Assembly: GCF_001456115.1 (NCBI RefSeq)
Contig: NZ_CP013264.1
Location: 310,001-374,000 of the forward strand
Reading direction: 5' to 3'
DNA length: 64,000 bases
Source of the DNA: Sphingobium baderi
GTDB taxonomy: Bacteria; Pseudomonadota; Alphaproteobacteria; Sphingomonadales; Sphingomonadaceae
Shown: piece by piece, positions 1-64,000 of the stretch
How the letters are laid out: each line of letters opens with the position of its first letter
Position numbering within the stretch: the stretch's first letter is position 1
Made by a program: the position numbers and the translations under genes
The notes under the pieces: model-generated
Database searches by the model: none
Told to the model about the DNA's origin: nothing
Seen by the model: the letters and a program-made list of their open reading frames with translations, nothing else

Positions 1-2
1 CG

Positions 3-140
3 ACCAAAGACCTGCCCGCCCCCCGCAAGATTGCCGACCTGTCGCCCGCCGAACGCGACCGGCTGGCGAAGCTGTTGGGCGTGAAGGCCGGCGACCTCAA
101 TGACAACGCCGCTTCGACAAGCGACGAAGGGACCGAATGA
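3..140 (+). CDS. C-terminal end of an unidentified gene (partial)
   Basis: An open frame enters from the left edge and ends at the TGA at 138-140. The 45 visible residues are charged and low in complexity towards the end (a stretch reading AERDRLAKLLGV, then an acidic tail). The stop overlaps the gltB start in an ATGA arrangement, so the two genes are probably translationally coupled. The fragment does not resemble the end of GltD. No function can be assigned. Confidence 0.6.
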   Translation, partial: TKDLPAPRKIADLSPAERDRLAKLLGVKAGDLNDNAASTSDEGTE

Positions 141-3100
141 TGACTGAGCAGACCCCTTTCATGGCCAGCCCCGAAGAGCGCGCACGCATCGCTGCCGAGG
201 GCATGTATCACCCCGAGATGGAAGGCGACGCCTGTGGCGTGGGCCTGGTTGCGGCCACCGATGGCCGTGCCAGCCGCCGCGTGGTGGTGAGCGCCATCGA
301 TGCGCTGAAAGCCGTGTGGCATCGCGGCGCGGTGGACGCGGACGGCAAGACCGGCGACGGCGCTGGCATCCATGTCGACCTGCCGGTGCGCTTCTTTGAC
401 GACGCCATCGCCGACAGCGGCCACAAGCCCATGCCCAACCGGCTCGCCGTCGGCATGATCTTCCTGCCGCGCACGGATCTGTCGGCGCAGGAAACCTGCC
501 GCACCATCGTCGAAAGCGAGATCATCGACGCGGGCTACACCATCTATGGCTGGCGCCAGGTGCCGGTCGACGTGTCGGTCATCGGCGAGAAGGCGCAGCG
601 CACCCGCCCGGAAATCGAGCAGATCATGATCGCCGGGCCGATGCCCGAGGAACGCGATCAGGCCGAGTTCGAAAAAGACCTCTACCTCATCCGCCGCCGG
701 ATCGAGAAGAAGGTGATCGCCGCGCAGATCAACGATTTCTACGTCTGTTCGCTGTCCTGCCGCTCGATCATCTACAAGGGGCTGTTCCTGGCGGAATCGC
801 TGTCGGTTTTCTACCCCGACCTTCAGGACGAGCGGTTCGAAAGCCGGGTCGCGATCTTCCACCAGCGTTATTCGACCAACACCTTTCCGCAATGGTGGCT
901 GGCCCAGCCCTTCCGCACGCTGGCGCATAATGGCGAGATCAACACGATCCGCGGCAACCAGAACTGGATGAAGAGCCACGAGATCAAGATGGCCAGCCTC
1001 GCATTCGGCGAATATAGCGAGGACATCAAGCCGGTGATCCCGGCGGGCGCTTCGGACACCGCCGCGCTCGACGCCGTGTTCGAGGCAATCTGTCGCGCCG
1101 GGCGCGACGCGCCTACGGCCAAGCTGATGCTGGTTCCCGAAGCGTGGCAGAGCGACAAGGCCGACCTGCCCCGCCCCCATGCGGATATGTATGAATATCT
1201 CGCCTCCGTGATGGAGCCGTGGGACGGCCCCGCCGCGCTGGCGATGACCGATGGCCGCTGGGTCGTCGCGGGCGTGGACCGCAACGCGCTGCGTCCGCTG
1301 CGCTATACGCTGACGGGCGACAATCTGCTGATCGTGGGGTCCGAAACCGGCATGGTCGTGGTGCCCGAAACCACCATCATCCGCAAAGGCCGCATGGGCC
1401 CCGGCCAGATGATCGCCGTCGATCTGCTCGAAGGCGAACTCTATGACGACCGCGCGATCAAGGACAGGATCGCGGGCGAAGCGCCCTATGGCGAACTCAT
1501 CAAGGACTTCATGTCGATCGAGGACCTGCCGCAGGCGCCCAGCGCACTGCCGCAATGGGACAAGGCGGAACTGACGCGCCGCCAGGTCGCGGCCAACATG
1601 ACGCTGGAGGACATGGAGCTGATCCTCAGCCCCATGGTCGAGGATGCGAAGGAAGCCATCGGCTCCATGGGCGACGATACGCCGCTGGCCGTCATTTCCG
1701 ACAAGCCGCGCACGGTCAGCCATTTCTTCCGCCAGAATTTCAGCCAGGTCACGAACCCGCCGATCGACAGCTTGCGCGAACGGCATGTGATGAGCCTCAA
1801 GACGCGCTTTTCGAACCTCAACAACATTCTGGAAGAAGGCGCGCAGAAGAACAACGTGCTGGTGCTGGATTCGCCGGTGCTGACATCGGCCGAATGGACG
1901 CGGCTGAAGGCGCATTTCGGCCATGCGGTCGCGGAAATCGACTGCACCTTCCCGGCCGAGGGCGGGCAGGAGCAGTTGCGCGCGGCGATCACCCGCATCC
2001 GCGAGGAAGCGGAACAGGCGGTACGCGAAGGACACAGCGAAATCTTCCTGACGGACGAGCATGTCAGCGCCGACCGGGTCGCCATTGCGGGCGTGCTGGC
2101 GGCGGCGGCGGTGCACACGCACCTGGTCCGCAAGGGGCTGCGTAGCTATGCGTCGATCAACATACGCTGCGCCGAGGCGCTCGACACCCATTATTTCGCG
2201 GTGCTGATCGGCGTGGGCGCGACCACGGTGAACGCCTATCTGGCCGAAGCCAGCATCGCTGACCGCCATGCGCGCGGCCTGTTCGGCGACCTGCCGCTGG
2301 AGCAGTGCTTCGAGCGTTATCGGGTGGCGATCAACGAGGGTCTGCTCAAGATCATGTCCAAAATGGGCATCGCGGTCATCAGCAGCTATCGCGGCGGCTA
2401 TAATTTCGAGGCGGTGGGCCTGTCCCGCGCGCTGGTGAACGACCTGTTCCCCGGCATGCCCGCCAAGATTTCGGGCGAAGGCTATCATTCGCTGCACTAC
2501 AGCGCGAAGATGCGGCACGACGCCGCTTATGACAGCGCGATCGTGCGCCTGCCGGTGGGCGGCTTCTATCGCCAGCGCGACGGCGGGGAGAGCCATGCCT
2601 ATTCGGCGCAGCTCATGCACCTGCTGCAAACATCGGTCGCGACGGACAGCTATTCGACCTATCTGCAATTTTCGCGCGGGGTGCGGGATTTGCCGCCGGT
2701 CTATCTGCGCGACCTGCTGGAGTTCAACTTCGCCCGCGAGGCCGTGCCGATCGACGAAGTGGAAGCCACCACGGAAATCCGCAAGCGCTTCGTGACGCCG
2801 GGCATGTCGCTGGGCGCGCTCAGCCCCGAAGCGCATGAGACGCTGGCCATCGCCATGAACCGCATCGGCGCGAAGGCCGTGAGCGGCGAAGGCGGCGAGG
2901 ATGCGAACCGTTTCAAGCCCTATGAGAATGGCGACAACGCGAACTCGGTCATCAAGCAGATCGCGTCAGGCCGTTTCGGCGTCCATGCCGAATATCTGGG
3001 ATCGGCCGAGGAGATCGAGATCAAGGTCGCGCAGGGCGCCAAGCCCGGCGAAGGCGGCCAGCTTCCCGGCTTCAAGGTGACGGAGTTCATCGCCAAGCTG

Positions 3101-4681
3101 CGCCATTCGACGCCCGGCGTGACGCTGATCTCTCCGCCGCCGCACCATGACATCTATTCGATCGAGGATCTGGCGCAGCTCATCTACGACTGCAAGCAGA
3201 TCAACCCGCGCGCGCGGGTGTGCGTGAAGCTCGTCAGCCAGGCGGGCATCGGCACGGTCGCGGCGGGCGTCGCGAAGGCCCATGCCGACGTCATCCTGGT
3301 GGCGGGCCATGTCGGCGGCACGGGCGCGTCGCCGCAGACGTCGATCAAATATGCGGGCACGCCGTGGGAAATGGGCCTGTCGGAAGCCAATCAGGTGCTG
3401 ACGCTCAACGGCCTGCGGCACCGGGTGAAGCTGCGGACGGACGGCGGGCTCAAGACCGGGCGCGACATCGTGATCGCGGCGATCCTGGGCGCGGAGGAAT
3501 TCGGCATCGGCACGCTATCGCTGGTGGCCATGGGCTGCATCATGGTGCGTCAGTGCCACAGCAACACCTGCCCGGTGGGCGTGTGCGTGCAGGACGAAAA
3601 GCTGCGGCAGAAGTTCACCGGCACGCCCGAGAAGGTCATCAACCTCATGACCTTCATCGCCGAGGAAGTGCGCGAGGTTCTGGCGCGGCTGGGCTTCCGC
3701 AGCCTGGACGAGGTGATCGGGCGGACGGAACTGCTGAAGCAGGTCAATCGTGGTGCGGAGCATCTGGACGACCTCGACCTCAATCCCATCCTCGCCAAGG
3801 TGGATGCGCCCGACGAGCAGCGGCGCTTCAGCCTCGACGCGTGGCGCAACGAAGTGCCCGATAGCCTCGACGCGCAGATGATGCGCGACGCCAAGGCCGT
3901 GTTCGAACGGGGCGAGAAGATGCAGCTCACCTATACGGTGCGTAACACGCATCGCGCGGTGGGCACGCGCCTGTCGGCCGCCGTGACCGAACGCTTCGGC
4001 ATGTCGGCGCTGGCGGACGGGCATCTGACGGTGCGCCTGCGCGGAAGCGCGGGCCAGTCGCTGGGCGCGTTCCTGTGCAAGGGCATCACGCTGGAAGTCT
4101 TTGGCGACGCCAACGACTATGTGGGCAAGGGGCTGTCGGGCGGCACCATCGTGGTCCGCACGACCGTCTCCAGCCCGCTGTCGAGCAAGGACAACACGAT
4201 CATCGGCAACACCGTCCTTTATGGCGCGACCGCGGGCAAGCTGTTCGCGGCGGGTCAGGCGGGCGAACGCTTCGCGGTCCGCAATTCGGGCGCGCAGGTC
4301 GTGGTCGAAGGCTGCGGCGCCAATGGCTGCGAATATATGACCGGCGGCATAGCGGTGATTCTGGGCAAGACCGGCGCCAATTTCGGCGCGGGCATGACCG
4401 GCGGCATGGCCTTCATCCTCGACGAGGAGGGCAGTTTCCCGGCGCAGGCTAACCCGGAGAGCATCGTCTGGCAGCGGCTGGAAAGCGCGCATTGGGAAAC
4501 GGAGCTGAAGGCGCTGATCGCCCAGCATGCGGTCGCCACCGACAGCAGATGGTCGAACACGGTGCTGGACGACTGGGACCGCTGGCGGCGCTATTTCTGG
4601 CAGGTCTGTCCCAAGGAGATGGTGAACCGGCTGGCCTATCCGCTAAGCGATGCGCCTGCGGAGGTGGTCGCGGCCGAATAA
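137..4681 (+). CDS. gltB: Glutamate synthase (NADPH) large subunit
   Basis: Makes glutamate from glutamine and 2-oxoglutarate together with the small subunit GltD, in the cytoplasm. At 1514 residues it is full length for a bacterial alpha subunit. A 32-residue propeptide precedes Cys33 (in DACGVG), the expected N-terminal nucleophile of the class II glutaminase domain (about 33-430). The FMN/synthase region follows (about 820-1190) with the 3Fe-4S cysteines C1134, C1140 and C1145, then a Gly-rich GXGXG beta-helix near the C-terminus. ATG at 137 and ATG at 140 are both possible starts; GAAGG lies just upstream. gltD is not visible and is probably to the left or elsewhere. Confidence 0.97.
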   Translation: MMTEQTPFMASPEERARIAAEGMYHPEMEGDACGVGLVAATDGRASRRVVVSAIDALKAVWHRGAVDADGKTGDGAGIHVDLPVRFFDDAIADSGHKPMPNRLAVGMIFLPRTDLSAQETCRTIVESEIIDAGYTIYGWRQVPVDVSVIGEKAQRTRPEIEQIMIAGPMPEERDQAEFEKDLYLIRRRIEKKVIAAQINDFYVCSLSCRSIIYKGLFLAESLSVFYPDLQDERFESRVAIFHQRYSTNTFPQWWLAQPFRTLAHNGEINTIRGNQNWMKSHEIKMASLAFGEYSEDIKPVIPAGASDTAALDAVFEAICRAGRDAPTAKLMLVPEAWQSDKADLPRPHADMYEYLASVMEPWDGPAALAMTDGRWVVAGVDRNALRPLRYTLTGDNLLIVGSETGMVVVPETTIIRKGRMGPGQMIAVDLLEGELYDDRAIKDRIAGEAPYGELIKDFMSIEDLPQAPSALPQWDKAELTRRQVAANMTLEDMELILSPMVEDAKEAIGSMGDDTPLAVISDKPRTVSHFFRQNFSQVTNPPIDSLRERHVMSLKTRFSNLNNILEEGAQKNNVLVLDSPVLTSAEWTRLKAHFGHAVAEIDCTFPAEGGQEQLRAAITRIREEAEQAVREGHSEIFLTDEHVSADRVAIAGVLAAAAVHTHLVRKGLRSYASINIRCAEALDTHYFAVLIGVGATTVNAYLAEASIADRHARGLFGDLPLEQCFERYRVAINEGLLKIMSKMGIAVISSYRGGYNFEAVGLSRALVNDLFPGMPAKISGEGYHSLHYSAKMRHDAAYDSAIVRLPVGGFYRQRDGGESHAYSAQLMHLLQTSVATDSYSTYLQFSRGVRDLPPVYLRDLLEFNFAREAVPIDEVEATTEIRKRFVTPGMSLGALSPEAHETLAIAMNRIGAKAVSGEGGEDANRFKPYENGDNANSVIKQIASGRFGVHAEYLGSAEEIEIKVAQGAKPGEGGQLPGFKVTEFIAKLRHSTPGVTLISPPPHHDIYSIEDLAQLIYDCKQINPRARVCVKLVSQAGIGTVAAGVAKAHADVILVAGHVGGTGASPQTSIKYAGTPWEMGLSEANQVLTLNGLRHRVKLRTDGGLKTGRDIVIAAILGAEEFGIGTLSLVAMGCIMVRQCHSNTCPVGVCVQDEKLRQKFTGTPEKVINLMTFIAEEVREVLARLGFRSLDEVIGRTELLKQVNRGAEHLDDLDLNPILAKVDAPDEQRRFSLDAWRNEVPDSLDAQMMRDAKAVFERGEKMQLTYTVRNTHRAVGTRLSAAVTERFGMSALADGHLTVRLRGSAGQSLGAFLCKGITLEVFGDANDYVGKGLSGGTIVVRTTVSSPLSSKDNTIIGNTVLYGATAGKLFAAGQAGERFAVRNSGAQVVVEGCGANGCEYMTGGIAVILGKTGANFGAGMTGGMAFILDEEGSFPAQANPESIVWQRLESAHWETELKALIAQHAVATDSRWSNTVLDDWDRWRRYFWQVCPKEMVNRLAYPLSDAPAEVVAAE

Positions 4682-4694
4682 GGCCACATCGGCT

Positions 4695-5180
4695 TCAAGG
4701 CTGGGCGGGGACGGCCGGCGCGAGCGTCGGGCGGACCTTCACCGGAACGGATTTCGGTATGGCGGCGGGGGAAGGGTCTTCTCCCGCCGCTAATCTTTCC
4801 GGCGAGGGCGACAGGCGAGACGCGGACGCGGGCGGGGTCTCGACCGGCATGGCCGTCCCATCGCCGGACGTCATATAATCCTGCACCACCGGGTCCGTGC
4901 TGCCGTGGATCATGCCGTCAGCATCCCAGTTGCCCTGGTCCGCCGCCATCTGCCGCTCGGCAAGCGTCGGACCGCAGCCGGTGCATCGGATGACGGCCGG
5001 CCCCTGTTCCGGCGTGGTGGGCGCGAAGCCGGCCAGATCATCCTCCGGCGCGTCGAACATTTCGGTTTCCGCGACGCGTGGCGCCCTTTCCGGCGTGGTC
5101 ACGAAATGGCCTAGCCCCATGCCCAGCAGAACCGCCGCGCCCGTGGCGCTCGCCCCGGCGATCCAGAAGGTTCTTGCCAT
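4695..5180 (-). CDS. Hypothetical membrane-anchored or exported protein
   Basis: A 161-residue protein of unknown function. The start at 5180 is chosen because AGGAGG lies just upstream and the N-terminus (MARTFWIAG followed by an Ala/Gly-rich hydrophobic stretch) looks like a membrane anchor or signal. The rest is Pro/Ala/acidic-rich and apparently disordered, with one CTGC cysteine pair in the middle. It converges with gltB, leaving only 13 bp between them. The family is not recognised. Confidence 0.6.
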   Translation of the reverse strand: MARTFWIAGASATGAAVLLGMGLGHFVTTPERAPRVAETEMFDAPEDDLAGFAPTTPEQGPAVIRCTGCGPTLAERQMAADQGNWDADGMIHGSTDPVVQDYMTSGDGTAMPVETPPASASRLSPSPERLAAGEDPSPAAIPKSVPVKVRPTLAPAVPAQP

Positions 5181-5314
5181 GGCCGCCTCCTCTTGTCGTG
5201 ACCCGTTCCCGTCAATCGTAACGCATATGCAGATCGGTTGTTGCATAGGGAAAAAGCCTTTGCTAAGGGCCGGCTCCTACCAAGGCACCGGCCCCGCCGG
5301 TTCCCCGGAAATGT

Positions 5315-5401
5315 GCGGTCGTGGCGGAATTGGTAGACGCGCAACGTTGAGGTCGTTGTGGCCGAAAGGCCGTGGAAGTTCGAGTCTTCTCGACCGCACC
5401 A
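5315..5401 (+). tRNA. tRNA-Leu (anticodon GAG), CCA encoded
   Basis: An 87-nt cloverleaf. The acceptor GCGGTCG (5315-5321) pairs with CGACCGC (5391-5397), followed by discriminator A and an encoded CCA. The anticodon stem CAACG/CGTTG encloses TTGAGGT, giving anticodon GAG (5349-5351), which reads CUC/CUU. The T loop is TTCGAGT and the long variable arm is typical of tRNA-Leu. It lies directly before the conjugation module, a common position for integrating elements, but no duplicated 3' end was found in the window. Confidence 0.95.
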
Positions 5402-5404
5402 ATG

Positions 5405-5429
5405 TCCTTTGAAAACAAAGGATATTTTT
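5405..5429 (+). terminator. Intrinsic terminator of tRNA-Leu
   Basis: TCCTTTG (5405-5411), an AAAA loop and CAAAGGA (5416-5422) form a perfect 7-bp hairpin followed by a T run (5425-5429), three bases after the CCA end. Confidence 0.8.
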
Positions 5430-5433
5430 GGGG

Positions 5434-5453
5434 GTTTGGCACAGTTTGGCACA
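5434..5453. repeat. Tandem direct repeat GTTTGGCACA x2
   Basis: Two exact copies of a 10-bp unit lie back to back right after the tRNA terminator and before the first element gene. This could be a regulator or recombinase binding site next to an attachment site, but its function is unknown. Confidence 0.5.
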
Positions 5454-5525
5454 CTGCCACCCCCCCGAATATGCTGTGAACGGTGTAAAAATCCGGATGG
5501 ATGACGGGGCGTTTTCGCTGCTCCG

Positions 5526-5750
5526 TCACCGGATTTTCCGGGGCCGCCCGCCTCTACCAATCGGCAGATCGCTGCTCTCCTTTGCCCATTCACGAGCGAC
5601 CTCCGGTAGCCACCGCGGACGGGCAAGCGCCGCAACACGCGGCGGCAGCTTTTCCGGACTTTGCGACACCATCCGGCAGATGGTGGTTTCGGAATAGGAG
5701 AGGAACTTCGCCAACTCCCTCGGGGTCCACAGGCCGTCATCCTCGTTCAC
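5526..5750 (-). CDS. Small helix-turn-helix (AlpA/excisionase-like) protein
   Basis: A 74-residue protein. Residues about 8-35 (TPRELAKFLSYSETTICRMV) look like a winged HTH of the AlpA/MerR-like excisionase type, and a basic tail (GRGGRPRKIR) follows. The GTG start at 5750 is supported by an AGGAGGGG ribosome site. It is the last gene of the leftward conjugation operon and the closest to the tRNA, where directionality factors are often found. A role in excision or in operon control is inferred. Confidence 0.65.
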   Translation of the reverse strand: MNEDDGLWTPRELAKFLSYSETTICRMVSQSPEKLPPRVAALARPRWLPEVAREWAKESSDLPIGRGGRPRKIR

Positions 5751-5759
5751 CGTCCCCTC

Positions 5760-6095
5760 CTATTGTCGGTTTGAGCGCGGGTCAGATGGTGGCAGTACCA
5801 GATGCGCCGTCAGCCCCTCGGCATCGGGGAACAGCATGGCGCTGATCGGATAGAACGGATCGTCGATCCGAACGCGCAGATATTCGCGCGGCGGTTCGCT
5901 GTGCGACGTTCGCTCCCAGGCATCGCCTATGTGGTGCCAGCCCAGCATGACCCGGAACGATGGCGCTCGGTCGCTCGCGCGGTCGTCGTTGGGCACGAGG
6001 CGGATTTGCCGCTGGATCGCGAGCGTGCTGATCTCGCCTTCCCATCCGCCCTGCTTCGACCGCTTGAACCGGCCGATAATCCTCCTGCGTATCAT
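5760..6095 (-). CDS. DUF736 family protein
   Basis: A 111-residue protein with the DUF736 pattern: IGRF at the start, a VPN segment in the middle, and a conserved block on the order of YLRVRIDDPFYPISAMLF near the end. DUF736 proteins commonly accompany alphaproteobacterial conjugative and integrative elements, with unknown molecular role. The ATG at 6095 overlaps the upstream stop as ATGA (6092-6095), so it is coupled to the DUF2274 gene. A larger overlapping reading from 6320 was not accepted because the family match begins at MIRRRI. Confidence 0.75.
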   Translation of the reverse strand: MIRRRIIGRFKRSKQGGWEGEISTLAIQRQIRLVPNDDRASDRAPSFRVMLGWHHIGDAWERTSHSEPPREYLRVRIDDPFYPISAMLFPDAEGLTAHLVLPPSDPRSNRQ

Positions 6096-6313
6096 GTGCC
6101 GGCCTCCATCTCTTTGCGGGCCTTGGCAAAGGCGCGGTCGCTGGCGAGGAAGGTTTCGAGCATGGCGGGAATGAGGTCCGCTACCTCGGCTTTGTCGGCA
6201 TAGGTGCAGTTGTAGAGCGCCGCATAGTCGGCAAGCGCATGAGCAATGTCCGGTGTGACGGTGATGCCGATCTTGACCGGTGTACGATCGGGCAGTTTTG
6301 CGAGTTTGAGCAC
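6092..6313 (-). CDS. DUF2274 family protein
   Basis: A 73-residue protein of the DUF2274 type, usually located directly after trbI in Tn4371-like elements. The GTG at 6313 is chosen because AAGGAG sits 7 nt upstream and because family members begin with a short LKLxxLP segment, seen here as LKLAKLP. The centre (YAALYNCTY...ADLIPAML) matches the family. Function unknown; DNA binding or a transfer accessory role is only a guess. Confidence 0.75.
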   Translation of the reverse strand: MLKLAKLPDRTPVKIGITVTPDIAHALADYAALYNCTYADKAEVADLIPAMLETFLASDRAFAKARKEMEAGT

Positions 6314-6327
6314 GGGGCATCTCCTTG

Positions 6328-7635
6328 TTAGCGAGCGCCGCCCCAGGGCCGCAATTGAATGTCCTTGTGAACGATCACACGAAGCGGCCAACCGGGACGG
6401 ACGGTGATGGTGGGCTGGATGTTGAGGTTCCTGGAAACGATCTGCTGACCGGCCTGGTTGGCGGACTGTTGGGTGGATTGCCGGATCGCGCGGACAAGAT
6501 CGCTTTCATCGCTGCCAAGCGACAATTCGGTTCCGACGCCAAGCAGGGTCGAGAGCGCAACTCCTTTGAGCAGGCGCCAGGTGTGGAAGTCCACCTTGTC
6601 GGACAGGCCGGCATAGCCCGCCGCATCGGTCGCCGGGAGATTGTCAATCTGGATGGAACTGCCGTCGGGGAGGATGATCCGCTGCCAGACCAGCAGCGCA
6701 CGGCTTTGGCCGAAGGCGACGACGCTGTCGTAGCTACCGATCAGGCGCGAGCCCTGCGGGATCAGCAGTATCCGGCCCGTCACGGTGTCGAAGACCGGCT
6801 CCGTCACCTGCGCCACCACCATGCCCGGAAGGTCGGAATTGAGCCCGGTGATAAGGCTGGCGGCGATCACGCTCCCTGCCATGATCTGATAAGGCGAAGC
6901 CGGGGTCTGGAGGGCATGAGCGTTATAGATGCCGCTGGACGATTGTTGTCCGATGAAGTCCAGCTTGCGCTGCTGTGCATTTTGGTCACGGTCGGGATCG
7001 AGCGCGAGGCGGCCAGCCTGCTCGTTTTCGGTTCCCGGCGCAATGCTGGCCGTGGCCGCGCCATCGCTACCAGTTGCCATCGAAACGCCTGAGGCCCGCC
7101 CAGACGATTGCACCATCACGCCAGCCTCGCGTGCTTGATGGGCCTGCGCGGCAATGCGCTGGCGTTCGGCTTCTGCAGCCTGCTCCGCCGCCGTCATGCC
7201 TCGCGGTGCGGTCACTGGATCAGATGGAACCGCTCCCCCCGCTGCAAGCTCGCGCTGACGGTCGAGGATCGGCTTGCCGAGGTCGCCGGGAAGCGGATCG
7301 CCAAGGATCGGCGTGGTTGGCGTCACCTTGCTGTAGTCGCCGGGTAGGTTGGCGACCGCGTCGGCGGGCGTGCGCCGCTCGGTCATCGCTCTTTCTTCGG
7401 ATTGGATGATCTGGAGGGTCTTCGGCCCCAGTGCCATCCAGGCGATGCCAGCAATGGCGAGCGATCCCACCGCCGCACCGCCGACGACAACGCCGCGTCG
7501 AAAGCGCACCACGCGGCGCGGCGCGGCCCGAAGGACAAGCTTCTCGGGAGCGACCTTGCCGGTTCCCGCGGTGCCGGATGGGGTTGTCTGGGTGGTGGCA
7601 TCGGCCGCAGCCGTATCGACAAGTGGCTCGCTCAT
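6328..7635 (-). CDS. trbI: Conjugal transfer protein TrbI (VirB10-like)
   Basis: A 435-residue VirB10/TrbI protein, which spans the inner membrane, periplasm and outer-membrane core of the type IV secretion channel. A single membrane helix lies at about residues 45-68, followed by a Pro/Gln-rich periplasmic linker and a C-terminal beta-barrel domain (about 230-420) with the usual LLIPQGSRLIGSY segment. Its ATG overlaps the trbG stop as ATGA (7632-7635). Length and position match the trbBCDEJLFGI order. Confidence 0.93.
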   Translation of the reverse strand: MSEPLVDTAAADATTQTTPSGTAGTGKVAPEKLVLRAAPRRVVRFRRGVVVGGAAVGSLAIAGIAWMALGPKTLQIIQSEERAMTERRTPADAVANLPGDYSKVTPTTPILGDPLPGDLGKPILDRQRELAAGGAVPSDPVTAPRGMTAAEQAAEAERQRIAAQAHQAREAGVMVQSSGRASGVSMATGSDGAATASIAPGTENEQAGRLALDPDRDQNAQQRKLDFIGQQSSSGIYNAHALQTPASPYQIMAGSVIAASLITGLNSDLPGMVVAQVTEPVFDTVTGRILLIPQGSRLIGSYDSVVAFGQSRALLVWQRIILPDGSSIQIDNLPATDAAGYAGLSDKVDFHTWRLLKGVALSTLLGVGTELSLGSDESDLVRAIRQSTQQSANQAGQQIVSRNLNIQPTITVRPGWPLRVIVHKDIQLRPWGGAR

Positions 7636-8612
7636 TTGCGCGCCCTCCCGGTCCGACCGTCAGTGCGGCTGATCCGCACGACGGCCTGAGGATTCTCGCC
7701 CAACCGCAATTCTGCCGCGCCGAATAGCCGATCGACGATATAGTGATTGGCACTGACCCGGTAGTTGACGAGCTGGCTCTGCCCCAACGGTCCTACCACA
7801 AACAGCGGTGGCGCTTCGCCCTGATCGAGCCGCGCGGGAAACTCGATATAGACCTTGTTGCCGTCATCCCATGCGCGGACCGGACGCCATGGCGGATTGT
7901 CGCCCGTGATCGTGTAGCGGAACTTGAGATTGGTGAGCGCCACGCCGTCGGCGATGGGCTTTGCCTGTTCGGCGCGGATGTTCTGGCGCTGCAAGGCGAC
8001 GAGCCGGTCCTGCGGATAGGTCCACGAGATTGCTGCCATGGCGGTCTTGTCGGTGCTTTCGAGTGCCAGATGATACGCCCGCCGATCGGTGGTAATGACC
8101 ATGTTCGTGACAAGGCCTGGGGCAAAGGGTTTGACCAGCACATGCACGCGCATGTCCTCGCCGGCACCGCTGTTGGTATCGCCGATTGCCCAGCGCACCG
8201 TATCGCCCGCCGATACGGCCACGAGCTTCTCGCCGGGCTGCAACGCGATGTCACTGACCCGCTCCGGCGCGGCGTAGAGGCGGTATATTGCGCCTTCAGT
8301 CCAGGGATAGACCTGCACCGCATTGATATAGCCCGCGCTCGACGGCTCTCGCATCGCCGCCCGGTTGGCGGCCTCCACTCTTGCGGTCGGCGGGCTGGTA
8401 TCGCGACTGGCGGTTGGGCGTGGCAGAAGCTGGCCCGGAAGAGGCAGCGGAACCGGAGTCTGCACAATTTCGACAGGCTTCGGCGGCTCTGCCTCCAGTA
8501 TGGCGGGCTGGAACTGCGCGCTATCGAGCGCGATCACGGGCGGCGGCGTCCTTCCAGCGCAGGCCGTGGCGAGCGCCAGCAGCGGCACGGTCAGTGCGAC
8601 ATTCCGGATCAT
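7632..8612 (-). CDS. trbG: Conjugal transfer protein TrbG (VirB9-like)
   Basis: A 326-residue outer-membrane core component. The start at 8612 gives a lipoprotein-like signal (hydrophobic core, then LATACAG) and follows an AAAGGAAA ribosome site. The C-terminal half contains the VirB9/CagX region (YKVYIEFP-type strand, then VVGPLGQSQLVNYRV). The ATG overlaps the trbF stop (8609-8612). Confidence 0.92.
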   Translation of the reverse strand: MIRNVALTVPLLALATACAGRTPPPVIALDSAQFQPAILEAEPPKPVEIVQTPVPLPLPGQLLPRPTASRDTSPPTARVEAANRAAMREPSSAGYINAVQVYPWTEGAIYRLYAAPERVSDIALQPGEKLVAVSAGDTVRWAIGDTNSGAGEDMRVHVLVKPFAPGLVTNMVITTDRRAYHLALESTDKTAMAAISWTYPQDRLVALQRQNIRAEQAKPIADGVALTNLKFRYTITGDNPPWRPVRAWDDGNKVYIEFPARLDQGEAPPLFVVGPLGQSQLVNYRVSANHYIVDRLFGAAELRLGENPQAVVRISRTDGRTGRARK

Positions 8613-9445
8613 GGATGGTTTCCTTTCTGCTCGGACGTGGTTGAGGCGGGGTCCGGCGTCAGCTCTGACGGAACCGGAGCGGCGTTCGAAATCGTCGGTT
8701 TGAAAGCGGGTGGCTCCCGTGAGGAGGATGCGTCTCCCGATTGAATGGGCTGGCCGTCCAGTTCGCGCGCCCAGTCGATCGCGTTGACGAATAGCCCGAG
8801 CGGATTCTTGCGGAGAGCATCGGCCGTCTTGGGCGGTTGCATCACCACGGTGAGCATGGCGGTCCAATGCTCGGTCTTCGCAAGGCTGCCACGCTCGTAG
8901 ATGCTCTCGGTCCATTTGACCTGGAAGCTGCTGTCGGATGCACGCACAACGCTCGTCACCTGGACCGAAACGCTGCGCTGACCGATCCCGGCGAAGGGGT
9001 CGTTGGAGCGGGCATATTCATTGAGGAAGATCGCAGCGCGGTCGGTGGCGAAGTCGTAGGCGGCGAGCCAGTTCGTCTTTACCAGCACCGGATCGGTCGA
9101 GACGGAACGGACATGGGTGATGAAACGCGCCAGATGCCATGCCACCTGTCCGTCGGTCGGCTTGTAATTCTGGATCGCCGGCGCGACCGAGCGAGCCTCG
9201 CCCAAGCGGTCCACCTCGACCACATAGGGTGCGACACGGGCCTGCATCGACTGCCAGACATTCGATGCGATCAGGATTCCGGTCAGACCGAGACAGGAGA
9301 AGGCGACAAGCCGCCAATTCCGCGCCTGAACACGTGCAGAACCGATACGCTCGTCCCAAAGTTGACCGGCGCGTTGATAGGGAGTTTCAGGCTGGGGCGT
9401 GACCCCATAGCGCTGGACGGATCGCTTGAAGATCATGGGGTTCAT
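8609..9445 (-). CDS. trbF: Conjugal transfer protein TrbF (VirB8-like)
   Basis: A 278-residue bitopic inner-membrane protein that nucleates the type IV channel. One membrane helix lies near residues 46-63 (LVAFSCLGLTGILIASNVW), followed by the VirB8-type periplasmic domain. The start at 9445 overlaps the trbL stop as ATGA (9442-9445). Confidence 0.93.
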   Translation of the reverse strand: MNPMIFKRSVQRYGVTPQPETPYQRAGQLWDERIGSARVQARNWRLVAFSCLGLTGILIASNVWQSMQARVAPYVVEVDRLGEARSVAPAIQNYKPTDGQVAWHLARFITHVRSVSTDPVLVKTNWLAAYDFATDRAAIFLNEYARSNDPFAGIGQRSVSVQVTSVVRASDSSFQVKWTESIYERGSLAKTEHWTAMLTVVMQPPKTADALRKNPLGLFVNAIDWARELDGQPIQSGDASSSREPPAFKPTISNAAPVPSELTPDPASTTSEQKGNHP

Positions 9446-10761
9446 TCCTTTTCGCTGAGGTCGGGATTGGCTCCGCCGCCGGGCCGGTCACCATCCTTGA
9501 CCGCCTGCACGGCCATGTGGCGGTGATGACGCGCCGTCTGCTGCGCATGCAGATTGCGCGCCCATGCCGGGGTCGGATCGGATGGAGTTGCGCCGCTGGA
9601 CGGAGCGGAAGGAGCCGGCGATGTGCTGCCGGCAGTCCATGCGGCTTGGCTACCCTTCGCCGCGCTTTCCCGGATCGGACCGACAATGCGCGAGGCCGCG
9701 GTTCTGACGCCTTGCGACGCCGCGCCGCCAGCAGCCGTGGCGATACCGCCGAGGCCAGCACCGATGCTGGCGCTGCCGGACGTTTCCTGGCCGAGCCTGT
9801 AGGCACTGGAGGCAGCCGATCCCATCGCAGTGCCGGCTCGAATCGCGCCCATGCCGCCGCGTCCCGCCAGCATCGCACCGCGCGTCCCCAGCACGGCCGC
9901 ACCTCCCGTCATGATCGCCGCGCCCGCCATCGTGCCGACGGCAGCACCAGCGCCAAGCTGCGGAGCGCCGGAAACGAGGCCCGATGCGATGCCCGGACCG
10001 AAGATACCGAGGCCGAAGAGAGTCAAGGCGCCCATCAGCAGGGTCAGAGCCTCGGAGATCTCGGGATCGCTGCCCAGCAGGGGCGTCATCTGGTCGAAGA
10101 GATTGGTGCCGATGCCGATGATGACGGCCAGCACCATGACCTTGATGCCCGACGACACGACATTGCCCAGCACTCGTTCGGCGAGGAAGCTGGTCTTGTT
10201 CCAGAGCGCGAAGGGTACGAGGACGAACCCGGCGAGCGCCGTCAGCTTGAATTCCAGGATGGTGATGAAGAGCTGGATGGCGAGGATGAAGAAGGCGAGC
10301 ACCACCAACAGCCAGCAGATGAGCAGCACTGCGATCGACAGGAAGTTGCCGAAGAATTCCGGAAAGCCCGAAAGTTCGGACACCTTCTCGAGCAAGGGAT
10401 GCGCTGCCTGGAACCCGGTGCCGGCGATCGCGCCGGGGTGCATGAGGTCGTCGGCCGACACGCCCCCGCCGCCCGCCGTGATGCCGAGACCGGAGAAACT
10501 GCGGAAGATGATCTCGGCGAGCGTGCTGAAGTTGCCGATGATGAAGGCGAAGGCCCCGACATAGAGGACTTTCTTGATGAGCTTGCCGAGCACATCCTGA
10601 TCACTCTCGATCGCCCACCACAGCGCGGCCAGGGTCACATCGATGCCGATCAGCACCGTGGTGAGAAATGCCACATCGCCCGACAACAGACCGAAACCGC
10701 TGTCGATGTAGCTGATGAAGGCTTCGAGGAAGCTGTCGATGATATTGAGGTCGGGGTTCAT
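9442..10761 (-). CDS. trbL: Conjugal transfer protein TrbL (VirB6-like)
   Basis: A 439-residue polytopic membrane protein. Several hydrophobic helices fill the first 300 residues, followed by a long Gly/Ala/Ser-rich cytoplasmic tail typical of TrbL. ATG 10761 (MNPDLNIIDSFL) is preferred over longer readings because it matches the family N-terminus and AAAGG lies upstream. It follows trbJ after a 25-bp gap. No trbK-like lipoprotein gene fits in that gap. Confidence 0.92.
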   Translation of the reverse strand: MNPDLNIIDSFLEAFISYIDSGFGLLSGDVAFLTTVLIGIDVTLAALWWAIESDQDVLGKLIKKVLYVGAFAFIIGNFSTLAEIIFRSFSGLGITAGGGGVSADDLMHPGAIAGTGFQAAHPLLEKVSELSGFPEFFGNFLSIAVLLICWLLVVLAFFILAIQLFITILEFKLTALAGFVLVPFALWNKTSFLAERVLGNVVSSGIKVMVLAVIIGIGTNLFDQMTPLLGSDPEISEALTLLMGALTLFGLGIFGPGIASGLVSGAPQLGAGAAVGTMAGAAIMTGGAAVLGTRGAMLAGRGGMGAIRAGTAMGSAASSAYRLGQETSGSASIGAGLGGIATAAGGAASQGVRTAASRIVGPIRESAAKGSQAAWTAGSTSPAPSAPSSGATPSDPTPAWARNLHAQQTARHHRHMAVQAVKDGDRPGGGANPDLSEKE

Positions 10762-10786
10762 GACCGGGCCGCCTTTGTGGATGCCG

Positions 10787-11515
10787 TCAGTTGCGCGTGT
10801 ATATTTGTGCCGAACCGATGAAGCGCTTCGTCCGCTCGCGCGCAGCTTCCATGGCCTGTTGCTGACGCGCGCGCTCGAGTGCATCGGCGCGATATTGCGC
10901 CGCCATCATCTGCTGGATCTGGAACTGCTGCTTGGTGCTGAGCGCGATGAGCTGGTTGGTCGCTTGCGCAGCCTGCAGGCTTCCGGTCGCCGACTGGCTC
11001 TGCGTGACGAGTTCGCCGAGCAACTCGGCATCGGCTCCGACGTTCTCGACCACCTGCGCCTGCACACGCATGGTCTGGCGATAGCCCTGCATCGAGGCCT
11101 GAAAGCGGGCACGGGCCTGCGTGACGATCTCATTGGTGGAAAGCGCGGTATCGAAGACGGCGGGAAACTGCTGGCGTAATGCCTCGTCGGTCGAGGCGAG
11201 GTCGAAGGCGATGCCCTCGGCCTGGTTCATCAGCGTACCGATCCGCTGCATCGAGCGGGTGATCTGCGTGAGAGAGGAGAAGTCGAGGCGCTGGAGATGC
11301 TTGGCCATATCGGTCAGCATCGACGCCTGGTTCTGAAGCGCCTGAATCTGGTTGTTGATCTGTTGCAGCGTGCGGGCTGCGGTCAGCACGTTCTGCGCGT
11401 AGTTCGATGGATCGAACACCACGATGGCGTGCGCCGGGGCGACGGGCACGATCATGACGGTCGTGACCATCGATGTCACGGCCAGAAATGCGGCGAATGG
11501 GCGGAATCTCATCAC
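10787..11515 (-). CDS. trbJ: Conjugal transfer protein TrbJ (VirB5-like)
   Basis: A 242-residue secreted minor-pilus-type protein. An N-terminal signal ends near PAHA, then comes IVVFDPSNYAQNVLTAARTLQQI and long coiled-coil-like Gln-rich helices, as in TrbJ. The start (ATGATG) overlaps the trbE stop (11512-11515). Confidence 0.9.
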   Translation of the reverse strand: MMRFRPFAAFLAVTSMVTTVMIVPVAPAHAIVVFDPSNYAQNVLTAARTLQQINNQIQALQNQASMLTDMAKHLQRLDFSSLTQITRSMQRIGTLMNQAEGIAFDLASTDEALRQQFPAVFDTALSTNEIVTQARARFQASMQGYRQTMRVQAQVVENVGADAELLGELVTQSQSATGSLQAAQATNQLIALSTKQQFQIQQMMAAQYRADALERARQQQAMEAARERTKRFIGSAQIYTRN

Positions 11516-13977
11516 AATAGCTCCTTCTGCTGAGGGGTGATTGGCTCGGTCCCGGCGCGCTGCGCACCGGGAAAGCCGGGGATCAGCTGCGAAGCCCAGG
11601 AGAGCCCGCGCACTTCGAGAAAGGCCGCGAGGAAGCCGTCAGCGCCTTCGCGATGCAGCAGGGCGTCGATCAGGTTTTGGGTTTCGGGATCGGATGCGCC
11701 GCATAAGCTGAGCGCGATGGGGCCAAGGGCGAGTTCGAACAGGCGATTGCCGCGCCGCGATTGCAGATAATAATGTCGCTTGGGCGTGGCGCGGGCGATC
11801 AGCTCGATCTGCCGGTCGTTGAGACCGAAGCGCTCATAGGCGGCGCGGCCCTGCGGCTCGATGGCGCGATCGTTCGCGAGGAAGATGCGTTGCGGGCAGG
11901 ATTCGATGATCGCCGGGGCAATGCTGCTATCGGCAATGTCGGCGAGCGACTGGGTGGCGAACACCACGCTGACATTCTTCTTGCGGAGAACCTTCAGCCA
12001 TTCGCGGATGCGCTGGGCGAACAGCGGGTTGTCGAGAAACACCCATGCCTCGTCCAGAACCAGCAAGGTCGGGCGTCCGTCGAAGCGTTCCTCAAGCCGG
12101 TGGAACAGATAGGTCAGCACCGGGGCGACGACGCCCGCGCTGTGCATCAGCGCCTCGGTCTCGAAGCACTGCATGCTGGACAAGCGCAGGCTGTTTTCCG
12201 CTGCATCGAGCAGACGGCCGAACGGCCCCTCCAGCGTATAGGGCAGCAGCGCGGCCTTGAGCGCGTTGGACTGCAAGAGGACCGACAGGCCGGTGAGCGT
12301 GCGTTCCTCGACCGGGGCGCTGGCGAGGCTCGTGAGTGCGGACCACAAGGCTTCCTTGACCTCGGGCGTCACTTCGACCTTTTCATGGGCGACCAGCGCG
12401 GCTACCCATTCGGCCGCCCATGTGCGTTCGGCATCGTCGTCGATATTGCGCAGGGGCTGGAACGCCAGCGCGTCACTCTCACCCAACGCATGATGCGCGC
12501 CGCCACAGGCCAGCACCGTCGCACGGGCGGATAGCCCCTTGTCGAAAATATATACTTGAGCGCCCGGATAGCGCCGGAACTGAAGCGCGAGCAGCGCCAG
12601 CAGCACCGACTTACCCGCGCCAGTCGGCCCGACGATCAACATATGGCCGACATCGCCGACATGGATAGACAGGCGGAACGGCGTCGATCCGCTTGTCTCG
12701 GCATAGAACAGCGGCGGCCCGTTCAGATGATCGTTGCGCGCCGGCCCTGCCCAGACCGACGACAGCGGCATCAGATGGGCAAGGTTCAGCGTATGGACCA
12801 GCGGTTGCCTGATATTTGCGTAGACATGGCCGGGCAGCGATCCCAGCCAGGCTTCGACCGCGTTGACGCTTTCACGGATGCTAGTGAAGCCCAGGCCATT
12901 GACGATACGCTCGACGATGCGGACCTTTTCATCGGCGGCAAAACGATCCTCGTCCGACACGGTGATCGTCGCGGTATAATAGCCGAACGCCACATGGTCG
13001 CCGCCGAGCGCCTGTAGCGCGAGATCGGCATCGGCGACTTTGTTGTCGGCATCGCTGTCGGTCAGCTGAACCGGCTCGTTCATCATCACTTCGCGCATGA
13101 GCTGCGCGATGGACTTCCTCTTGTTGAACCACTGACGGCGGATGCGGGTCAGCGTCTTGTTGGCCGCCGTCTTGTCGAGCGCGATGAATCGGGTCGCCCA
13201 GCGATAGGCGAAACCCTGATGGTTGAGCGTATCGAGAATGCCTGGCCGGGTCGCATTGGGAAAACCAAGCACTGTGACAGTGCGCAGATGGCGCGCGCCC
13301 AACATCGGTTCGATCCCGCCGGAAAGCGGCGTATCGACCAACAGCCCGTCGAGATACATCGGTGTTTCCGGCACCGCGACGGGATGGCGCGTTGCGGAAA
13401 TGCAGTCGTGGAGGAAAGTCAGTGTTTCAGCGTCGTCCAACGCGCGGACCTCGTCCATGAAACCGGAAAGCAAGTCCAGAACCCGGTCGGTCTCGGCGAT
13501 GAAACCGCGCAGTTCCTGCCGCCAATCGCGATCCTGTTGCGGTGTCTCGCGTTCGAGCAGCGCCCGTTCAGCGCGGCTCACCTGATCGGCGGGCGGCAGG
13601 TAGCAGAGGGTCAAATGATAGCGGCTCTCGAAATGCTGACCCCGCCTCCCATCGAAATGCGCCCGCCGTTCCTCATCCACGAGCCAGGAAGCGGGATCGG
13701 GAAAGACGCTGTCGGGATAGCCCAGCGCCTCAATGCGTTCGGCATCGAAGAACAGCGCCCAGCCCGATCCCAGACGCCGCAGTGCATTGTTCGCCCGCGC
13801 GCAGACCGAAACCAACTCAGCTTCGGTCGCTGATTCCAGGTCTGGGCCGCGAAAGCGAAGTGTGCGCTGGAAGCTTCCATCCTTGTTCAGCACCACGCCC
13901 TTGGCCACCAACGCAGCCCAGGGGAGATGATCGGCAAGGCGATCGGCGCCATTGCGGTATTCACGCAGGATCAGCAT
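11512..13977 (-). CDS. trbE: Conjugal transfer ATPase TrbE (VirB4-like)
   Basis: An 821-residue type IV secretion ATPase that powers pilus assembly and transfer at the inner membrane. The Walker A motif GPTGAGKSV lies near residue 445 and a Walker B segment (LLVLDEAWVFLDNP) near 630; the N-terminal third is the CagE/VirB4 N-domain. The length is normal. Its first codons overlap the trbD stop by 7 bp. Confidence 0.95.
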   Translation of the reverse strand: MLILREYRNGADRLADHLPWAALVAKGVVLNKDGSFQRTLRFRGPDLESATEAELVSVCARANNALRRLGSGWALFFDAERIEALGYPDSVFPDPASWLVDEERRAHFDGRRGQHFESRYHLTLCYLPPADQVSRAERALLERETPQQDRDWRQELRGFIAETDRVLDLLSGFMDEVRALDDAETLTFLHDCISATRHPVAVPETPMYLDGLLVDTPLSGGIEPMLGARHLRTVTVLGFPNATRPGILDTLNHQGFAYRWATRFIALDKTAANKTLTRIRRQWFNKRKSIAQLMREVMMNEPVQLTDSDADNKVADADLALQALGGDHVAFGYYTATITVSDEDRFAADEKVRIVERIVNGLGFTSIRESVNAVEAWLGSLPGHVYANIRQPLVHTLNLAHLMPLSSVWAGPARNDHLNGPPLFYAETSGSTPFRLSIHVGDVGHMLIVGPTGAGKSVLLALLALQFRRYPGAQVYIFDKGLSARATVLACGGAHHALGESDALAFQPLRNIDDDAERTWAAEWVAALVAHEKVEVTPEVKEALWSALTSLASAPVEERTLTGLSVLLQSNALKAALLPYTLEGPFGRLLDAAENSLRLSSMQCFETEALMHSAGVVAPVLTYLFHRLEERFDGRPTLLVLDEAWVFLDNPLFAQRIREWLKVLRKKNVSVVFATQSLADIADSSIAPAIIESCPQRIFLANDRAIEPQGRAAYERFGLNDRQIELIARATPKRHYYLQSRRGNRLFELALGPIALSLCGASDPETQNLIDALLHREGADGFLAAFLEVRGLSWASQLIPGFPGAQRAGTEPITPQQKELL

Positions 13978-14258
13978 GAGAGGTAGGCCTTCTGTCGGAG
14001 GTGACGGACGACAACGGGCGCGAAATCCGGATCGCGTTTCGCCGCGAAGACCGCGAGGCTATGTCCGGCTAGCCAGAGCAAAAGTCCCGCGATCCATTGC
14101 TGGAGACCAAGCCCCATCGCGGCGGCGAGCGTGCCGTTGAGGATCGCGATTCCGCGCGGCGCACCCCCAAGCAGGATCCGTTCGGTGAGCGCGCGGTGCA
14201 GTGACACCTCGAAACCTTCGATGTGCCCACCGGCTGGGATGGAGTTGGCCCCGGTCAT
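13971..14258 (-). CDS. trbD: Conjugal transfer protein TrbD (VirB3-like)
   Basis: A 95-residue inner-membrane protein. VSLHRALTERILLGGAPR followed by two closely spaced hydrophobic helices is the VirB3/TrbD pattern. ATG 14258 shares one base with the trbC stop (TGATG), indicating coupling. Confidence 0.9.
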   Translation of the reverse strand: MTGANSIPAGGHIEGFEVSLHRALTERILLGGAPRGIAILNGTLAAAMGLGLQQWIAGLLLWLAGHSLAVFAAKRDPDFAPVVVRHLRQKAYLSC

Positions 14259-14590
14259 CAGATCAGCGCTCCGCCACCAAAGCTGAAGAAGGAGAGGAAA
14301 AAGCTCGATGCCGCGAAGGCGATCGAGAGGCCGAAGACGATCTGGATCAGCTTGCGGAAACCGCCAGAGGTTTCGCCGAAGGCGAGCGCCAAGCCGGTCG
14401 AGATAATGATGATGACCGCGACGATCTTGGCGACCGGGCCTTGCACCGATTCTAGAACCTGTTGCAGCGGCTCTTCCCACGGCATGCCCGAGCCGGCGGC
14501 CATGGCGGAGATGGGCAAGAGCAGCGTCGCGGCGGCGAGCAGCAACTTGTTGGGCAAGCGGCGGATAGTGGGCACATTGAGGGCATGCAT
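14258..14590 (-). CDS. trbC: Conjugal transfer pilin TrbC (VirB2-like)
   Basis: A 110-residue prepilin: a basic N-terminus and signal ending at AMAAG, then a hydrophobic helix, a short loop (GETSGGFRKLIQ) and a second hydrophobic helix. This is the two-helix layout of VirB2/TrbC major pilins. It starts 5 bp after trbB. Confidence 0.9.
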   Translation of the reverse strand: MHALNVPTIRRLPNKLLLAAATLLLPISAMAAGSGMPWEEPLQQVLESVQGPVAKIVAVIIIISTGLALAFGETSGGFRKLIQIVFGLSIAFAASSFFLSFFSFGGGALI

Positions 14591-14595
14591 GGGAT

Positions 14596-15573
14596 TCAAT
14601 CTCCTGTGCTGTGGGGGATGATGAGGTCGGTGACGGCGAAATCGCCGTCGACATCGAGCCCGTCCACCTCGGCAACGGTCTCGACCCTGCGGCCGGTGCC
14701 CCGGCCGGAGATGAACACGATCATGTCGATGGCTTCGGCGATCAGCCGCCGTGGCACCGTGATGACGCACTCGGCAACAAGCTGCTCGATCCGGTAAAGC
14801 GCAGAGCGCGCGCTGTTGGCATGAACCGTCGTGATCCCGCCCGGATGACCGGTGTTCCAGGCCTTCAGCATGTCCAGCGCCTCGCCGCCTCGGACTTCAC
14901 CAACGATAATGCGATCGGGGCGCAGACGCAGCGTCGAACGCACCAGGTCAGCCATCGTTACAACGCCAGGCCGGGTGTGCAGCGCCACCGTGTCCGGCGC
15001 GGCGCATTGCAGCTCGCGTGTGTCCTCAATGATGATGACTCGCTCGTCGAGCGTTGCCATCTCGGCCAGCAAGGCGTTCGCCAGCGTGGTTTTGCCTGAA
15101 GACGTACCGCCCGCGACAAGGATGTTCTTGCGCTCGACAACGGCCATAGACAGCGCCAGCGCGACTTCGGCGCGCATAATGCCGCCCGTCACATAGTCCG
15201 TCAGTGTGTGGATGCGCACGGCCGGCTTGCGGATGGAAAAGCAAGGTGCGGTCGACACCGGCGGCAATAGCCCTTCGAACCGCTCCCCGCCTTCCGGCAG
15301 TTCGGCGCTGACGATCGGCGCGCCGGCGTGGACCTCGGCGCGGACGTGCGAGGCTACCAGCCGGATGATGCGTTCAGCCTCCGCCGGTTCCACCCGCACT
15401 TCCGAATCCACACGGCCTTCGCCCAGCAGATCGAGCCGTAGCGAACCGTCCGGATTGACCATGATCTCGAGGACGCGCGGGTCGGAAAGCGCAGCGGCAA
15501 TCGCCGGTCCCATCGCGGTGCGCAGCATCGCCCGGCGACGGCCCTGCGAGGTCAGATTGACACCGCCGCTCAT
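14596..15573 (-). CDS. trbB: Conjugal transfer ATPase TrbB (VirB11-like)
   Basis: A 325-residue hexameric traffic ATPase. Walker A is AGGTSSGKTTLAN near residue 153, followed by the Asp box (IIEDTRELQ), a Walker B region (RPDRIIVGEVRGGEALDM) and the His box (GHPGGITTVHANS). Normal length. The start overlaps the preceding copG stop (15570-15573). Confidence 0.95.
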   Translation of the reverse strand: MSGGVNLTSQGRRRAMLRTAMGPAIAAALSDPRVLEIMVNPDGSLRLDLLGEGRVDSEVRVEPAEAERIIRLVASHVRAEVHAGAPIVSAELPEGGERFEGLLPPVSTAPCFSIRKPAVRIHTLTDYVTGGIMRAEVALALSMAVVERKNILVAGGTSSGKTTLANALLAEMATLDERVIIIEDTRELQCAAPDTVALHTRPGVVTMADLVRSTLRLRPDRIIVGEVRGGEALDMLKAWNTGHPGGITTVHANSARSALYRIEQLVAECVITVPRRLIAEAIDMIVFISGRGTGRRVETVAEVDGLDVDGDFAVTDLIIPHSTGD

Positions 15574-15974
15574 TGTCCGCCTCCGTTATCGGAAGGCGTG
15601 GAACCGATGGACCGGCCGGCGGCGAGTTGCCGCCCTACCTGGTCGACGAAGCGGCGGAAGCGTTCGCGGCCGATCGCCTGCGCCGCCTTGTCGGCTTCGG
15701 GCAGCGGCGCGGTTACGGTGAGCTGGTAGCGGACGAACAGCGACAACGTTTCGAGCAAGACCAGACTGTCACGTTCGATCCGGCCAAGCTGGGTGCTGAT
15801 CCGGTCGAGCCGGACTTTCAGAAGATCGTCCACTTCCCGCGTGGCGCGGCGATTGAGATAATCGCGCAGCGCATCGGACACGATCGCAGACTTCGACGTG
15901 CCCGGCTTCGAACCGAGCCGTTCCAACTGCGCGGTCAGATCCTCATCGAGATAGAGATGATGGCGGGGTTTCAT
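15570..15974 (-). CDS. CopG-type ribbon-helix-helix transfer regulator
   Basis: A 134-residue protein. The N-terminus MKPRHHLYLDEDLTAQL followed by SKSAIVSDALRDYL is a ribbon-helix-helix DNA-binding fold. The remainder is helical. In Tn4371-like elements a CopG gene lies between traG and trbB exactly as here, and probably regulates transfer genes or assists DNA processing. The start at 15974 lies 16 bp after the traG stop. Confidence 0.8.
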   Translation of the reverse strand: MKPRHHLYLDEDLTAQLERLGSKPGTSKSAIVSDALRDYLNRRATREVDDLLKVRLDRISTQLGRIERDSLVLLETLSLFVRYQLTVTAPLPEADKAAQAIGRERFRRFVDQVGRQLAAGRSIGSTPSDNGGGQ

Positions 15975-15990
15975 GAATACCAGGCTCCCG

Positions 15991-18045
15991 TCAGAAGCTC
16001 GGCAGCAGATCGTCGCCGCGATCGGCTTCATTCATGGCATGAGCACGCTGCACACTGCCCAGGCCACGCAGGCGATCCATGGTCTGCCGATCGGAGCCCG
16101 CGTCACTCTCGTCCTCGATGCCGGTCAGCACCTCACGATCCGGCTCTGCGGCCTGAACGCTCTGTTCTTCCGGCAGGCCGGGGTGGCGCTGTTGCTGCAA
16201 ACCGCCCTCGGCTTCCTCATCGAGGGTCGCGCCTTCTTCATCAGCGGCGGGGATCAGCCCATCATGCAGACCGCGAATTTCGACACCCCAGTCGTCCGGG
16301 CGCGGATCGGGCCGGTCGGCATAAGCCGCGTCGCCGTCGCCATTACGACCGAGATCGGGCGCGGGCAGTACGCGCGAGGTGAAATTGCGGTCTTGATAAT
16401 AACGCAGCTTCTTCGCCCGGATCGGCGCAAGGCCAGACACCAGTACCAATTCGTCGGCAGGCGGGAGCTGCATTACCTCTCCCGGCGTCAGCAGCGGGCG
16501 GGCCGTTTCCTGCCGTGACACCATGACGTGGCTGAGCCAGGGGGCGAGCCGGTGTCCGGCATAGTTGCGCTGAGCACGCAATTCGGTCGCGGTGCCGAGC
16601 GCGTCGCTGATCCGCTTCGCCGTGCGCTCGTCGTTGCTGCTGAACGCTATACGGACATGGCAATTGTCGAGAATGGCGTTGTTCTCGCCATAGGCCTTGC
16701 TGATCTGATTGAGGCTCTGCGCGATCAGGTAGGCCCGAATGCCGTAGCCCGCCATGAAGGCCAGCGCCGTCTCGAAGAAGTCGAGCCGCCCGAGCGCCGG
16801 AAACTCGTCCAGCATCATCAGCAATTGATGCTTGCGGCTCTTCTTCGGGTCGCCCTCCAGGCGTTCGGTCAGGCGGCGGCCGATCTGGTTGAGGACCAGA
16901 CGGACCAGCGGCTTGGTCCGCGAAATGTCGGATGGCGGAATGACCAGATAGAGCGATACCGGGGATTTGGCGTCGACAAGATCGGCAATACGCCAGTCGC
17001 ATGCGGCCGTGTTCCGCGCCACGATTGGATCGCGATAAAGTCCAAGGAAGGACATGGCGGTGGATAGGACGCCGGAGCGTTCGTTCTCCGATTTGTTCAG
17101 CACTTCGCGTGCCGCCGACGCAACGACCGGGTGGACCTTCGGATGCTCCTTGGTACCCAGATGATTGGTCGCCATCATGCGCCGCAGCGTGTGCGCGAAG
17201 GATCGCTGCGGATCGGACAGGAAGGTCGCTACCCGCGCGAGGGTCTTTTCCTCCTCGGCATAGAGGACATGAAGGATGGCCCCAACCAAGAGGCTGTGCG
17301 AGGTCTTTTCCCAATGCGAGCGGCGTTCGAGCGCGCCTTCGGGATCGACGAGGATATCCGCGATATTTTGGACATCGCGCACCTCGTCGGGGCCTTTGCG
17401 TACTTCCAGCAAGGGATTGTAACGCGCCGAGCGTGGATCGGTCGGGTTGAACAACAGGCAATGCGAGAATCGCGAGCGCCAACCTGCGGTAAGTTGCCAG
17501 TTCTCGCCCTTGATATCATGCACGACGACGCTGCCGGTCCAGGACAGCAGCGAGGGGACGACAAGCCCGACGCCCTTGCCCGACCGCGTCGGCGCGAAGG
17601 CCATGACGTGCTCCGGCCCATCATGGCGCAGATAGTCCCCGCGATAGCGGCCGAGAAATACTCCGGCGGCACCGAACAACCCGGCTTTGGCGATCTCCGC
17701 GCGCGAGGCCCAGCGGGAGGAACCATAAGTGGTGACATGGCGGTTCTGCCGCGCCCGCCAGAGCGAACCGGCGATCGCCGACGCGCAACCGAGAAAGCCG
17801 CTGGCCCCCGCCAGCGCACCGGCCTTGTTGAAGACTTGGGGGGCATAAGCTTCGTAGTGATACCACCAGGCGAAAAGCTGCCAGGGCCGATAAATGGGAA
17901 TACCGAAGGCAACCGCCCAAGGCATCCCAAGCTGCGCCTGATAGCCGAGCATGGATGCGGCCCACTGAGTAGCGGCCCACACGCCCAATATCACGATGGC
18001 AAAAACGACGAATATCTGCCCGACAAGCAGCTTGGTAGGGGTCAT
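15991..18045 (-). CDS. traG: Type IV coupling protein TraG (VirD4-like)
   Basis: A 684-residue coupling ATPase that brings relaxase-DNA complexes to the secretion channel. Three hydrophobic segments lie in the first 110 residues, Walker A (APTRSGKGVG) near residue 150 and Walker B (LLMMLDEFPALG) near 405. The C-terminal ~100 residues are acidic, Asp/Glu/Gln-rich and poorly conserved, as is usual for substrate-recognition tails. It heads the leftward operon. No relaxase gene for it to serve is visible. Confidence 0.95.
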   Translation of the reverse strand: MTPTKLLVGQIFVVFAIVILGVWAATQWAASMLGYQAQLGMPWAVAFGIPIYRPWQLFAWWYHYEAYAPQVFNKAGALAGASGFLGCASAIAGSLWRARQNRHVTTYGSSRWASRAEIAKAGLFGAAGVFLGRYRGDYLRHDGPEHVMAFAPTRSGKGVGLVVPSLLSWTGSVVVHDIKGENWQLTAGWRSRFSHCLLFNPTDPRSARYNPLLEVRKGPDEVRDVQNIADILVDPEGALERRSHWEKTSHSLLVGAILHVLYAEEEKTLARVATFLSDPQRSFAHTLRRMMATNHLGTKEHPKVHPVVASAAREVLNKSENERSGVLSTAMSFLGLYRDPIVARNTAACDWRIADLVDAKSPVSLYLVIPPSDISRTKPLVRLVLNQIGRRLTERLEGDPKKSRKHQLLMMLDEFPALGRLDFFETALAFMAGYGIRAYLIAQSLNQISKAYGENNAILDNCHVRIAFSSNDERTAKRISDALGTATELRAQRNYAGHRLAPWLSHVMVSRQETARPLLTPGEVMQLPPADELVLVSGLAPIRAKKLRYYQDRNFTSRVLPAPDLGRNGDGDAAYADRPDPRPDDWGVEIRGLHDGLIPAADEEGATLDEEAEGGLQQQRHPGLPEEQSVQAAEPDREVLTGIEDESDAGSDRQTMDRLRGLGSVQRAHAMNEADRGDDLLPSF

Positions 18046-18207
18046 GGCATTGGCTCCGACTCGCGGGCCGCGACAGGCGGCACGAAGAGAGGCAAGGCTG
18101 GATCAGATCAGCGGATGGGCGTTACGTCGGTTGCGCACAGCCAAACCCGCTGAAGGCACGGTCTGGGATACGGCCGAGTGACCATTGATTGCCGTCCGCG
18201 CCATCCC

Positions 18208-18226
18208 GTATTGCAAAATACAATAC
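18208..18226. promoter_or_regulatory. Inverted repeat before the DUF1778/GNAT operon
   Basis: GTATTG (18208-18213) and CAATAC (18221-18226) flank 7 AT-rich bases and overlap a plausible -10 region, 31 bp before the antitoxin start. DUF1778 antitoxins autorepress their operons, so this is a candidate operator. Confidence 0.45.
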
Positions 18227-18256
18227 AATCTGTCATATAGGTAGTGGAGGTGAATC

Positions 18257-18559
18257 ATGCCGCAGCCCGCACAACGCAAGGAACATCCGCTGTCCATGAG
18301 GCTACCGGATACCGACATCGCCATCATCGACCGTGCCGCTAGGCTGCGGGGACGTTCGCGCACCGACTTCGTGCGCGATGCCGCCGTGCGCGCGGCCGAG
18401 GAAGTGCTGATGGAAACCACACCGATCCGCATGAGCGCGGAAGGGTTCGACGCGTTCATGGCCGCCGTGTCTGGCCCAGCGGTTCCCGTTCCCGAAATGG
18501 TGGAACTGTTCCGCCGCGCCGCGCCATGGGAAGCTGACCACTCCGCCACCGGGGAATAA
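18257..18559 (+). CDS. DUF1778 antitoxin (ribbon-helix-helix)
   Basis: A 100-residue TacA/AtaR-like antitoxin. The N-terminal part (SMRLPDTDIAIIDRAARLRGRSRTDFV) is the ribbon-helix-helix DNA-binding domain, and the C-terminal half would wrap the partner acetyltransferase. A GGAGG site precedes the ATG. The toxin follows after 3 bp. It is transcribed away from traG. Confidence 0.85.
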   Translation: MPQPAQRKEHPLSMRLPDTDIAIIDRAARLRGRSRTDFVRDAAVRAAEEVLMETTPIRMSAEGFDAFMAAVSGPAVPVPEMVELFRRAAPWEADHSATGE

Positions 18560-18562
18560 TCC

Positions 18563-19072
18563 TTGGCGATTTCTGGCCCCGAGCCGCTTACGGCCGCGCA
18601 TGACGTATCCGGCTTCTCCTGCGGCAAACCCTCGCTCGACCGCTGGTTGCAGACGCGGGCACTCGCCAATCAGGAGAAGGGCTTCACGGCGGTCATGGTG
18701 GTCCACGAAGGTGGGCATGTCATCGGCTATTATGGGCTTGCGCCGACGTCGATCATTCCGGCTCAGCTTCCCCGATCTATCCGAACTGGGCAACCGCCCG
18801 ATCCCGTCCCGTGCCTGCTTTTGGCGCAACTTGCCACGGATCAAAGCTGGGTCGGTAAAGGCATCGGCGCCGGTCTGCTCAAGCATGCATTGCAGCGATG
18901 CGTGACCGCCTCCCGGCTGATCGGAGGGCGCGCGTTGGTGGTCAATGCCGTGGATGATGAGGCGGCAGCGTTCTGGCGAAGGTGGGGATTTCTACCCTCC
19001 AAGGACGATCCGCTAACCCTGTTACGCTCAATTGGAGATATCGCTGCCTCACTCGGCGCTTGGGATCATTGA
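18563..19072 (+). CDS. GNAT-family toxin (TacT/AtaT-like)
   Basis: A 169-residue GNAT N-acetyltransferase. Family toxins acetylate the amino acid on charged tRNA and stop translation. The signature start (FSCGKPSLDRWL) and the acetyl-CoA loop (LATDQSWVGKGIGAGLL) are present, as is the late AAFWRRWGF segment. A TTG start at 18563 is used because it falls right after the antitoxin stop with GGGGAA upstream and no ATG lies nearby. Pairing with DUF1778 strongly supports the toxin role. Confidence 0.85.
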   Translation: MAISGPEPLTAAHDVSGFSCGKPSLDRWLQTRALANQEKGFTAVMVVHEGGHVIGYYGLAPTSIIPAQLPRSIRTGQPPDPVPCLLLAQLATDQSWVGKGIGAGLLKHALQRCVTASRLIGGRALVVNAVDDEAAAFWRRWGFLPSKDDPLTLLRSIGDIAASLGAWDH

Positions 19073-19275
19073 TCGGGGCTGTATCCGCCGACAAAGCAGA
19101 CCTTCATCACCATATTCCTGCTCGTCAAAATTTGCCTTTCATTCATCCGTCCTCAAAGCCGCTAATGTGGTCAATGCCCTTCACCGCCCTCAGTTGCGTC
19201 AACGACCAGCATTTGCAGATTTGACCCGACGATTGTTCTTGCTATGTTCAATCCTGCATGTTCGAGGGGGAAGCC

Positions 19276-20709
19276 ATGTCGAAGAACATTGTCGTCTTTT
19301 CCGATGGCACTGGACAAGTTGGCGGCCTCAAGCCTGAGCAGCGCTTGAGCAATATTTACAAACTCTACCGTGCTTGCAGGGTAGACCCTCAAAACGACAT
19401 CAATCCCGCTGAGCAAATCGCATTCTACGATCCGGGCCTTGGGACAGATGAGGGTACGTCAGGTTGGTTCAAATGGTCGCGTTGGGCGAAGAAGCTACTC
19501 GGCTCCGCGACGGGGCGCGGCATTGGCCACAATATTGCTGATTGCTACGAGTTCATCATCAACCACTGGGAAGCGGGCGATCGGATCTGGATCTTCGGAT
19601 TTAGCCGAGGGGCCTATACAGCGCGTTGTGTTGCCAATGTGCTTTCTCTTTGCGGAGTGCCCACTCAGGACGCCGACGGCAAGCGGCTTACTCGATTTCG
19701 GCGTTGTACGCGGGCTATCGCCGATGAAGCCGTCCACCAAGTCTACGAACATGGTGCAGGTCATCCACTGGCCGAGTTTGAGAGCGAGCGCGACGAACTC
19801 GCACGCCGATTTCGTGAAAGATATGCGAGCGACAGTGACGGCGTTCCAAACGCCAGTCCTTATTTCATAGGTGTCTTTGACACCGTTGCAGCTCTCGGGG
19901 CGAAGGGCTGGAAGCGTACCGGGATCTTCGCGATCTTTGGTCTCGCTATCGTTGCTCTTTGTAGCGTTCTGGCAATCCCGATAACTTGGATATCGGACTA
20001 CTCTTGGTCACACGTAGCCGGCCTGAGCGCCGTGGCGGTCATCGTGGCCCCTCTGATCATGCTGCGGATGAAGGCCCGAAGGACCATTAAGGACTTTCCA
20101 AAGAAGGGCGATCGTAGGTCACATTATATCAGCTGGAAGGCTGACAATTACGATCGGAGCCTAAGTAAGCATGTGAGGTACGCGCGCCATGCTATCTCCA
20201 TTGATGAACGAAGAGAGGATTTCCCGCGAGTGAAGTGGGGAAGGCACGACGTCATTCGCAAGAAGGAAAGCGAAACCGACGAGCCATTGATCCAGCTTTG
20301 GTTCGCTGGAAATCACTCAGACATTGGCGGTAGCTATCCTGAATCGGAATCGCGGTTGTCTGACATCGCATTGGAGTGGATGGTCGAGCAGGCTACGTCT
20401 AACGATATTCCTCATCGCTTGCTGGTCGATCGCAGAGTTCTGCATCTATTTCCTGACCCCACTGCTCTGCAGCATTGCGAAATACTGGGATTTGCAAATG
20501 CTCATCCTGTGATCTCCCGCTTCGTCAACTGGACCGCCAAGCCTCGGAAAGGCGTGTTGGGCGGCACCTTGCATCCGTCAGTCGAAGTTCGGTTTGCCTG
20601 CAACGAAGTCTGTCAGAGTGGCGTAACGGGTCCATATCGTCCGGAAACGTTGCGGGAAGACGTTCGCTTTGGCTCATATTACTCAGATTCCATTTCGTCG
20701 GACGGCTGA
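19276..20709 (+). CDS. DUF2235 alpha/beta-hydrolase domain protein
   Basis: A 477-residue protein of the DUF2235 family, which includes type VI phospholipase effectors of the Tle1 type. The pattern begins NIVVFSDGTG; the nucleophile elbow GFSRGAYTAR places the Ser at residue 110, and an FAGNHSDIGGSY segment supplies a conserved Asp/His region. Two hydrophobic helices (about 215-260) interrupt the hydrolase. The second ATG (19276) is preferred because GAGGGGGA precedes it. No type VI genes are nearby, so a secreted role is unsupported. Its base composition looks less GC-rich than its neighbours, which suggests recent arrival. Confidence 0.75.
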   Translation: MSKNIVVFSDGTGQVGGLKPEQRLSNIYKLYRACRVDPQNDINPAEQIAFYDPGLGTDEGTSGWFKWSRWAKKLLGSATGRGIGHNIADCYEFIINHWEAGDRIWIFGFSRGAYTARCVANVLSLCGVPTQDADGKRLTRFRRCTRAIADEAVHQVYEHGAGHPLAEFESERDELARRFRERYASDSDGVPNASPYFIGVFDTVAALGAKGWKRTGIFAIFGLAIVALCSVLAIPITWISDYSWSHVAGLSAVAVIVAPLIMLRMKARRTIKDFPKKGDRRSHYISWKADNYDRSLSKHVRYARHAISIDERREDFPRVKWGRHDVIRKKESETDEPLIQLWFAGNHSDIGGSYPESESRLSDIALEWMVEQATSNDIPHRLLVDRRVLHLFPDPTALQHCEILGFANAHPVISRFVNWTAKPRKGVLGGTLHPSVEVRFACNEVCQSGVTGPYRPETLREDVRFGSYYSDSISSDG

Positions 20710-20849
20710 CACGGGCTTTGGCGCATCACAAACGCCAACATTGCTGCCGTTCGAGCGCTCAACAAGGCCGCCTAATAGCTGTCGTCCGTTCATTCGGCGG
20801 CAGAAAACAGCAAACCAACGCATTGGTTCGGCTACGGATCGTCTCTGAA

Positions 20850-21365
20850 CTACCGATGTAAAATTCGGGCGGAAATGAAGTCGTTGATTTCGGTGTATTC
20901 TGCTGTTCTCTTTTGAAACAACCATTCGGCCAGCTCTTTTACAACCACCCAATTTGCTTCGAGCTCAGCACGCGCTTCAGATTCAAGCTTGTCATATTTT
21001 CGGGAGAGACCTGCTCCAGTGAGCTGCTGGACTGTAAGTTCGTGGTCGGGCTTGGCGCATGCTGGATTGGGTGTAAGCGATTTGTCGCTCTCAGATGCGA
21101 TTTGCTCTGCGATAAACCCAGCGACAAGAATTTTTCCCAAATCCCTCGCGACTTCCGGTTTGGTCGTTATTTTATTCGATGCTTCGAGACCAGCCGCTTC
21201 CAGTTTCGAAGGGATCAGACCTACATAAGCCTCTCCCGGTCCATATGCCTCGAGTTGGATCGGCCCAGCTTGAAGGTGATATGATGAAAGGTACGCCATC
21301 ACAGCGTGACCTGCTTCATGGAAGGCTGCTTCAAGCTTAATCGTCACTGAGGTAAAGTCCCACAA
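20850..21365 (-). CDS. Free-standing M41-like zinc metalloprotease
   Basis: About 171 residues beginning from a TTG; no good ribosome site marks the start and GTG at 21347 is an alternative. AAFHEAGHAVMAY carries the HEXXH zinc motif (His16, Glu17, His20), and a later PDHEL Asp could be the third ligand, resembling the protease domain of FtsH (M41) without its AAA or membrane parts. Such lone M41-like proteins occur in accessory regions with unknown targets. Less GC-rich than the surrounding sequence. Confidence 0.6.
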   Translation of the reverse strand: MWDFTSVTIKLEAAFHEAGHAVMAYLSSYHLQAGPIQLEAYGPGEAYVGLIPSKLEAAGLEASNKITTKPEVARDLGKILVAGFIAEQIASESDKSLTPNPACAKPDHELTVQQLTGAGLSRKYDKLESEARAELEANWVVVKELAEWLFQKRTAEYTEINDFISARILHR

Positions 21366-21577
21366 TCGCAGCGGCCGTCGCGTCGCGCTGGCGACGTATC
21401 ACCTTCTCCTTTTGCCACAACCAGCAATGCGATATCGCCAAGATATCCGCCGTTCAAGGCTCAAGCAGAGGCCTTCAAAACTTGCCTTACGTTCATCGAT
21501 TAAGCGGTGCGCCTAATTGACCGGTCTCACCGCGATTTGCCGAAGATACGGTTGCTCGCGTATTTTGCCCGCCATGA

Positions 21578-22948
21578 ATGTCGAAGCGTGCTAGCCCGCA
21601 CCACATGTCGACGAAGTCCACAGCACAGCACGTCAGCGCCTTTCTCGACGAATGGCAGGCGACGACGGTGATGGTGCAGGAACGCGCCGGCCGTGGCGAC
21701 AGCGCGTTCCTGAAGGAGATCGTGTTGCTGGAAGGCATGGATCGCGCGAATTGCGTCAGCAAGGCCGGCAATTCGCACCTCGATGCCGCCGCGAAAACGC
21801 TGCTTTTACGCGAAGGCCTGGCCGCCAAACTCTCGCGGCAGACCGCGCGCAATGCGCTGCTCCGCGGCCTCTCCGAGCACCTCCCCAAAGCGCTTAAGAC
21901 CCGCCGGCTGTCCGAGCATGCCATCGTCGAGAAAGCACTCACCTTCCTCGCCGCGCATCCGCGTGACGACGGCCTCTATCTGTTTCCCGTCGTGTTCGCC
22001 CACCGCGCGAAGGAAACCGACTTCCGCGTCGGCGCCGCGCGCATCGTGGCGCGGCCGGTCCTCGAGGCAGAGTTGGCGGATGCCTGGGCCCGGCACGACG
22101 CGCCCGACGACGAGTGGGCGCGGCGCCTCGGCGACGACTGGAAAAGGCACGCGCAATCCTTCGACCACTTCATCACCGTGGAGATTGCGGGACACGAGGA
22201 GCGCATGGCTTGGCCGGTGGCACGCGACGCCGCCGAATGCCTGCTCAACCTGATCCGGATGTTCTTTGGATACGACGCGATGGACGATGTCCGGATCGGC
22301 GACGGATACCTCTGGCAGGAGACCCGCTCGGCGATGCGGCTCACCTCGGACGGACATATTTGCCTGTCGACGTCCTTGGGCGGCGGCGGCTCGCACTTGG
22401 AGGACGGCTGGACCGAGCCCTTCAATCGCCATCTCGGCCATTTCGCGCGTCTGCTCAGCGACGTCGTCACCTGGCACACCGTGCAGGACGGCAAGCCCGA
22501 TGCGCTGCTCGAGAGACTCACCTACTTCAATCGGCTCATTTCGGAAGCCTATGCCGAGCCGCATCACCCGATCCGGCTGGTGCGGTTGGTGGCGGCGCTT
22601 GAGGCGCTCACCCTGGTTGGCGACAAGGACAAGGCGCACAACCTGTCGCATCGCTGCGGATGCACGGGGGGCAGCGGTGATCCCGAGGCATATTGCCGAA
22701 TCTACGACGCCGTGCGGGAAGCCTATCGCTGGCGCAACGCGGTCGTCCATGGCGACGCACCGCGGGATGGCGAGGTCATGCGCGCATTCCGCCGGCTCGA
22801 GCGTCATATCCTCGACATCTATCTCGGGCTGCTCTCGCTGCACGCCGGCATTGCCAACGCCGCTCGGCCGCGGTCGATCGGGGCGCTGCGGCGCGAGTTC
22901 GGCGCCCGCGTCGATATGTTCTTCTGGTCGCAGAACCTAGCGACCTGA
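21578..22948 (+). CDS. ApeA-like HEPN-domain protein (candidate defence RNase)
   Basis: A 456-residue protein. The C-terminal ~130 residues resemble the ApeA-like HEPN fold and contain RNAVVH (Arg386 to His391), the R-X4-H catalytic motif of HEPN ribonucleases. The N-terminal part is not recognised. ApeA-type HEPN proteins act as single-gene abortive-infection defences, and the neighbours (toxin-antitoxins, recombinase) suit a defence island. ATG at 21605 is an alternative start. The specific function is inferred. Confidence 0.6.
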   Translation: MSKRASPHHMSTKSTAQHVSAFLDEWQATTVMVQERAGRGDSAFLKEIVLLEGMDRANCVSKAGNSHLDAAAKTLLLREGLAAKLSRQTARNALLRGLSEHLPKALKTRRLSEHAIVEKALTFLAAHPRDDGLYLFPVVFAHRAKETDFRVGAARIVARPVLEAELADAWARHDAPDDEWARRLGDDWKRHAQSFDHFITVEIAGHEERMAWPVARDAAECLLNLIRMFFGYDAMDDVRIGDGYLWQETRSAMRLTSDGHICLSTSLGGGGSHLEDGWTEPFNRHLGHFARLLSDVVTWHTVQDGKPDALLERLTYFNRLISEAYAEPHHPIRLVRLVAALEALTLVGDKDKAHNLSHRCGCTGGSGDPEAYCRIYDAVREAYRWRNAVVHGDAPRDGEVMRAFRRLERHILDIYLGLLSLHAGIANAARPRSIGALRREFGARVDMFFWSQNLAT

Positions 22949-23095
22949 GGCACCGCAATCGTAGAGGCCACATCGTCAAGCGGAAAATGGCAGAAGCCTG
23001 CCGTTTCGGAAGGTTTTGCCAGAACCGCCAACATTGCAGTCCTTCATTGGATCAGAACAGCCCGCCGATACCTGCCGGTCGTTCATCAGGCCAAA

Positions 23096-23124
23096 CCGGC
23101 TTCCCGGCGGCCTCGGGAAGCCGG
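23096..23124 (-). repeat. Perfect hairpin after recombinase A
   Basis: CCGGCTTCCCG (23096-23106) and CGGGAAGCCGG (23114-23124) form an 11-bp perfect stem with a 7-nt loop, 8 nt beyond the stop of recombinase A. No T run follows in the direction of transcription, so it is not a standard terminator. Confidence 0.7.
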
Positions 23125-23132
23125 AACCAGTG

Positions 23133-23765
23133 TCAAATTTCCGTCCGTTCGGACAGTGTCAGAGCATCATCCACGTCGACGCCTAGGTAACGGACCGTGT
23201 TCTCAATGTTCGTATGTCCCAGCAGGATCTGGACGGCCCGAAGATTGCCTGTGGCTTTGTAGATCAGTGCTGCCTTGGTCCGTCGCATCGAGTGCGTGCC
23301 ATACTCCCGCTTGTCTAGGCCAATCGTTGAAACCCACTCGTCGACAAGACGAGCATACTGCCGTGTGCTCAAATGGCCGAGATAATCGATCCTGCTTGGG
23401 AATACGAAGTCGCAAATCGTGCCGCCGCGCCGATCGAGCCATGTCTTCAGGCTCTTGCGTGCTTCCGTCATGATCTCGAACTGCACAGGTCGACCGGTCT
23501 TTTGTTGGATGACGGTCGCGCGATCCCGAAATGACCCCGCGCTCATCAGGTCGCCGATCCTGATTTTGACCAGATCGCAGCCTCGCAATTTGCTGTCGAT
23601 GGCGAGATCGAACAGGGCCCGGTCGCGTAGACGTTTGTGTTCGTCGAGATAGAAACGGATCGCCCAGATATCGCGAGGCTTCAGCGGGCGCTTCGGCCCA
23701 ACTTTTTTCCCTGCGTTCCAAGGGCTCCGATCATGAATGGCGGGGTCGAGGTCTGAATGTCCCAT
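23133..23765 (-). CDS. Minimal tyrosine recombinase, copy A
   Basis: A 210-residue tyrosine recombinase with only the catalytic domain; the usual N-terminal SAM-like core-binding domain is absent. All six active-site positions are visible: Arg61 (LRGCDL), Lys89 (QQKTGRP), His158 and Arg161 (THSMRR), His184 (LLGHTN) and nucleophile Tyr193 (VRYLG). The start is set at 23765 because GGAGAA lies 5 nt upstream and because copies B and C start at the equivalent position and have identical length. It diverges from higBA. Confidence 0.85.
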   Translation of the reverse strand: MGHSDLDPAIHDRSPWNAGKKVGPKRPLKPRDIWAIRFYLDEHKRLRDRALFDLAIDSKLRGCDLVKIRIGDLMSAGSFRDRATVIQQKTGRPVQFEIMTEARKSLKTWLDRRGGTICDFVFPSRIDYLGHLSTRQYARLVDEWVSTIGLDKREYGTHSMRRTKAALIYKATGNLRAVQILLGHTNIENTVRYLGVDVDDALTLSERTEI

Positions 23766-23793
23766 GATAGTTCTCCGATGGCCGGTATGGCCA
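23766..23793 (-). promoter_or_regulatory. Conserved 28-nt leader of recombinase A
   Basis: TGGCCA starts exactly 28 nt before the ATG, followed by GGCC and the ribosome site GGAGAA 5 nt before the start. The same layout occurs before copies B and C. The two GGCC blocks can pair into a small hairpin just upstream of the ribosome site. Confidence 0.6.
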
Positions 23794-23843
23794 GCGCGAG
23801 TATAGTATGCACGTCTCGCCCCCCGACGTGTGTCGCGCGACAC

Positions 23844-23872
23844 TTGACAATCCTGCGACGGCGCGCTACATC
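23844..23872 (+). promoter_or_regulatory. Sigma-70-type promoter of higBA
   Basis: TTGACA (23844-23849), a 17-bp spacer and TACATC (23867-23872) lie directly before the higB start at 23879. The -35 is perfect and the -10 is weak. The short leader would leave almost no untranslated region. Confidence 0.5.
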
Positions 23873-23878
23873 CGAACA

Positions 23879-24169
23879 ATGGAAATAGAGAGCATCAGGC
23901 ACAAAGGCCTGCGCCGCTTCTTTGAGACGGGCAACTCCAAAGGCCTGGTTGGAGATGCGGGGCGATTGCGCAAGATGCTCGCTTTCATCGACGCTGCGGA
24001 AAGCTTCGAGGAGCTGTCAGTGCCTCCGAACTTCGGATTGCATGAGCTGACAGGCGATCGGAAAGGGAACTGGTCGATGACGGTTACGAGAAACTGGCGG
24101 ATGACCTTCGGTTTGAATGGTGAAGGCGCGCTAATCGATATGGATCTGGAGGATTATCATGGCGCTTAA
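23879..24169 (+). CDS. higB: HigB-type toxin (RelE fold)
   Basis: A 96-residue ribosome-dependent mRNA interferase of the HigB/RelE family. The pattern (IRHKGLRRFFETGNSKGL near the start, LHELTGDRKGNWSMTVTRNWRM, then LEDYH at the end) is characteristic. The toxin gene precedes the antitoxin, as usual for higBA, and overlaps it by 11 bp. Confidence 0.9.
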   Translation: MEIESIRHKGLRRFFETGNSKGLVGDAGRLRKMLAFIDAAESFEELSVPPNFGLHELTGDRKGNWSMTVTRNWRMTFGLNGEGALIDMDLEDYHGA

Positions 24170-24461
24170 GATGCACCCTTCGCTCGCGGTCCACGTGGGA
24201 GACTGGTTGAAGACCGAAATCGTGGAGCCTGCACAGGTTAGCGTGACGGCTTTGGCCGAGCATTTTGGCGTATCGAGGCAGGCGTTGAGCACCTTGCTGA
24301 ACGGCAATGCGAACCTGTCTGCTGATATGGCTATTCGGTTTGAGAAGGCCTTCGGCATCAAGGCCGACACTCTGTTGCGGATGCAGACGGCCTATGAGCT
24401 GGCCCAGGCCCGCGAGCACGAGCAGGACATAAAGGTCGAGAAGCTCGCAAAAGCTGCCTGA
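24159..24461 (+). CDS. higA: HigA-type antitoxin (XRE HTH)
   Basis: A 100-residue antitoxin and autorepressor. The XRE helix-turn-helix spans about 28-60 (VTALAEHFGVSRQALSTLLNG), followed by the HigA-typical segment on Ile/Phe (ADMAIRFEKAFG). Overlaps higB by 11 bp. Confidence 0.9.
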   Translation: MALKMHPSLAVHVGDWLKTEIVEPAQVSVTALAEHFGVSRQALSTLLNGNANLSADMAIRFEKAFGIKADTLLRMQTAYELAQAREHEQDIKVEKLAKAA

Positions 24462-24666
24462 CACGCCGACAAAGTAGGCGTTCCCACACCACTCCACGCA
24501 GCCTGATAGCTGCCCACTATTCATTTGACCGCATGGTAGTGGGTTGCTCATCTTGGGTTGGCAGGATGGGCAAACGCGGTCAGCCAGGGCAATTGAGTTG
24601 ACAGCCCCCTCGCAGGACGTGCCCGGAGCGCAGAATCGCTCCGGGCATCAGTTCCAATCCCCGACC

Positions 24667-25563
24667 TTATTGATCGTCAGCAGCCTTCTGGTCGGCCGCC
24701 GTCTGCTTGATCTGGCTTTCGTTCATCGCCGACATCACGGCGTTTCCGCTCGCGGAGAAGTTCGCGGCGGGCAACGTCGCCATCTGGCCATCGACCTTGA
24801 CGAAAATTTGCTGGGCTTCGCCATGGGCGTTGGAGATCACCTGGCGGACCCGGCCTATGCGTTCGCCATCGGGCGAGAGGACGGGCATTCCCCTGGTCAC
24901 GGTGAAGCCAGCGTCGCCGTTACTCGCCTCCTCGGCCGAACCCGACAGCGGAGCACCGGCACCCCCGGACGAACCGGAGCCGGAAACGCTCCCCGAACCG
25001 GCTAGCGAACCGTTCAGAGTGCCGGCGACGCCCGAGATCAGACCCTGTCCCTGGCCGCTCGCGTTGCCGGCGGCTCCGCGCGCGCCATCGACCGCGCCCG
25101 CAGCCTGCCCGCGAACCTCGCCGACCGCCGATTGTGCTGTGCCGCGAACGGCGTCGGTTCCGATGAGTTGCGCATCGACGCCGCCGGAGCCACTGGCGCT
25201 GCCGTTGCCCGACGCGCTACCGGTGAGCGACGATACCGGGCTGGTCAGCGAATTCGTGGTGGTGCCGCCTCCGGCGGCGTTGACGTTCCGATCGGCTTTG
25301 ACGTGCCCGCTCTTGCGCTCGACGCTCTGGCTGCCGGTGCTGCTCGCGGCGCCGCGCAGGGTCCCGCTGGTCCCCTGACGGACGCTGTCGAGGGTGCCGC
25401 CGACGCCGCCGATGCCGTTCAAAGTGCCACCAATGGTGCCATTCAACGTGCCTTCCAGGCTACCGCCGATGCCGCCAAGTCCGCCGCCGCCAAGTATCTG
25501 AGCATGAGCGACCGGCACGGTCGAGAGCAGCAGGACTGTCGAAAATACGATAACGGTACGCAT
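24667..25563 (-). CDS. Secreted Gly/Ser-rich protein with a PRC-barrel-like end
   Basis: A 298-residue exported protein. The start at 25563 gives a clear signal peptide (MRTVIVFSTVLLL, cleavage near AHAQ). Residues 25-215 are low-complexity Gly/Ser/Ala/Asn-rich repeats. The last 80 residues (MPVLSPDGERIGRVRQVI, then VDGQMATLP) resemble a PRC-barrel-like domain. It lies downstream of the S8 protease in the same direction, 88 bp away, and could be its substrate or a surface partner; that is inference. Confidence 0.6.
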   Translation of the reverse strand: MRTVIVFSTVLLLSTVPVAHAQILGGGGLGGIGGSLEGTLNGTIGGTLNGIGGVGGTLDSVRQGTSGTLRGAASSTGSQSVERKSGHVKADRNVNAAGGGTTTNSLTSPVSSLTGSASGNGSASGSGGVDAQLIGTDAVRGTAQSAVGEVRGQAAGAVDGARGAAGNASGQGQGLISGVAGTLNGSLAGSGSVSGSGSSGGAGAPLSGSAEEASNGDAGFTVTRGMPVLSPDGERIGRVRQVISNAHGEAQQIFVKVDGQMATLPAANFSASGNAVMSAMNESQIKQTAADQKAADDQ

Positions 25564-25651
25564 GGCTTCAAATCCTTTCCTCGCTGTCACGAGAGGGCAT
25601 TCACGCCGTCTCTCGATCGGAAAACGAGGGGGCCTTGCCATTTAATCCATC

Positions 25652-26893
25652 TTATTTTCGCCGTGCGCAGGATTGGCAGAGCAGACCTCGCCCGAATACG
25701 GAATCGACGCCCCGGCGGCCGAGATCGACAGCCTCGCGGTCGAGTGTGGGAATGATATTGCCACTGCCCAGGGCAGCGGCGACACGCGCGGCGACGAAAG
25801 GCACGGCGTAGGATGTGCCTCGGACCCGCACCCATCGGCCGGCGGCATTGCGCGCCAGCAGGTCGGCCCCTGGAGCGGCGTAATCGAGGTGCGCCGCCCG
25901 CCCTGCCTCTATCAGCGCCCGGTTGCGTCCATCCACGGCGGTGACCGCGATGACGTGAGGGTAAGAGGCGGGATAGGCCGGCGGAGCGGCCGGCCCGTCG
26001 TTGCCGACCGCCGCGATGATGTAAACGCCCCGCCGCTGCGCGGCGCTAACGGCGCGGGCGACCACCGGATTGCTGGGACCGACGAGACTTATGGAAACCA
26101 CGCGGATATTCCGGCCGATGAGCCAGTCGAGTCCACGCGCGATCGCCAATGCGTTGCCACCGGCCGGGTCCGCACCATAGACGTCGGCTACCACGATCCG
26201 TCGAACCCCGGCCCAGCCCAGAATCGAGGCGACCGCGCTGCCGTGGTCGCTGGAAGCGGACGCCCCCTCGGCGAATCTGCGAGTGGCGGTGACCGCGATT
26301 GTCGCGCCCGGCGCGCCGTCGATCACGCCGACCGTCTGGTCGATCGATGCCGCTGTCGGGGCACGAGCAGCCGTACCGCGTGCAACGACCGCCCCCGCCT
26401 GAAAATACAATGTGTCCGCCGAAATCGTCGCATCGGGCCGGAGCTTGCGCAACGCCGCTTGCGCTTTCGCCAGTGGCATGGCGCTGGGCACCGCCAGCCG
26501 CACGACATCGATTTCGAGCGCGTCGAGCCTCTCGTGGCTTAACGGCGCGAAGCCGGCGTCACGTGCCTTGGCGATGTCTGTATCGTTCGCGCCGATCAGT
26601 AGCAGCTCGCCGCGTCGCGCCGGTGCGCCATCGGCGTCGAGTTCCATACTCTCGCGGTTTCGACGCACCAGGTTCGACAGGCGCGATGCCCGCGCGTCGG
26701 CGAGCCGGGCCGCGCCACGCGTTACATCGCCGACCGTGTCCCGCAGGGGATCGAGCGCACGCTCGGTCGTGTCGAGAACATCGCCGATCACCGGGCCGAC
26801 CGGCGGCAAGCCGAGCTGTGCGGCCGCCGGAGCGGAAACCAGTATGGCCAAGGCCAATAATGGGGCCAATAATGGGGCAGAACCGGTACGCAT
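25652..26893 (-). CDS. S8 (subtilisin-like) serine protease, exported
   Basis: A 413-residue secreted subtilase. An Ala/Leu-rich signal ends near APAAAQ. Catalytic residues can be placed at Asp192 (VGVIDGAPG), His217 (SDHGSAVASI) and Ser361 (RGTSYAVPFVAA), with oxyanion Asn298 (AAVGNDG). A ~170-residue N-terminal region may be a propeptide. ATG 26893 is chosen because GAAGGA lies 4 nt upstream; an in-frame TTG at 26905 is less likely. It diverges from an ECF sigma/anti-sigma pair 127 bp away, suggesting that this sigma factor controls it. Confidence 0.88.
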   Translation of the reverse strand: MRTGSAPLLAPLLALAILVSAPAAAQLGLPPVGPVIGDVLDTTERALDPLRDTVGDVTRGAARLADARASRLSNLVRRNRESMELDADGAPARRGELLLIGANDTDIAKARDAGFAPLSHERLDALEIDVVRLAVPSAMPLAKAQAALRKLRPDATISADTLYFQAGAVVARGTAARAPTAASIDQTVGVIDGAPGATIAVTATRRFAEGASASSDHGSAVASILGWAGVRRIVVADVYGADPAGGNALAIARGLDWLIGRNIRVVSISLVGPSNPVVARAVSAAQRRGVYIIAAVGNDGPAAPPAYPASYPHVIAVTAVDGRNRALIEAGRAAHLDYAAPGADLLARNAAGRWVRVRGTSYAVPFVAARVAAALGSGNIIPTLDREAVDLGRRGVDSVFGRGLLCQSCARRK

Positions 26894-27020
26894 ACGTTCC
26901 TTCAAGCAGGCTTGTCATCGAGCATTGGATTAAACGGGTGGGCTACGTCGTTTCATCCGTGAAAGGCGAAGAAAACTGTCGGCACACCAAAAAGGCGGGT
27001 TCGAGGACGGACTTCTGGCG

Positions 27021-27476
27021 TTGCTGCCACGAATGCGACGCTTTGCGGCGGGGCTTGCACACAATTTGCCCGAAGCCGACGACCTTTGCCAGATGACGAT
27101 CGAGCGGGCGCTGCGCAGCCGTATGCAATGGCAAGTCGGCACCCGCCTGGATAGCTGGATGTATCGGATCATGCGCAATATCTGGATCGATGAAGGGCGG
27201 GCGACGACGCGGCGAATGAAGACTTTCGTCGACGCGGACGAAGGGCTAGCCGTGGGACATAGCGGCGGCCAGGAAGAGCACGCCGAACTGAGCGACGTCG
27301 ATCGGGCACTGGCGAAGTTGCCCGACGAGCAGCGAGAAGCGGTGCTTCTCGTGATGGTCGAGGGCTACTCCTACAAGGAGGCTGCCGAGATCGCCGGCTG
27401 TCCGGTCGGCACCCTGAACTCGCGTTTGGTACGCGGGCGCGATGCCCTGATGGCCCTGCTGGGAGAGACGGCATGA
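27021..27476 (+). CDS. ECF-family RNA polymerase sigma factor
   Basis: About 151 residues. Sigma region 2 (LPEADDLCQMTIERAL, then SWMYRIMRNIWIDEGR) and region 4 (LPDEQREAVLLVMVEGYSYKEAAE, then PVGTLNSRLVRGRDAL) are clear. The start is uncertain. No ATG lies at the right place; TTG 27021 has GAGGACGG upstream, while family alignment suggests that a few residues before it (GFEDGLLA) may be translated from an earlier non-ATG codon. The stop overlaps the anti-sigma start as ATGA. Confidence 0.88.
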   Translation: MLPRMRRFAAGLAHNLPEADDLCQMTIERALRSRMQWQVGTRLDSWMYRIMRNIWIDEGRATTRRMKTFVDADEGLAVGHSGGQEEHAELSDVDRALAKLPDEQREAVLLVMVEGYSYKEAAEIAGCPVGTLNSRLVRGRDALMALLGETA

Positions 27477-28180
27477 CCCTTTCTCGCGAGATGATCGCCG
27501 CCTACACCGATGGAGAGCTGGAAGGTGAAACCCTCCATGAAGTCGAAGCGCTGCTTGCCGCTGATCCGTCGCTGCTGGCGCAGGTTGAGGCCCATCGCGC
27601 GCTGAAAGCTCGGCTTTCCGCCCACTTCGCGCCGATTGCCGAGGCCCCCGTTCCCGAACGCTTGATCCGTGCGATAAAAGGCGGCGCGGAGGTGGTCGAT
27701 CTTTCGGAAGCCAAACGCCAGCGGCAGGATGCCACTACGCGGAAACCACGTTGGCGCTGGATTGTCGGCCCTGCGCTGGCCGCCTCGCTGGTGCTGGCGC
27801 TATTCGGTACGGGGCTGGTTCAGCGGTCGCCCGGCTCCTATGCCGAAGGCGAGATTGCCGCAGCGCTCGAAAACCAACTGGTCGAGACGCAGTCGGCGCA
27901 AGCATCCGTGCGCATCCTGCTCAGCTTCCGCGACAGCACGGGACATATTTGTCGCGGTTTCTCGAGTACCGAGCGGTCGGGCATCGCCTGCCGTGACGAC
28001 CGTGGATGGAAGCTAGACAAGGTGATTGGCGGATCTCGGGCCGCACGTGGCGATGGCGAGTACCGGCAGGCCGGCAGCGCAGACGCTGCAGTTCTGGCAG
28101 CCATTCAGGACATCGCCCAAGGTCCCGCTCTCGACGCGCAAGAGGAGCAAAGTGCCAGGAGCAAGGGCTGGCGGGAATAG
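27473..28180 (+). CDS. Anti-sigma factor (membrane-anchored)
   Basis: A 235-residue protein. The N-terminal ~65 residues (REMIAAYTDGELEGETLHEVEALLAADP) are an anti-sigma domain; the HXXXCXXC zinc motif is absent. One membrane helix lies at about 96-115 (WIVGPALAASLVLALFGTGL), with a periplasmic C-terminus. Translationally coupled to the ECF sigma gene, its presumed partner. Release might depend on proteolysis outside the membrane, for example by the divergent S8 protease (inference). Confidence 0.85.
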   Translation: MTLSREMIAAYTDGELEGETLHEVEALLAADPSLLAQVEAHRALKARLSAHFAPIAEAPVPERLIRAIKGGAEVVDLSEAKRQRQDATTRKPRWRWIVGPALAASLVLALFGTGLVQRSPGSYAEGEIAAALENQLVETQSAQASVRILLSFRDSTGHICRGFSSTERSGIACRDDRGWKLDKVIGGSRAARGDGEYRQAGSADAAVLAAIQDIAQGPALDAQEEQSARSKGWRE

Positions 28181-28194
28181 GTGCGGCATGAAAC

Positions 28195-28292
28195 GCCAAC
28201 ATTCCAGACATTCGAGTTTTCAGATTGCCGTGATCGATTCCTGTCTTTCGTTCATCACGCATTTGAGAAGGATGAAAGACTTGGTCTGGGAC
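28195..28292 (+). repeat. 98-bp direct repeat, left copy
   Basis: Nearly identical to 38120-38216: one single-base indel and one C/T difference over 98 bp, same orientation. A weaker match continues for about 80 bp further right. The two copies bracket the ~10-kb proteostasis island. The first bases (CGCCAACATT from 28194) also recur at 20733 and 23026. Confidence 0.85.
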
Positions 28293-28416
28293 AGAGCGCC
28301 GTCCCACAGCAATAAGTCGACCGACAGCTGTTGCCAGGAGCCGACATCCAGCAGTTGCCTGACCGGCATCGAAGAATAATAGAAAGGGACTTGTCGCTCT
28401 TAAGCTCTTAAGCTCC

Positions 28417-28441
28417 GGGGAGCCCGAGTATCGGGCTCCCC
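28417..28441 (-). terminator. Probable terminator of groESL
   Basis: GGGGAGCCCGA (28417-28427), a 3-nt loop and TCGGGCTCCCC (28431-28441) form a perfect 11-bp stem, 8 bp after the groEL stop. The T run is weak (CTTAAG repeats follow), so efficiency is uncertain. Confidence 0.65.
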
Positions 28442-28449
28442 GTCTCACG

Positions 28450-30084
<1,635 letters not shown>

Positions 30085-30124
30085 CTATGTCCTTCCTGAA
30101 TGTTCGAGGGATGAGGGCGGTCGA

Positions 30125-30439
30125 TCAGGCCGCCTGCTTGAGCGGCACGACGTTGTCGATCACGCCAAGGATATCGCTCTCCTTCATGATGAGCAGATCC
30201 TCGCCATCGATCTTGACCTCGGTGCCCGACCATTTGCCGAACAGGATCCGATCACCGGCCTTCACTGACAGTTCGACGAGCGTGCCCTTGTCGTCGCGGG
30301 CGCCCGGCCCGACGGCGACAACCTCGCCTTCCTGCGGTTTTTCCTTGGCGGTGTCAGGGATGATGATGCCGCCCGAGGTCTTCTCCTCGGCGTCGATGCG
30401 ACGGACGACCACACGGTCGTGCAAGGGGCGGAAATGCAT
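30125..30439 (-). CDS. groES: Co-chaperonin GroES (10 kDa)
   Basis: A 104-residue co-chaperonin. [25 protein letters not shown] is the GroES N-terminus with its mobile loop, and the end carries the [11 protein letters not shown] segment. First gene of the operon. A heat-shock-type promoter and a CIRCE element lie upstream. Confidence 0.97.
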
Positions 30440-30509
30440 GGCAAAAGCTCCAGATGCAAAACATGATGTGACAGACCCTGCCGTTCATCCGAACGACAGG
30501 TTTCGCTGA

Positions 30510-30537
30510 GCTAGGAAAACCGATTTTTCCGTTCAAG
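30510..30537 (-). promoter_or_regulatory. RpoH-type promoter of groESL
   Basis: Reading leftward, CTTGAA (30532-30537), a 16-bp spacer and CCTAGC (30510-30515) resemble alphaproteobacterial heat-shock sigma promoters. An almost identical arrangement precedes the hsp20 operon. Confidence 0.55.
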
Positions 30538-30554
30538 AGGCGGAATGAAATTTT

Positions 30555-30581
30555 TTGGCACTCTTGGCGTTGGAGTGCCAA
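30555..30581. promoter_or_regulatory. CIRCE element (HrcA operator)
   Basis: TTGGCACTC (30555-30563), a 9-bp spacer and GAGTGCCAA (30573-30581): a perfect 9-9-9 inverted repeat matching the HrcA-binding consensus. It lies between divergent groES and the 30690/usg operon and so may repress both. Confidence 0.9.
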
Positions 30582-30689
30582 TCGGGTCCAACTTGCCTCT
30601 TGACGAGACTCGGAACGGAACCAAAATTCTCCGGTGCGGGTCTGTCCCGCATCAACGAAAGGAGCGACACAAGGAAAGGAGTTTTGGCC

Positions 30690-30926
30690 ATGTCGCAGCC
30701 CTACGCACGTTTTCTTCACCCCTTTGATGTTGCGCGGCATCCGGATTTGGAACCCGAAGTGAAGCGTGCCATCCTCGCATCCTGGGCATCGGATCGATCT
30801 GCCGTGCGAGACAAGCCGGCGCTTCGCAAACCCCCGGGCGCAAAACGCGCCGTACCGATCGATGAAGTGCTCGCCGCCATGCGCTCGCTCGACGAAGGCA
30901 GGGATTCGGGTAGTCGGCTTCAATGA
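30690..30926 (+). CDS. Conserved small protein upstream of usg
   Basis: A 78-residue protein starting at ATG 30690 after AAGGAAAGGAG. It contains a segment reading VKRAILASWASDRSAV, which I associate with a conserved alphaproteobacterial small protein of unknown role. The stop overlaps usg as ATGA. A possible sigma-70-type promoter (TTGACG at 30600, AAAATT at 30623) lies upstream beside CIRCE. Confidence 0.7.
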   Translation: MSQPYARFLHPFDVARHPDLEPEVKRAILASWASDRSAVRDKPALRKPPGAKRAVPIDEVLAAMRSLDEGRDSGSRLQ

Positions 30927-31192
30927 GGGATCGCGCTTTCCTCGCTCAGCTGCAGGGATATGGGCTAACCACCGCCGAAGTGCACTACTACCGGCCGGAC
31001 GCCCCTTCACTACTGCAGCTGTACGTTTGGCAGGAGTATGATCTTGCGCCCGATTTCCCGGTGCTGTTCGACTTCCTCGATCATTGGCGGCGCGAGATCG
31101 AGGCGGCGCTCCACTCGGTGCAAATCGCGCACGACCAGCTCGTTCGTCCGACCGAGTGGCGCGCCGTCGATGGCGTGATCAGGATGCAATGA
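30923..31192 (+). CDS. usg: Usg family protein
   Basis: An 89-residue protein matching the alphaproteobacterial Usg family along its whole length (QLQGYGLTTAEVHYYRPD, QLYVWQEYDLAPDFP, FLDHWRREIEAALHSV). Biochemical function is not established. It is coupled by ATGA overlaps to genes on both sides. Confidence 0.85.
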   Translation: MRDRAFLAQLQGYGLTTAEVHYYRPDAPSLLQLYVWQEYDLAPDFPVLFDFLDHWRREIEAALHSVQIAHDQLVRPTEWRAVDGVIRMQ

Positions 31193-31563
31193 CGAGGGGG
31201 CCGCTGCGAAAGTGGCGCGAACGCGGCGGCCGCCGCGTCCGCATTGCCTTGCCATTCGACGACATCATGGAGTTCGCGCTCGCGCTCCTGTCGGTGCCGC
31301 CCGAGGAACTGGAGGCGCTGGGCTGGAGCTTTGCCGATCGCAAGCGGCTGCTCGATCATTTTCTGCGCTCAGGCAAGGCCGCGCAGCGGATCGCGCCCGA
31401 TCGTCTCGGAGCAATGCCGATCGAGCTCCGCCTGCCGCAGCGCGACGTCGACCGGCTGCAGCACTTCGCGCGCCGCGAGCTTCCCAAGGCGGCGAGCAGC
31501 GCCGGCGTGATCGACCGGGTCCTCGCCGCGCTGGATCGGGCATCCCATCGGCAGCGCGGGTGA
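31189..31563 (+). CDS. Hypothetical protein coupled to usg
   Basis: A 124-residue protein starting at ATG 31189, overlapping the usg stop as ATGA. It has a basic N-terminus (RGPLRKWRERGGRRVR) and several short helices; no membrane segment or motif is recognised. Translational coupling and coding-like composition support it as a real gene. Confidence 0.6.
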   Translation: MTRGPLRKWRERGGRRVRIALPFDDIMEFALALLSVPPEELEALGWSFADRKRLLDHFLRSGKAAQRIAPDRLGAMPIELRLPQRDVDRLQHFARRELPKAASSAGVIDRVLAALDRASHRQRG

Positions 31564-31606
31564 ATCGTGAAAGGCCCGGGAGAAATTGCTTCTCCCGGGC
31601 CATCGC

Positions 31607-32170
31607 TCAAATGGTCTTCGCTGGTGATGCCAGCTTGCCATGATCGGCAACGGCTTGAACCGGCCCGCGTGACGGTGCGCCGCAGTCACCGGAACTACTC
31701 GAAACGACCTTTGGCTGCTGGTCCGCGCCGAGCGACGTTACCTGGATGCTGCGGCTGCAAGTACCGTTTCCGGTGCTGGTAGAGACGAAGCGATAGCTCA
31801 CGGTTCCTGCCGGCAGGGTGCCGAAGGCGGCCCGGTCGGGCGTTGCGCCTCTGGCCGCCGCCGCTTCGAGCATCCGCGCCTGGCGGAACATCGCATCCAT
31901 CTGCCGATCCATGTCGGCGGCGATCCGGTCGAACAGCGCGAACGGCGCGGTTATCGCCGGATCGGCAAATCGCACCGGCGCGAACCTCATCGCCGGCTCA
32001 ACGGTGACCTTGGGCGCCACATCGCCCTGGTACTCGATCCGGGCAAGCGAGCCGTCGGGCAAGTCGATAGTCATGACCCGGTTGTGGTTTGCGGCCGCGA
32101 TAGCCGTCCCCGCGGTGGCGATTGCCGCCGCGCCGGCCAAGACGGCTGTACGAAGCAATTTTCGCATCAT
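31607..32170 (-). CDS. Hypothetical secreted protein
   Basis: A 187-residue protein. The start at 32170 (ATGATG) gives a signal peptide (MMRKLLRTAVLAGAAAIATA, cleavage near AIAA). The mature part has a helical stretch rich in Met/Arg/Ala and a late strand region with one cysteine pair. Family unknown. Last gene of the leftward hsp20 group. Confidence 0.6.
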   Translation of the reverse strand: MMRKLLRTAVLAGAAAIATAGTAIAAANHNRVMTIDLPDGSLARIEYQGDVAPKVTVEPAMRFAPVRFADPAITAPFALFDRIAADMDRQMDAMFRQARMLEAAAARGATPDRAAFGTLPAGTVSYRFVSTSTGNGTCSRSIQVTSLGADQQPKVVSSSSGDCGAPSRGPVQAVADHGKLASPAKTI

Positions 32171-32205
32171 TCGTCCTTTCGTTGCTGGTTTGGTGGGTGA
32201 GAGAT

Positions 32206-32583
32206 CTAACCGGCCACGCTGAACCTTGGATGACAATCACGCTCTGCCGCAGCGATCGGATAGGCACCGCAGCAACGCGCATGCGGACCTGTCGGCGAGC
32301 AGCACAGCACTGGAGCGGGCGCCGCGGGCAGGTAAGCGTGAAGCGGGCGCTGGCGACGCGCCTCTCCATGGACTGAGAAACGCAATCCTTGCCGCTGGCA
32401 ATAGTTCGCCGCCGCCTCCAAGTTGGGAAAGCGCAGCTCGATCGTCTCGAGCGGATCGCCGCCGCCGGTCCATCCGGTTAGTGGATCCGCCACTGGCCGC
32501 CAGCGAGGCGCGAAGCGAACCTTCCACTGTTCGCGCCGGCCTCGTCCGCCTTGATTAGTGGCCGGCAGCACCGGCTCTATCAT
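32206..32583 (-). CDS. NDUFS4-like (complex I subunit region) protein
   Basis: A 125-residue protein. The segment WKVRFAPRWRP...TGWTGGGDPLET followed by LRFPNLEAAANYCQRQGL matches the conserved region of the complex I accessory subunit NDUFS4. The C-terminal 35 residues are Cys/Pro-rich and unlike that family. Start 32583 has GAGG upstream; an earlier Met near 32694 is possible. No nuo genes are nearby, so its role in a stress island is unclear. Confidence 0.65.
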   Translation of the reverse strand: MIEPVLPATNQGGRGRREQWKVRFAPRWRPVADPLTGWTGGGDPLETIELRFPNLEAAANYCQRQGLRFSVHGEARRQRPLHAYLPAAPAPVLCCSPTGPHARCCGAYPIAAAERDCHPRFSVAG

Positions 32584-32677
32584 GGCACAGGCCTCGCGTG
32601 GCAGCGCGCTGGACGGGTCAGGCCCGGTGTGATTGTCGTTGGCGAATGGCCCGGAACCGAGGTTCCGGGCCAGACCG

Positions 32678-33199
32678 TCACGCCGCCTTGCCATTGACCG
32701 GGATGCGGCGGACATTTTCGTTCGCCGCCTCCGTCTTGGGCAGGGTGACCGTCAACACGCCGTTCCTGAACGTCGCGTTCGCCTGGTCACGGTCGACCCC
32801 CTTGGGCAGTCCGATACGCCGTTCAAAGCGGCCGTAGCTGCGCTCGCTATAGCCACGATCCTTGTCTTCGACCTCGGACCGCTTCTCGCCGCGAAGCGTT
32901 AGCGCACCGTCTTCGACGGTAATCTCCACGTCCTTCTCGTCGAGACCCGGCAGTTCCGCCGTGACGCGGATCTCCTTGTCGGTCTCGCCGAGCTCCACAT
33001 GGGGCCAACCGGCAGCGCGGTCGAGGCCGGCGAAGGCGGGCACGCCGAAGCCGCGGAAGACGTCGTCGAACAGTCGGTTCACCTCGCGATGGAGCGAGAG
33101 CAGCGGGTGGGTATCATTGTCGCGGCCGCGCTCGGCACTGACCGGGACAGGGAGCCGGTTTTCCTGCCGGCTCCAGGGAATGAGATCACGAAAAGCCAT
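32678..33199 (-). CDS. Small heat-shock protein, Hsp20 family (second gene)
   Basis: A 173-residue holdase of the alpha-crystallin family that keeps unfolded proteins soluble. The alpha-crystallin domain spans about 65-160, with a typical ENVRRIPV end motif. The start at 33199 (MAFRDLIPW) is preferred over the ATG at 33208, which touches the AAGGAG site. Downstream of and co-directional with a second hsp20. Confidence 0.92.
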   Translation of the reverse strand: MAFRDLIPWSRQENRLPVPVSAERGRDNDTHPLLSLHREVNRLFDDVFRGFGVPAFAGLDRAAGWPHVELGETDKEIRVTAELPGLDEKDVEITVEDGALTLRGEKRSEVEDKDRGYSERSYGRFERRIGLPKGVDRDQANATFRNGVLTVTLPKTEAANENVRRIPVNGKAA

Positions 33200-33283
33200 G
33201 ATGGTCATCTCCTTTTCTGGCTGGAAGGGTAAAGGCCTGCCGGCCCGCAGAGTGCGGCGCCGGCAAACCAGTTAAACCAAGGA

Positions 33284-33757
33284 TCAAGCCGCTTCGCGGA
33301 CCTTGTCCTTGGGCGCCTCGATCTGATCCTGGGCAGCATTGCTGCCGCCGATCTCGATCCGGCGCGGCTTCATCGCCTCGGGGACGACACGCTTGAGCGC
33401 GATGCTCAGCAGGCCGTTCTCAAAGCTGGCATTGCCGGCTTCCACGAAGTCAGCGAGCTGGAAGCGCCGCTCGAAGGCGCGCGCGGCGATACCGCGATGC
33501 AGATAGTCGCCCTTGCCGTTATCCTCGGCGCGTTTGCCGGTGACGGTGAGCTGGTTCTGCTGCGCCACCACCTCGATGTCTTCGGGGCGAAAGCCGGCGA
33601 CTGCCAGCGTGATGCGATAGCTGTCCTCGCCATCCTTCAGGATGTCGAAGGGCGGATAGCCATCGTCTTCACGCGCGCCTGCTTCGAGCAGGTTGAACAG
33701 GCGATCGAAGCCTACGGTCGAGCGCCGATAGGGCGCGAAATCAAAGTTAGTTCTCAT
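33284..33757 (-). CDS. Small heat-shock protein, Hsp20/IbpA-like (first gene)
   Basis: A 157-residue small heat-shock protein closer to IbpA: MRTNFDFAPYRRSTVGFDRLF, then YPPFDILKDGEDSYRITLAVAGF. ATG 33757 follows AGGAGG by 8 nt. First gene of the leftward group behind a heat-shock-type promoter. Confidence 0.93.
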   Translation of the reverse strand: MRTNFDFAPYRRSTVGFDRLFNLLEAGAREDDGYPPFDILKDGEDSYRITLAVAGFRPEDIEVVAQQNQLTVTGKRAEDNGKGDYLHRGIAARAFERRFQLADFVEAGNASFENGLLSIALKRVVPEAMKPRRIEIGGSNAAQDQIEAPKDKVREAA

Positions 33758-34099
33758 TTCCAAATCCTCCTATGAAGCGATCTGGGCATGAGAGGCGCCG
33801 GTAAACGGAGAGCCGACGCTCTCTATGTCCAACCGGACCCGAACGGCGTCCGGCAACAAAAATCTAGGTAGGCATCGAGGGCTTTCAAGAGGTTTTTGCG
33901 CACACACTTTTTGCCCGCGCGTGCTCTTGAATTTACAGAAGCGGTTACAAGATCTTGCCTGCGGACCGGGCCCCTCTGGCGGCGGCTGCAAAGCCTCCGC
34001 GATGTCGGACCGCATCGAGTGCGCTCGGTGCAGGATCGCGCAGCTTCAACGTGAAGCCGGCCGAGTGCCTCATTGACTTGAAGATCAATGGAGTGAGGC
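33758..34099. other. Divergent intergenic region, hsp20 / Bax-inhibitor
   Basis: 342 bp with no gene. It holds the leftward promoter at 33863-33889, a possible rightward CTTGAA box at 33926-33931, and a 6-bp inverted repeat CATTGA/TCAATG (34071-34090) just before the ribosome site GGAG of the Bax-inhibitor gene. Confidence 0.6.
33863..33889 (-). promoter_or_regulatory. RpoH-type promoter of the hsp20 operon
   Basis: Reading leftward, CTTGAA (33884-33889), 15 bp and CCTAGA (33863-33868). The same CCTCTTGAA...CCTAG pattern occurs before groES, supporting shared heat-shock control. Confidence 0.55.
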
Positions 34100-34831
34100 A
34101 TGAACAGACATTTTGACCCTATCACCTATCCGCCCCCTTCGCCGGCGCGCGCCGGCGGCGCAGCCATCTATGATGAAGGCCTTCGCCGGCACATGCTCGG
34201 CGTCTATCGCAACATGGCGCTGGGCCTCGGTATCACGGCGCTCGTCGCGCTGCTGGTCGCGAGCACGCCCGCGCTTTACCAGCCGATCTTCGGTACGCCG
34301 CTGAAGTGGGTGGCCATCTTCGCACCTTTGGCGTTCGTGCTGTTCTTCTCGTTCCGCGTCGAGCGGATGACGACCACGCAAGCGCGAACCGCTTTCTATG
34401 CCTTCGCAGCTGTGATGGGCGTGTCGATGGCGAGCATCTTCCTCGTCTTCACCGGCACCAGCATCGCGCTCGCCTTCTTCAGCGCAGCGGCGGTGTTCGC
34501 GGGCATGAGCCTGTGGGGCTATACGACCAACGTCGACCTTTCGCGTTGGTCCACCTTCCTGATGGTCGGGTTGATCGGCGTGGTCATCGCCAGCCTCGTC
34601 AACCTGTTCATCGGGTCCTCGATGCTCCAGCTAGTCTTCTCGATCGCCGGCGTGCTGGTGTTTACGGGGCTCACCGCTTGGGACACCCAGCGCCTGAAGA
34701 GCGAGTATCTGGCCTATGCTGGAACCGAGCGGGCGGACAAGTTGGCCGTGATGGGCGCGCTGTCGCTCTATCTCAATCTTATCAACCTGTTCCAGCTGCT
34801 GCTGAGCCTGTTCGGGCAGCGTGAGGAGTGA
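34100..34831 (+). CDS. Bax inhibitor-1 / YccA family membrane protein
   Basis: A 243-residue protein with seven hydrophobic helices. The N-terminal YDEGLRRHMLGVYRNMALGL and the late LTAWDTQRLKSEY segment are hallmarks of the bacterial BI-1 family, linked to membrane proteostasis (YccA modulates FtsH) and calcium leak. Followed after 16 bp by hdeD. Confidence 0.9.
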   Translation: MNRHFDPITYPPPSPARAGGAAIYDEGLRRHMLGVYRNMALGLGITALVALLVASTPALYQPIFGTPLKWVAIFAPLAFVLFFSFRVERMTTTQARTAFYAFAAVMGVSMASIFLVFTGTSIALAFFSAAAVFAGMSLWGYTTNVDLSRWSTFLMVGLIGVVIASLVNLFIGSSMLQLVFSIAGVLVFTGLTAWDTQRLKSEYLAYAGTERADKLAVMGALSLYLNLINLFQLLLSLFGQREE

Positions 34832-34847
34832 CGAAGGAGGCCAAGCT

Positions 34848-35489
34848 ATGACGAGCATATCGGCCACGGTTCCCCATGCCGGTGCGGGCAGCGACGCCCG
34901 CACCGGCGTTCCGCTGCTCAACCACAACTGGGGATGGTTTGTCGTTCGTGGCGTCCTCGCGTTGAGCTTAGGCGTGGTCGCGTTCCTGTTTCCTGTAAGC
35001 GCCCTGTTCGCCTTCACCATGGTGTTCGCCGCCTATGCCGGCGCCGATGGCCTACTCTCGACGATCGCTGGCGTGCGCGGCGCCACTCGAAAGGAAGAGC
35101 GCTGGTGGACGCTGATCCTGCGCGGCATCATCGGCGTCGCGGTCGCGGTCTTGTTCGTGCTGATGCCCTTTGTGGCGACAGCCAGCTATGCTCTGGCGAC
35201 ACTGTCGGTGCTGAGCGCCTGGGCCATCCTCACCGGAGTGCTGGAGATCGCCGCCGCGATCCGCCTGCGCAAGGAGATCGAGGGCGAGTGGCTGCTCGCG
35301 CTTTCGGGCGTGCTCTCCCTATTGCTCGGGATTGCGGTGCCGGTGGCGCTTTATATGAATCCGCCCGCCACGATCCTGTCGGTCGCATGGGCGATCGCGA
35401 TCTATGCTGTCATCGCCGGTGTGGTCCTGATCGGCTTCGGGCTGCGGCTGCGCCAGCGGCCGGAGGAAACGAAAGGAGAGACGGCATGA
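34848..35489 (+). CDS. hdeD: HdeD family acid/stress resistance membrane protein
   Basis: A 213-residue membrane protein with six predicted helices in the HdeD/DUF308 pattern (NWGWFVVRGVLALSLGVVAF, then RWWTLILRGIIGVAVAVL). HdeD is a member of the transmissible loci of heat and stress tolerance. ATG 34848 has AAGGAGG upstream. Overlaps the next gene as ATGA. Confidence 0.9.
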   Translation: MTSISATVPHAGAGSDARTGVPLLNHNWGWFVVRGVLALSLGVVAFLFPVSALFAFTMVFAAYAGADGLLSTIAGVRGATRKEERWWTLILRGIIGVAVAVLFVLMPFVATASYALATLSVLSAWAILTGVLEIAAAIRLRKEIEGEWLLALSGVLSLLLGIAVPVALYMNPPATILSVAWAIAIYAVIAGVVLIGFGLRLRQRPEETKGETA

Positions 35490-35731
35490 CGCGCGAAGAC
35501 GTGATCGCGATCGCCGGGTCGCTGGAGGACCGCTTTATCGTCGAGATATTGGACGCCGGCGGCGATCGGGCCGATCTGATCGAGGCCGTCGCACGGGCGC
35601 GCGGCGAGCCGCTGGATTTTCCGGCGGCGCCGCGCCCCATGTCCGCGACCGTGTCGCGACTGTGCGAGATCCTCGAAACCGCCGACACAGCCGTCGCAGA
35701 CCCGCTTGAGTTGAAGGATGGTCGCCCGTGA
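35486..35731 (+). CDS. Hypothetical small protein
   Basis: An 81-residue protein beginning MTREDVIAIAGSLEDRFIVEIL, helical, without membrane segments. Both ends overlap neighbours (ATGA with hdeD; GTGA with the protease gene), which argues for a real coupled gene. Family not recognised. Confidence 0.6.
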   Translation: MTREDVIAIAGSLEDRFIVEILDAGGDRADLIEAVARARGEPLDFPAAPRPMSATVSRLCEILETADTAVADPLELKDGRP

Positions 35732-36588
35732 GCCCAGCTGGACCGGACCTGCGTCCGCCGCGCGGCTGGCTGGCCCTGCTTGCAGCGATCGGCCTGGCCT
35801 CAGGTGTGGCCGGCGGCGTGGGGGTGGCTTGGCTCAAGTCCGACCGTGACATGGTGATTGGGGCGGAAAGCGCACAGGTTTCCGTCGACGCCGTCCCGCT
35901 TAATCGGCTGACGGTCGCACCGCTTGTCGAGCGTGTTGCGCCCGCTGTGGTAAACATCGCGGTGCTGCAGGCGTCGCCCTATGCGCAGAACCCGCTGCTG
36001 CGCGATCCTTATTATCGCTTCTTCCTCGGCGTGCCCGACGAGGCACTGGCGCCGCGGATCTCGGCGGGCTCCGGGTTCGTGGTCGATGCCGCGCGCGGTC
36101 TGGTTGTCACCAACCACCATGTCGTCGAGAATGCCCGCGCCATTGCCGTTGGCATTGGTGATCGGCAGGTCGAAGCCGAGTTTCTCGGCAGCGATCCGCG
36201 GTCCGACATCGCCGTGCTGCGCATTCCAGCTCGCGGGCTGAAACAGCTTCCGTTGGGTGACTCGGACAAGACGCAGGTCGGTGACTATGTGGTCGCCATC
36301 GGCAACCCGTTCGAGGTGGGGCAGACCGTCACGGCGGGAATCGTCAGCGGGCTGCGCGGCTCGCCCGACGGCGGCGCTCGCTACATCCAGACCGATGCGC
36401 CGATCAACCCGGGGAACTCGGGCGGCCCCTTGATCAACATGCGTGGCGAAGCGGTCGGCGTGAACAGCGCGATCATCGGCCCCAATGGCGGTAATGTCGG
36501 CATCGGCCTGGCCGTGCCATCGCGCGCTGCGCGCCAGGTCGTCGAGCATATAGCCGGTGTAAGCTTACACGGTGGAAGCGGGTCTTAG
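35728..36588 (+). CDS. DegP/HtrA-like trypsin-type protease without PDZ
   Basis: A 286-residue periplasmic S1C protease. An N-terminal helix (GWLALLAAIGLASGVAGG) anchors or exports it. The triad can be placed at His131 (TNHHVV), Asp160 (RSDIAVL) and Ser231 (GNSGGPL). It ends shortly after the protease domain, so the PDZ domains that regulate DegP are missing. GTG start at 35728, coupled to the preceding gene. DegP homologues are part of known heat-resistance loci. Confidence 0.9.
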   Translation: MSPAGPDLRPPRGWLALLAAIGLASGVAGGVGVAWLKSDRDMVIGAESAQVSVDAVPLNRLTVAPLVERVAPAVVNIAVLQASPYAQNPLLRDPYYRFFLGVPDEALAPRISAGSGFVVDAARGLVVTNHHVVENARAIAVGIGDRQVEAEFLGSDPRSDIAVLRIPARGLKQLPLGDSDKTQVGDYVVAIGNPFEVGQTVTAGIVSGLRGSPDGGARYIQTDAPINPGNSGGPLINMRGEAVGVNSAIIGPNGGNVGIGLAVPSRAARQVVEHIAGVSLHGGSGS

Positions 36589-36616
36589 ACCGGGAAGTCC
36601 AGCTGCTTTGAGAGCG

Positions 36617-37678
36617 TCATCTCAGGCGATCACGTAGAACCGTCAGGGTGACACGCAATCCCTCCGGCCGCCACTCACGCTCGATGGTGCCGCCAAGCTG
36701 TCCGCTGGCCAGGCGCCCAAGCAAGCTGCCGAATCCATCTTCCCCCGGCTCATCGCTCCGCGGGCCGCCGCGCTCATCCCAGATCAAAGCAAGCGTATCT
36801 TTTTTCGCGACGCATTCGACGGTGACGGTGCCCGATGGTGACGACAACGCGCCGTATTTCGCGGCATTGGTAGCCAGTTCGTGGAGGATGAGTGCGATCG
36901 TGGTCATCGCGTTTCCGGGTAACGTCACATCATCGCCGTTGATTCGCAGCCGGTCATCGCCACCGCCAGCACCCTCGTAAGGTGCCAAAATCGTCCGAAG
37001 CAATACGTGGAGCCTAACCGAATCGTTACTGCCGGCAGCGGAGTCCTTCGGCATTGTGAGAGCGTGCGCACGCGCCAGCGCGCTCAAACGCTCCTGGACG
37101 ATGGAGGCCAGTTCCTGTGGGCTTGCAGCATCGCGCACGCTCATGCCGACGAGGCTGCCTGCAAGCGCGAACAGGTTCTTCATCCGGTGGTCCATCTCAC
37201 GCAGCAACAAGCGTTGCCGCTCCTCGGCTTGCTTGCGCTCCGTAATGTCGCGCGCGATCGTGGAGGCGCCGATAACCGTGCCGTTCGCATCGCGCAACGG
37301 TGATACGCTGAGCGAGATGTCTATCAGACTCCCGTCCTTGCGGCGCCTGACCGTTTCATAGTGACGGACGCGCTCGCCTCGGCGCAGCCGTGCCAGGATC
37401 GGTGCCTCGTCGTCCTGCCGATCATCTGGCAGGAGAAGCATGACCGACTTTCCGACGATCTCGGCGGCGCGATAGCCGAACAGCCGTTCCGCTCCCCTGT
37501 TCCAGCTCGTGATGGTTCCATCCAGATCTTTCGCCAGAATGGCGTCGTCGGAGGACTCGACGATCGCGGCCAGGCGCTGCGCGATCTCGTCCCTTGCGCG
37601 GCGCCGCTCATAAGGCAGGCCGGGCATCGCGCCAGATGGCGCGTGGCTTTCACCAAGGTCACTCATCCTCTTTTCCAC
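36617..37678 (-). CDS. PAS-domain HWE-family histidine kinase
   Basis: A 353-residue soluble sensor kinase. A PAS domain (about 35-150) is followed by a PAC-like ITERKQAEERQ linker, the phosphoacceptor His164 (REMDHRMKN, counted from the GTG at 37678), an N-box (LHELATNAAKYGALS) and the WDE segment that define HWE kinases. Such kinases often feed the alphaproteobacterial general stress response (PhyR). No response regulator is adjacent. ATG 37666 is an alternative start. It converges on the protease gene. Confidence 0.9.
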   Translation of the reverse strand: MEKRMSDLGESHAPSGAMPGLPYERRRARDEIAQRLAAIVESSDDAILAKDLDGTITSWNRGAERLFGYRAAEIVGKSVMLLLPDDRQDDEAPILARLRRGERVRHYETVRRRKDGSLIDISLSVSPLRDANGTVIGASTIARDITERKQAEERQRLLLREMDHRMKNLFALAGSLVGMSVRDAASPQELASIVQERLSALARAHALTMPKDSAAGSNDSVRLHVLLRTILAPYEGAGGGDDRLRINGDDVTLPGNAMTTIALILHELATNAAKYGALSSPSGTVTVECVAKKDTLALIWDERGGPRSDEPGEDGFGSLLGRLASGQLGGTIEREWRPEGLRVTLTVLRDRLR

Positions 37679-38460
37679 TCACTCGAAGAGGTCGTTTCCA
37701 AAGCGTTCGCGGCCGAGATTAGCCGGGGTTTGGCGCTGCCGCCTTCGAACGCTGCGCCGGCGACGCCCTTGGAGCGATGGCTGGCTAGATCGGACCGATT
37801 TGGAATTTTCGACCCGCCCCGAAGCCGCAGAGTCTGAAGTGCCACCAAGAGTCGACGCAGCAAACGTAACAAAAGCATGGTCGTCGAACAACCGCCCGAT
37901 CACCTGTGACGTTATACGGACGCTGCTGTCCCGGCTATCGCAGACCTCACGCGGTGACGCACCCCGCCGCCGGCCGTTTCTGGCACGTTGCCGATTGTCT
38001 TCTTGGATCAGCCCGGGCGGCAGCTTCCGTCGAGACGGGACGTTGATCGAGCAAACCTAGACGACCGACCCTGGTCGGAAGCGACCAATGCAAAGCCGGC
38101 CAGCGGACTGGCAAGTGCCGCCAACATTCCAGACATTCGAGTTTCAGATTGCCGTGATCGATTCCTGCCTTTCGTTCATCACGCATTTGAGAAGGATGAA
38201 AGACTTGGTCTGGGACTTTGCTGCCGTTCGCAGGCTACATGTCGGACGGCAGCTCCTGTTGGGAGCGGACGTCCGGCATCTATCCGACCGGCGTCGCAGA
38301 ACGACGCGAGCTGGGCCGGCACCAGAATAGCAGGTTCTGACGAGCACAGGCCAAAGCAGCGTATCGGCTTTCAGGCAGTCTCCGCTGGACACAGCGTGAC
38401 CGCTGCGGGGTGGGGAGCTGCCGTTTGGCTGGATCGACCAAACCGGGCTTAAATTCAAAA
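37679..38460. other. 782-bp gene-free region with repeats
   Basis: No credible gene. It contains the right copy of the 98-bp direct repeat (38120-38216) and, to its right, degenerate repeat-like sequence (runs such as GGAGCGGACGTCCGGC) similar to other intergenic stretches of this window. Left of the repeat I see nothing recognisable. Confidence 0.6.
38120..38216 (+). repeat. 98-bp direct repeat, right copy
   Basis: Matches 28195-28292 except for a one-base deletion in a T run and one C/T difference. Same orientation. It marks the right limit of the proteostasis island. Confidence 0.85.
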
Positions 38461-38703
38461 TCAGTTACGGTGGCCACACCTCACGCAGGTGCCGTCACCT
38501 TGCCCGGTGAGTAGCCATCGCAGAGGTTTGTGCAGGTACGGGCGGCTGCATTGCTCGCACAGGAGGAATGTTCCGAGCGCACCGGCAGGCACCATACCGG
38601 CAAACAGCAGGTAGAGGTTACCCGAGATTGCACCAATAAGCATCATGAGTACGAAGACGATGCCTATGGGGCGGACCTTGTTGGCCCGGTCAAATCTGCG
38701 CAT
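38461..38703 (-). CDS. Small membrane protein with a zinc-ribbon-like end
   Basis: An 80-residue protein. Two adjacent hydrophobic helices (IGIVFVLMMLIGAI and LYLLFAGMVPAGALGTFLL) precede CEQC and CVRCGH, two cysteine pairs that could bind zinc. ATG 38703 has AAGGGA upstream. A longer reading through the region to its right is not supported. Function unknown. Confidence 0.5.
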   Translation of the reverse strand: MRRFDRANKVRPIGIVFVLMMLIGAISGNLYLLFAGMVPAGALGTFLLCEQCSRPYLHKPLRWLLTGQGDGTCVRCGHRN

Positions 38704-39007
38704 ACCCCGAGTTCCCTTGTGCACGTCCAAGGCTGTGTCGCGGAATACTGGCCCACGGGGCGAACGTCCGCAACTGGGCCGGCTGCTGAATGGCAGGTCT
38801 GCAGCGAGCCAATGCACATAGCTGCCGTTGGAGAGCGGACACATGCGGAGATCAACCTCTTCGGGAACGACCGATTGGTTGGGCGACGCGTCCCCAACAC
38901 AAGAAACGGCGTGATATTGGGAGATAATGGGAGGGCGGGTGGCAGTGCAGATGGCTTCTGCTGTCACCCCAACGCGAATGTATGCTCCCGCGCTATTGAC
39001 AGTCGCC
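38704..39007. other. 304-bp intergenic region
   Basis: Lies upstream of the 80-residue gene and beyond the permease stop. No gene, RNA or clear repeat is visible. Confidence 0.5.
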
Positions 39008-40273
39008 CTAGAGAGCAAAGTCGGCGGCAAGCAGCGCCACCGTGGATGCGAAACCAACGACTGGCACCCATACCGGGCAAACAAAAACGTGGTCAGGCGC
39101 GCTCGCTTCCGCCCTCTTTATCTTTAGCAGTGCCAGATTGATGATCGCGAAGATCACAAGCGTACCTCTTGCTGCGAGGTCAGCCAGGCCCCCAAGCGAC
39201 AGCGCGACGGCCAGCGCCAGGATCGCCACCACGCCAATGGCGGTGGTGACAAGCGGAGTGCCCGTCACGGAGCTGACGGTGCCGAGCCGCGACGGCAGAA
39301 AACCTTGCCGCGCCATCCCGTAAAGGACCCGCGCAATCATGATCATGTGGACCACCACGCCATTGAGGGTGGCCACGATCGCGATGGCGCTCATCGTCAC
39401 CAGCGGAAACCCGGTCAGGCGCTCGAATACCAGGGCCAGGGGCGCCTCGGACGCACCCAGCTCAACAGGCGGGACCGCGACCACCGCGATCCAGACTACG
39501 ACGAAGTACAGCACGGCCGTGATTCCCAGAGTCAGGAACAGCGCGCGCGGCAAGGTTCGCGTCGGCTCCTTCAACTCCTCCGAAATGTTGACCAGGTGCT
39601 CGAAGCCGAGGAACGCGAACACCGCCACCAGGCTCGATCCCAGCACTGAAACCCAGGCAGCCGCGTCGCCGGGACCAGGTACGAGTTCAGGCAGCCGCTC
39701 AAGAGGCGCTTCGCCCATCATGAGGCCGGCTCCGATGATCGCGAGGAGCCCGCCAATCTCGATCACGGTCATTATGCCGGCGAAGGTGACCGACTGCGTC
39801 GTCGCGAGGCACGACACCGCCCCCATGGCCAGGACCACCCCGGCGATGATCCAGAAATCGGGCCAGTCGAGAAACGACGCGATATAGCCAGCGCTGCCGC
39901 TGGCGATCGTGGCGGCGGATATCGTGGCCGTAGCGACCACCAAGAGCCCGACCGAAAGGCTGAGCCAACGGCGGTCGAATGCTGCTTGGGCGTAGGCCGC
40001 TTCGCTCGCGCTTACCGGCATGCGCGTGCCGAGCTCGGCGAAAGAGGCGGCGCTCAAGGCCATCGGTATGGCGGCGACGAGGAAGGCCAGCGGAGCGTGC
40101 ATCCCGCTCCGGTCCGCCATGACGCCGACCAGGACGTATATCCCGGCCCCGATCGTCACTCCGAGGCCGTAGAGAACCGCGTGCGTCAGCGATAACGAAC
40201 GAACCAGCCCGCGTTGCGGCGTTGCCGGGTCGCTGCTCACGAGGCTTTCATTGCCGGACGCAGGCGGGATCAA
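39008..40273 (-). CDS. APC-family amino acid permease
   Basis: A 421-residue inner-membrane transporter with about 12 helices. The N-terminal GVTIGAGIYVLVG motif is typical of the APC superfamily, and the remaining helices follow the expected spacing. Substrate unknown. A TTG start at 40273 overlaps the cytochrome stop as TTGA; GTG 40240 is an alternative with a weaker ribosome site. Confidence 0.88.
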   Translation of the reverse strand: MIPPASGNESLVSSDPATPQRGLVRSLSLTHAVLYGLGVTIGAGIYVLVGVMADRSGMHAPLAFLVAAIPMALSAASFAELGTRMPVSASEAAYAQAAFDRRWLSLSVGLLVVATATISAATIASGSAGYIASFLDWPDFWIIAGVVLAMGAVSCLATTQSVTFAGIMTVIEIGGLLAIIGAGLMMGEAPLERLPELVPGPGDAAAWVSVLGSSLVAVFAFLGFEHLVNISEELKEPTRTLPRALFLTLGITAVLYFVVVWIAVVAVPPVELGASEAPLALVFERLTGFPLVTMSAIAIVATLNGVVVHMIMIARVLYGMARQGFLPSRLGTVSSVTGTPLVTTAIGVVAILALAVALSLGGLADLAARGTLVIFAIINLALLKIKRAEASAPDHVFVCPVWVPVVGFASTVALLAADFAL

Positions 40274-40695
40274 AGCGGCTCAAAACACCTCGCCATCGCC
40301 TCCTCGTCGGTCGATGGTTGAGCGCATGGGTCGATGGATCTCAGGTAGACGAGCAAGTTATCGACGTCGCGCGGCGACAGCCGAAACGCCGGCATGCGCG
40401 CATGAGCCACTTCGATGCCCCGGACGAATGCCCCTCGGAGGTCCTCGATCGCGTAGCGCTTGTAGAGGTCGCGCAGCGGTGGCGCCTCTGCAATGGCGCT
40501 GGCGCCGGTGAGGTCGATTGCGTGGCATCGCGAGCATTGTTGCTCGGCGACTATCCTGCCCAGCTTTGCTTCGGGCGGTATCGGGGCCGCCTCGGACGGC
40601 AGCGCGCTGGCGGTGGAAGGCGCAGGGCGCTCTGCACAGCCTGCTGCCAGCACGAAAGTCGCCAACGCCGCGATGAAAAATCCGGGATGCCTCAT
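40270..40695 (-). CDS. Lipoprotein c-type cytochrome
   Basis: A 141-residue protein. The start at 40695 follows GAGGGG. The signal ends in a lipobox (LAAGC), so it is probably membrane-anchored in the periplasm. One haem site, CSRCH, lies near residue 54, and a Met in HARMPAF is the likely axial ligand. It lies between a flavohaem reductase and a permease in one direction and is a likely electron partner of the reductase. Confidence 0.85.
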   Translation of the reverse strand: MRHPGFFIAALATFVLAAGCAERPAPSTASALPSEAAPIPPEAKLGRIVAEQQCSRCHAIDLTGASAIAEAPPLRDLYKRYAIEDLRGAFVRGIEVAHARMPAFRLSPRDVDNLLVYLRSIDPCAQPSTDEEAMARCFEPL

Positions 40696-40783
40696 CTTAG
40701 ACCCCTCGTCGGTTCGAGCTGTATCGACCCCATCTGGCAAGTCAGACGGTGAGGGCTTTGTTCCGGAGCGATGCGCCTGGAGG

Positions 40784-42043
40784 TCATCGGAAGGCAAACA
40801 GTTCGTGGCGAATGGCGCCGCTGCGAAGGCCATGACCGCTCGCGGCCCGGCGAACCGCATCCAGCAGCCCTCGGGGCCCGCACACCGCTATGTCGAGCTG
40901 CGACGCGTCCACGCTCTGCGCGATCTGCCCGAACCGCTGCGTGAACGCCTCGGATGAGGGGCCGGCACTTACCGGCACGAACTCAATACCCCGATCGCGG
41001 GCCATCGCCTCCAGGACGGACACGTCGGGGAACGCCCGGCCGGGCGTGAAGAAGTAGAACAGCGTCACTTGTTCGAAGCGGTCCGCCTCGCCATCCCGCA
41101 TCCAGGCGATGAACGGCGATATTCCCACGCCCCCGCCGATCCAGATTTCCCGCTCACACTCCGGTTTCCGCTCGAAGCGGCCGTAGGGTGCATAGACGTC
41201 GGCGTGCATGCCGGGCTCGACCTCGGCGATCAGCTTCGTCGTATAGTCGCCGAGCGCACGAATGACGAAACTGATCCTCCCGTCCGCCGAAGGGGCCGAG
41301 GCGATCGTGAACGGATGCGGCTCGCGCAGCCCGTCCGCCTTCATACGCAGGAACCCGAAGTGGCCCGCGTGGAACCGCGCCCGGTGGCTTATCGGCTCGA
41401 GCTCGATCTCGGCCGCGCCGGATCCGCGCGAGACCTTGACGACCCGGTAGTGACCGTGGCGCGCCACCAGCGGGTAGAGCAACAGCTTGTAGGCGGCCGC
41501 CAGCACGGCGAGTGCCGAGAGCCCGGCAAGCCACAGCCCGGCGGCGCTACCGAGTTCAATCGGCGACTTGATGCTGAGCCAGTGGGCGACGACGACAAGG
41601 AACAGCGGTCCCGAAAGGCGATGCCACCAGCGCCACACGCTGTAGGGGATGTTCCGGTTCAGCGCGAGGATCACGATCGCCATCAGCGCGACAAAGCTGG
41701 CCTGCCGCACGAATCGGGTCCCGGCGGACGGCAAGGCCAGGATCGCTTCGGCCTGCCACAGCGGATCGCCCGCCTTGAAAAGCAGATGCACCGAGGCCAG
41801 TGCAAGTGCAAAGACACCCAGCCACTTGTGAGCTTCGTATACTCGGTCCAGTCCGCCGAAGAGTCCTTCCATCATGGGCCAGCGTGCAGCCAGAATCGCT
41901 GCGGTGGCCATCAGTGCCAGAGCTGAAATCCCGCAAGCCAAACTAAGCGTCGCGGGTGTCCACCAGGTTATCGGCGGGACCTCCAATAGTGCGAGGCCTA
42001 AGCTAATCGCCACGATCCCGATAATCGCTTGCCACGACTTCAT
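40784..42043 (-). CDS. Ferric-reductase-like flavohaem oxidoreductase
   Basis: A 419-residue membrane oxidoreductase. Six helices in the N-terminal half carry His residues (YEAHKWLG, SVHLLF, WWHRLSG, VVAHWLS) that would hold two haems. The C-terminal half is a ferredoxin-reductase module with the FAD motif REPHPFTIAS and the NAD(P) motif GGGVGISPF. It would move electrons from NAD(P)H across the membrane, perhaps to the downstream cytochrome. Confidence 0.85.
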   Translation of the reverse strand: MKSWQAIIGIVAISLGLALLEVPPITWWTPATLSLACGISALALMATAAILAARWPMMEGLFGGLDRVYEAHKWLGVFALALASVHLLFKAGDPLWQAEAILALPSAGTRFVRQASFVALMAIVILALNRNIPYSVWRWWHRLSGPLFLVVVAHWLSIKSPIELGSAAGLWLAGLSALAVLAAAYKLLLYPLVARHGHYRVVKVSRGSGAAEIELEPISHRARFHAGHFGFLRMKADGLREPHPFTIASAPSADGRISFVIRALGDYTTKLIAEVEPGMHADVYAPYGRFERKPECEREIWIGGGVGISPFIAWMRDGEADRFEQVTLFYFFTPGRAFPDVSVLEAMARDRGIEFVPVSAGPSSEAFTQRFGQIAQSVDASQLDIAVCGPRGLLDAVRRAASGHGLRSGAIRHELFAFR

Positions 42044-42235
42044 AATACCACCGGCTCCGTGCTGCAGCACTCAAGGGCGAGCAGTGCGCCCAGCATGCAT
42101 CCGAATGTCCGGCGCCGTCAAATTGGGGATCGTGGCGCCTCCCGCTTGATGAGTCGCGCCTGCCCGACATTTCGCCGCACCTACTGGCCCCGCCATACCT
42201 AACAGCAGGTCGGCTGATCGAACCTTCACCAGCAG

Positions 42236-44005
42236 CTAGATCAGACCACGTGCCAGCCAGAGATCGTCCCGTTGAGGGGGCACTTCGTTCTCGCTTCTCT
42301 TTATCAAGCTTGAGAACGCCTCATCCTGTGAGAGGAAGACCTCGCCGCTGAGCTCTTCGAGGAACGAGGAGCGCTGCAACCGGTCCATCACCGGACCCTT
42401 CACCTCGGACAGGTGCAGCTTGATGCCCCCATCGGCCAGCCGGTGATTGATTGCCTCGAGGCTTTCGAGCGCCGAGGCGTCGATCGAGTTCACGGCCGAG
42501 GCCATCAGCACGAGATGCTTCGCCTCGGGGTAGTCGGCCACCGTCTCGAGCACGAATTCCTCGAGCCAGCGGGCGTTGAGATAGGTTAGGCTCTCGTCGA
42601 TGCGGATCGTCAGCACGCACGGATCGGTCAGGACCTTGTGCCGCTTGACGTTGCGGAAGTGTCCCGTCTCCGGCACGCGGCCGACGATCGCGGCATGGGG
42701 GCGCGACGAGCGCCACAGGTAGAGCGCCAGGCTGAGCCCAACGCCGGCGATCACACCTGGTTCTACGCCGAGCAGCAACGTCACGGCTATGGTCGCGGCC
42801 ATAGCGGCGAAGTCCGCTCGCGAGTAGCGCCAGATGGTGCGCGGCGTCTTCAGGTCCACCAGACTCAAGACCGCCACGATGATGGTCGCGGCCAGCGTCG
42901 CCAGGGGCAAGGCGTAGAGCAGAGGCGTGAGGAACAGCGCGGCGATGGCGATGCCGACGGCGGTGAAGGCGCCGGCGGCGGGCGTTTCGGCACCGGCGTC
43001 GAAGTTCACCACCGACCGCGCGAACCCGCCAGTGACGGGATAGCCGCCGGAGAACGACGCGGCGACGTTCGCCGCGCCGAGGCCAATGAGCTCCTGGTCG
43101 GGATCAATCCGCTGTCTCTTCTTAGCCGCGAGGGTCTGCGCCACCGAAACCGACTCAACGAAGCCGATGATCGACAGGAGCAGCGCAGGAATCGCCAGTT
43201 GCTGCCACAGGCGAGGGTCGAACAGCGGCACCGTCAGCGGCGGGAGGTTCTGGGGGATGCTTCCGACCACCCGGACGCCCTGCCGCTCCAGATCGAACAC
43301 GACGACTGCGAGCGTCGCCGCCGCGACCGCTGCGATCGGGCCGGCCTTGGCGACGAGGTCGGCCGGACGCGGCTGCAGCCCCGCCCTGATCAGGACCGGC
43401 TTCAGGCCCTTGCGGACCCAGAAGAGGAACGCCGTCGAGAGCACGCCAATGACCAGCGTCGGCAGGTTGGTGTCGGGAAGGTTGGCCAGCAATGTCTCGA
43501 CCAGCTCGGGCATCGCTTCGCCCGAAGCCGAAATGCCGAAGATTGCCTTCAGCTGGCTGGTGGCGATGATGATGCCGGAAGCGGTAATGAAGCCGGAGAC
43601 GACCGGATGCGACAGAAGGTTTGCCAGGAAGCCAAGCTTGAGCACGCCCATCAGCAGCAGGATCAGGCCCGAAAGCAGCGCCAGCACCAGCGCGGCGGCG
43701 ATGAATTCGGCGCTGCCTGGAGGCGCCACGCTGCTCGCGGCGGTCAGAGTCATCAGCGAGATGACGGCCACGGGCCCGACCGCGAGCGCGCGACTGGTGC
43801 CGAACAGCGCATAAGCGACGATGGGGAGGATCGAGGCGTAGAGGCCGACTTCGGGGGGCAGCCCCGCGAGCATCGCATAAGCGAGGCTCTGTGGGATCAG
43901 CATGATCGTGACGATTCCCGCCGCGACGAGGTCGTTCGTGAGCGCGGTGCCGCTATAGGCGCGACCCCAATCGAGGATTGGCAGGTAGCGGGCAAGGCGC
44001 GGCAT
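42236..44005 (-). CDS. SulP-family anion/sulfate permease
   Basis: A 589-residue transporter. The signature LIPQSLAYAMLAGLPPEVGLYAS opens the SulP membrane domain (about 10-420), and a C-terminal STAS domain follows (about 440-560). Last gene of the persulfide operon, 23 bp after the DUF442 gene. It could export sulfite/sulfate made by persulfide oxidation (inferred from context). Confidence 0.92.
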   Translation of the reverse strand: MPRLARYLPILDWGRAYSGTALTNDLVAAGIVTIMLIPQSLAYAMLAGLPPEVGLYASILPIVAYALFGTSRALAVGPVAVISLMTLTAASSVAPPGSAEFIAAALVLALLSGLILLLMGVLKLGFLANLLSHPVVSGFITASGIIIATSQLKAIFGISASGEAMPELVETLLANLPDTNLPTLVIGVLSTAFLFWVRKGLKPVLIRAGLQPRPADLVAKAGPIAAVAAATLAVVVFDLERQGVRVVGSIPQNLPPLTVPLFDPRLWQQLAIPALLLSIIGFVESVSVAQTLAAKKRQRIDPDQELIGLGAANVAASFSGGYPVTGGFARSVVNFDAGAETPAAGAFTAVGIAIAALFLTPLLYALPLATLAATIIVAVLSLVDLKTPRTIWRYSRADFAAMAATIAVTLLLGVEPGVIAGVGLSLALYLWRSSRPHAAIVGRVPETGHFRNVKRHKVLTDPCVLTIRIDESLTYLNARWLEEFVLETVADYPEAKHLVLMASAVNSIDASALESLEAINHRLADGGIKLHLSEVKGPVMDRLQRSSFLEELSGEVFLSQDEAFSSLIKRSENEVPPQRDDLWLARGLI

Positions 44006-44028
44006 GATCGGGCGGGCCTCGGCTTCCC

Positions 44029-44448
44029 TCAGCGCTTCGCCAAGCGGTCGTGCAACGCTGCGATGTCGTAGCCGGCATCGGCAGCGGTGCGGATCAACTC
44101 CTCAGCCGAACGCTGGCCGGCGTTCGACAACGCCCAGAGCGAGGTGGATCGCGCGCCCGTGCGGCAAAAGCCAACGATCGGCCCGGGCAGCTCCTCGAGC
44201 GCGGCTCTGAATCGGGCGGCATCCTCGTCGGAGATGGCGCTCGGCGTTACTGGAATGTGGCGCGCGTCCATGCCCGCATCGCGCGCGGCTCGCTCGATCG
44301 TCGTCCAGTCGGGCTGATCCGGCTCTTCCCCGTCGGGGCGGTTGCTGATCACCGACCGAAAGCCGGCAGCGGCAAGCTCTTGCATGTCCGCCGGATCGAT
44401 CTGCGGTGTGACCGACAGGCGATCGGAGAGGCGCTTGGGCTGTGTCAT
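44029..44448 (-). CDS. DUF442 / TIGR01244 sulfur-transferase-like phosphatase fold protein
   Basis: A 139-residue protein of the DUF442 family, found separately or fused to persulfide dioxygenases (Blh). The active-site loop FCRTGARST supplies the cysteine. It begins LSVTPQIDPADMQELAAAGFRSVISNRPDGE, the family N-terminus. ATG 44448 overlaps the upstream stop (44445-44448). Likely handles persulfide sulfur. Confidence 0.88.
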   Translation of the reverse strand: MTQPKRLSDRLSVTPQIDPADMQELAAAGFRSVISNRPDGEEPDQPDWTTIERAARDAGMDARHIPVTPSAISDEDAARFRAALEELPGPIVGFCRTGARSTSLWALSNAGQRSAEELIRTAADAGYDIAALHDRLAKR

Positions 44449-44879
44449 GAGGCAACCTTTCGTTCCATGGTGATTTTCTGGAGCAGCATGCCCGCGAGCA
44501 TGGCTGCGACGAACGGGATGGCATGCACCGGCGACAGCACGAGCGATGCCACGGCAGGGCCTGGGCAAAGGCCAGCAATGCCCCAGCCGATGCCGAACAG
44601 CGCAGCGCCGGCAATCAGGCGCGGATCGAGATCAGTCCGATCTGGAAGGGCGAATTTTTCGCCGAATACGGGCTTCGTCATGCGCGCCTGGATACGCCAG
44701 GCCACTGCCATGACCAGAACCGCGCCGCCCATGACGAAGGCGAGGGTGGGGTCCCAGTCGCCGAACATGTCAAGGAAGCCGCGCACCCGTTGCGGATCGG
44801 TCATGCCCGAGACGGTCAGACCCATCCCGAACAGGGACCCCGAGGCAATCGGTGGCAGAAGCTTGCGGAGATGGGCCAT
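44445..44879 (-). CDS. YeeE/YedE half-transporter, second gene (PmpB-like)
   Basis: A 144-residue protein with four helices. [18 protein letters not shown] and the [10 protein letters not shown] motif (with the conserved Cys) identify a half-size YeeE/YedE thiosulfate/sulfur transporter. Pairs with the next gene upstream. Overlaps the DUF442 gene as ATGA. Confidence 0.88.
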
Positions 44880-44882
44880 GCG

Positions 44883-45317
44883 TCAGGCTCCGATCAGCGA
44901 CATGAGAAACACGGTGGCGATCCCGGCCGCCATGAAGGTGGCGGTCGCCACAATCGAGCGCTGCGACAGCCTGCTGACACCGCACACGCCGTGACCGCTG
45001 GTGCAGCCGCTGCCCATCCGGGTGCCGAACCCGACAAGCAGGCCGGCAACGATCAGCAGCGGCCAGCCGGCAAAGAGTGCCGGCTCCCAGTCGGTTGCAA
45101 GACGGATCGCCAGCGCTCCGAACGGAAGGCCGATGATGAAGCCCCAAGCGCTCGTGCGCGCCATGCTTCCTTCGGCGATGCCGGTGCCGCGGGCGAGTAT
45201 GCCCGAGACCCCGGCGATCCGCCCCGCCCCCAGCAGCATCAGCGCCGCGGCAAGGCCGATCAGCACGCCGCCGACCAGACCCTGCAGCGGAGCGGCATCC
45301 GGAAAGCCGGGAAGCAT
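44883..45317 (-). CDS. YeeE/YedE half-transporter, first gene (PmpA-like)
   Basis: A 144-residue membrane protein with the conserved [12 protein letters not shown] motif, whose cysteines relay sulfur in YeeE-type transporters. It forms a pair with the following half. ATG 45317 shares one base with the dioxygenase stop (TGATG); a GTG one codon earlier is also possible. Confidence 0.88.
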
Positions 45318-46246
45318 CACAGCTTGTTCACCGGCACTTTGAGGTAGGATGTCCCGTCATCCTCCGGTGGGGGCAAGTGCCCGCCGCGCATATTGACCTG
45401 AATCGAGGGCAGGATCAGCCGCGGCATCTCGAGAGTTGCGTCACGCTGCGTGCGCATCTCGACGAACTCGTCCTCGGTCACATCCTTGTGCAGGTGAACG
45501 TTGGCGGTCCGCTCGGCGAGCATCGTGGTCTCCCACACGAACTCTTCCCGATTGGGCGCCTTGTAATCGTGGCACAGGAACACGCGGGTCTGATCCGGCA
45601 AATTCATGAGACGCCGGACCGAGCGGTACAGCTTGTGCGCATCGCCGCCGGGGAAGTCGGCGCGCGCCGAGCCGTAGTCGGGCATGAACATCGTATCGCC
45701 GATGAACGCGGCATCGCCGATGATGTAGGCCAAGTCCGCCGGCGTGTGCCCGGGCACGTGGAGCGCGATCAGCGGGATCTCGCCGATCATCAGCTCCTCG
45801 CCGTCCTCGAGCAGGCGGTCGAACTGCGAGCCGTCCCGCGCGAACTCGGTGCCTTCGTTGAAGATCTTGCCGAACACGCCCTGGACGGTGATGATTTCGC
45901 TGCCGATGGCGAGCTTGCCGCCAAGCTTCTCCTGCAGGTAGGGAGCGGCCGACAGGTGGTCCGCGTGGGCGTGGGTCTCGAGGATCCAGTCGACCGTCAG
46001 TCCCTGCTCCTGCACGTAGGCGACGATCTCATCGGCGGCCTCGAAGCTGGTCCGCCCCGACGGCTGGTCGAAGTCCCACACGCTGTCGATGATCGCCGCG
46101 CGTCGGGTGGCGTCGTCGCTCACGACATAGCTCGCGGTGAAGGTCGGCTCGTGGAAGAACGCCCGGACGTGCGGCGCGCGCAGCTCGCCGGCGAGCACGG
46201 CGTCTACCTGGGCGATGGCTTTCTCGATGTTGCGATCCTGCGTCAT
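45317..46246 (-). CDS. blh: Persulfide dioxygenase-type MBL-fold hydrolase (Blh)
   Basis: A 309-residue metallo-beta-lactamase-fold protein. The metal motif [11 protein letters not shown] provides His92, His94, Asp96 and His97; [12 protein letters not shown] and [19 protein letters not shown] complete the site, as in bacterial persulfide dioxygenases of the bigR-blh locus. It oxidises persulfides such as glutathione persulfide to sulfite. Coupled by ATGA to bigR. Confidence 0.92.
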
Positions 46247-46602
46247 GCGTTTTCTCCGGATTCAAGCTCCCGAGCACTTGTATTGCCAAGCTCAGGGCAA
46301 AAGATTTGATGGAGTAGAACGAGCACTTGCTCGGCCTTGGGATCACAGACGCGGTAGAATACGCACTGGGCGTCCTTTCGCGTGGCGACGATGCCCTCCT
46401 CGCGCAGTTTGGCAAGGTGCTGGGACAGCGCTGACTGGCTGAGCCCGACACGGTCGATCAATTCGCCCACCGACAACTCGCCGGCCTCTGCGAGGTAGCA
46501 GAGAACAAGTAGGCGGCATTCGTTCGCCATGACCTTGAGAAGACGGGTCGCCTCGCCCGCCTGGCGTGTGAACTCCGAAGTTGGAATTCCTATAGCGCTC
46601 AT
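46243..46602 (-). CDS. bigR: BigR/SqrR-type persulfide-sensing ArsR repressor
   Basis: A 119-residue ArsR-family regulator. The wHTH (SVGELIDRVGLSQSALSQHL) is clear. Cys35 (VLCYL) and Cys102 (IFCPEL) correspond in spacing to the redox pair of BigR/SqrR that forms a polysulfide bridge. GGAGG lies 6 nt before the ATG. It heads a six-gene operon and probably binds the palindrome at 46614-46629. Confidence 0.9.
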   Translation of the reverse strand: MSAIGIPTSEFTRQAGEATRLLKVMANECRLLVLCYLAEAGELSVGELIDRVGLSQSALSQHLAKLREEGIVATRKDAQCVFYRVCDPKAEQVLVLLHQIFCPELGNTSARELESGENA

Positions 46603-46613
46603 TCTGAGCCTCC

Positions 46614-46629
46614 ATTAGACATGTCTAAT
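46614..46629. promoter_or_regulatory. Perfect 16-bp palindrome, candidate BigR operator
   Basis: ATTAGACATGTCTAAT is self-complementary throughout and lies 12 bp upstream of the bigR start, overlapping the ribosome site and the -10 region. An imperfect second copy (TTAG...CTAA) follows to the right. Confidence 0.7.
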
Positions 46630-46654
46630 TTAGAGTGGACTAATGAAGGTTCAA
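46627..46654 (-). promoter_or_regulatory. Sigma-70-type promoter of the bigR operon
   Basis: Reading leftward, TTGAAC (46649-46654), a 16-bp spacer and TAAATT (46627-46632). The palindrome overlaps the -10, a repressor-like placement. Confidence 0.5.
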
Positions 46655-46827
46655 GAGCGGAAGTTAGTTTCTTCGTTGGGGCAACGTCAGGCCGGGATCA
46701 CCCGGCGAGCCTCGCTCCGCACGGGGACCGCCAATCGGCGGTTCTCGAAAGCCTGACCGGCAACAAGCGTCAGGACAACCTTAGCCTCATGTCTTGTACC
46801 CGTCACAGCCGCTGTTTGGTCTACTGC

Positions 46828-47724
46828 TCATTCCACTTGCCGGCCTTCCAGCAGCGGCGCGTCCGCCGCCAAGGCTTCGGCTAGAAAATCGAGAAGCGCG
46901 CGGATACGGGCGGTGTGGCGCAAGTCCTCATGGGTCAGAAGCCAAAGATCGAGACTGAAGGCGTCGGGCAGTTGTGCGACGCGCACTAGATCGGGCTCCA
47001 GGTCGGCAATGCCGCAGGGCAGGGGCGCGAGCCCGATGCCGGCTTTCGCCGCAGCAACAGCGGCGGCGACCGAGTTCACGCGAAAGACCGGGCGAACCTT
47101 CGGCAGGAAGCGCGCAAAGCGGCTGGCGAGCGCCGCGTGATCGGACTCGAATCCGATCCAGTCTCGTTCCGCCAATGGCATATCCTTGTCTCGATCCCTT
47201 ATGCCGATGGCCCCGTAGGAGGCGAAGACGAGCCGTCCGACGCGGCGCCCCACCAAGGTTTCCGGTGGCTGGTTGCCTACGCGAAGCGCGACGTCGGCTT
47301 CGTGCCGGCTGAGGTTCACCGCAGCGTTGGATACGGCAACTTCGAGCTCTATGCCTGGATAGGCGACGCGAAAGGCCGCGAGGTGGCGCGGCAGCAGCCA
47401 GACCGCCAGCATGTCGATCGTGGCGATCCGGACCGTGCCGCTCAGCCGCAAATCCTGGCCCACCACCTTCCGGCCCAGCGCGGCAATCTCCGCCTCGACG
47501 CGCAGAGCGGACTCGCGCATCTCCTCCCCGGCTGCCGTCAGGACATAGCCGCCGGGAAGGCGGTCGAAGAGCCGCACCTCGAGCGCCCGCTCGAAGGCGC
47601 CGATCCGCCGGAAAACGGTGGAGTGATTGACGCCGAGCGCTCGCGCCGCCCCGGAGAGTGAGCCGGCGCGAGCGACCGCGAGAAATACCCGCAGGTCGTC
47701 CCAGTTGTCAGCGTTTGCATTCAT
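46828..47724 (-). CDS. LysR-family transcriptional regulator
   Basis: A 298-residue regulator. The N-terminal wHTH (WDDLRVFLAVARAGSLSGAARALGVNHSTVFRRI) and an effector domain (about 95-290) are present. The start at 47724 places MNANADNWDDL before the HTH. It diverges from the DUF6448 gene with 120 bp between, so it probably regulates that gene. The effector is unknown. Confidence 0.9.
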   Translation of the reverse strand: MNANADNWDDLRVFLAVARAGSLSGAARALGVNHSTVFRRIGAFERALEVRLFDRLPGGYVLTAAGEEMRESALRVEAEIAALGRKVVGQDLRLSGTVRIATIDMLAVWLLPRHLAAFRVAYPGIELEVAVSNAAVNLSRHEADVALRVGNQPPETLVGRRVGRLVFASYGAIGIRDRDKDMPLAERDWIGFESDHAALASRFARFLPKVRPVFRVNSVAAAVAAAKAGIGLAPLPCGIADLEPDLVRVAQLPDAFSLDLWLLTHEDLRHTARIRALLDFLAEALAADAPLLEGRQVE

Positions 47725-47844
47725 GCAAAGACAACTTGCAATTTTCGCCACTACCTTTGCAGGGTAGCACACCACATCTTTTCAGACGAGGCAAGGCTCG
47801 TGGGAGCCCGCCAGGAAGAACGAGAAGATCGGAAAGGGTTCGAA

Positions 47845-48453
47845 ATGCAGATCCGCCGTCACCTGCTTGCCGTCGCCGCCTCTCTGGGCGCATTGGCGGT
47901 CGTCATACCCACCCCCGCTTTGGCCCACTGCGACAGCATGGATGGCCCGGTGGTGCATGACGCGCAAAGGGCTCTCAGCGAGGCAAACCTGACCCCGGTT
48001 CTCAAGTGGGTCACGCAAGAAGACGAGGATGAGATCCGCAGCGCGTTCCAGATGACGCTGGCGGTGCGTGGGGAAAGCGACGCCGCGATGCAGGTGGCCG
48101 ATCGCTACTTTTACGAAACTGTGATCCGGGTCCACCGCGCCAGTGAGGGAGAGGGCTTCACCGGGCTAAAACCTGCGGGCAGCGTTGACCCGGCGATTGC
48201 CGCCGCTGACAGGGCGCTGCAGACCGGCCAAGTTGGACCGCTCGCCGATGAGCTGGCATCCGCGGTTCGCCATGGGGTCGAGGAGCGCTTTGCGGACGCC
48301 TACCAGAAACGACAAGTAGCAGAAGAGTCGGTCGCGCAGGGGCGCGAGTACGTGGAGGCCTACGTGCAGTTCACGCACTTCGCCGAAGGCGTGCAGCATC
48401 TGACCGAGGCCGGCGCCAGCCACCAGCACCGGGAGACTTCGGCCGACCATTAA
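47845..48453 (+). CDS. DUF6448-like exported protein
   Basis: A 202-residue protein with a signal peptide (cleavage near ALAHC). The mature protein opens HCDSMDGPVV and contains LTPVLKWVTQEDEDEIRSAF and TLAVRG, a pattern I associate with the DUF6448 family. Helical, with a His-rich end. ATG 47845 follows GGAAAGGG. Divergent from the LysR gene. Role unknown. Confidence 0.7.
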   Translation: MQIRRHLLAVAASLGALAVVIPTPALAHCDSMDGPVVHDAQRALSEANLTPVLKWVTQEDEDEIRSAFQMTLAVRGESDAAMQVADRYFYETVIRVHRASEGEGFTGLKPAGSVDPAIAAADRALQTGQVGPLADELASAVRHGVEERFADAYQKRQVAEESVAQGREYVEAYVQFTHFAEGVQHLTEAGASHQHRETSADH

Positions 48454-48562
48454 GTACTGCATCGTTCTTCCGGCAGCGAAGGTCTGATCCACGAAGCTCA
48501 TGGAGATAGTGGCGGCATCGGGTCGTGACGGTCGAACCACTGCGCTTCCGTTGCCGCCAGCA

Positions 48563-48591
48563 GCGGCCATCGGGCAGTGCCCGATGGCCGC
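48563..48591 (-). repeat. Perfect hairpin after recombinase B
   Basis: GCGGCCATCGGGCA (48563-48576), a single G, and TGCCCGATGGCCGC (48578-48591): a 14-bp perfect inverted repeat, 8 nt beyond the stop of recombinase B. No T run follows in the transcribed direction. Confidence 0.75.
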
Positions 48592-48599
48592 ATCGATAG

Positions 48600-49232
48600 T
48601 CAGATTTCGGTGCGCTCGGCGAGGAGGAGCGCGTCCTCCACATCGACGCCCAGATAGCGAACGGTGTTCTCGATCTTGGTGTGACCGAGCAAGATCTGCA
48701 CCGCGCGTAGGTTTCCGGTGGCCCTGTAGATCATGGCAGCCTTGGTGCGGCGCATCGAATGCGTGCCATAGTCTTCTCGGCGCAGTCCGACGGCTGTGAC
48801 CAATTCGTCCAGCAGCCTGGCATATTGGCGCGTGCTCATGGGGCGACGGTGATCAAGACGACTGGGAAAGACATACCCATCGGCTGGTCCACCACGGCGC
48901 AGGAGCCATGTGGCAAGGCTGGCGCGAGCGTCAGCGGTAATCTCGAACTGCACCGGTCGTCCTGTTTTCTGCTGGATGACGAGCGCGCGGTTCCGAATAT
49001 CGGACCCCGCCACAAGATCACCGATCTTGAGCTTCACGAGGTCGCAGCCGCGCAGCTTGCTGTCGATGGCAAGGTCGAACAGCGCGCGATCACGGAGCCG
49101 CTCCTCTCGATCGAGGAAGAACCGGATCGCCCAGATCTGCTTCTGGGTGAGCGGTCGCTTCGTTCCCACCGTCTTTCCAGCATTCCAGGCCACGCGGTGG
49201 TGCATCGCCGGGTCTAAGTGCGAGTAGGTCAT
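48600..49232 (-). CDS. Minimal tyrosine recombinase, copy B
   Basis: A 210-residue catalytic-domain-only recombinase closely related to copies A and C. Arg61, Lys89, His158, Arg161, His184 and Tyr193 are all conserved at the same positions. ATG 49232 is chosen over ATG 49238 because it restores the common 28-nt leader and a proper distance from GGAGAA. It lies at the edge of the arsenic module. Confidence 0.85.
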   Translation of the reverse strand: MTYSHLDPAMHHRVAWNAGKTVGTKRPLTQKQIWAIRFFLDREERLRDRALFDLAIDSKLRGCDLVKLKIGDLVAGSDIRNRALVIQQKTGRPVQFEITADARASLATWLLRRGGPADGYVFPSRLDHRRPMSTRQYARLLDELVTAVGLRREDYGTHSMRRTKAAMIYRATGNLRAVQILLGHTKIENTVRYLGVDVEDALLLAERTEI

Positions 49233-49260
49233 CGTCATTCTCCGTGGCCGTGATTGGCCA
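49233..49260 (-). promoter_or_regulatory. Conserved 28-nt leader of recombinase B
   Basis: TGGCCA exactly 28 nt before the ATG, then GGCC, then GGAGAA 5 nt before the start: the same layout as copies A and C although the bases between the blocks differ. Confidence 0.6.
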
Positions 49261-49476
49261 TGGAGAAGAACGGGTCCGACCGGCCTGCCTCGACACAAAG
49301 CGGCCATTGCTGCGTGCCGTCTCGATGACCGCTTTCGGGAGAGGCCGGCGGCTGGCCTAATGACCGAGATGAGGGCGCCTTGCTGACCGGCAGCTTGTGA
49401 AGGGACCGGTATTACGGCTCCTGGGCCGTCTGCTGACGGCCCGCTTTAGTTGGCTCGAGGGCTCAAGCGGACATGG

Positions 49477-50217
49477 TCAGTCCTTCGCCAGCCCCGCCCG
49501 CTCGACGTGAGTATCGACTGGCTCGCCCCGATCCTTGCGCTCGGAATAGCGATCGACGAACTGCCGGGCATGTGGCCGCAGCAGCACGGTGAAGCGGACC
49601 AGTTCCTCCATCACGTCGACGATGCGATCGTAATAGCCGGAGGGCCGCATTCGCCCTTCCTCATCGAACTCCTCGTATGCCTTGGCGATGCTCGACTGGT
49701 TGGGGATCGTCACCATGCGCATCCAGCGCCCGAGGATGCGGAGCGTGTTGATCGTGTTGAAGGACTGGGATCCGGCACACACCTGCATGACCGCCAGTGT
49801 TCTGCCCTGGGTCGGCCGAAGCCCCTTGTAGGCGAGCGGAAGGTGATCGATCTGGGCCTTCATTATGCCCGAAATCTGGCCGTGGCGTTCGGGGCTGCAC
49901 CAGACCTGTCCCTCGGACCACAGCGAGTGCTCGCGCAGCTCGTGCACGGCGGGGTGATCGTCGTTGGCGACCTGGTCGGGCAGCGGCAGGTCCGACGGAT
50001 CGAAAATGCGCGTCTCGCAGCCGAACAGCTGCAGCAGCCGCGCCGCCTCTTCGACGGCGAGCCGCGAATAGGAGCGCTCGCGGAGCGATCCGTAGAGCAA
50101 TAGGATGCGCGGGGCCGGGTCGAGCCTGCCGAGGCCGGATGCCGGGCTATGGCGGACGTACTCGCGCCTCAGCGCGGGCACGTGATCGGGGTCCGGGAGA
50201 ACGCGTATACGGGACAT
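49477..50217 (-). CDS. arsH: ArsH, NADPH-dependent FMN organoarsenical oxidase
   Basis: A 246-residue flavoprotein. The phosphate-binding loop [12 protein letters not shown] and the segment [23 protein letters not shown] are ArsH hallmarks. ArsH oxidises trivalent methylated or aromatic arsenicals. Last gene of the leftward arsenic operon, 13 bp after acr3. Confidence 0.94.
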
Positions 50218-50230
50218 GGTCGTCTGCTGT

Positions 50231-51301
<1,071 letters not shown>

Positions 51302-51321
51302 GCCGGTTCCCTGAAGTCCGC

Positions 51322-52116
51322 TCACCGCAGGCGCCGGCCGTCGGCATCGACGACCTGCTCGCCATCCTCCTTGGCGAATGCACCCGCCTGGCGCGCGGGC
51401 AGGAGGTCGAGCACCGCTTCCGAAGGCCGGCACAGCTTCACGCCGAGCGGCGACACGACCAGAGGGCGGTTGATGAGGATCGGATGCTCCATCATCGCGT
51501 CGAGGAGCTGCGCGTCGGTGAGCCCCGTGTCGTCGAGGCCGAGTTCGGCGTAGGGCGTTCCTTTTTCGCGGAGCAGATCGCGCGGGGTCAGGCCGGCCCG
51601 CTTGATCAGGCCTTCGAGCATAGCGCGCGACGGCGGCGTCTTGAGGTACTCGATCACGTGCGGCTCGATGCCCGCGTTGCGGATCATCGCCAGCGCGTTG
51701 CGCGAGGTCCCGCATTCGGGGTTGTGGTAGATGACGACCTCGCCGCCCATCGGGCGAGTTCCGCTCTCTGGCTCGCCCCATTCGAGTTCGCCTGTTAGGT
51801 CGACGCACATCTCGGGGGCGCCGCCGCAGCAGTCCTGCAGCAGGAACGTGAGCAGGCGCTTCATACCGGCGTAGTCCGCGCGGTAGCGGATCAGGCGGCT
51901 TTCGCGTTCGGAGGTCACCAGGCCGGCGCGCTCGAGCGTCGAGAGGTGATGCGACATCGTCGAGGGCGGTACGCCAGCGCCGCTGGCGATGTCACCGGCC
52001 ACCAGGCCGTCAGGCCCGGCTTTGACGAGCATGCGGAACACCGAAAGACGCGTCTCGTGGGCGAGCGCGCCAAGCGCATCCACCGCCCAGACCTGTCGTG
52101 CGAGCTCATCCATCAT
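51322..52116 (-). CDS. ArsR-ArsC fusion: arsenic repressor joined to arsenate reductase
   Basis: A 264-residue fusion. Residues 1-110 are an ArsR repressor with a wHTH ([19 protein letters not shown]) and a Cys96-Cys97...Cys104 cluster ([10 protein letters not shown]) able to bind As(III). Residues 125-245 are a glutaredoxin-coupled ArsC arsenate reductase with catalytic Cys135 ([10 protein letters not shown]) and Arg217 and Arg230. No frameshift is needed; the reading is continuous. ATGATG at 52116 follows AAAGG. First gene of the leftward ars operon. Confidence 0.9.
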
Positions 52117-52171
52117 CAACCTTTCGATAGCCGTCAAAATAGTTGCAGCTGGTGGGTCGATCAACCGATAA

Positions 52172-52187
52172 TTCGAGAAGCGTCGAA
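52172..52187. promoter_or_regulatory. Inverted repeat in the ars divergent region
   Basis: TTCGA (52172-52176) and TCGAA (52183-52187) separated by 6 bp, between arsR-arsC and the divergent arsO. A possible ArsR operator, weak on sequence alone. Confidence 0.3.
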
Positions 52188-52257
52188 ATTTGTTCGCCTG
52201 GCAGGACCGTGCCGGCTACGTTGCACGGGGATGGCCTGATCAACCAGGCACGAGGGC

Positions 52258-53304
52258 ATGATGACCGAGCATGACATCATCATCATCGGCGGAGGGCAGA
52301 TGGGCCTTGCGCTCGGCTATTATCTGCGGCGCGCCGGCGCCGACTTCCTGATCCTCGACGGCGAGGACGGACCCGGCGGTGCCTGGCGGCATGGCTGGGA
52401 TTCGCTGCGCCTGTTTTCTCCGGCTGGCTACAGCTCGCTACCGGGCTGGCTCATGCCGCCGACCGAACACGGAGGTTTCCCGACGCGCGACGACGTGATC
52501 GCCTACCTCACCCGGTACGAGCAGCGCTACGAGTTTCGGATCGAGCGGCCGGTCAGAGTGCTGGAGGTGAGCCGGACCGATAACGCCCTCATCATGAGAA
52601 CGGATCGCGGCGGCTATCTCGCCAGGCAAGTGGTGAGCGCCACGGGGACCTGGTCCGAACCCTACAGTCCGAAAATCCCAGGACGTGACCTGTTCGAAGG
52701 TGCACAACTACACTCAGCCCATTATCGCTCGCCAGACGACTTCGCGGGCAAGACAGTCCTCGTCGTTGGCGGGGGCAACAGCGGCGCGCAAATCCTGGCC
52801 GAGCTGTCCCAGGTCGCGGATGCCACCTGGGTAACTCTCAGGGACCCGCTCTTCCTCCCCGACGATGTCGACGGACGCGTGTTGTTCGAACGAGCTACGG
52901 CTCGCTTGAAAGCAGGGCCTAGCGCAGAGCCGGTGGGCGGGATCGGGGATATCGTGATGGTGCCGCCGGTCAGGGACGCCCGCAATCGCGGGGTCCTCGG
53001 CTCGGTTCGCCCCTTCACCCGCATGACCCGAGATGGAGTCGTATGGGAGGATGGTCGGGAGAGCAAAGTCGACGCCATCATCTGGTGCACCGGCTTTGGC
53101 CCTGCGTTGGACCATTTGCGCTCCCTGGGCATCGTCGGCAAGGAAGGCCGCGTCGAGGTGGACGGCCAGCAAGCCGTCGCGGAGCCTCGCCTCTGGCTCG
53201 CGGGCTATGGGGATTGGTGTGGTCCGGGCTCGGCGACGATCATGGGCGCGGCGCGAACCGCTCGCGACCTAGCCGATCAACTCGTTTCTTCCCTCAAGAC
53301 ATAG
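52258..53304 (+). CDS. arsO: ArsO-like flavin monooxygenase
   Basis: A 348-residue FAD/NADPH oxidoreductase. The FAD site is [17 protein letters not shown] at the N-terminus and the NADP site [17 protein letters not shown] is near residue 165. The segment [19 protein letters not shown] is typical of ArsO-type proteins found in ars operons. Divergent from arsR-arsC. The exact substrate is not established. Confidence 0.85.
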
Positions 53305-53668
53305 GCCTCCGCAACGTCCGCTTTGCAGTGTTCAATGGATATCCCCGAATGACCGTCTTGAGGGCGCATTGCTGCCAGGCGGCTTCGCGGTAGGCGAATG
53401 GCTGGTTCTGGTGAAAGCTGCTGGTCAAAGCCCGATCGGCGAACGACGCATTCTGGTCGACTGCCGCCGGAAGCAAGCGCCGGATCGTGGGACAAACCTG
53501 CCAATCGCGAGACGGCGGCGAACGGCGGGTTCCGCACCCATTGCGGACATTGTCAGCATCAATAGCTGCTTGACGCGGTATGGCTTGGCCGGGATGATGG
53601 GCAAATGATGCGCCGCATGAAGCCTGCGGGATGCTGTTCGAAACAACTTCGATTGGGGGCGCGCAACG
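53305..53668. other. 364-bp intergenic region with repeat-like sequence
   Basis: No credible gene. Segments such as CATTGCGGACATTGTC and AACGTCCGCTTTGCAG resemble the degenerate intergenic repeats seen elsewhere in the window. Confidence 0.5.
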
Positions 53669-54010
53669 ATGGCCTTGAAGCACGTAACGTCAGGCGAGGT
53701 GGCGCATCTTGCCGGTATCGATGATCCGGCGGCGCGGACGCGTGCGCTTGCCCGGACAAGCTCGTTCGAGGCGATCCATCTTGTCGTGCGGGCGGGAGAG
53801 TCTCTTCCGGCCCACAAGGTCGATGGGTCCATAATCCTCCATTGCCTGGAGGGGCATGTCGCTTTCGAAGCGGGCAAATCCCCAGATATGCGTGCCGGCG
53901 ACTGGGTGTATCTGGAGCCGGGAACGCCCCATGCCGTGCGCGGTATTGCCGACAGCGCGCTTCTGCTAACCATCCTGTTCGATGCGCCGGCTTTCCGTAC
54001 CGACACCTGA
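53669..54010 (+). CDS. Cupin-domain protein
   Basis: A 113-residue single-domain cupin. The beta-barrel motifs are GESLPAHKVDG and DWVYLEPGTPHAV; only some of the usual metal His/Glu ligands are present. It lies 56 bp before the nitric oxide reductase gene in the same direction, so it may act as a sensor or assist its control. Function inferred from context only. Confidence 0.8.
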   Translation: MALKHVTSGEVAHLAGIDDPAARTRALARTSSFEAIHLVVRAGESLPAHKVDGSIILHCLEGHVAFEAGKSPDMRAGDWVYLEPGTPHAVRGIADSALLLTILFDAPAFRTDT

Positions 54011-54066
54011 ACTGTCATCTATTTTGTTATGATTGGCTGAGTCGCTCGGTCAGCAAGGGGAGTTTC

Positions 54067-56310
54067 GTGGGGGAATATCGCAAGCTGTGGTGGACGCTGA
54101 TCGCGGTCCTCGTCGTCACGTTCAGCATATTGGGGTTCTACGGCACCGAATTCTATAAAAAGCCGCCCCCGATTCCCGCACAGGTCGTATCGGCCAGCGG
54201 CACCGTGCTGATGACCCGCGATGATATTCTCGATGGGCAGACGGCGTGGCAAAGCACTGGCGGCATGCAGGTCGGGTCGATCTGGGGGCATGGCGCCTAC
54301 CAAGCGCCCGACTGGTCGGCGGACTGGCTGCACCGCGAACTCACCACCTGGCTCGATCTCACCGCGCAGGAAACCGCCGGCATGCGGTTCGATGCCCTCC
54401 AGCCCGGAGAACAGGCCAAGCTGCGATATTGGCTGGAGCAGGAATATCGCCAGAACACGTATGATCCCGGCACCGGCACGCTGACCGTTTCCGACCGCCG
54501 GGCGCGTGCCATGGCGCAAGTCGCGGACTATTATCAGCGGCTCTATGGCAACGATCCGGCTCTGCGGGAGCGGCGCGACAATTACGCCATGAAAGAGAAC
54601 ACGCTGCCCAGCGGGGAGCGACGGGAAGACCTGACCCACTTCTTCTTCTGGACCGCCTGGGCCACCGCCACCGAACGGCCGGGGACGGATGCGACCTATA
54701 CCAACAACTGGCCGCCCGAACCGCTGATCAGCAATCACCCCACCGCCGAAAACATCATGTGGTCGCTGGCCTGCGTCATGATCCTGATCGCCGGGGTGGG
54801 CGCGCTGATCTGGGGCTGGGCGTTCCTGCGAAGGCATGAGCCTGAACCCGAAGCGCCCGCGAGCGATCCGATGCTCGCCGTCGGGGTGACAGCATCGCAA
54901 AAGGCGGTCGGCAAATATCTGTTCGTCGTGATGGCGCTGTTCGTGGCGCAGGTGTTCCTCGGCGGTCTGACCGCCCATTACACGATCGAGGGGCAAGGCT
55001 TTTATGGCCTCGACCTGTCATGGCTGCCCTATTCGCTCAGCCGCACCTGGCACGTCCAGAGCGCGATCTTCTGGATCGCCACCGCGTTTCTGGCGGCGGG
55101 GCTGTTCCTCGCGCCGCTCATCAACGGCGGCAAGGACCCCAAATATCAGGCGCTGGGCGTTCATATCCTGTTCGTGGCGCTGCTGATAGTGGTGGTCGGC
55201 TCCTATGCCGGCACGTTCTTCGCCATCGCGCAGGTGATGCCGCCGGAGCTGAACTTCTGGTTTGGCCATCAGGGCTATGAATATCTCGATCTTGGCCGGT
55301 TTTGGCAGGTTGCGCTGTTCATCGGCCTCTTGTTCTGGCTCGGCCTGATGCTGCGCGCGATGATCCCCGCGCTGCGTGGCGGCGGAGACAAGAATCTGAT
55401 CGCCCTGCTGTGCGTATCGGTCGTCGCCATCGGCCTGTTCTACGGCTCGGGCCTGTTCTACGGAGAGCGCACCCACATCACGATCATGGAATATTGGCGC
55501 TGGTGGGTGGTGCATCTGTGGGTCGAGGGCATCTTCGAGGTGTTCGCCACCACCGCCCTCGCCTTCATCTTCGCCTCCATGGGACTGGTGTCGCGGCGCA
55601 TCGCCACGGCCGCCGCATTGACGTCGGCGTCGCTGTTCATGGTCGGCGGGGTACCGGGCACGTTCCATCACCTCTATTTCTCGGGTACCACGACGCCGGT
55701 CATGGCGGTCGGCGCGGCGTTCAGCGCGCTGGAAGTCGTACCGCTCATCGTACTCGGCTACGAGGCCTGGGAACATTGGAGCTACAAGGACCGCGCGCCG
55801 TGGATGCAGCGGGTGAAATGGCCGCTGATGTGCTTTGTCGCGGTCGCCTTCTGGAACATGCTGGGCGCGGGCGTTTTCGGCTTCATGATCAATACGCCGG
55901 TGGCGCTATTCTACCTGCAAGGCCTCAACACCACGGCGGTTCATGCCCATGCCGCTCTGTTTGGCGTCTATGGCTTCCTGTCACTGGGCTTCGTGCTGTT
56001 GATCCTGCGCTATCTGCGTCCTGACATGATGTTCAACGAAGGGCTGATGAAAACCGGCTTCTGGAGCCTCAACGCGGGTTTGGTGCTGATGATCTTCACC
56101 AGTCTGCTGCCGGTCGGACTGTTCCAGTTCCAAGCGAGCACCAGCGTCGGCATGTGGTATGCGCGCAGCGACGAATTTCTCCAGCAGCCCTTCCTCGAAA
56201 CCCTGCGCTGGGTCCGCACCTTCGGCGATGTCGTGTTTATCGTGGGCGCCGTGGCGGTCGCATGGCAGGTCGTAATCCTCGGCCGGTGGCGCAGGGAGGC
56301 GCAGGCGTAA
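54067..56310 (+). CDS. norZ: Quinol-dependent nitric oxide reductase (qNor)
   Basis: A 747-residue membrane enzyme that reduces NO to N2O with electrons from quinol. The N-terminal ~220 residues hold the qNor-specific helix and soluble domain (WGHGAYQAPDWSADWLHREL), and the rest is the 12-helix NorB core with conserved His (SRTWHVQSAIFW, HLWVEGIFEVF, GTFHHLYFSG). GTG 54067 is the best start: AGGGGAG lies 5 nt upstream. It stands alone, without norC or an evident regulator, suggesting NO detoxification rather than full denitrification. Confidence 0.94.
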   Translation: MGEYRKLWWTLIAVLVVTFSILGFYGTEFYKKPPPIPAQVVSASGTVLMTRDDILDGQTAWQSTGGMQVGSIWGHGAYQAPDWSADWLHRELTTWLDLTAQETAGMRFDALQPGEQAKLRYWLEQEYRQNTYDPGTGTLTVSDRRARAMAQVADYYQRLYGNDPALRERRDNYAMKENTLPSGERREDLTHFFFWTAWATATERPGTDATYTNNWPPEPLISNHPTAENIMWSLACVMILIAGVGALIWGWAFLRRHEPEPEAPASDPMLAVGVTASQKAVGKYLFVVMALFVAQVFLGGLTAHYTIEGQGFYGLDLSWLPYSLSRTWHVQSAIFWIATAFLAAGLFLAPLINGGKDPKYQALGVHILFVALLIVVVGSYAGTFFAIAQVMPPELNFWFGHQGYEYLDLGRFWQVALFIGLLFWLGLMLRAMIPALRGGGDKNLIALLCVSVVAIGLFYGSGLFYGERTHITIMEYWRWWVVHLWVEGIFEVFATTALAFIFASMGLVSRRIATAAALTSASLFMVGGVPGTFHHLYFSGTTTPVMAVGAAFSALEVVPLIVLGYEAWEHWSYKDRAPWMQRVKWPLMCFVAVAFWNMLGAGVFGFMINTPVALFYLQGLNTTAVHAHAALFGVYGFLSLGFVLLILRYLRPDMMFNEGLMKTGFWSLNAGLVLMIFTSLLPVGLFQFQASTSVGMWYARSDEFLQQPFLETLRWVRTFGDVVFIVGAVAVAWQVVILGRWRREAQA

Positions 56311-56543
56311 CAGCCGGTGGACCGACAGCTCGCCGCCATCCTTGCATGACGGCTTTCCGGATCAACAAATTGCGCGCGGAACGGCGTACATTGAGCGCGC
56401 TGCCACCCGTCCGTTCAATATCTGGCGGATGGCCGTTTCCAGCAGGAGCTGCTGTTCACCCACCTATCGGCGAACGGCTTGAACTGGTCGGCACGAACCC
56501 CAAAGTCACTCCTTCGAATCTTCTTCTGCAAGCGTTCTGCAGA

Positions 56544-56571
56544 TGGCCAATGTGGCCGTAGGAGAACGATC
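56544..56571 (+). promoter_or_regulatory. Conserved 28-nt leader of recombinase C
   Basis: TGGCCA at 56544-56549, then GGCC and GGAGAA, with the ATG at 56572. Spacing identical to copies A and B. Confidence 0.6.
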
Positions 56572-57204
56572 ATGGAGATGCCTGAAACAGAACTCACCGC
56601 CACCAAGCGCCCGGTTTGGAATGCCGGAAGGACTGTGGGTGCAAAGCGGGCTCTGAAACCGAAGCAAATTTGGGAAATCCGTTTCTACCTCAATCAGCGC
56701 CGCCGCCTGCGAGATCGAGCGCTGTTCGATCTGGCGATCGACAGCAAGCTTCGGGGCTGCGACCTTGTGCAGATGAAGATCGGCGACATTGTCAGCGGAG
56801 GGCAGATCCGAACGCGGGCAATCGTAATGCAGCAGAAAACAGGCCGGCCCGTTCAGTTCGAACTGCTGCCAGATGCTCGGGCGAGCTTGCTGGCATGGCT
56901 CGAACGCCGGGGCGGCACGGTGGACGATTATGTGTTCCCGAGCCGGGTTGATCATAACGGGCACCTGAGCACACGGCAGTACGCTCGGCTTGTCGACGAA
57001 TGGGTGACAGGGGTCGGGCTGATGCCAAGCGAGTATGGCACCCACTCGCTTCGGCGAACGAAGGCATCGATCATCTACAGGGCGACGGGCAATCTGCGGG
57101 CTGTCCAAATCCTGCTCGGCCATAGCAAGATAGAAAATACGGTGCGCTATCTCGGGATCGACGTGGAGGATGCGCTTGCGCTTGCCGAAAACACCGAGAT
57201 CTGA
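56572..57204 (+). CDS. Minimal tyrosine recombinase, copy C
   Basis: A 210-residue catalytic-domain-only tyrosine recombinase. Active-site residues are Arg61 (LRGCDL), Lys89 (QQKTGRP), His158, Arg161 (THSLRR), His184 and Tyr193. It differs from A and B mainly in the first 12 residues and surface positions. ATG 56572 is preceded by GGAGAA. It lies between the NO reductase and the copper module, convergent with cueR. Confidence 0.85.
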   Translation: MEMPETELTATKRPVWNAGRTVGAKRALKPKQIWEIRFYLNQRRRLRDRALFDLAIDSKLRGCDLVQMKIGDIVSGGQIRTRAIVMQQKTGRPVQFELLPDARASLLAWLERRGGTVDDYVFPSRVDHNGHLSTRQYARLVDEWVTGVGLMPSEYGTHSLRRTKASIIYRATGNLRAVQILLGHSKIENTVRYLGIDVEDALALAENTEI

Positions 57205-57211
57205 ACCCACT

Positions 57212-57248
57212 GACGCCCGTTTTCGGTAGAGAGCCGGATACGGGCGTC
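57212..57248 (+). repeat. Perfect hairpin after recombinase C
   Basis: GACGCCCGT (57212-57220) and ACGGGCGTC (57240-57248) form a 9-bp stem; CGG/CCG inside the loop can add an inner stem separated by bulges. Begins 7 nt after the stop of recombinase C. No T run follows. Confidence 0.7.
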
Positions 57249-57257
57249 TGGGACTTT

Positions 57258-57291
57258 CCGGTCATTCATCCGTTGTCCCATGAATGACCGG
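57258..57291. terminator. Inverted repeat between recombinase C and cueR
   Basis: CCGGTCATTCA (57258-57268) and TGAATGACCGG (57281-57291) form an 11-bp perfect stem with a 12-nt loop, abutting the cueR stop at 57292. Possibly a bidirectional terminator; no strong T run is present on either side. Confidence 0.5.
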
Positions 57292-57711
57292 TTAGAGTTC
57301 GGCTTCCGCCATTGCACCGTCCGCGTCGCCGGACATACGCTCGATGATCGGGCAGTCGGGCCGGTCGTCGCCATGGCAACGGTCAGCCAATTCCAGCAGC
57401 GTGCGGCGCAGGGCCTGAAGCACATCGGCCTTGCGACCGAGTTCTTCGGCGCGAGCGACGGCGAGTGCCTTCACCTCGGCGCTGGCGCGCTGAGAATTGC
57501 TCCACAGCCCGAGGAGATCTCGGATCTCCTCGATCGGAAAGCCGAGATCGCGGGCATTTGCGATGAAGCGCAGGCGGAGGACATCGGCATCGCCATAATC
57601 GCGATAGCCGCTGTCCCGGCGCGGTGGTGCCGGGATCAGGCCGATCTTCTCATAATGGCGGATCATCCGCTGCGAGACGCCACTCGCGTGCGAGGCCGCG
57701 CCGATATTCAC
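57292..57711 (-). CDS. cueR: CueR-like MerR-family copper regulator
   Basis: A 139-residue MerR regulator. The HTH lies at 1-40 ([29 protein letters not shown]) and the metal loop has Cys112 and Cys120 (CHGDDRPDC), the C-X7-C spacing of Cu(I)-sensing CueR. ATG overlaps the copper ATPase stop as ATGA. It probably acts at the inverted repeat at 60140-60160. Confidence 0.9.
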
Positions 57712-60071
57712 AGCTTCACCCGGTTGAGGCGCAGCGCGTTGGCGACGACGCTCACCGACGACAAGGCCATCGCCGCCGCTGCGATCATCGGCGAGAGCAG
57801 GATGCCGAAGAACGGGTAGAGCAATCCGGCCGCGATCGGCACGCCCGCCGCATTGTAGACGAATGCGAAGAACAGGTTCTGGCGGATATTGGACATCGTC
57901 GCCTCGCTGAGCTGACGGGCGCGGACGATGCCGTTGAGATCGCCCTTGAGCAGAGTCACGCCCGCGCTTTCCATGGCGACATCCGTGCCGTGCCCCATGG
58001 CGATGCCGACATCCGCCGCTGCAAGGGCTGGTGCGTCGTTGACCCCATCGCCCGCCATCGCGACGACGCGCCCATCCTGCTTCAGCCGCGCGACGACATC
58101 TGCCTTCTGGTCGGGCAGGACATCGGCCTCGACAGCATCAATGCCGAGTTGACGAGCGACCGCTTCAGCCGTGGTGCGGTTGTCGCCGGTCAGCATCACC
58201 ACCTTGATGCCGTCGGCGCGCAGCGCGGCCAGCGCTTCCGCCGTCGTCGGCTTGATCGGATCGGCGATGGCGAAAATCCCCACGGCCCGAGCATCCAGTC
58301 CCATGAAGATCGCCGTCGCGCCATCGCCGCGAAGCGTATCGGCCTCGGCAGCAAGCGGCGCAGTATCGATCCCCGATTCCGCCAGGAAGCGCGCATTGCC
58401 TAACGTGACTCGCTTGCCCTCGACCGTGCCCAGCGCGCCCTTTCCGGTGGGCGAATCGAAATCGCTCACAAGCGGGATTTCGATGTTCCGGCCCATCGCC
58501 GCGTCAACGATCGCCAGTGCCAGCGGATGCTCCGACGCGCGCTCGACCCCGGCGGCGATCCGCAGGAGGCCGGTTTCCTCGAAGCCATCCGCCGCGATGA
58601 TGCGGGTGACGGCGGGCTTGCCTTCGGTCAGGGTGCCGGTCTTGTCGACAACCAGCGTATCGACCTTCTCCATATGCTCCAGCGCTTCGGCATTCTTGAT
58701 GAGGACGCCAAGCCCCGCACCGCGCCCGACACCGACCATGATCGACATCGGCGTCGCCAATCCCAGAGCGCAGGGGCACGCGATGATCAGCACCGATACC
58801 GCCGCGATCAGCCCATGGGCAAAGCGCGGCTCTGGCCCCCAGGTCCCCCAGATGACGAAGGCAAGGACAGCGACCCCGATGACTACCGGCACGAACCAGC
58901 CGGAAACCTGATCGGCCATGCGCTGGATCGGCGCGCGCGAGCGCTGCGCCTCGGCCACCATCTGGACGATGCGGGACAGCATAGTATCCCGCCCGACCTT
59001 GTCGGCGCGAATGACCAGAGCGCCGCTCTGGTTCATCGTGCCGCCGATCACCATGTCGCCATCCGCTTTGGTGACGGGCATGGATTCGCCCGTCACCATC
59101 GCTTCATCGAGCGCCGAGCGCCCGTCCTCGACGACGCCATCGACCGGCACCTTTTCACCCGGCCGCACCCGCAGCCGATCGCCTGCCACGACATCTTCCA
59201 GCGGGATTTCCGCTTCGCTGCCATCTTCGGCGATACGCCGCGCGGTTTTGGGTGCGAGATTGAGCAATGCCTTGATCGCGCCTGACGTGCGTTCGCGCGC
59301 GCGCAGTTCCAGAACCTGCCCCAGCAGCACCAGCACGGTGATGACGGCGGCGGCCTCGAAATAGACTGCGACCGTCCCGTCGGCGGCGCGGAAGGCATCG
59401 GGGAAGATGCCAGGCGCCAGCGTGGCGACGATGCTATAGAGCCACGCAACGCCGGTCCCCATCGCAATCAGCGTGAACATGTTGAGATTGCGCGTTTTGA
59501 GCGAAGCCCAGCCGCGCTCGAAGAAGGGCCAGCCGGCCCACAGCACGACCGGCGTCGCCAGCGCGAACTGAATCCAGATCGAGGTCTTCATCGGCACGAG
59601 ATGATGCAGGGCCGGGAACAGATGCCCGCCCATTTCAAGGATGAAAACCGGGATCGCCAGCGCGAGTCCAATCCAGAAACGCCGCGACATGTCGGTCAGT
59701 TCGGCGCTCGGCCCGGTGTCGGCAGTGACCATTTCCGGCTCAAGCCCCATGCCGCAGATCGGGCAGGCGCCGGGGTGGTCCTGTCGGATTTCGGGGTGCA
59801 TCGGACAGGTCCAGATCGTGCCCTCCGGCGCAGCAACGGGTTCGGCGGCGGACTTATTCAGATAGGCTTCCGGATCACCGACGAATTTCGCGCGGCAGCC
59901 GGCGCTGCAAAAATGATAGTCGTGGCCCGCATAGGTCGCGTGATACGCGGTTTGTTCCGGATCGACCGTCATGCCGCAAACCGGATCGACGACCGGCCCG
60001 GCGGAATGCTTGTCATGGCCACCACAACAACTGTGGTCCCCGGAATGTGCGCTATGTTTCGACTCGGCCAT
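57708..60071 (-). CDS. copA: Copper-translocating P1B-type ATPase
   Basis: A 787-residue Cu(I) efflux pump in the inner membrane. The N-terminus has a Cys/His-rich segment, a YHS domain (about 28-73, [10 protein letters not shown]...[10 protein letters not shown]) and a heavy-metal-binding domain (about 87-112, WTCPMHPEI...[10 protein letters not shown]) instead of classical CXXC HMA domains. The transport motif CPC ([13 protein letters not shown]) lies near 430 and the phosphorylated Asp ([11 protein letters not shown]) near 473. GAAGGAG precedes the ATG. Heads an operon with cueR. Confidence 0.95.
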
Positions 60072-60106
60072 GCACCTGTCTCCTTCTATCGCATGGCAAT
60101 ATGAAG

Positions 60107-60129
60107 ATTGACACTATGTCAGAGTCAAT
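60107..60129. promoter_or_regulatory. Second inverted repeat in the copper divergent region
   Basis: ATTGAC (60107-60112) and GTCAAT (60124-60129) separated by 11 bp, between the CueR box and the ATPase start. It could be a second operator; unproven. Confidence 0.35.
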
Positions 60130-60139
60130 AAGCGCCTTG

Positions 60140-60160
60140 ACCTTGTCATAATGTCAAGGT
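60140..60160. promoter_or_regulatory. CueR-type operator
   Basis: ACCTTG (60140-60145) and CAAGGT (60155-60160) around 9 bp, the standard MerR/CueR dyad. A TTGACA -35 (60152-60157, leftward) and a CTTATT -10 (60127-60132) at 19-bp spacing fit a leftward MerR-type promoter for the ATPase and cueR; TTGACC (60137) could serve rightward genes. Confidence 0.65.
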
Positions 60161-60223
60161 GCATGGAGAGTTCGAAAAGGATTCGAATCGTTGTCACCCA
60201 AGGCCCAGGCACCCAACAGGATT

Positions 60224-60565
60224 ATGATGAAGTTGCTTTCGTCACTCCTGATCGCGCTTTCAATGCTCGTCTCGTCTGTGTCCATGGCGAACGGCAATAT
60301 AGCGGCTACGTCGCACCAGGGTGCGATGCAAATGGCTTCGATGGCAGGACATTGTGCCGGCAGCGATTCTCCGTCCGATCGTAAATCACCCGAACCCGGC
60401 ATGCACTGCGCTGTTGCCTGCGCGGCGTTCCCGGCAATCGCTCCCTTGATCGAGCAGCGCGATCAGCCAACAAAGACGCCACATCCTGTTGCGAGCCAGC
60501 AACATCTCGCCGCGATCACGCTTAAGGGAGAAACGCCGCCTCCGCGTATGACTCCGAAGAATTGA
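60224..60565 (+). CDS. Small exported Met/His-rich protein
   Basis: A 113-residue protein with a signal peptide (MMKLLSSLLIALSMLVSS). The mature part contains Met/His/Cys (QGAMQMASMAGHC, PGMHCAVACAAF), suggesting copper binding. ATGATG at 60224/60227; the ribosome site is weak. First of four rightward copper genes. Family not recognised. Confidence 0.65.
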   Translation: MMKLLSSLLIALSMLVSSVSMANGNIAATSHQGAMQMASMAGHCAGSDSPSDRKSPEPGMHCAVACAAFPAIAPLIEQRDQPTKTPHPVASQQHLAAITLKGETPPPRMTPKN

Positions 60566-60596
60566 GGTTCACCCACCTTCTTTCGGAGATTTAGCT

Positions 60597-60842
60597 ATGA
60601 AGTTGATACTTGCTGCGATCACGATGATGATCGCCACGCCCGCCTTCGCCCAAAGTACTGCACCGGCCGATGTGCATGGCCAACACACCAATCAGGCCGG
60701 AAAGACCGGCCATGACAGGCATGAAGGCCACAATATGTCCAGCGACTGCTGCGAGAAAATGAAAACCGAAGGCAAGGCGATGCCCCCTTCGGAGGCGCCT
60801 GCCGCCGATCCGCATGCCGGACATGGCACGAGCCAGCATTGA
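60597..60842 (+). CDS. Small periplasmic His/Met-rich protein
   Basis: An 81-residue protein. The signal ends near AFAQ; the short mature chain has HGQH, HDRHEGHNM, DCCEKM and a DPHAGHG end repeated in CopB. Likely a periplasmic copper-binding peptide. Lies 31 bp after the previous gene and 85 bp before copA. Confidence 0.7.
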   Translation: MKLILAAITMMIATPAFAQSTAPADVHGQHTNQAGKTGHDRHEGHNMSSDCCEKMKTEGKAMPPSEAPAADPHAGHGTSQH

Positions 60843-60927
60843 TCGGACGCGAACCGGGAGGTGACTTTCTCGCTTCCCGGTTCATTCAGCACATAAAGGG
60901 CTCCCCGATGGAGCCGAGGACAAAATC

Positions 60928-62736
60928 ATGACACAGACGATCGATCGACGATCCCTACTGCGTGCCGGCGCGGTCGGTGCCGCTGGACTGGGCTTTTCCG
61001 GCCTGTTCCCAGCCTGGGCGCAGACCGGCTCGCTGGGGCTTGCCCCGCAGATGCCTACGCTTTCGGGCGAAGATATCCACCTCAAGATCGCCAATACCCC
61101 TTTCACTGTTGGCGGACGAACCGGCCATGCCGTTACGATGAATGGCGTGCTCCCGGCGCCATTAATCCGGCTGCGCGAAGGTCAGAATGTTCGCCTTCAT
61201 GTTGAGAACACGCTCAACGAGGACAGCTCAATCCACTGGCACGGGCTGATCGTTCCGTTCCAGATGGATGGCGTGCCCGGCGTCAGCTTTCCGGGAATCA
61301 AGCCGCACTCCACCTTCGTGTATGAGTTTCCGTTGCTGCAAAGCGGCACCTATTGGTACCACAGCCACTCGGGCCTCCAGGAGCAGCAGGGCCATTACGG
61401 CCCGATCGTGATCGATCCGGCGGAATCCGATCCGGTCGCCTATGATCGCGAACACGTGATCGTTCTCAGCGACTGGACCTTCCTGCATCCGCACCAGCTC
61501 GTCACCAAGCTCAAGGGGGAAGGCGGTTACTTCAACCGCCAGCGGCAGACATTATTCGGCATGATGAAGGGCGGGCCGGAAGAAGGCATGTCCGCGTCGG
61601 ACCGCGCTATGTGGGGGAAGATGCGGATGGACCCCACCGACATCGCGGACGTGACGGCCGCCACCTATACCTATCTCGTCAATGGTCATGGACCGGCGGA
61701 AAACTGGACCGGCCTGTTCCGCCCCGGTGAGCGGGTGCGCCTGCGCATCATCAACGCCGCTACTATGACAATCTTCAACCTCCGCATTCCGGGCCTGCCA
61801 ATGACCGTGGTCAGCGCTGACGGGCTGAATGTCCGACCCGTCGCGGTGGACGAGTTCCAGATCGGAAATGCCGAGACCTATGACGTCATCATCGAACCGA
61901 CCGAGGACAAGGCGTTCACGGTGGTGGCGGAATCGATCGACCGTTCCGGCATGGCGCGCGCCACGCTCGCACCACGCCTGGGCATGATTGCGCCCGTTCC
62001 ACCACTTCGCCCACGTCCGACGCTCACCATGACGGATATGGGCATGGGCGGCATGGAACATGGTTCAATGGCTGGAATGGACCATGGTGCCATGGCCGGA
62101 ATGGATCATGGTGCTATGGCCGCCGGGGCCAGCGCAGCGGCGGCAGATCATGGTAGTTCCCATTCGATGGGTAGCATGAACATGCGTGACAAATCCCTGG
62201 TCCCCGACAGCGTCAAGGTCGGCGTCGGCGTGGAAGCCATCGCCATGTCGCCGGTCGATCGAACCGGCGATCCGGGCGTCGGGCTGGAAGACGTCGGCCA
62301 CAAGGTACTGACCTACCGTGACCTCATGTCGCTCACTCCCAACCCTGACACGCGCCCGCCGCAACGCACGATCGAGGTTCATCTCACCGGCAACATGGAG
62401 CGCTTCATGTGGTCGTTCGATGGTGAGAAATTCAGCGAGGGCGTCGAGCCGATCCGCTTCGAACGCAACGAACGCGCACGGGTCGTCCTCATCAACGATA
62501 CGATGATGACCCACCCGATCCATCTGCACGGCCATTTCTTCGAGGTGGTGAACGGCCATACCGGCAGCTATCCGCGCAAGCACACCGTCAATGTGCTGCC
62601 CGGCGGCAAGGTCAGCTTCGACCTGACCGCCGATGCACCAGGCGACTGGGCGTTTCACTGCCATTTGCTACTCCACATGCACGCGGGGATGTTTCGTGTC
62701 GTCACCGTCCGCCCGCTTGAGGGAGAAGCAGCATGA
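60928..62736 (+). CDS. copA: Copper-resistance multicopper oxidase CopA (Tat-exported)
   Basis: A 602-residue periplasmic oxidase that probably detoxifies Cu(I). Residues 1-35 are a twin-arginine signal (DRRSLLRAGAVG). Copper ligands are seen in SIHWHG, WYHSHSG, HPIHLHGHFFEV and WAFHCHLLLHMHAGM. A Met/His-rich stretch of GMDHGAMA repeats at about 370-400 probably collects copper. The ATG follows GAGG. Coupled to copB by an ATGA overlap. It shares the symbol copA with the unrelated ATPase. Confidence 0.95.
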   Translation: MTQTIDRRSLLRAGAVGAAGLGFSGLFPAWAQTGSLGLAPQMPTLSGEDIHLKIANTPFTVGGRTGHAVTMNGVLPAPLIRLREGQNVRLHVENTLNEDSSIHWHGLIVPFQMDGVPGVSFPGIKPHSTFVYEFPLLQSGTYWYHSHSGLQEQQGHYGPIVIDPAESDPVAYDREHVIVLSDWTFLHPHQLVTKLKGEGGYFNRQRQTLFGMMKGGPEEGMSASDRAMWGKMRMDPTDIADVTAATYTYLVNGHGPAENWTGLFRPGERVRLRIINAATMTIFNLRIPGLPMTVVSADGLNVRPVAVDEFQIGNAETYDVIIEPTEDKAFTVVAESIDRSGMARATLAPRLGMIAPVPPLRPRPTLTMTDMGMGGMEHGSMAGMDHGAMAGMDHGAMAAGASAAAADHGSSHSMGSMNMRDKSLVPDSVKVGVGVEAIAMSPVDRTGDPGVGLEDVGHKVLTYRDLMSLTPNPDTRPPQRTIEVHLTGNMERFMWSFDGEKFSEGVEPIRFERNERARVVLINDTMMTHPIHLHGHFFEVVNGHTGSYPRKHTVNVLPGGKVSFDLTADAPGDWAFHCHLLLHMHAGMFRVVTVRPLEGEAA

Positions 62737-63749
62737 AATCTCTCCTGGGCGTACTCCTCGTCACGATCGCAACGCCTGTCCTGGCGCAGCAGGATCATGG
62801 CGTCGCCATGCAGCAGGCGACGACCGATCCGCACGCGCAGCATCCGGCGGATGAACAATCAGCCGATCCTCATGCCGGGCACGACATGCTGCCGAAGCCT
62901 TCCGAGCCGACAGATCCGCACGCTGGCCACCAGATGCCTTCGGCCCCGGCAACGGACGCGCACCATGCGCATGCAGGGCATGAACCCGGCATTCCCGATC
63001 CGCCGATCGGGCCGCCCTCGGCGGCGGCATTGGGTGGCCCCGCTTATGCCGCCGACGCTATTTTCGGCACTCCGGCAATGGCTCCGGCCCGCGAAACCGT
63101 CCGCAAGGAACATGGCGATATCAAAAGCAGCATGATCCTGATCGATCAGCTCGAAACGATGATCGGTAAGGGCAAGGACGGTTATGCGTGGAACGTCCAG
63201 GGCTGGTACGGCGGCGACATCAACAGGCTGTGGGTCAAGACCGAGGGCGAGAGCAGCTTCGGCGAACGTTTGGAGAGCGTCGAGGTGCAGGCGCTCTGGA
63301 GCCGTGCGCTCGACCCGTGGTGGAACCTCCAGGCCGGCGTTCGTCACGATTTTCGCGCCGGCCGGGATCGCAGCTATGCCGTTCTGGGTGTGCAGGGCCT
63401 TGCCCCCTATTGGTTCGAAGTCGACGGAGCCCTGTTCCTCTCGGACAAGGGTGACGTCACCTGGCGGTTCGAAGCGGAATATGATCAGCGCCTGACCCAG
63501 AAGCTGATCCTCCAGCCCGCGGCCGAATTGAACTTCTCCGCGCAGGATATTCCTGAGCTAGGCATCGGCTCAGGGCTGTCCACCGCCGAACTGGGATTAC
63601 GCCTGCGCTATCAGTTCGTGCCCGAGTTCGCACCCTATGTCGGCGTGAAGTACGAACGCGCCTTTGGCGATACGGCGGATTTCCGGCGTGCCCGGGACGA
63701 GAAGGCCGGAGGCTGGAAGCTGCTGATCGGAATCCGATCCTGGTTCTAA
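62733..63749 (+). CDS. copB: Copper-resistance protein CopB (outer membrane)
   Basis: A 338-residue protein. Signal MKSLLGVLLVTIATPVLAQ; residues 20-90 form a His-rich domain with DPHAGH repeats; the remaining ~220 residues are a beta-barrel of the CopB family (YAWNVQGWYGGDINRLWVKTEGE near its start), ending in aromatic IRSWF as expected for an outer-membrane protein. Overlaps copA as ATGA. Confidence 0.93.
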   Translation: MKSLLGVLLVTIATPVLAQQDHGVAMQQATTDPHAQHPADEQSADPHAGHDMLPKPSEPTDPHAGHQMPSAPATDAHHAHAGHEPGIPDPPIGPPSAAALGGPAYAADAIFGTPAMAPARETVRKEHGDIKSSMILIDQLETMIGKGKDGYAWNVQGWYGGDINRLWVKTEGESSFGERLESVEVQALWSRALDPWWNLQAGVRHDFRAGRDRSYAVLGVQGLAPYWFEVDGALFLSDKGDVTWRFEAEYDQRLTQKLILQPAAELNFSAQDIPELGIGSGLSTAELGLRLRYQFVPEFAPYVGVKYERAFGDTADFRRARDEKAGGWKLLIGIRSWF

Positions 63750-63767
63750 CGAAGATATAATTTAAGG

Positions 63768-63795
63768 ACCGGCCTGCTCATTGAGGCAGGCCGGT
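63768..63795 (+). terminator. Hairpin after copB
   Basis: ACCGGCCTGC (63768-63777), 8-nt loop, GCAGGCCGGT (63786-63795): a perfect 10-bp stem 18 bp after the copB stop. No T run follows, so termination is likely but not certain. The remaining ~200 bp to the window end show no gene. Confidence 0.55.
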
Positions 63796-64000
63796 AACCC
63801 TACATTTCGCATGACACGCTGTTTTTGAACTGAGAAAAGACTGAGGGCAACCGAACGACGGGGCCGGTCCTTCCAGCGGCGTTCACGCGAAGCATGATCG
63901 TGAGCTAGCGCGCAAAGTAACTGCCCAATGGCATCCGGCAGGCATGCATCGGGCGATTACAGGTTCAGGCAAAAAGGTTCGCCACAACTTCGCCGCTGGA

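Follow-up and report, generated by a model that had tools for sequence, protein, structure and literature searches.

The 210-residue tyrosine recombinase C of Sphingobium baderi is probably part of a site-specific, integron-like module-exchange system that acts through composite ends and their short cores. Its gene lies in a 64-kb stretch of the genome (hereafter the window) that holds two further copies, A and B. This recombinase is widespread in sphingomonads, sits at the seams between swappable gene blocks and, as far as we can tell, is undescribed. An initial annotation of the window had proposed that an undescribed site-specific system assembled the island. The sites, the blocks and, in loci outside the window, the breakpoints at cores largely bear this out, with the 210-residue protein as the probable catalyst.

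The three genes each comprise 210 codons and all three products end in TEI, as first annotated. They share six residues at the same positions (R61, K89, H158, R161, H184, Y193), which we take to be the R-K-H-R-H-Y active-site motif of tyrosine recombinases and which are invariant across 14 aligned sequences. Each protein has one match to PF00589 (C 79, B 81.4 and A 71.9 bits versus a curated cut-off of 27.1), placing it among the tyrosine recombinases, and no second Pfam domain. The best-matching stretches span residues 28–194 in C, 28–197 in B and 43–196 in A, leaving too few residues ahead of them for an N-terminal core-binding domain, whose absence had been correctly predicted. This domain defines the two-domain (simple) tyrosine recombinases in the available text of PMC8138268, and A, B and C fall outside that group. 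A structure model of the recombinase was poor (mean pLDDT 54.8) and adds nothing on the N-terminal domain.

Are the three copies equivalent? They are the only close copies in their own genome (identity to C is 100, 72 and 74%, with 29% for the match that follows), and their divergence is old, as had been suspected: 144 (A/C), 149 (B/C) and 151 (A/B) of the 210 residues are identical (~70%), with 2, 2 and 8 identities, respectively, in the first 15 residues. The further idea that they are built as identical cassettes was refuted: DNA similarity among them is limited to the gene itself, and with the end profile both flanking ends were found at C only, one weak end at B and none at A. Likewise, each copy had been placed at the edge of a module. 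This holds for C, which sits exactly between two composite ends; B, by our reading, is internal to a block, and A falls beyond the array. Fixed chromosomal positions, named in the initial annotation as counterevidence, came into view for A alone, since two relatives (L209 and L207) share the A unit of ~1.4 kb in the 2.2–2.3-kb loci compared. Near copy A, window positions 19258–20709 encode a protein with a T6SS phospholipase Tle1-like domain.

The features of the window are collected in Table 1. R1, the a-end profile, has 38 rows that include the a sites left of C and at 53285..53469, and the site at 38205..38348 is one of the rows of R2, the b-end profile; E values for these sites are to be read accordingly.

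Table 1. Recombinase copies, end sites and blocks in the window.
Feature	Position	Strand	Details
A unit: gene plus about 0.7 kb upstream	23026..24469	-	common to two relatives, 91% and 85%
Copy A	23133..23765	-	210-aa tyrosine recombinase
Block M1	28194..38126	.	second copy in own genome, C1:879587-889520, 99.96%, 1 mismatch, 3 gaps
99-bp terminal stretch running into TGGGAC	28194..28292	+	second copy 38118-38216, 98% identical
b end, core TGGGAC ending 28292	28281..28392	-	nhmmer E 2.7e-9; R2 E 2.7e-5
a end, core TGGTCG 38072-38077	37978..38082	+	nhmmer E 1.3e-8; R1 E 3.0e-7
Second 99-bp terminal stretch, junction of M1 and next block	38118..38216	+	
b end, core TGGGAC ending 38216	38205..38348	-	nhmmer E 1.7e-19; R2 E 2.9e-14
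Block M2, 15 kb, contains copy B	38216..53454	.	inferred from b and a end sites
Copy B	48600..49232	-	210-aa tyrosine recombinase
Weak, decayed end-like stretch upstream of B	49312..49401	+	nhmmer E 1.4e-3
a end of gene-free mini spacer, core TGGTCG at 53454	53285..53469	+	nhmmer E 7.1e-22; R1 E 4.7e-12
b end of same 53.3-53.7 kb mini spacer, core TGGGAC ending 53493	53480..53654	-	nhmmer E 3.9e-6; R2 E 1.4e-5
Block M3, NorB-type reductase	53493..56485	.	inferred from b and a end sites; reductase by Pfam
a end left of C, core TGGTCG 56485-56490	56312..56500	+	nhmmer E 2.4e-19; R1 own genome E 3.8e-13
Copy C	56572..57204	+	210-aa catalytic-domain-only tyrosine recombinase
b end right of C, core TGGGAC 57249-57254	57239..57293	-	nhmmer E 1.1e-4; R2 own genome E 2.6e-4

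The ends were characterized in C-type loci, the best 79 of 488 confirmed stretches (one of the 79 is B-like). Sphingomonads are named in 77 of the 79 locus titles; relatives of C at 60–80% identity also occur on rhizobial and Acetobacter plasmids. In the best DNA alignments, C matched these loci over at most 143 bp upstream and at most 69 bp downstream of the gene, though the neighbours differ. Many alignments around C-type genes stop near −87 and +50, others earlier, and the cores sit there: TGGTCG at the upstream (a) end, within T(T/G)GGTCG, and TGGGAC at the downstream (b) end, the two being inverted relative to each other. Read towards its core, each end consists of a 31-bp two-armed motif (X), a spacer of about 14 bp, a GAACGNC arm and, 6 bp further on, the core; outward of the cores, the sequence is variable and keeps a fixed pattern. 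The X motif is an inverted pair of 13-bp arms with the consensus GAAYGGCNGCTTTTGGCAGAAGCNGACGTTC. The motif has a codon-like look, and we rejected a coding repeat because stops occur in all six frames.

A profile of the 31-bp motif, trained solely on 28 downstream ends, matched in the predicted upstream position at 50 of the 79 genes; among the 29 genes without one, 11 have longer payloads. In the loci as a whole, training sites and both strands included, the profile gave 338 matches above 13 bits versus 26 in one shuffle. A core was present on one side only at 151 of 199 motif sites, on both sides at 4 and on neither at 44. When a and b ends facing each other were paired, the gene lay inside a gap of 717–749 bp in 41 of 63 pairs, a count that is circular for presence because the profiles were trained on these loci; L001, among the 41, is a copy of the window, and L058 and L059 are near-duplicates. 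Of the remaining pairs, 14 also span a gene: two are a–a pairs (781 bp), and in the other 12 the gap measures 1.3 to 3.5 kb. A further 8 are gene-free. In most of the sphingomonad loci that were examined, composite ends lie on both sides of the gene; they are also present without it. Apart from weak matches (8–16 bits), no a or b ends were detected at A, at B, at the second gene of L061 or in 20 relatives of other subfamilies. One long payload, on a Novosphingobium plasmid, comprises a ParDE pair together with the recombinase. On a Novosphingobium plasmid, too, a BrnT/BrnA pair stands immediately ahead of a b end (L091:8683-9442), and in L040 (6680-7775) the TGGGAC core downstream of the recombinase is succeeded by a transposase gene (338 aa) that was placed in the IS110 family by eye.

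Searches of the S. baderi genome gave 5 matches to the a end (E <= 1e-3) and 6 to the b end (E <= 2.6e-4). Of these, the window contains the three strongest for a and 4 for b. A genome-wide REP-like repeat was rejected on account of these few, clustered matches. Along the window, the sites run in the order b (28.3 kb), a–b (38.0–38.3 kb), a–b (53.3–53.7 kb) and a–C–b (56.3–57.3 kb), so that two gene-free pairs and the C unit split the island into M1, M2, M3 and a copper side. The a end near C resembles a remnant of NnrS (named by eye in G025), a resemblance that we judged to be probably due to chance because L017 bears the same kind of end.

Block M1 encodes GroEL, two Hsp20 proteins, Bax1-I, a DUF308 protein, a trypsin-like protease and an HWE kinase, a gene set that presumably resembles the stress-tolerance loci of other bacteria. 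Since M1 occurs twice at 99.96% identity over 9.9 kb, its move must be recent. It is the freshest movement seen in this genome. Both of its ends carry an 8-bp direct repeat, CGCCAACA, which places the borders beyond the cores, by 54 bp on the a side and by about 95 bp on the b side. The CGCCAACA borders are not explained by core exchange; they reflect either a second recombination point or another mover enzyme.

Two pairs of loci, L011/L088 (97%) and L067/L073 (90%), stay collinear over 6.7 kb before they split at TGGGAC or at most 11 bp from it. A 4.6-kb block, whose ends lie within 15 bp of cores, follows the gene in L016 and precedes it in L031. Seven loci share a common left side that is 97.4–99.9% identical over 5.9 to 16.4 kb; in all six comparisons with the reference, L163, they split 0, 0, 1, 7, 11 and 31 bp to the right of one TGGTCG. 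Beyond this point there are six different right sides, L011 and L088 sharing a recombinase payload. A diverged stretch of 80 bp, found after other a ends as well, is common to two of the six and, by eye, to a third. Two of the seven loci, L165 and L166, depart from the common left side where no end is known, at −13.0 and −8.2 kb.

A 16.4-kb block was found in two genomes at 98.5% identity and in different surroundings, bordered exactly by the b core CTGGGAC on the left and the a core TTGGTCG on the right. Ten of 13 picked ORFs in this block were scanned; their products include oxidoreductases and a UvrA-like protein. None of these ten is a recombinase, and a search of the block with the C protein at 1e-5 gave no relative either. 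In the L042 group, payload and b end are shared, and the border lies about 80 bp beyond the core. Just beyond the b end, L042, L051 and L069 have similar sequence around the near-palindrome TCCCGAAAACGATCGAATTTTGGGA, with a second border ~80 bp from the core. By joined flanks, no clean empty site was found; three relatives hold 1.6, 4.6 and 6.1 kb of other DNA without such ends in the ssb–polymerase interval (genes named by eye). What sequence comparison shows is the anatomy of the ends, their fixed positions around the gene, the breakpoints at cores and, in two contexts, the exact borders of one 16.4-kb block. Among the genes next to a sites in L139, L149, L037, L147 and L040 are those for an Mrr-type nuclease, a TIR effector, an Imm11 protein, an ECF-like sigma factor and a protein with a MauJ domain.

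Do enzyme and sites stay together? The gene was detected at E <= 1e-60 in 47 of 94 genomes of the genus, and a ends, searched with stricter filters, in 48 of 49 genomes of the genus and in 0 of 31 genomes from the rest of the order. Of the 47 genomes that lack a match at E <= 1e-60, 17 were picked for a search at 1e-12: 10 showed no trace of the gene and 7 had only partial matches, and several gene-lacking genomes are rich in a sites (15 in G005, 17 in G014). Thus, enzyme and sites need not stay together. Nine recombinases that are 74–77% identical to C apparently have other cores beside similar arms: read by eye, GGGTCG is exact upstream of 6 of the 9 and GCGCC downstream of 6 of the 9. In 36 pairwise alignments of this subfamily, 13 stop 57–63 bp upstream and 8 stop 59–62 bp downstream, the rest elsewhere. 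The core seems, by eye, to change with the recombinase subfamily.

How does this arrangement compare with known systems? As in integrons, a tyrosine recombinase gene lies beside genes with sites of variable sequence that would share a short crossover core, and about half of the inspected sites (7 of 13 a sites, drawn from seven loci) follow an ORF on the same strand at a distance of no more than 100 bp, whereas the other 6 do not. The enzyme-free site arrays resemble CALINs, a term taken from the available text of PMC8618304, which describes a similar split between arrays and enzyme in integrons. Unlike integrons, the system has a recombinase without a core-binding domain and multi-gene blocks of up to 16.4 kb. 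The integron integrase model scored 21.7 bits for A and 18.7 for C versus a cut-off of 265, B not being listed. Single-strand folding of 12 sites against shuffles gave z values from +0.49 to −2.52, at about −2 or below in 3; the other 9 fold no better than chance. No compensatory changes were seen in the end motif, and no Rfam match was found in window positions 37900-57400 at E 0.1. Folded sites of the integron type were rejected on these three results. Lacking an IntI-type integrase and folded sites, the system is not an integron.

FimB/FimE recombinases consist mainly of the catalytic domain and are of similar size (their profile lengths are 198 and 200), but A scored 20.7 and 19.1 bits and C 19.7 versus cut-offs of 221–222 (B not listed), and here blocks swap neighbours. 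The best curated-model matches were to XerA, XerC and XerD, in the catalytic domain only; scores remained far below the cut-offs (XerA, about 59 versus 220 bits), the proteins fall outside the XerC and XerD criteria and, unlike Xer, the enzyme here lacks a core-binding domain and has three copies in one island. The Sphingobium integrative mobilizable plasmid pPDL2 shares site-specific integration and the bacterial group, whereas the integrase tested there is a protein of 328 residues that acts at a tRNA-Ser site (both from the available text of PMC3516476).

What is the mechanism of exchange? Gene blocks would be bounded by sites, with TGGGAC (b end) on the left and TGGTCG (a end) on the right, and recombination at a core would join the end of a block to a new neighbour, keeping the few shared bases (TGG to TTGGTCG). 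The recombinase gene would occupy a slot between two blocks, and its product most likely cuts and joins the cores. We propose the 210-residue protein as the catalyst mainly because the gene has a fixed position and because cores appear to be linked to subfamilies. Circles may serve as intermediates, and the extra arms may offer binding sites to a protein that lacks the core-binding domain, in effect replacing it.

Alternatively, the a–gene–b unit could be a stand-alone one-gene tyrosine-recombinase transposon with gene-free derivatives, the blocks being ordinary DNA between insertions. The gene-free pairs do look like miniature derivatives, and L014 has a recombinase fragment directly beside a unit and its b end. 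In addition, NorB-type and copper genes, the neighbours of C, lie 240 bp apart in G025 with no composite end between them, so that C could simply have inserted there. We nevertheless consider this transposon unlikely, as gene and ends are not passed on together (units that are nearly identical bear different ends, and the reverse) and as the 16.4-kb and 4.6-kb blocks travel with ends at their borders and the gene outside. It is also improbable that another recombinase works the sites and the 210-residue gene is merely carried along: sites persist in gene-free genomes, longer integrases lie near some sites and M1 uses a different, 8-bp border, but the gene stands at a fixed distance from both cores in dozens of loci and the core sequence apparently tracks the recombinase subfamily (by eye).

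Two further mechanisms are less likely still. The inverted orientation of the two cores and the weak matches of A and C to DNA-invertase models would suit a FimB-like switch in which the enzyme mainly inverts the segment between facing a and b cores; this is very unlikely, since block order and neighbours change, beyond orientation. Homologous recombination between ends acting as repeats, for which the recurrence of ends of a few families among the loci would speak, is more improbable still: different ends share a loose consensus only, and breakpoints fall at the six-base core with unrelated sequence on one side. We thus favour core exchange by the 210-residue enzyme. Possibly it represents a previously unnamed class of module exchange that combines a single-domain enzyme, long, unfolded, multi-armed double-strand sites and cores at which a few shared bases suffice.

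The family is large, with at least 8000 relatives at E <= 1e-10, and literature searches in open papers, of partial coverage and hence weak evidence of absence, yielded no description of the 210-residue family. If core exchange is confirmed, it would account for the arrival of genes for stress, metals, catabolism and defence in sphingomonad islands and plasmids as ready-made blocks. It would also provide an example of a tyrosine recombinase working without the usual DNA-binding domain, and a potential tool for joining DNA at short cores. An unnamed class of this kind could link nearly any blocks that carry such ends. Alphaproteobacteria would then possess an integron-like device for moving multi-gene blocks, with cores matched to each enzyme subfamily.
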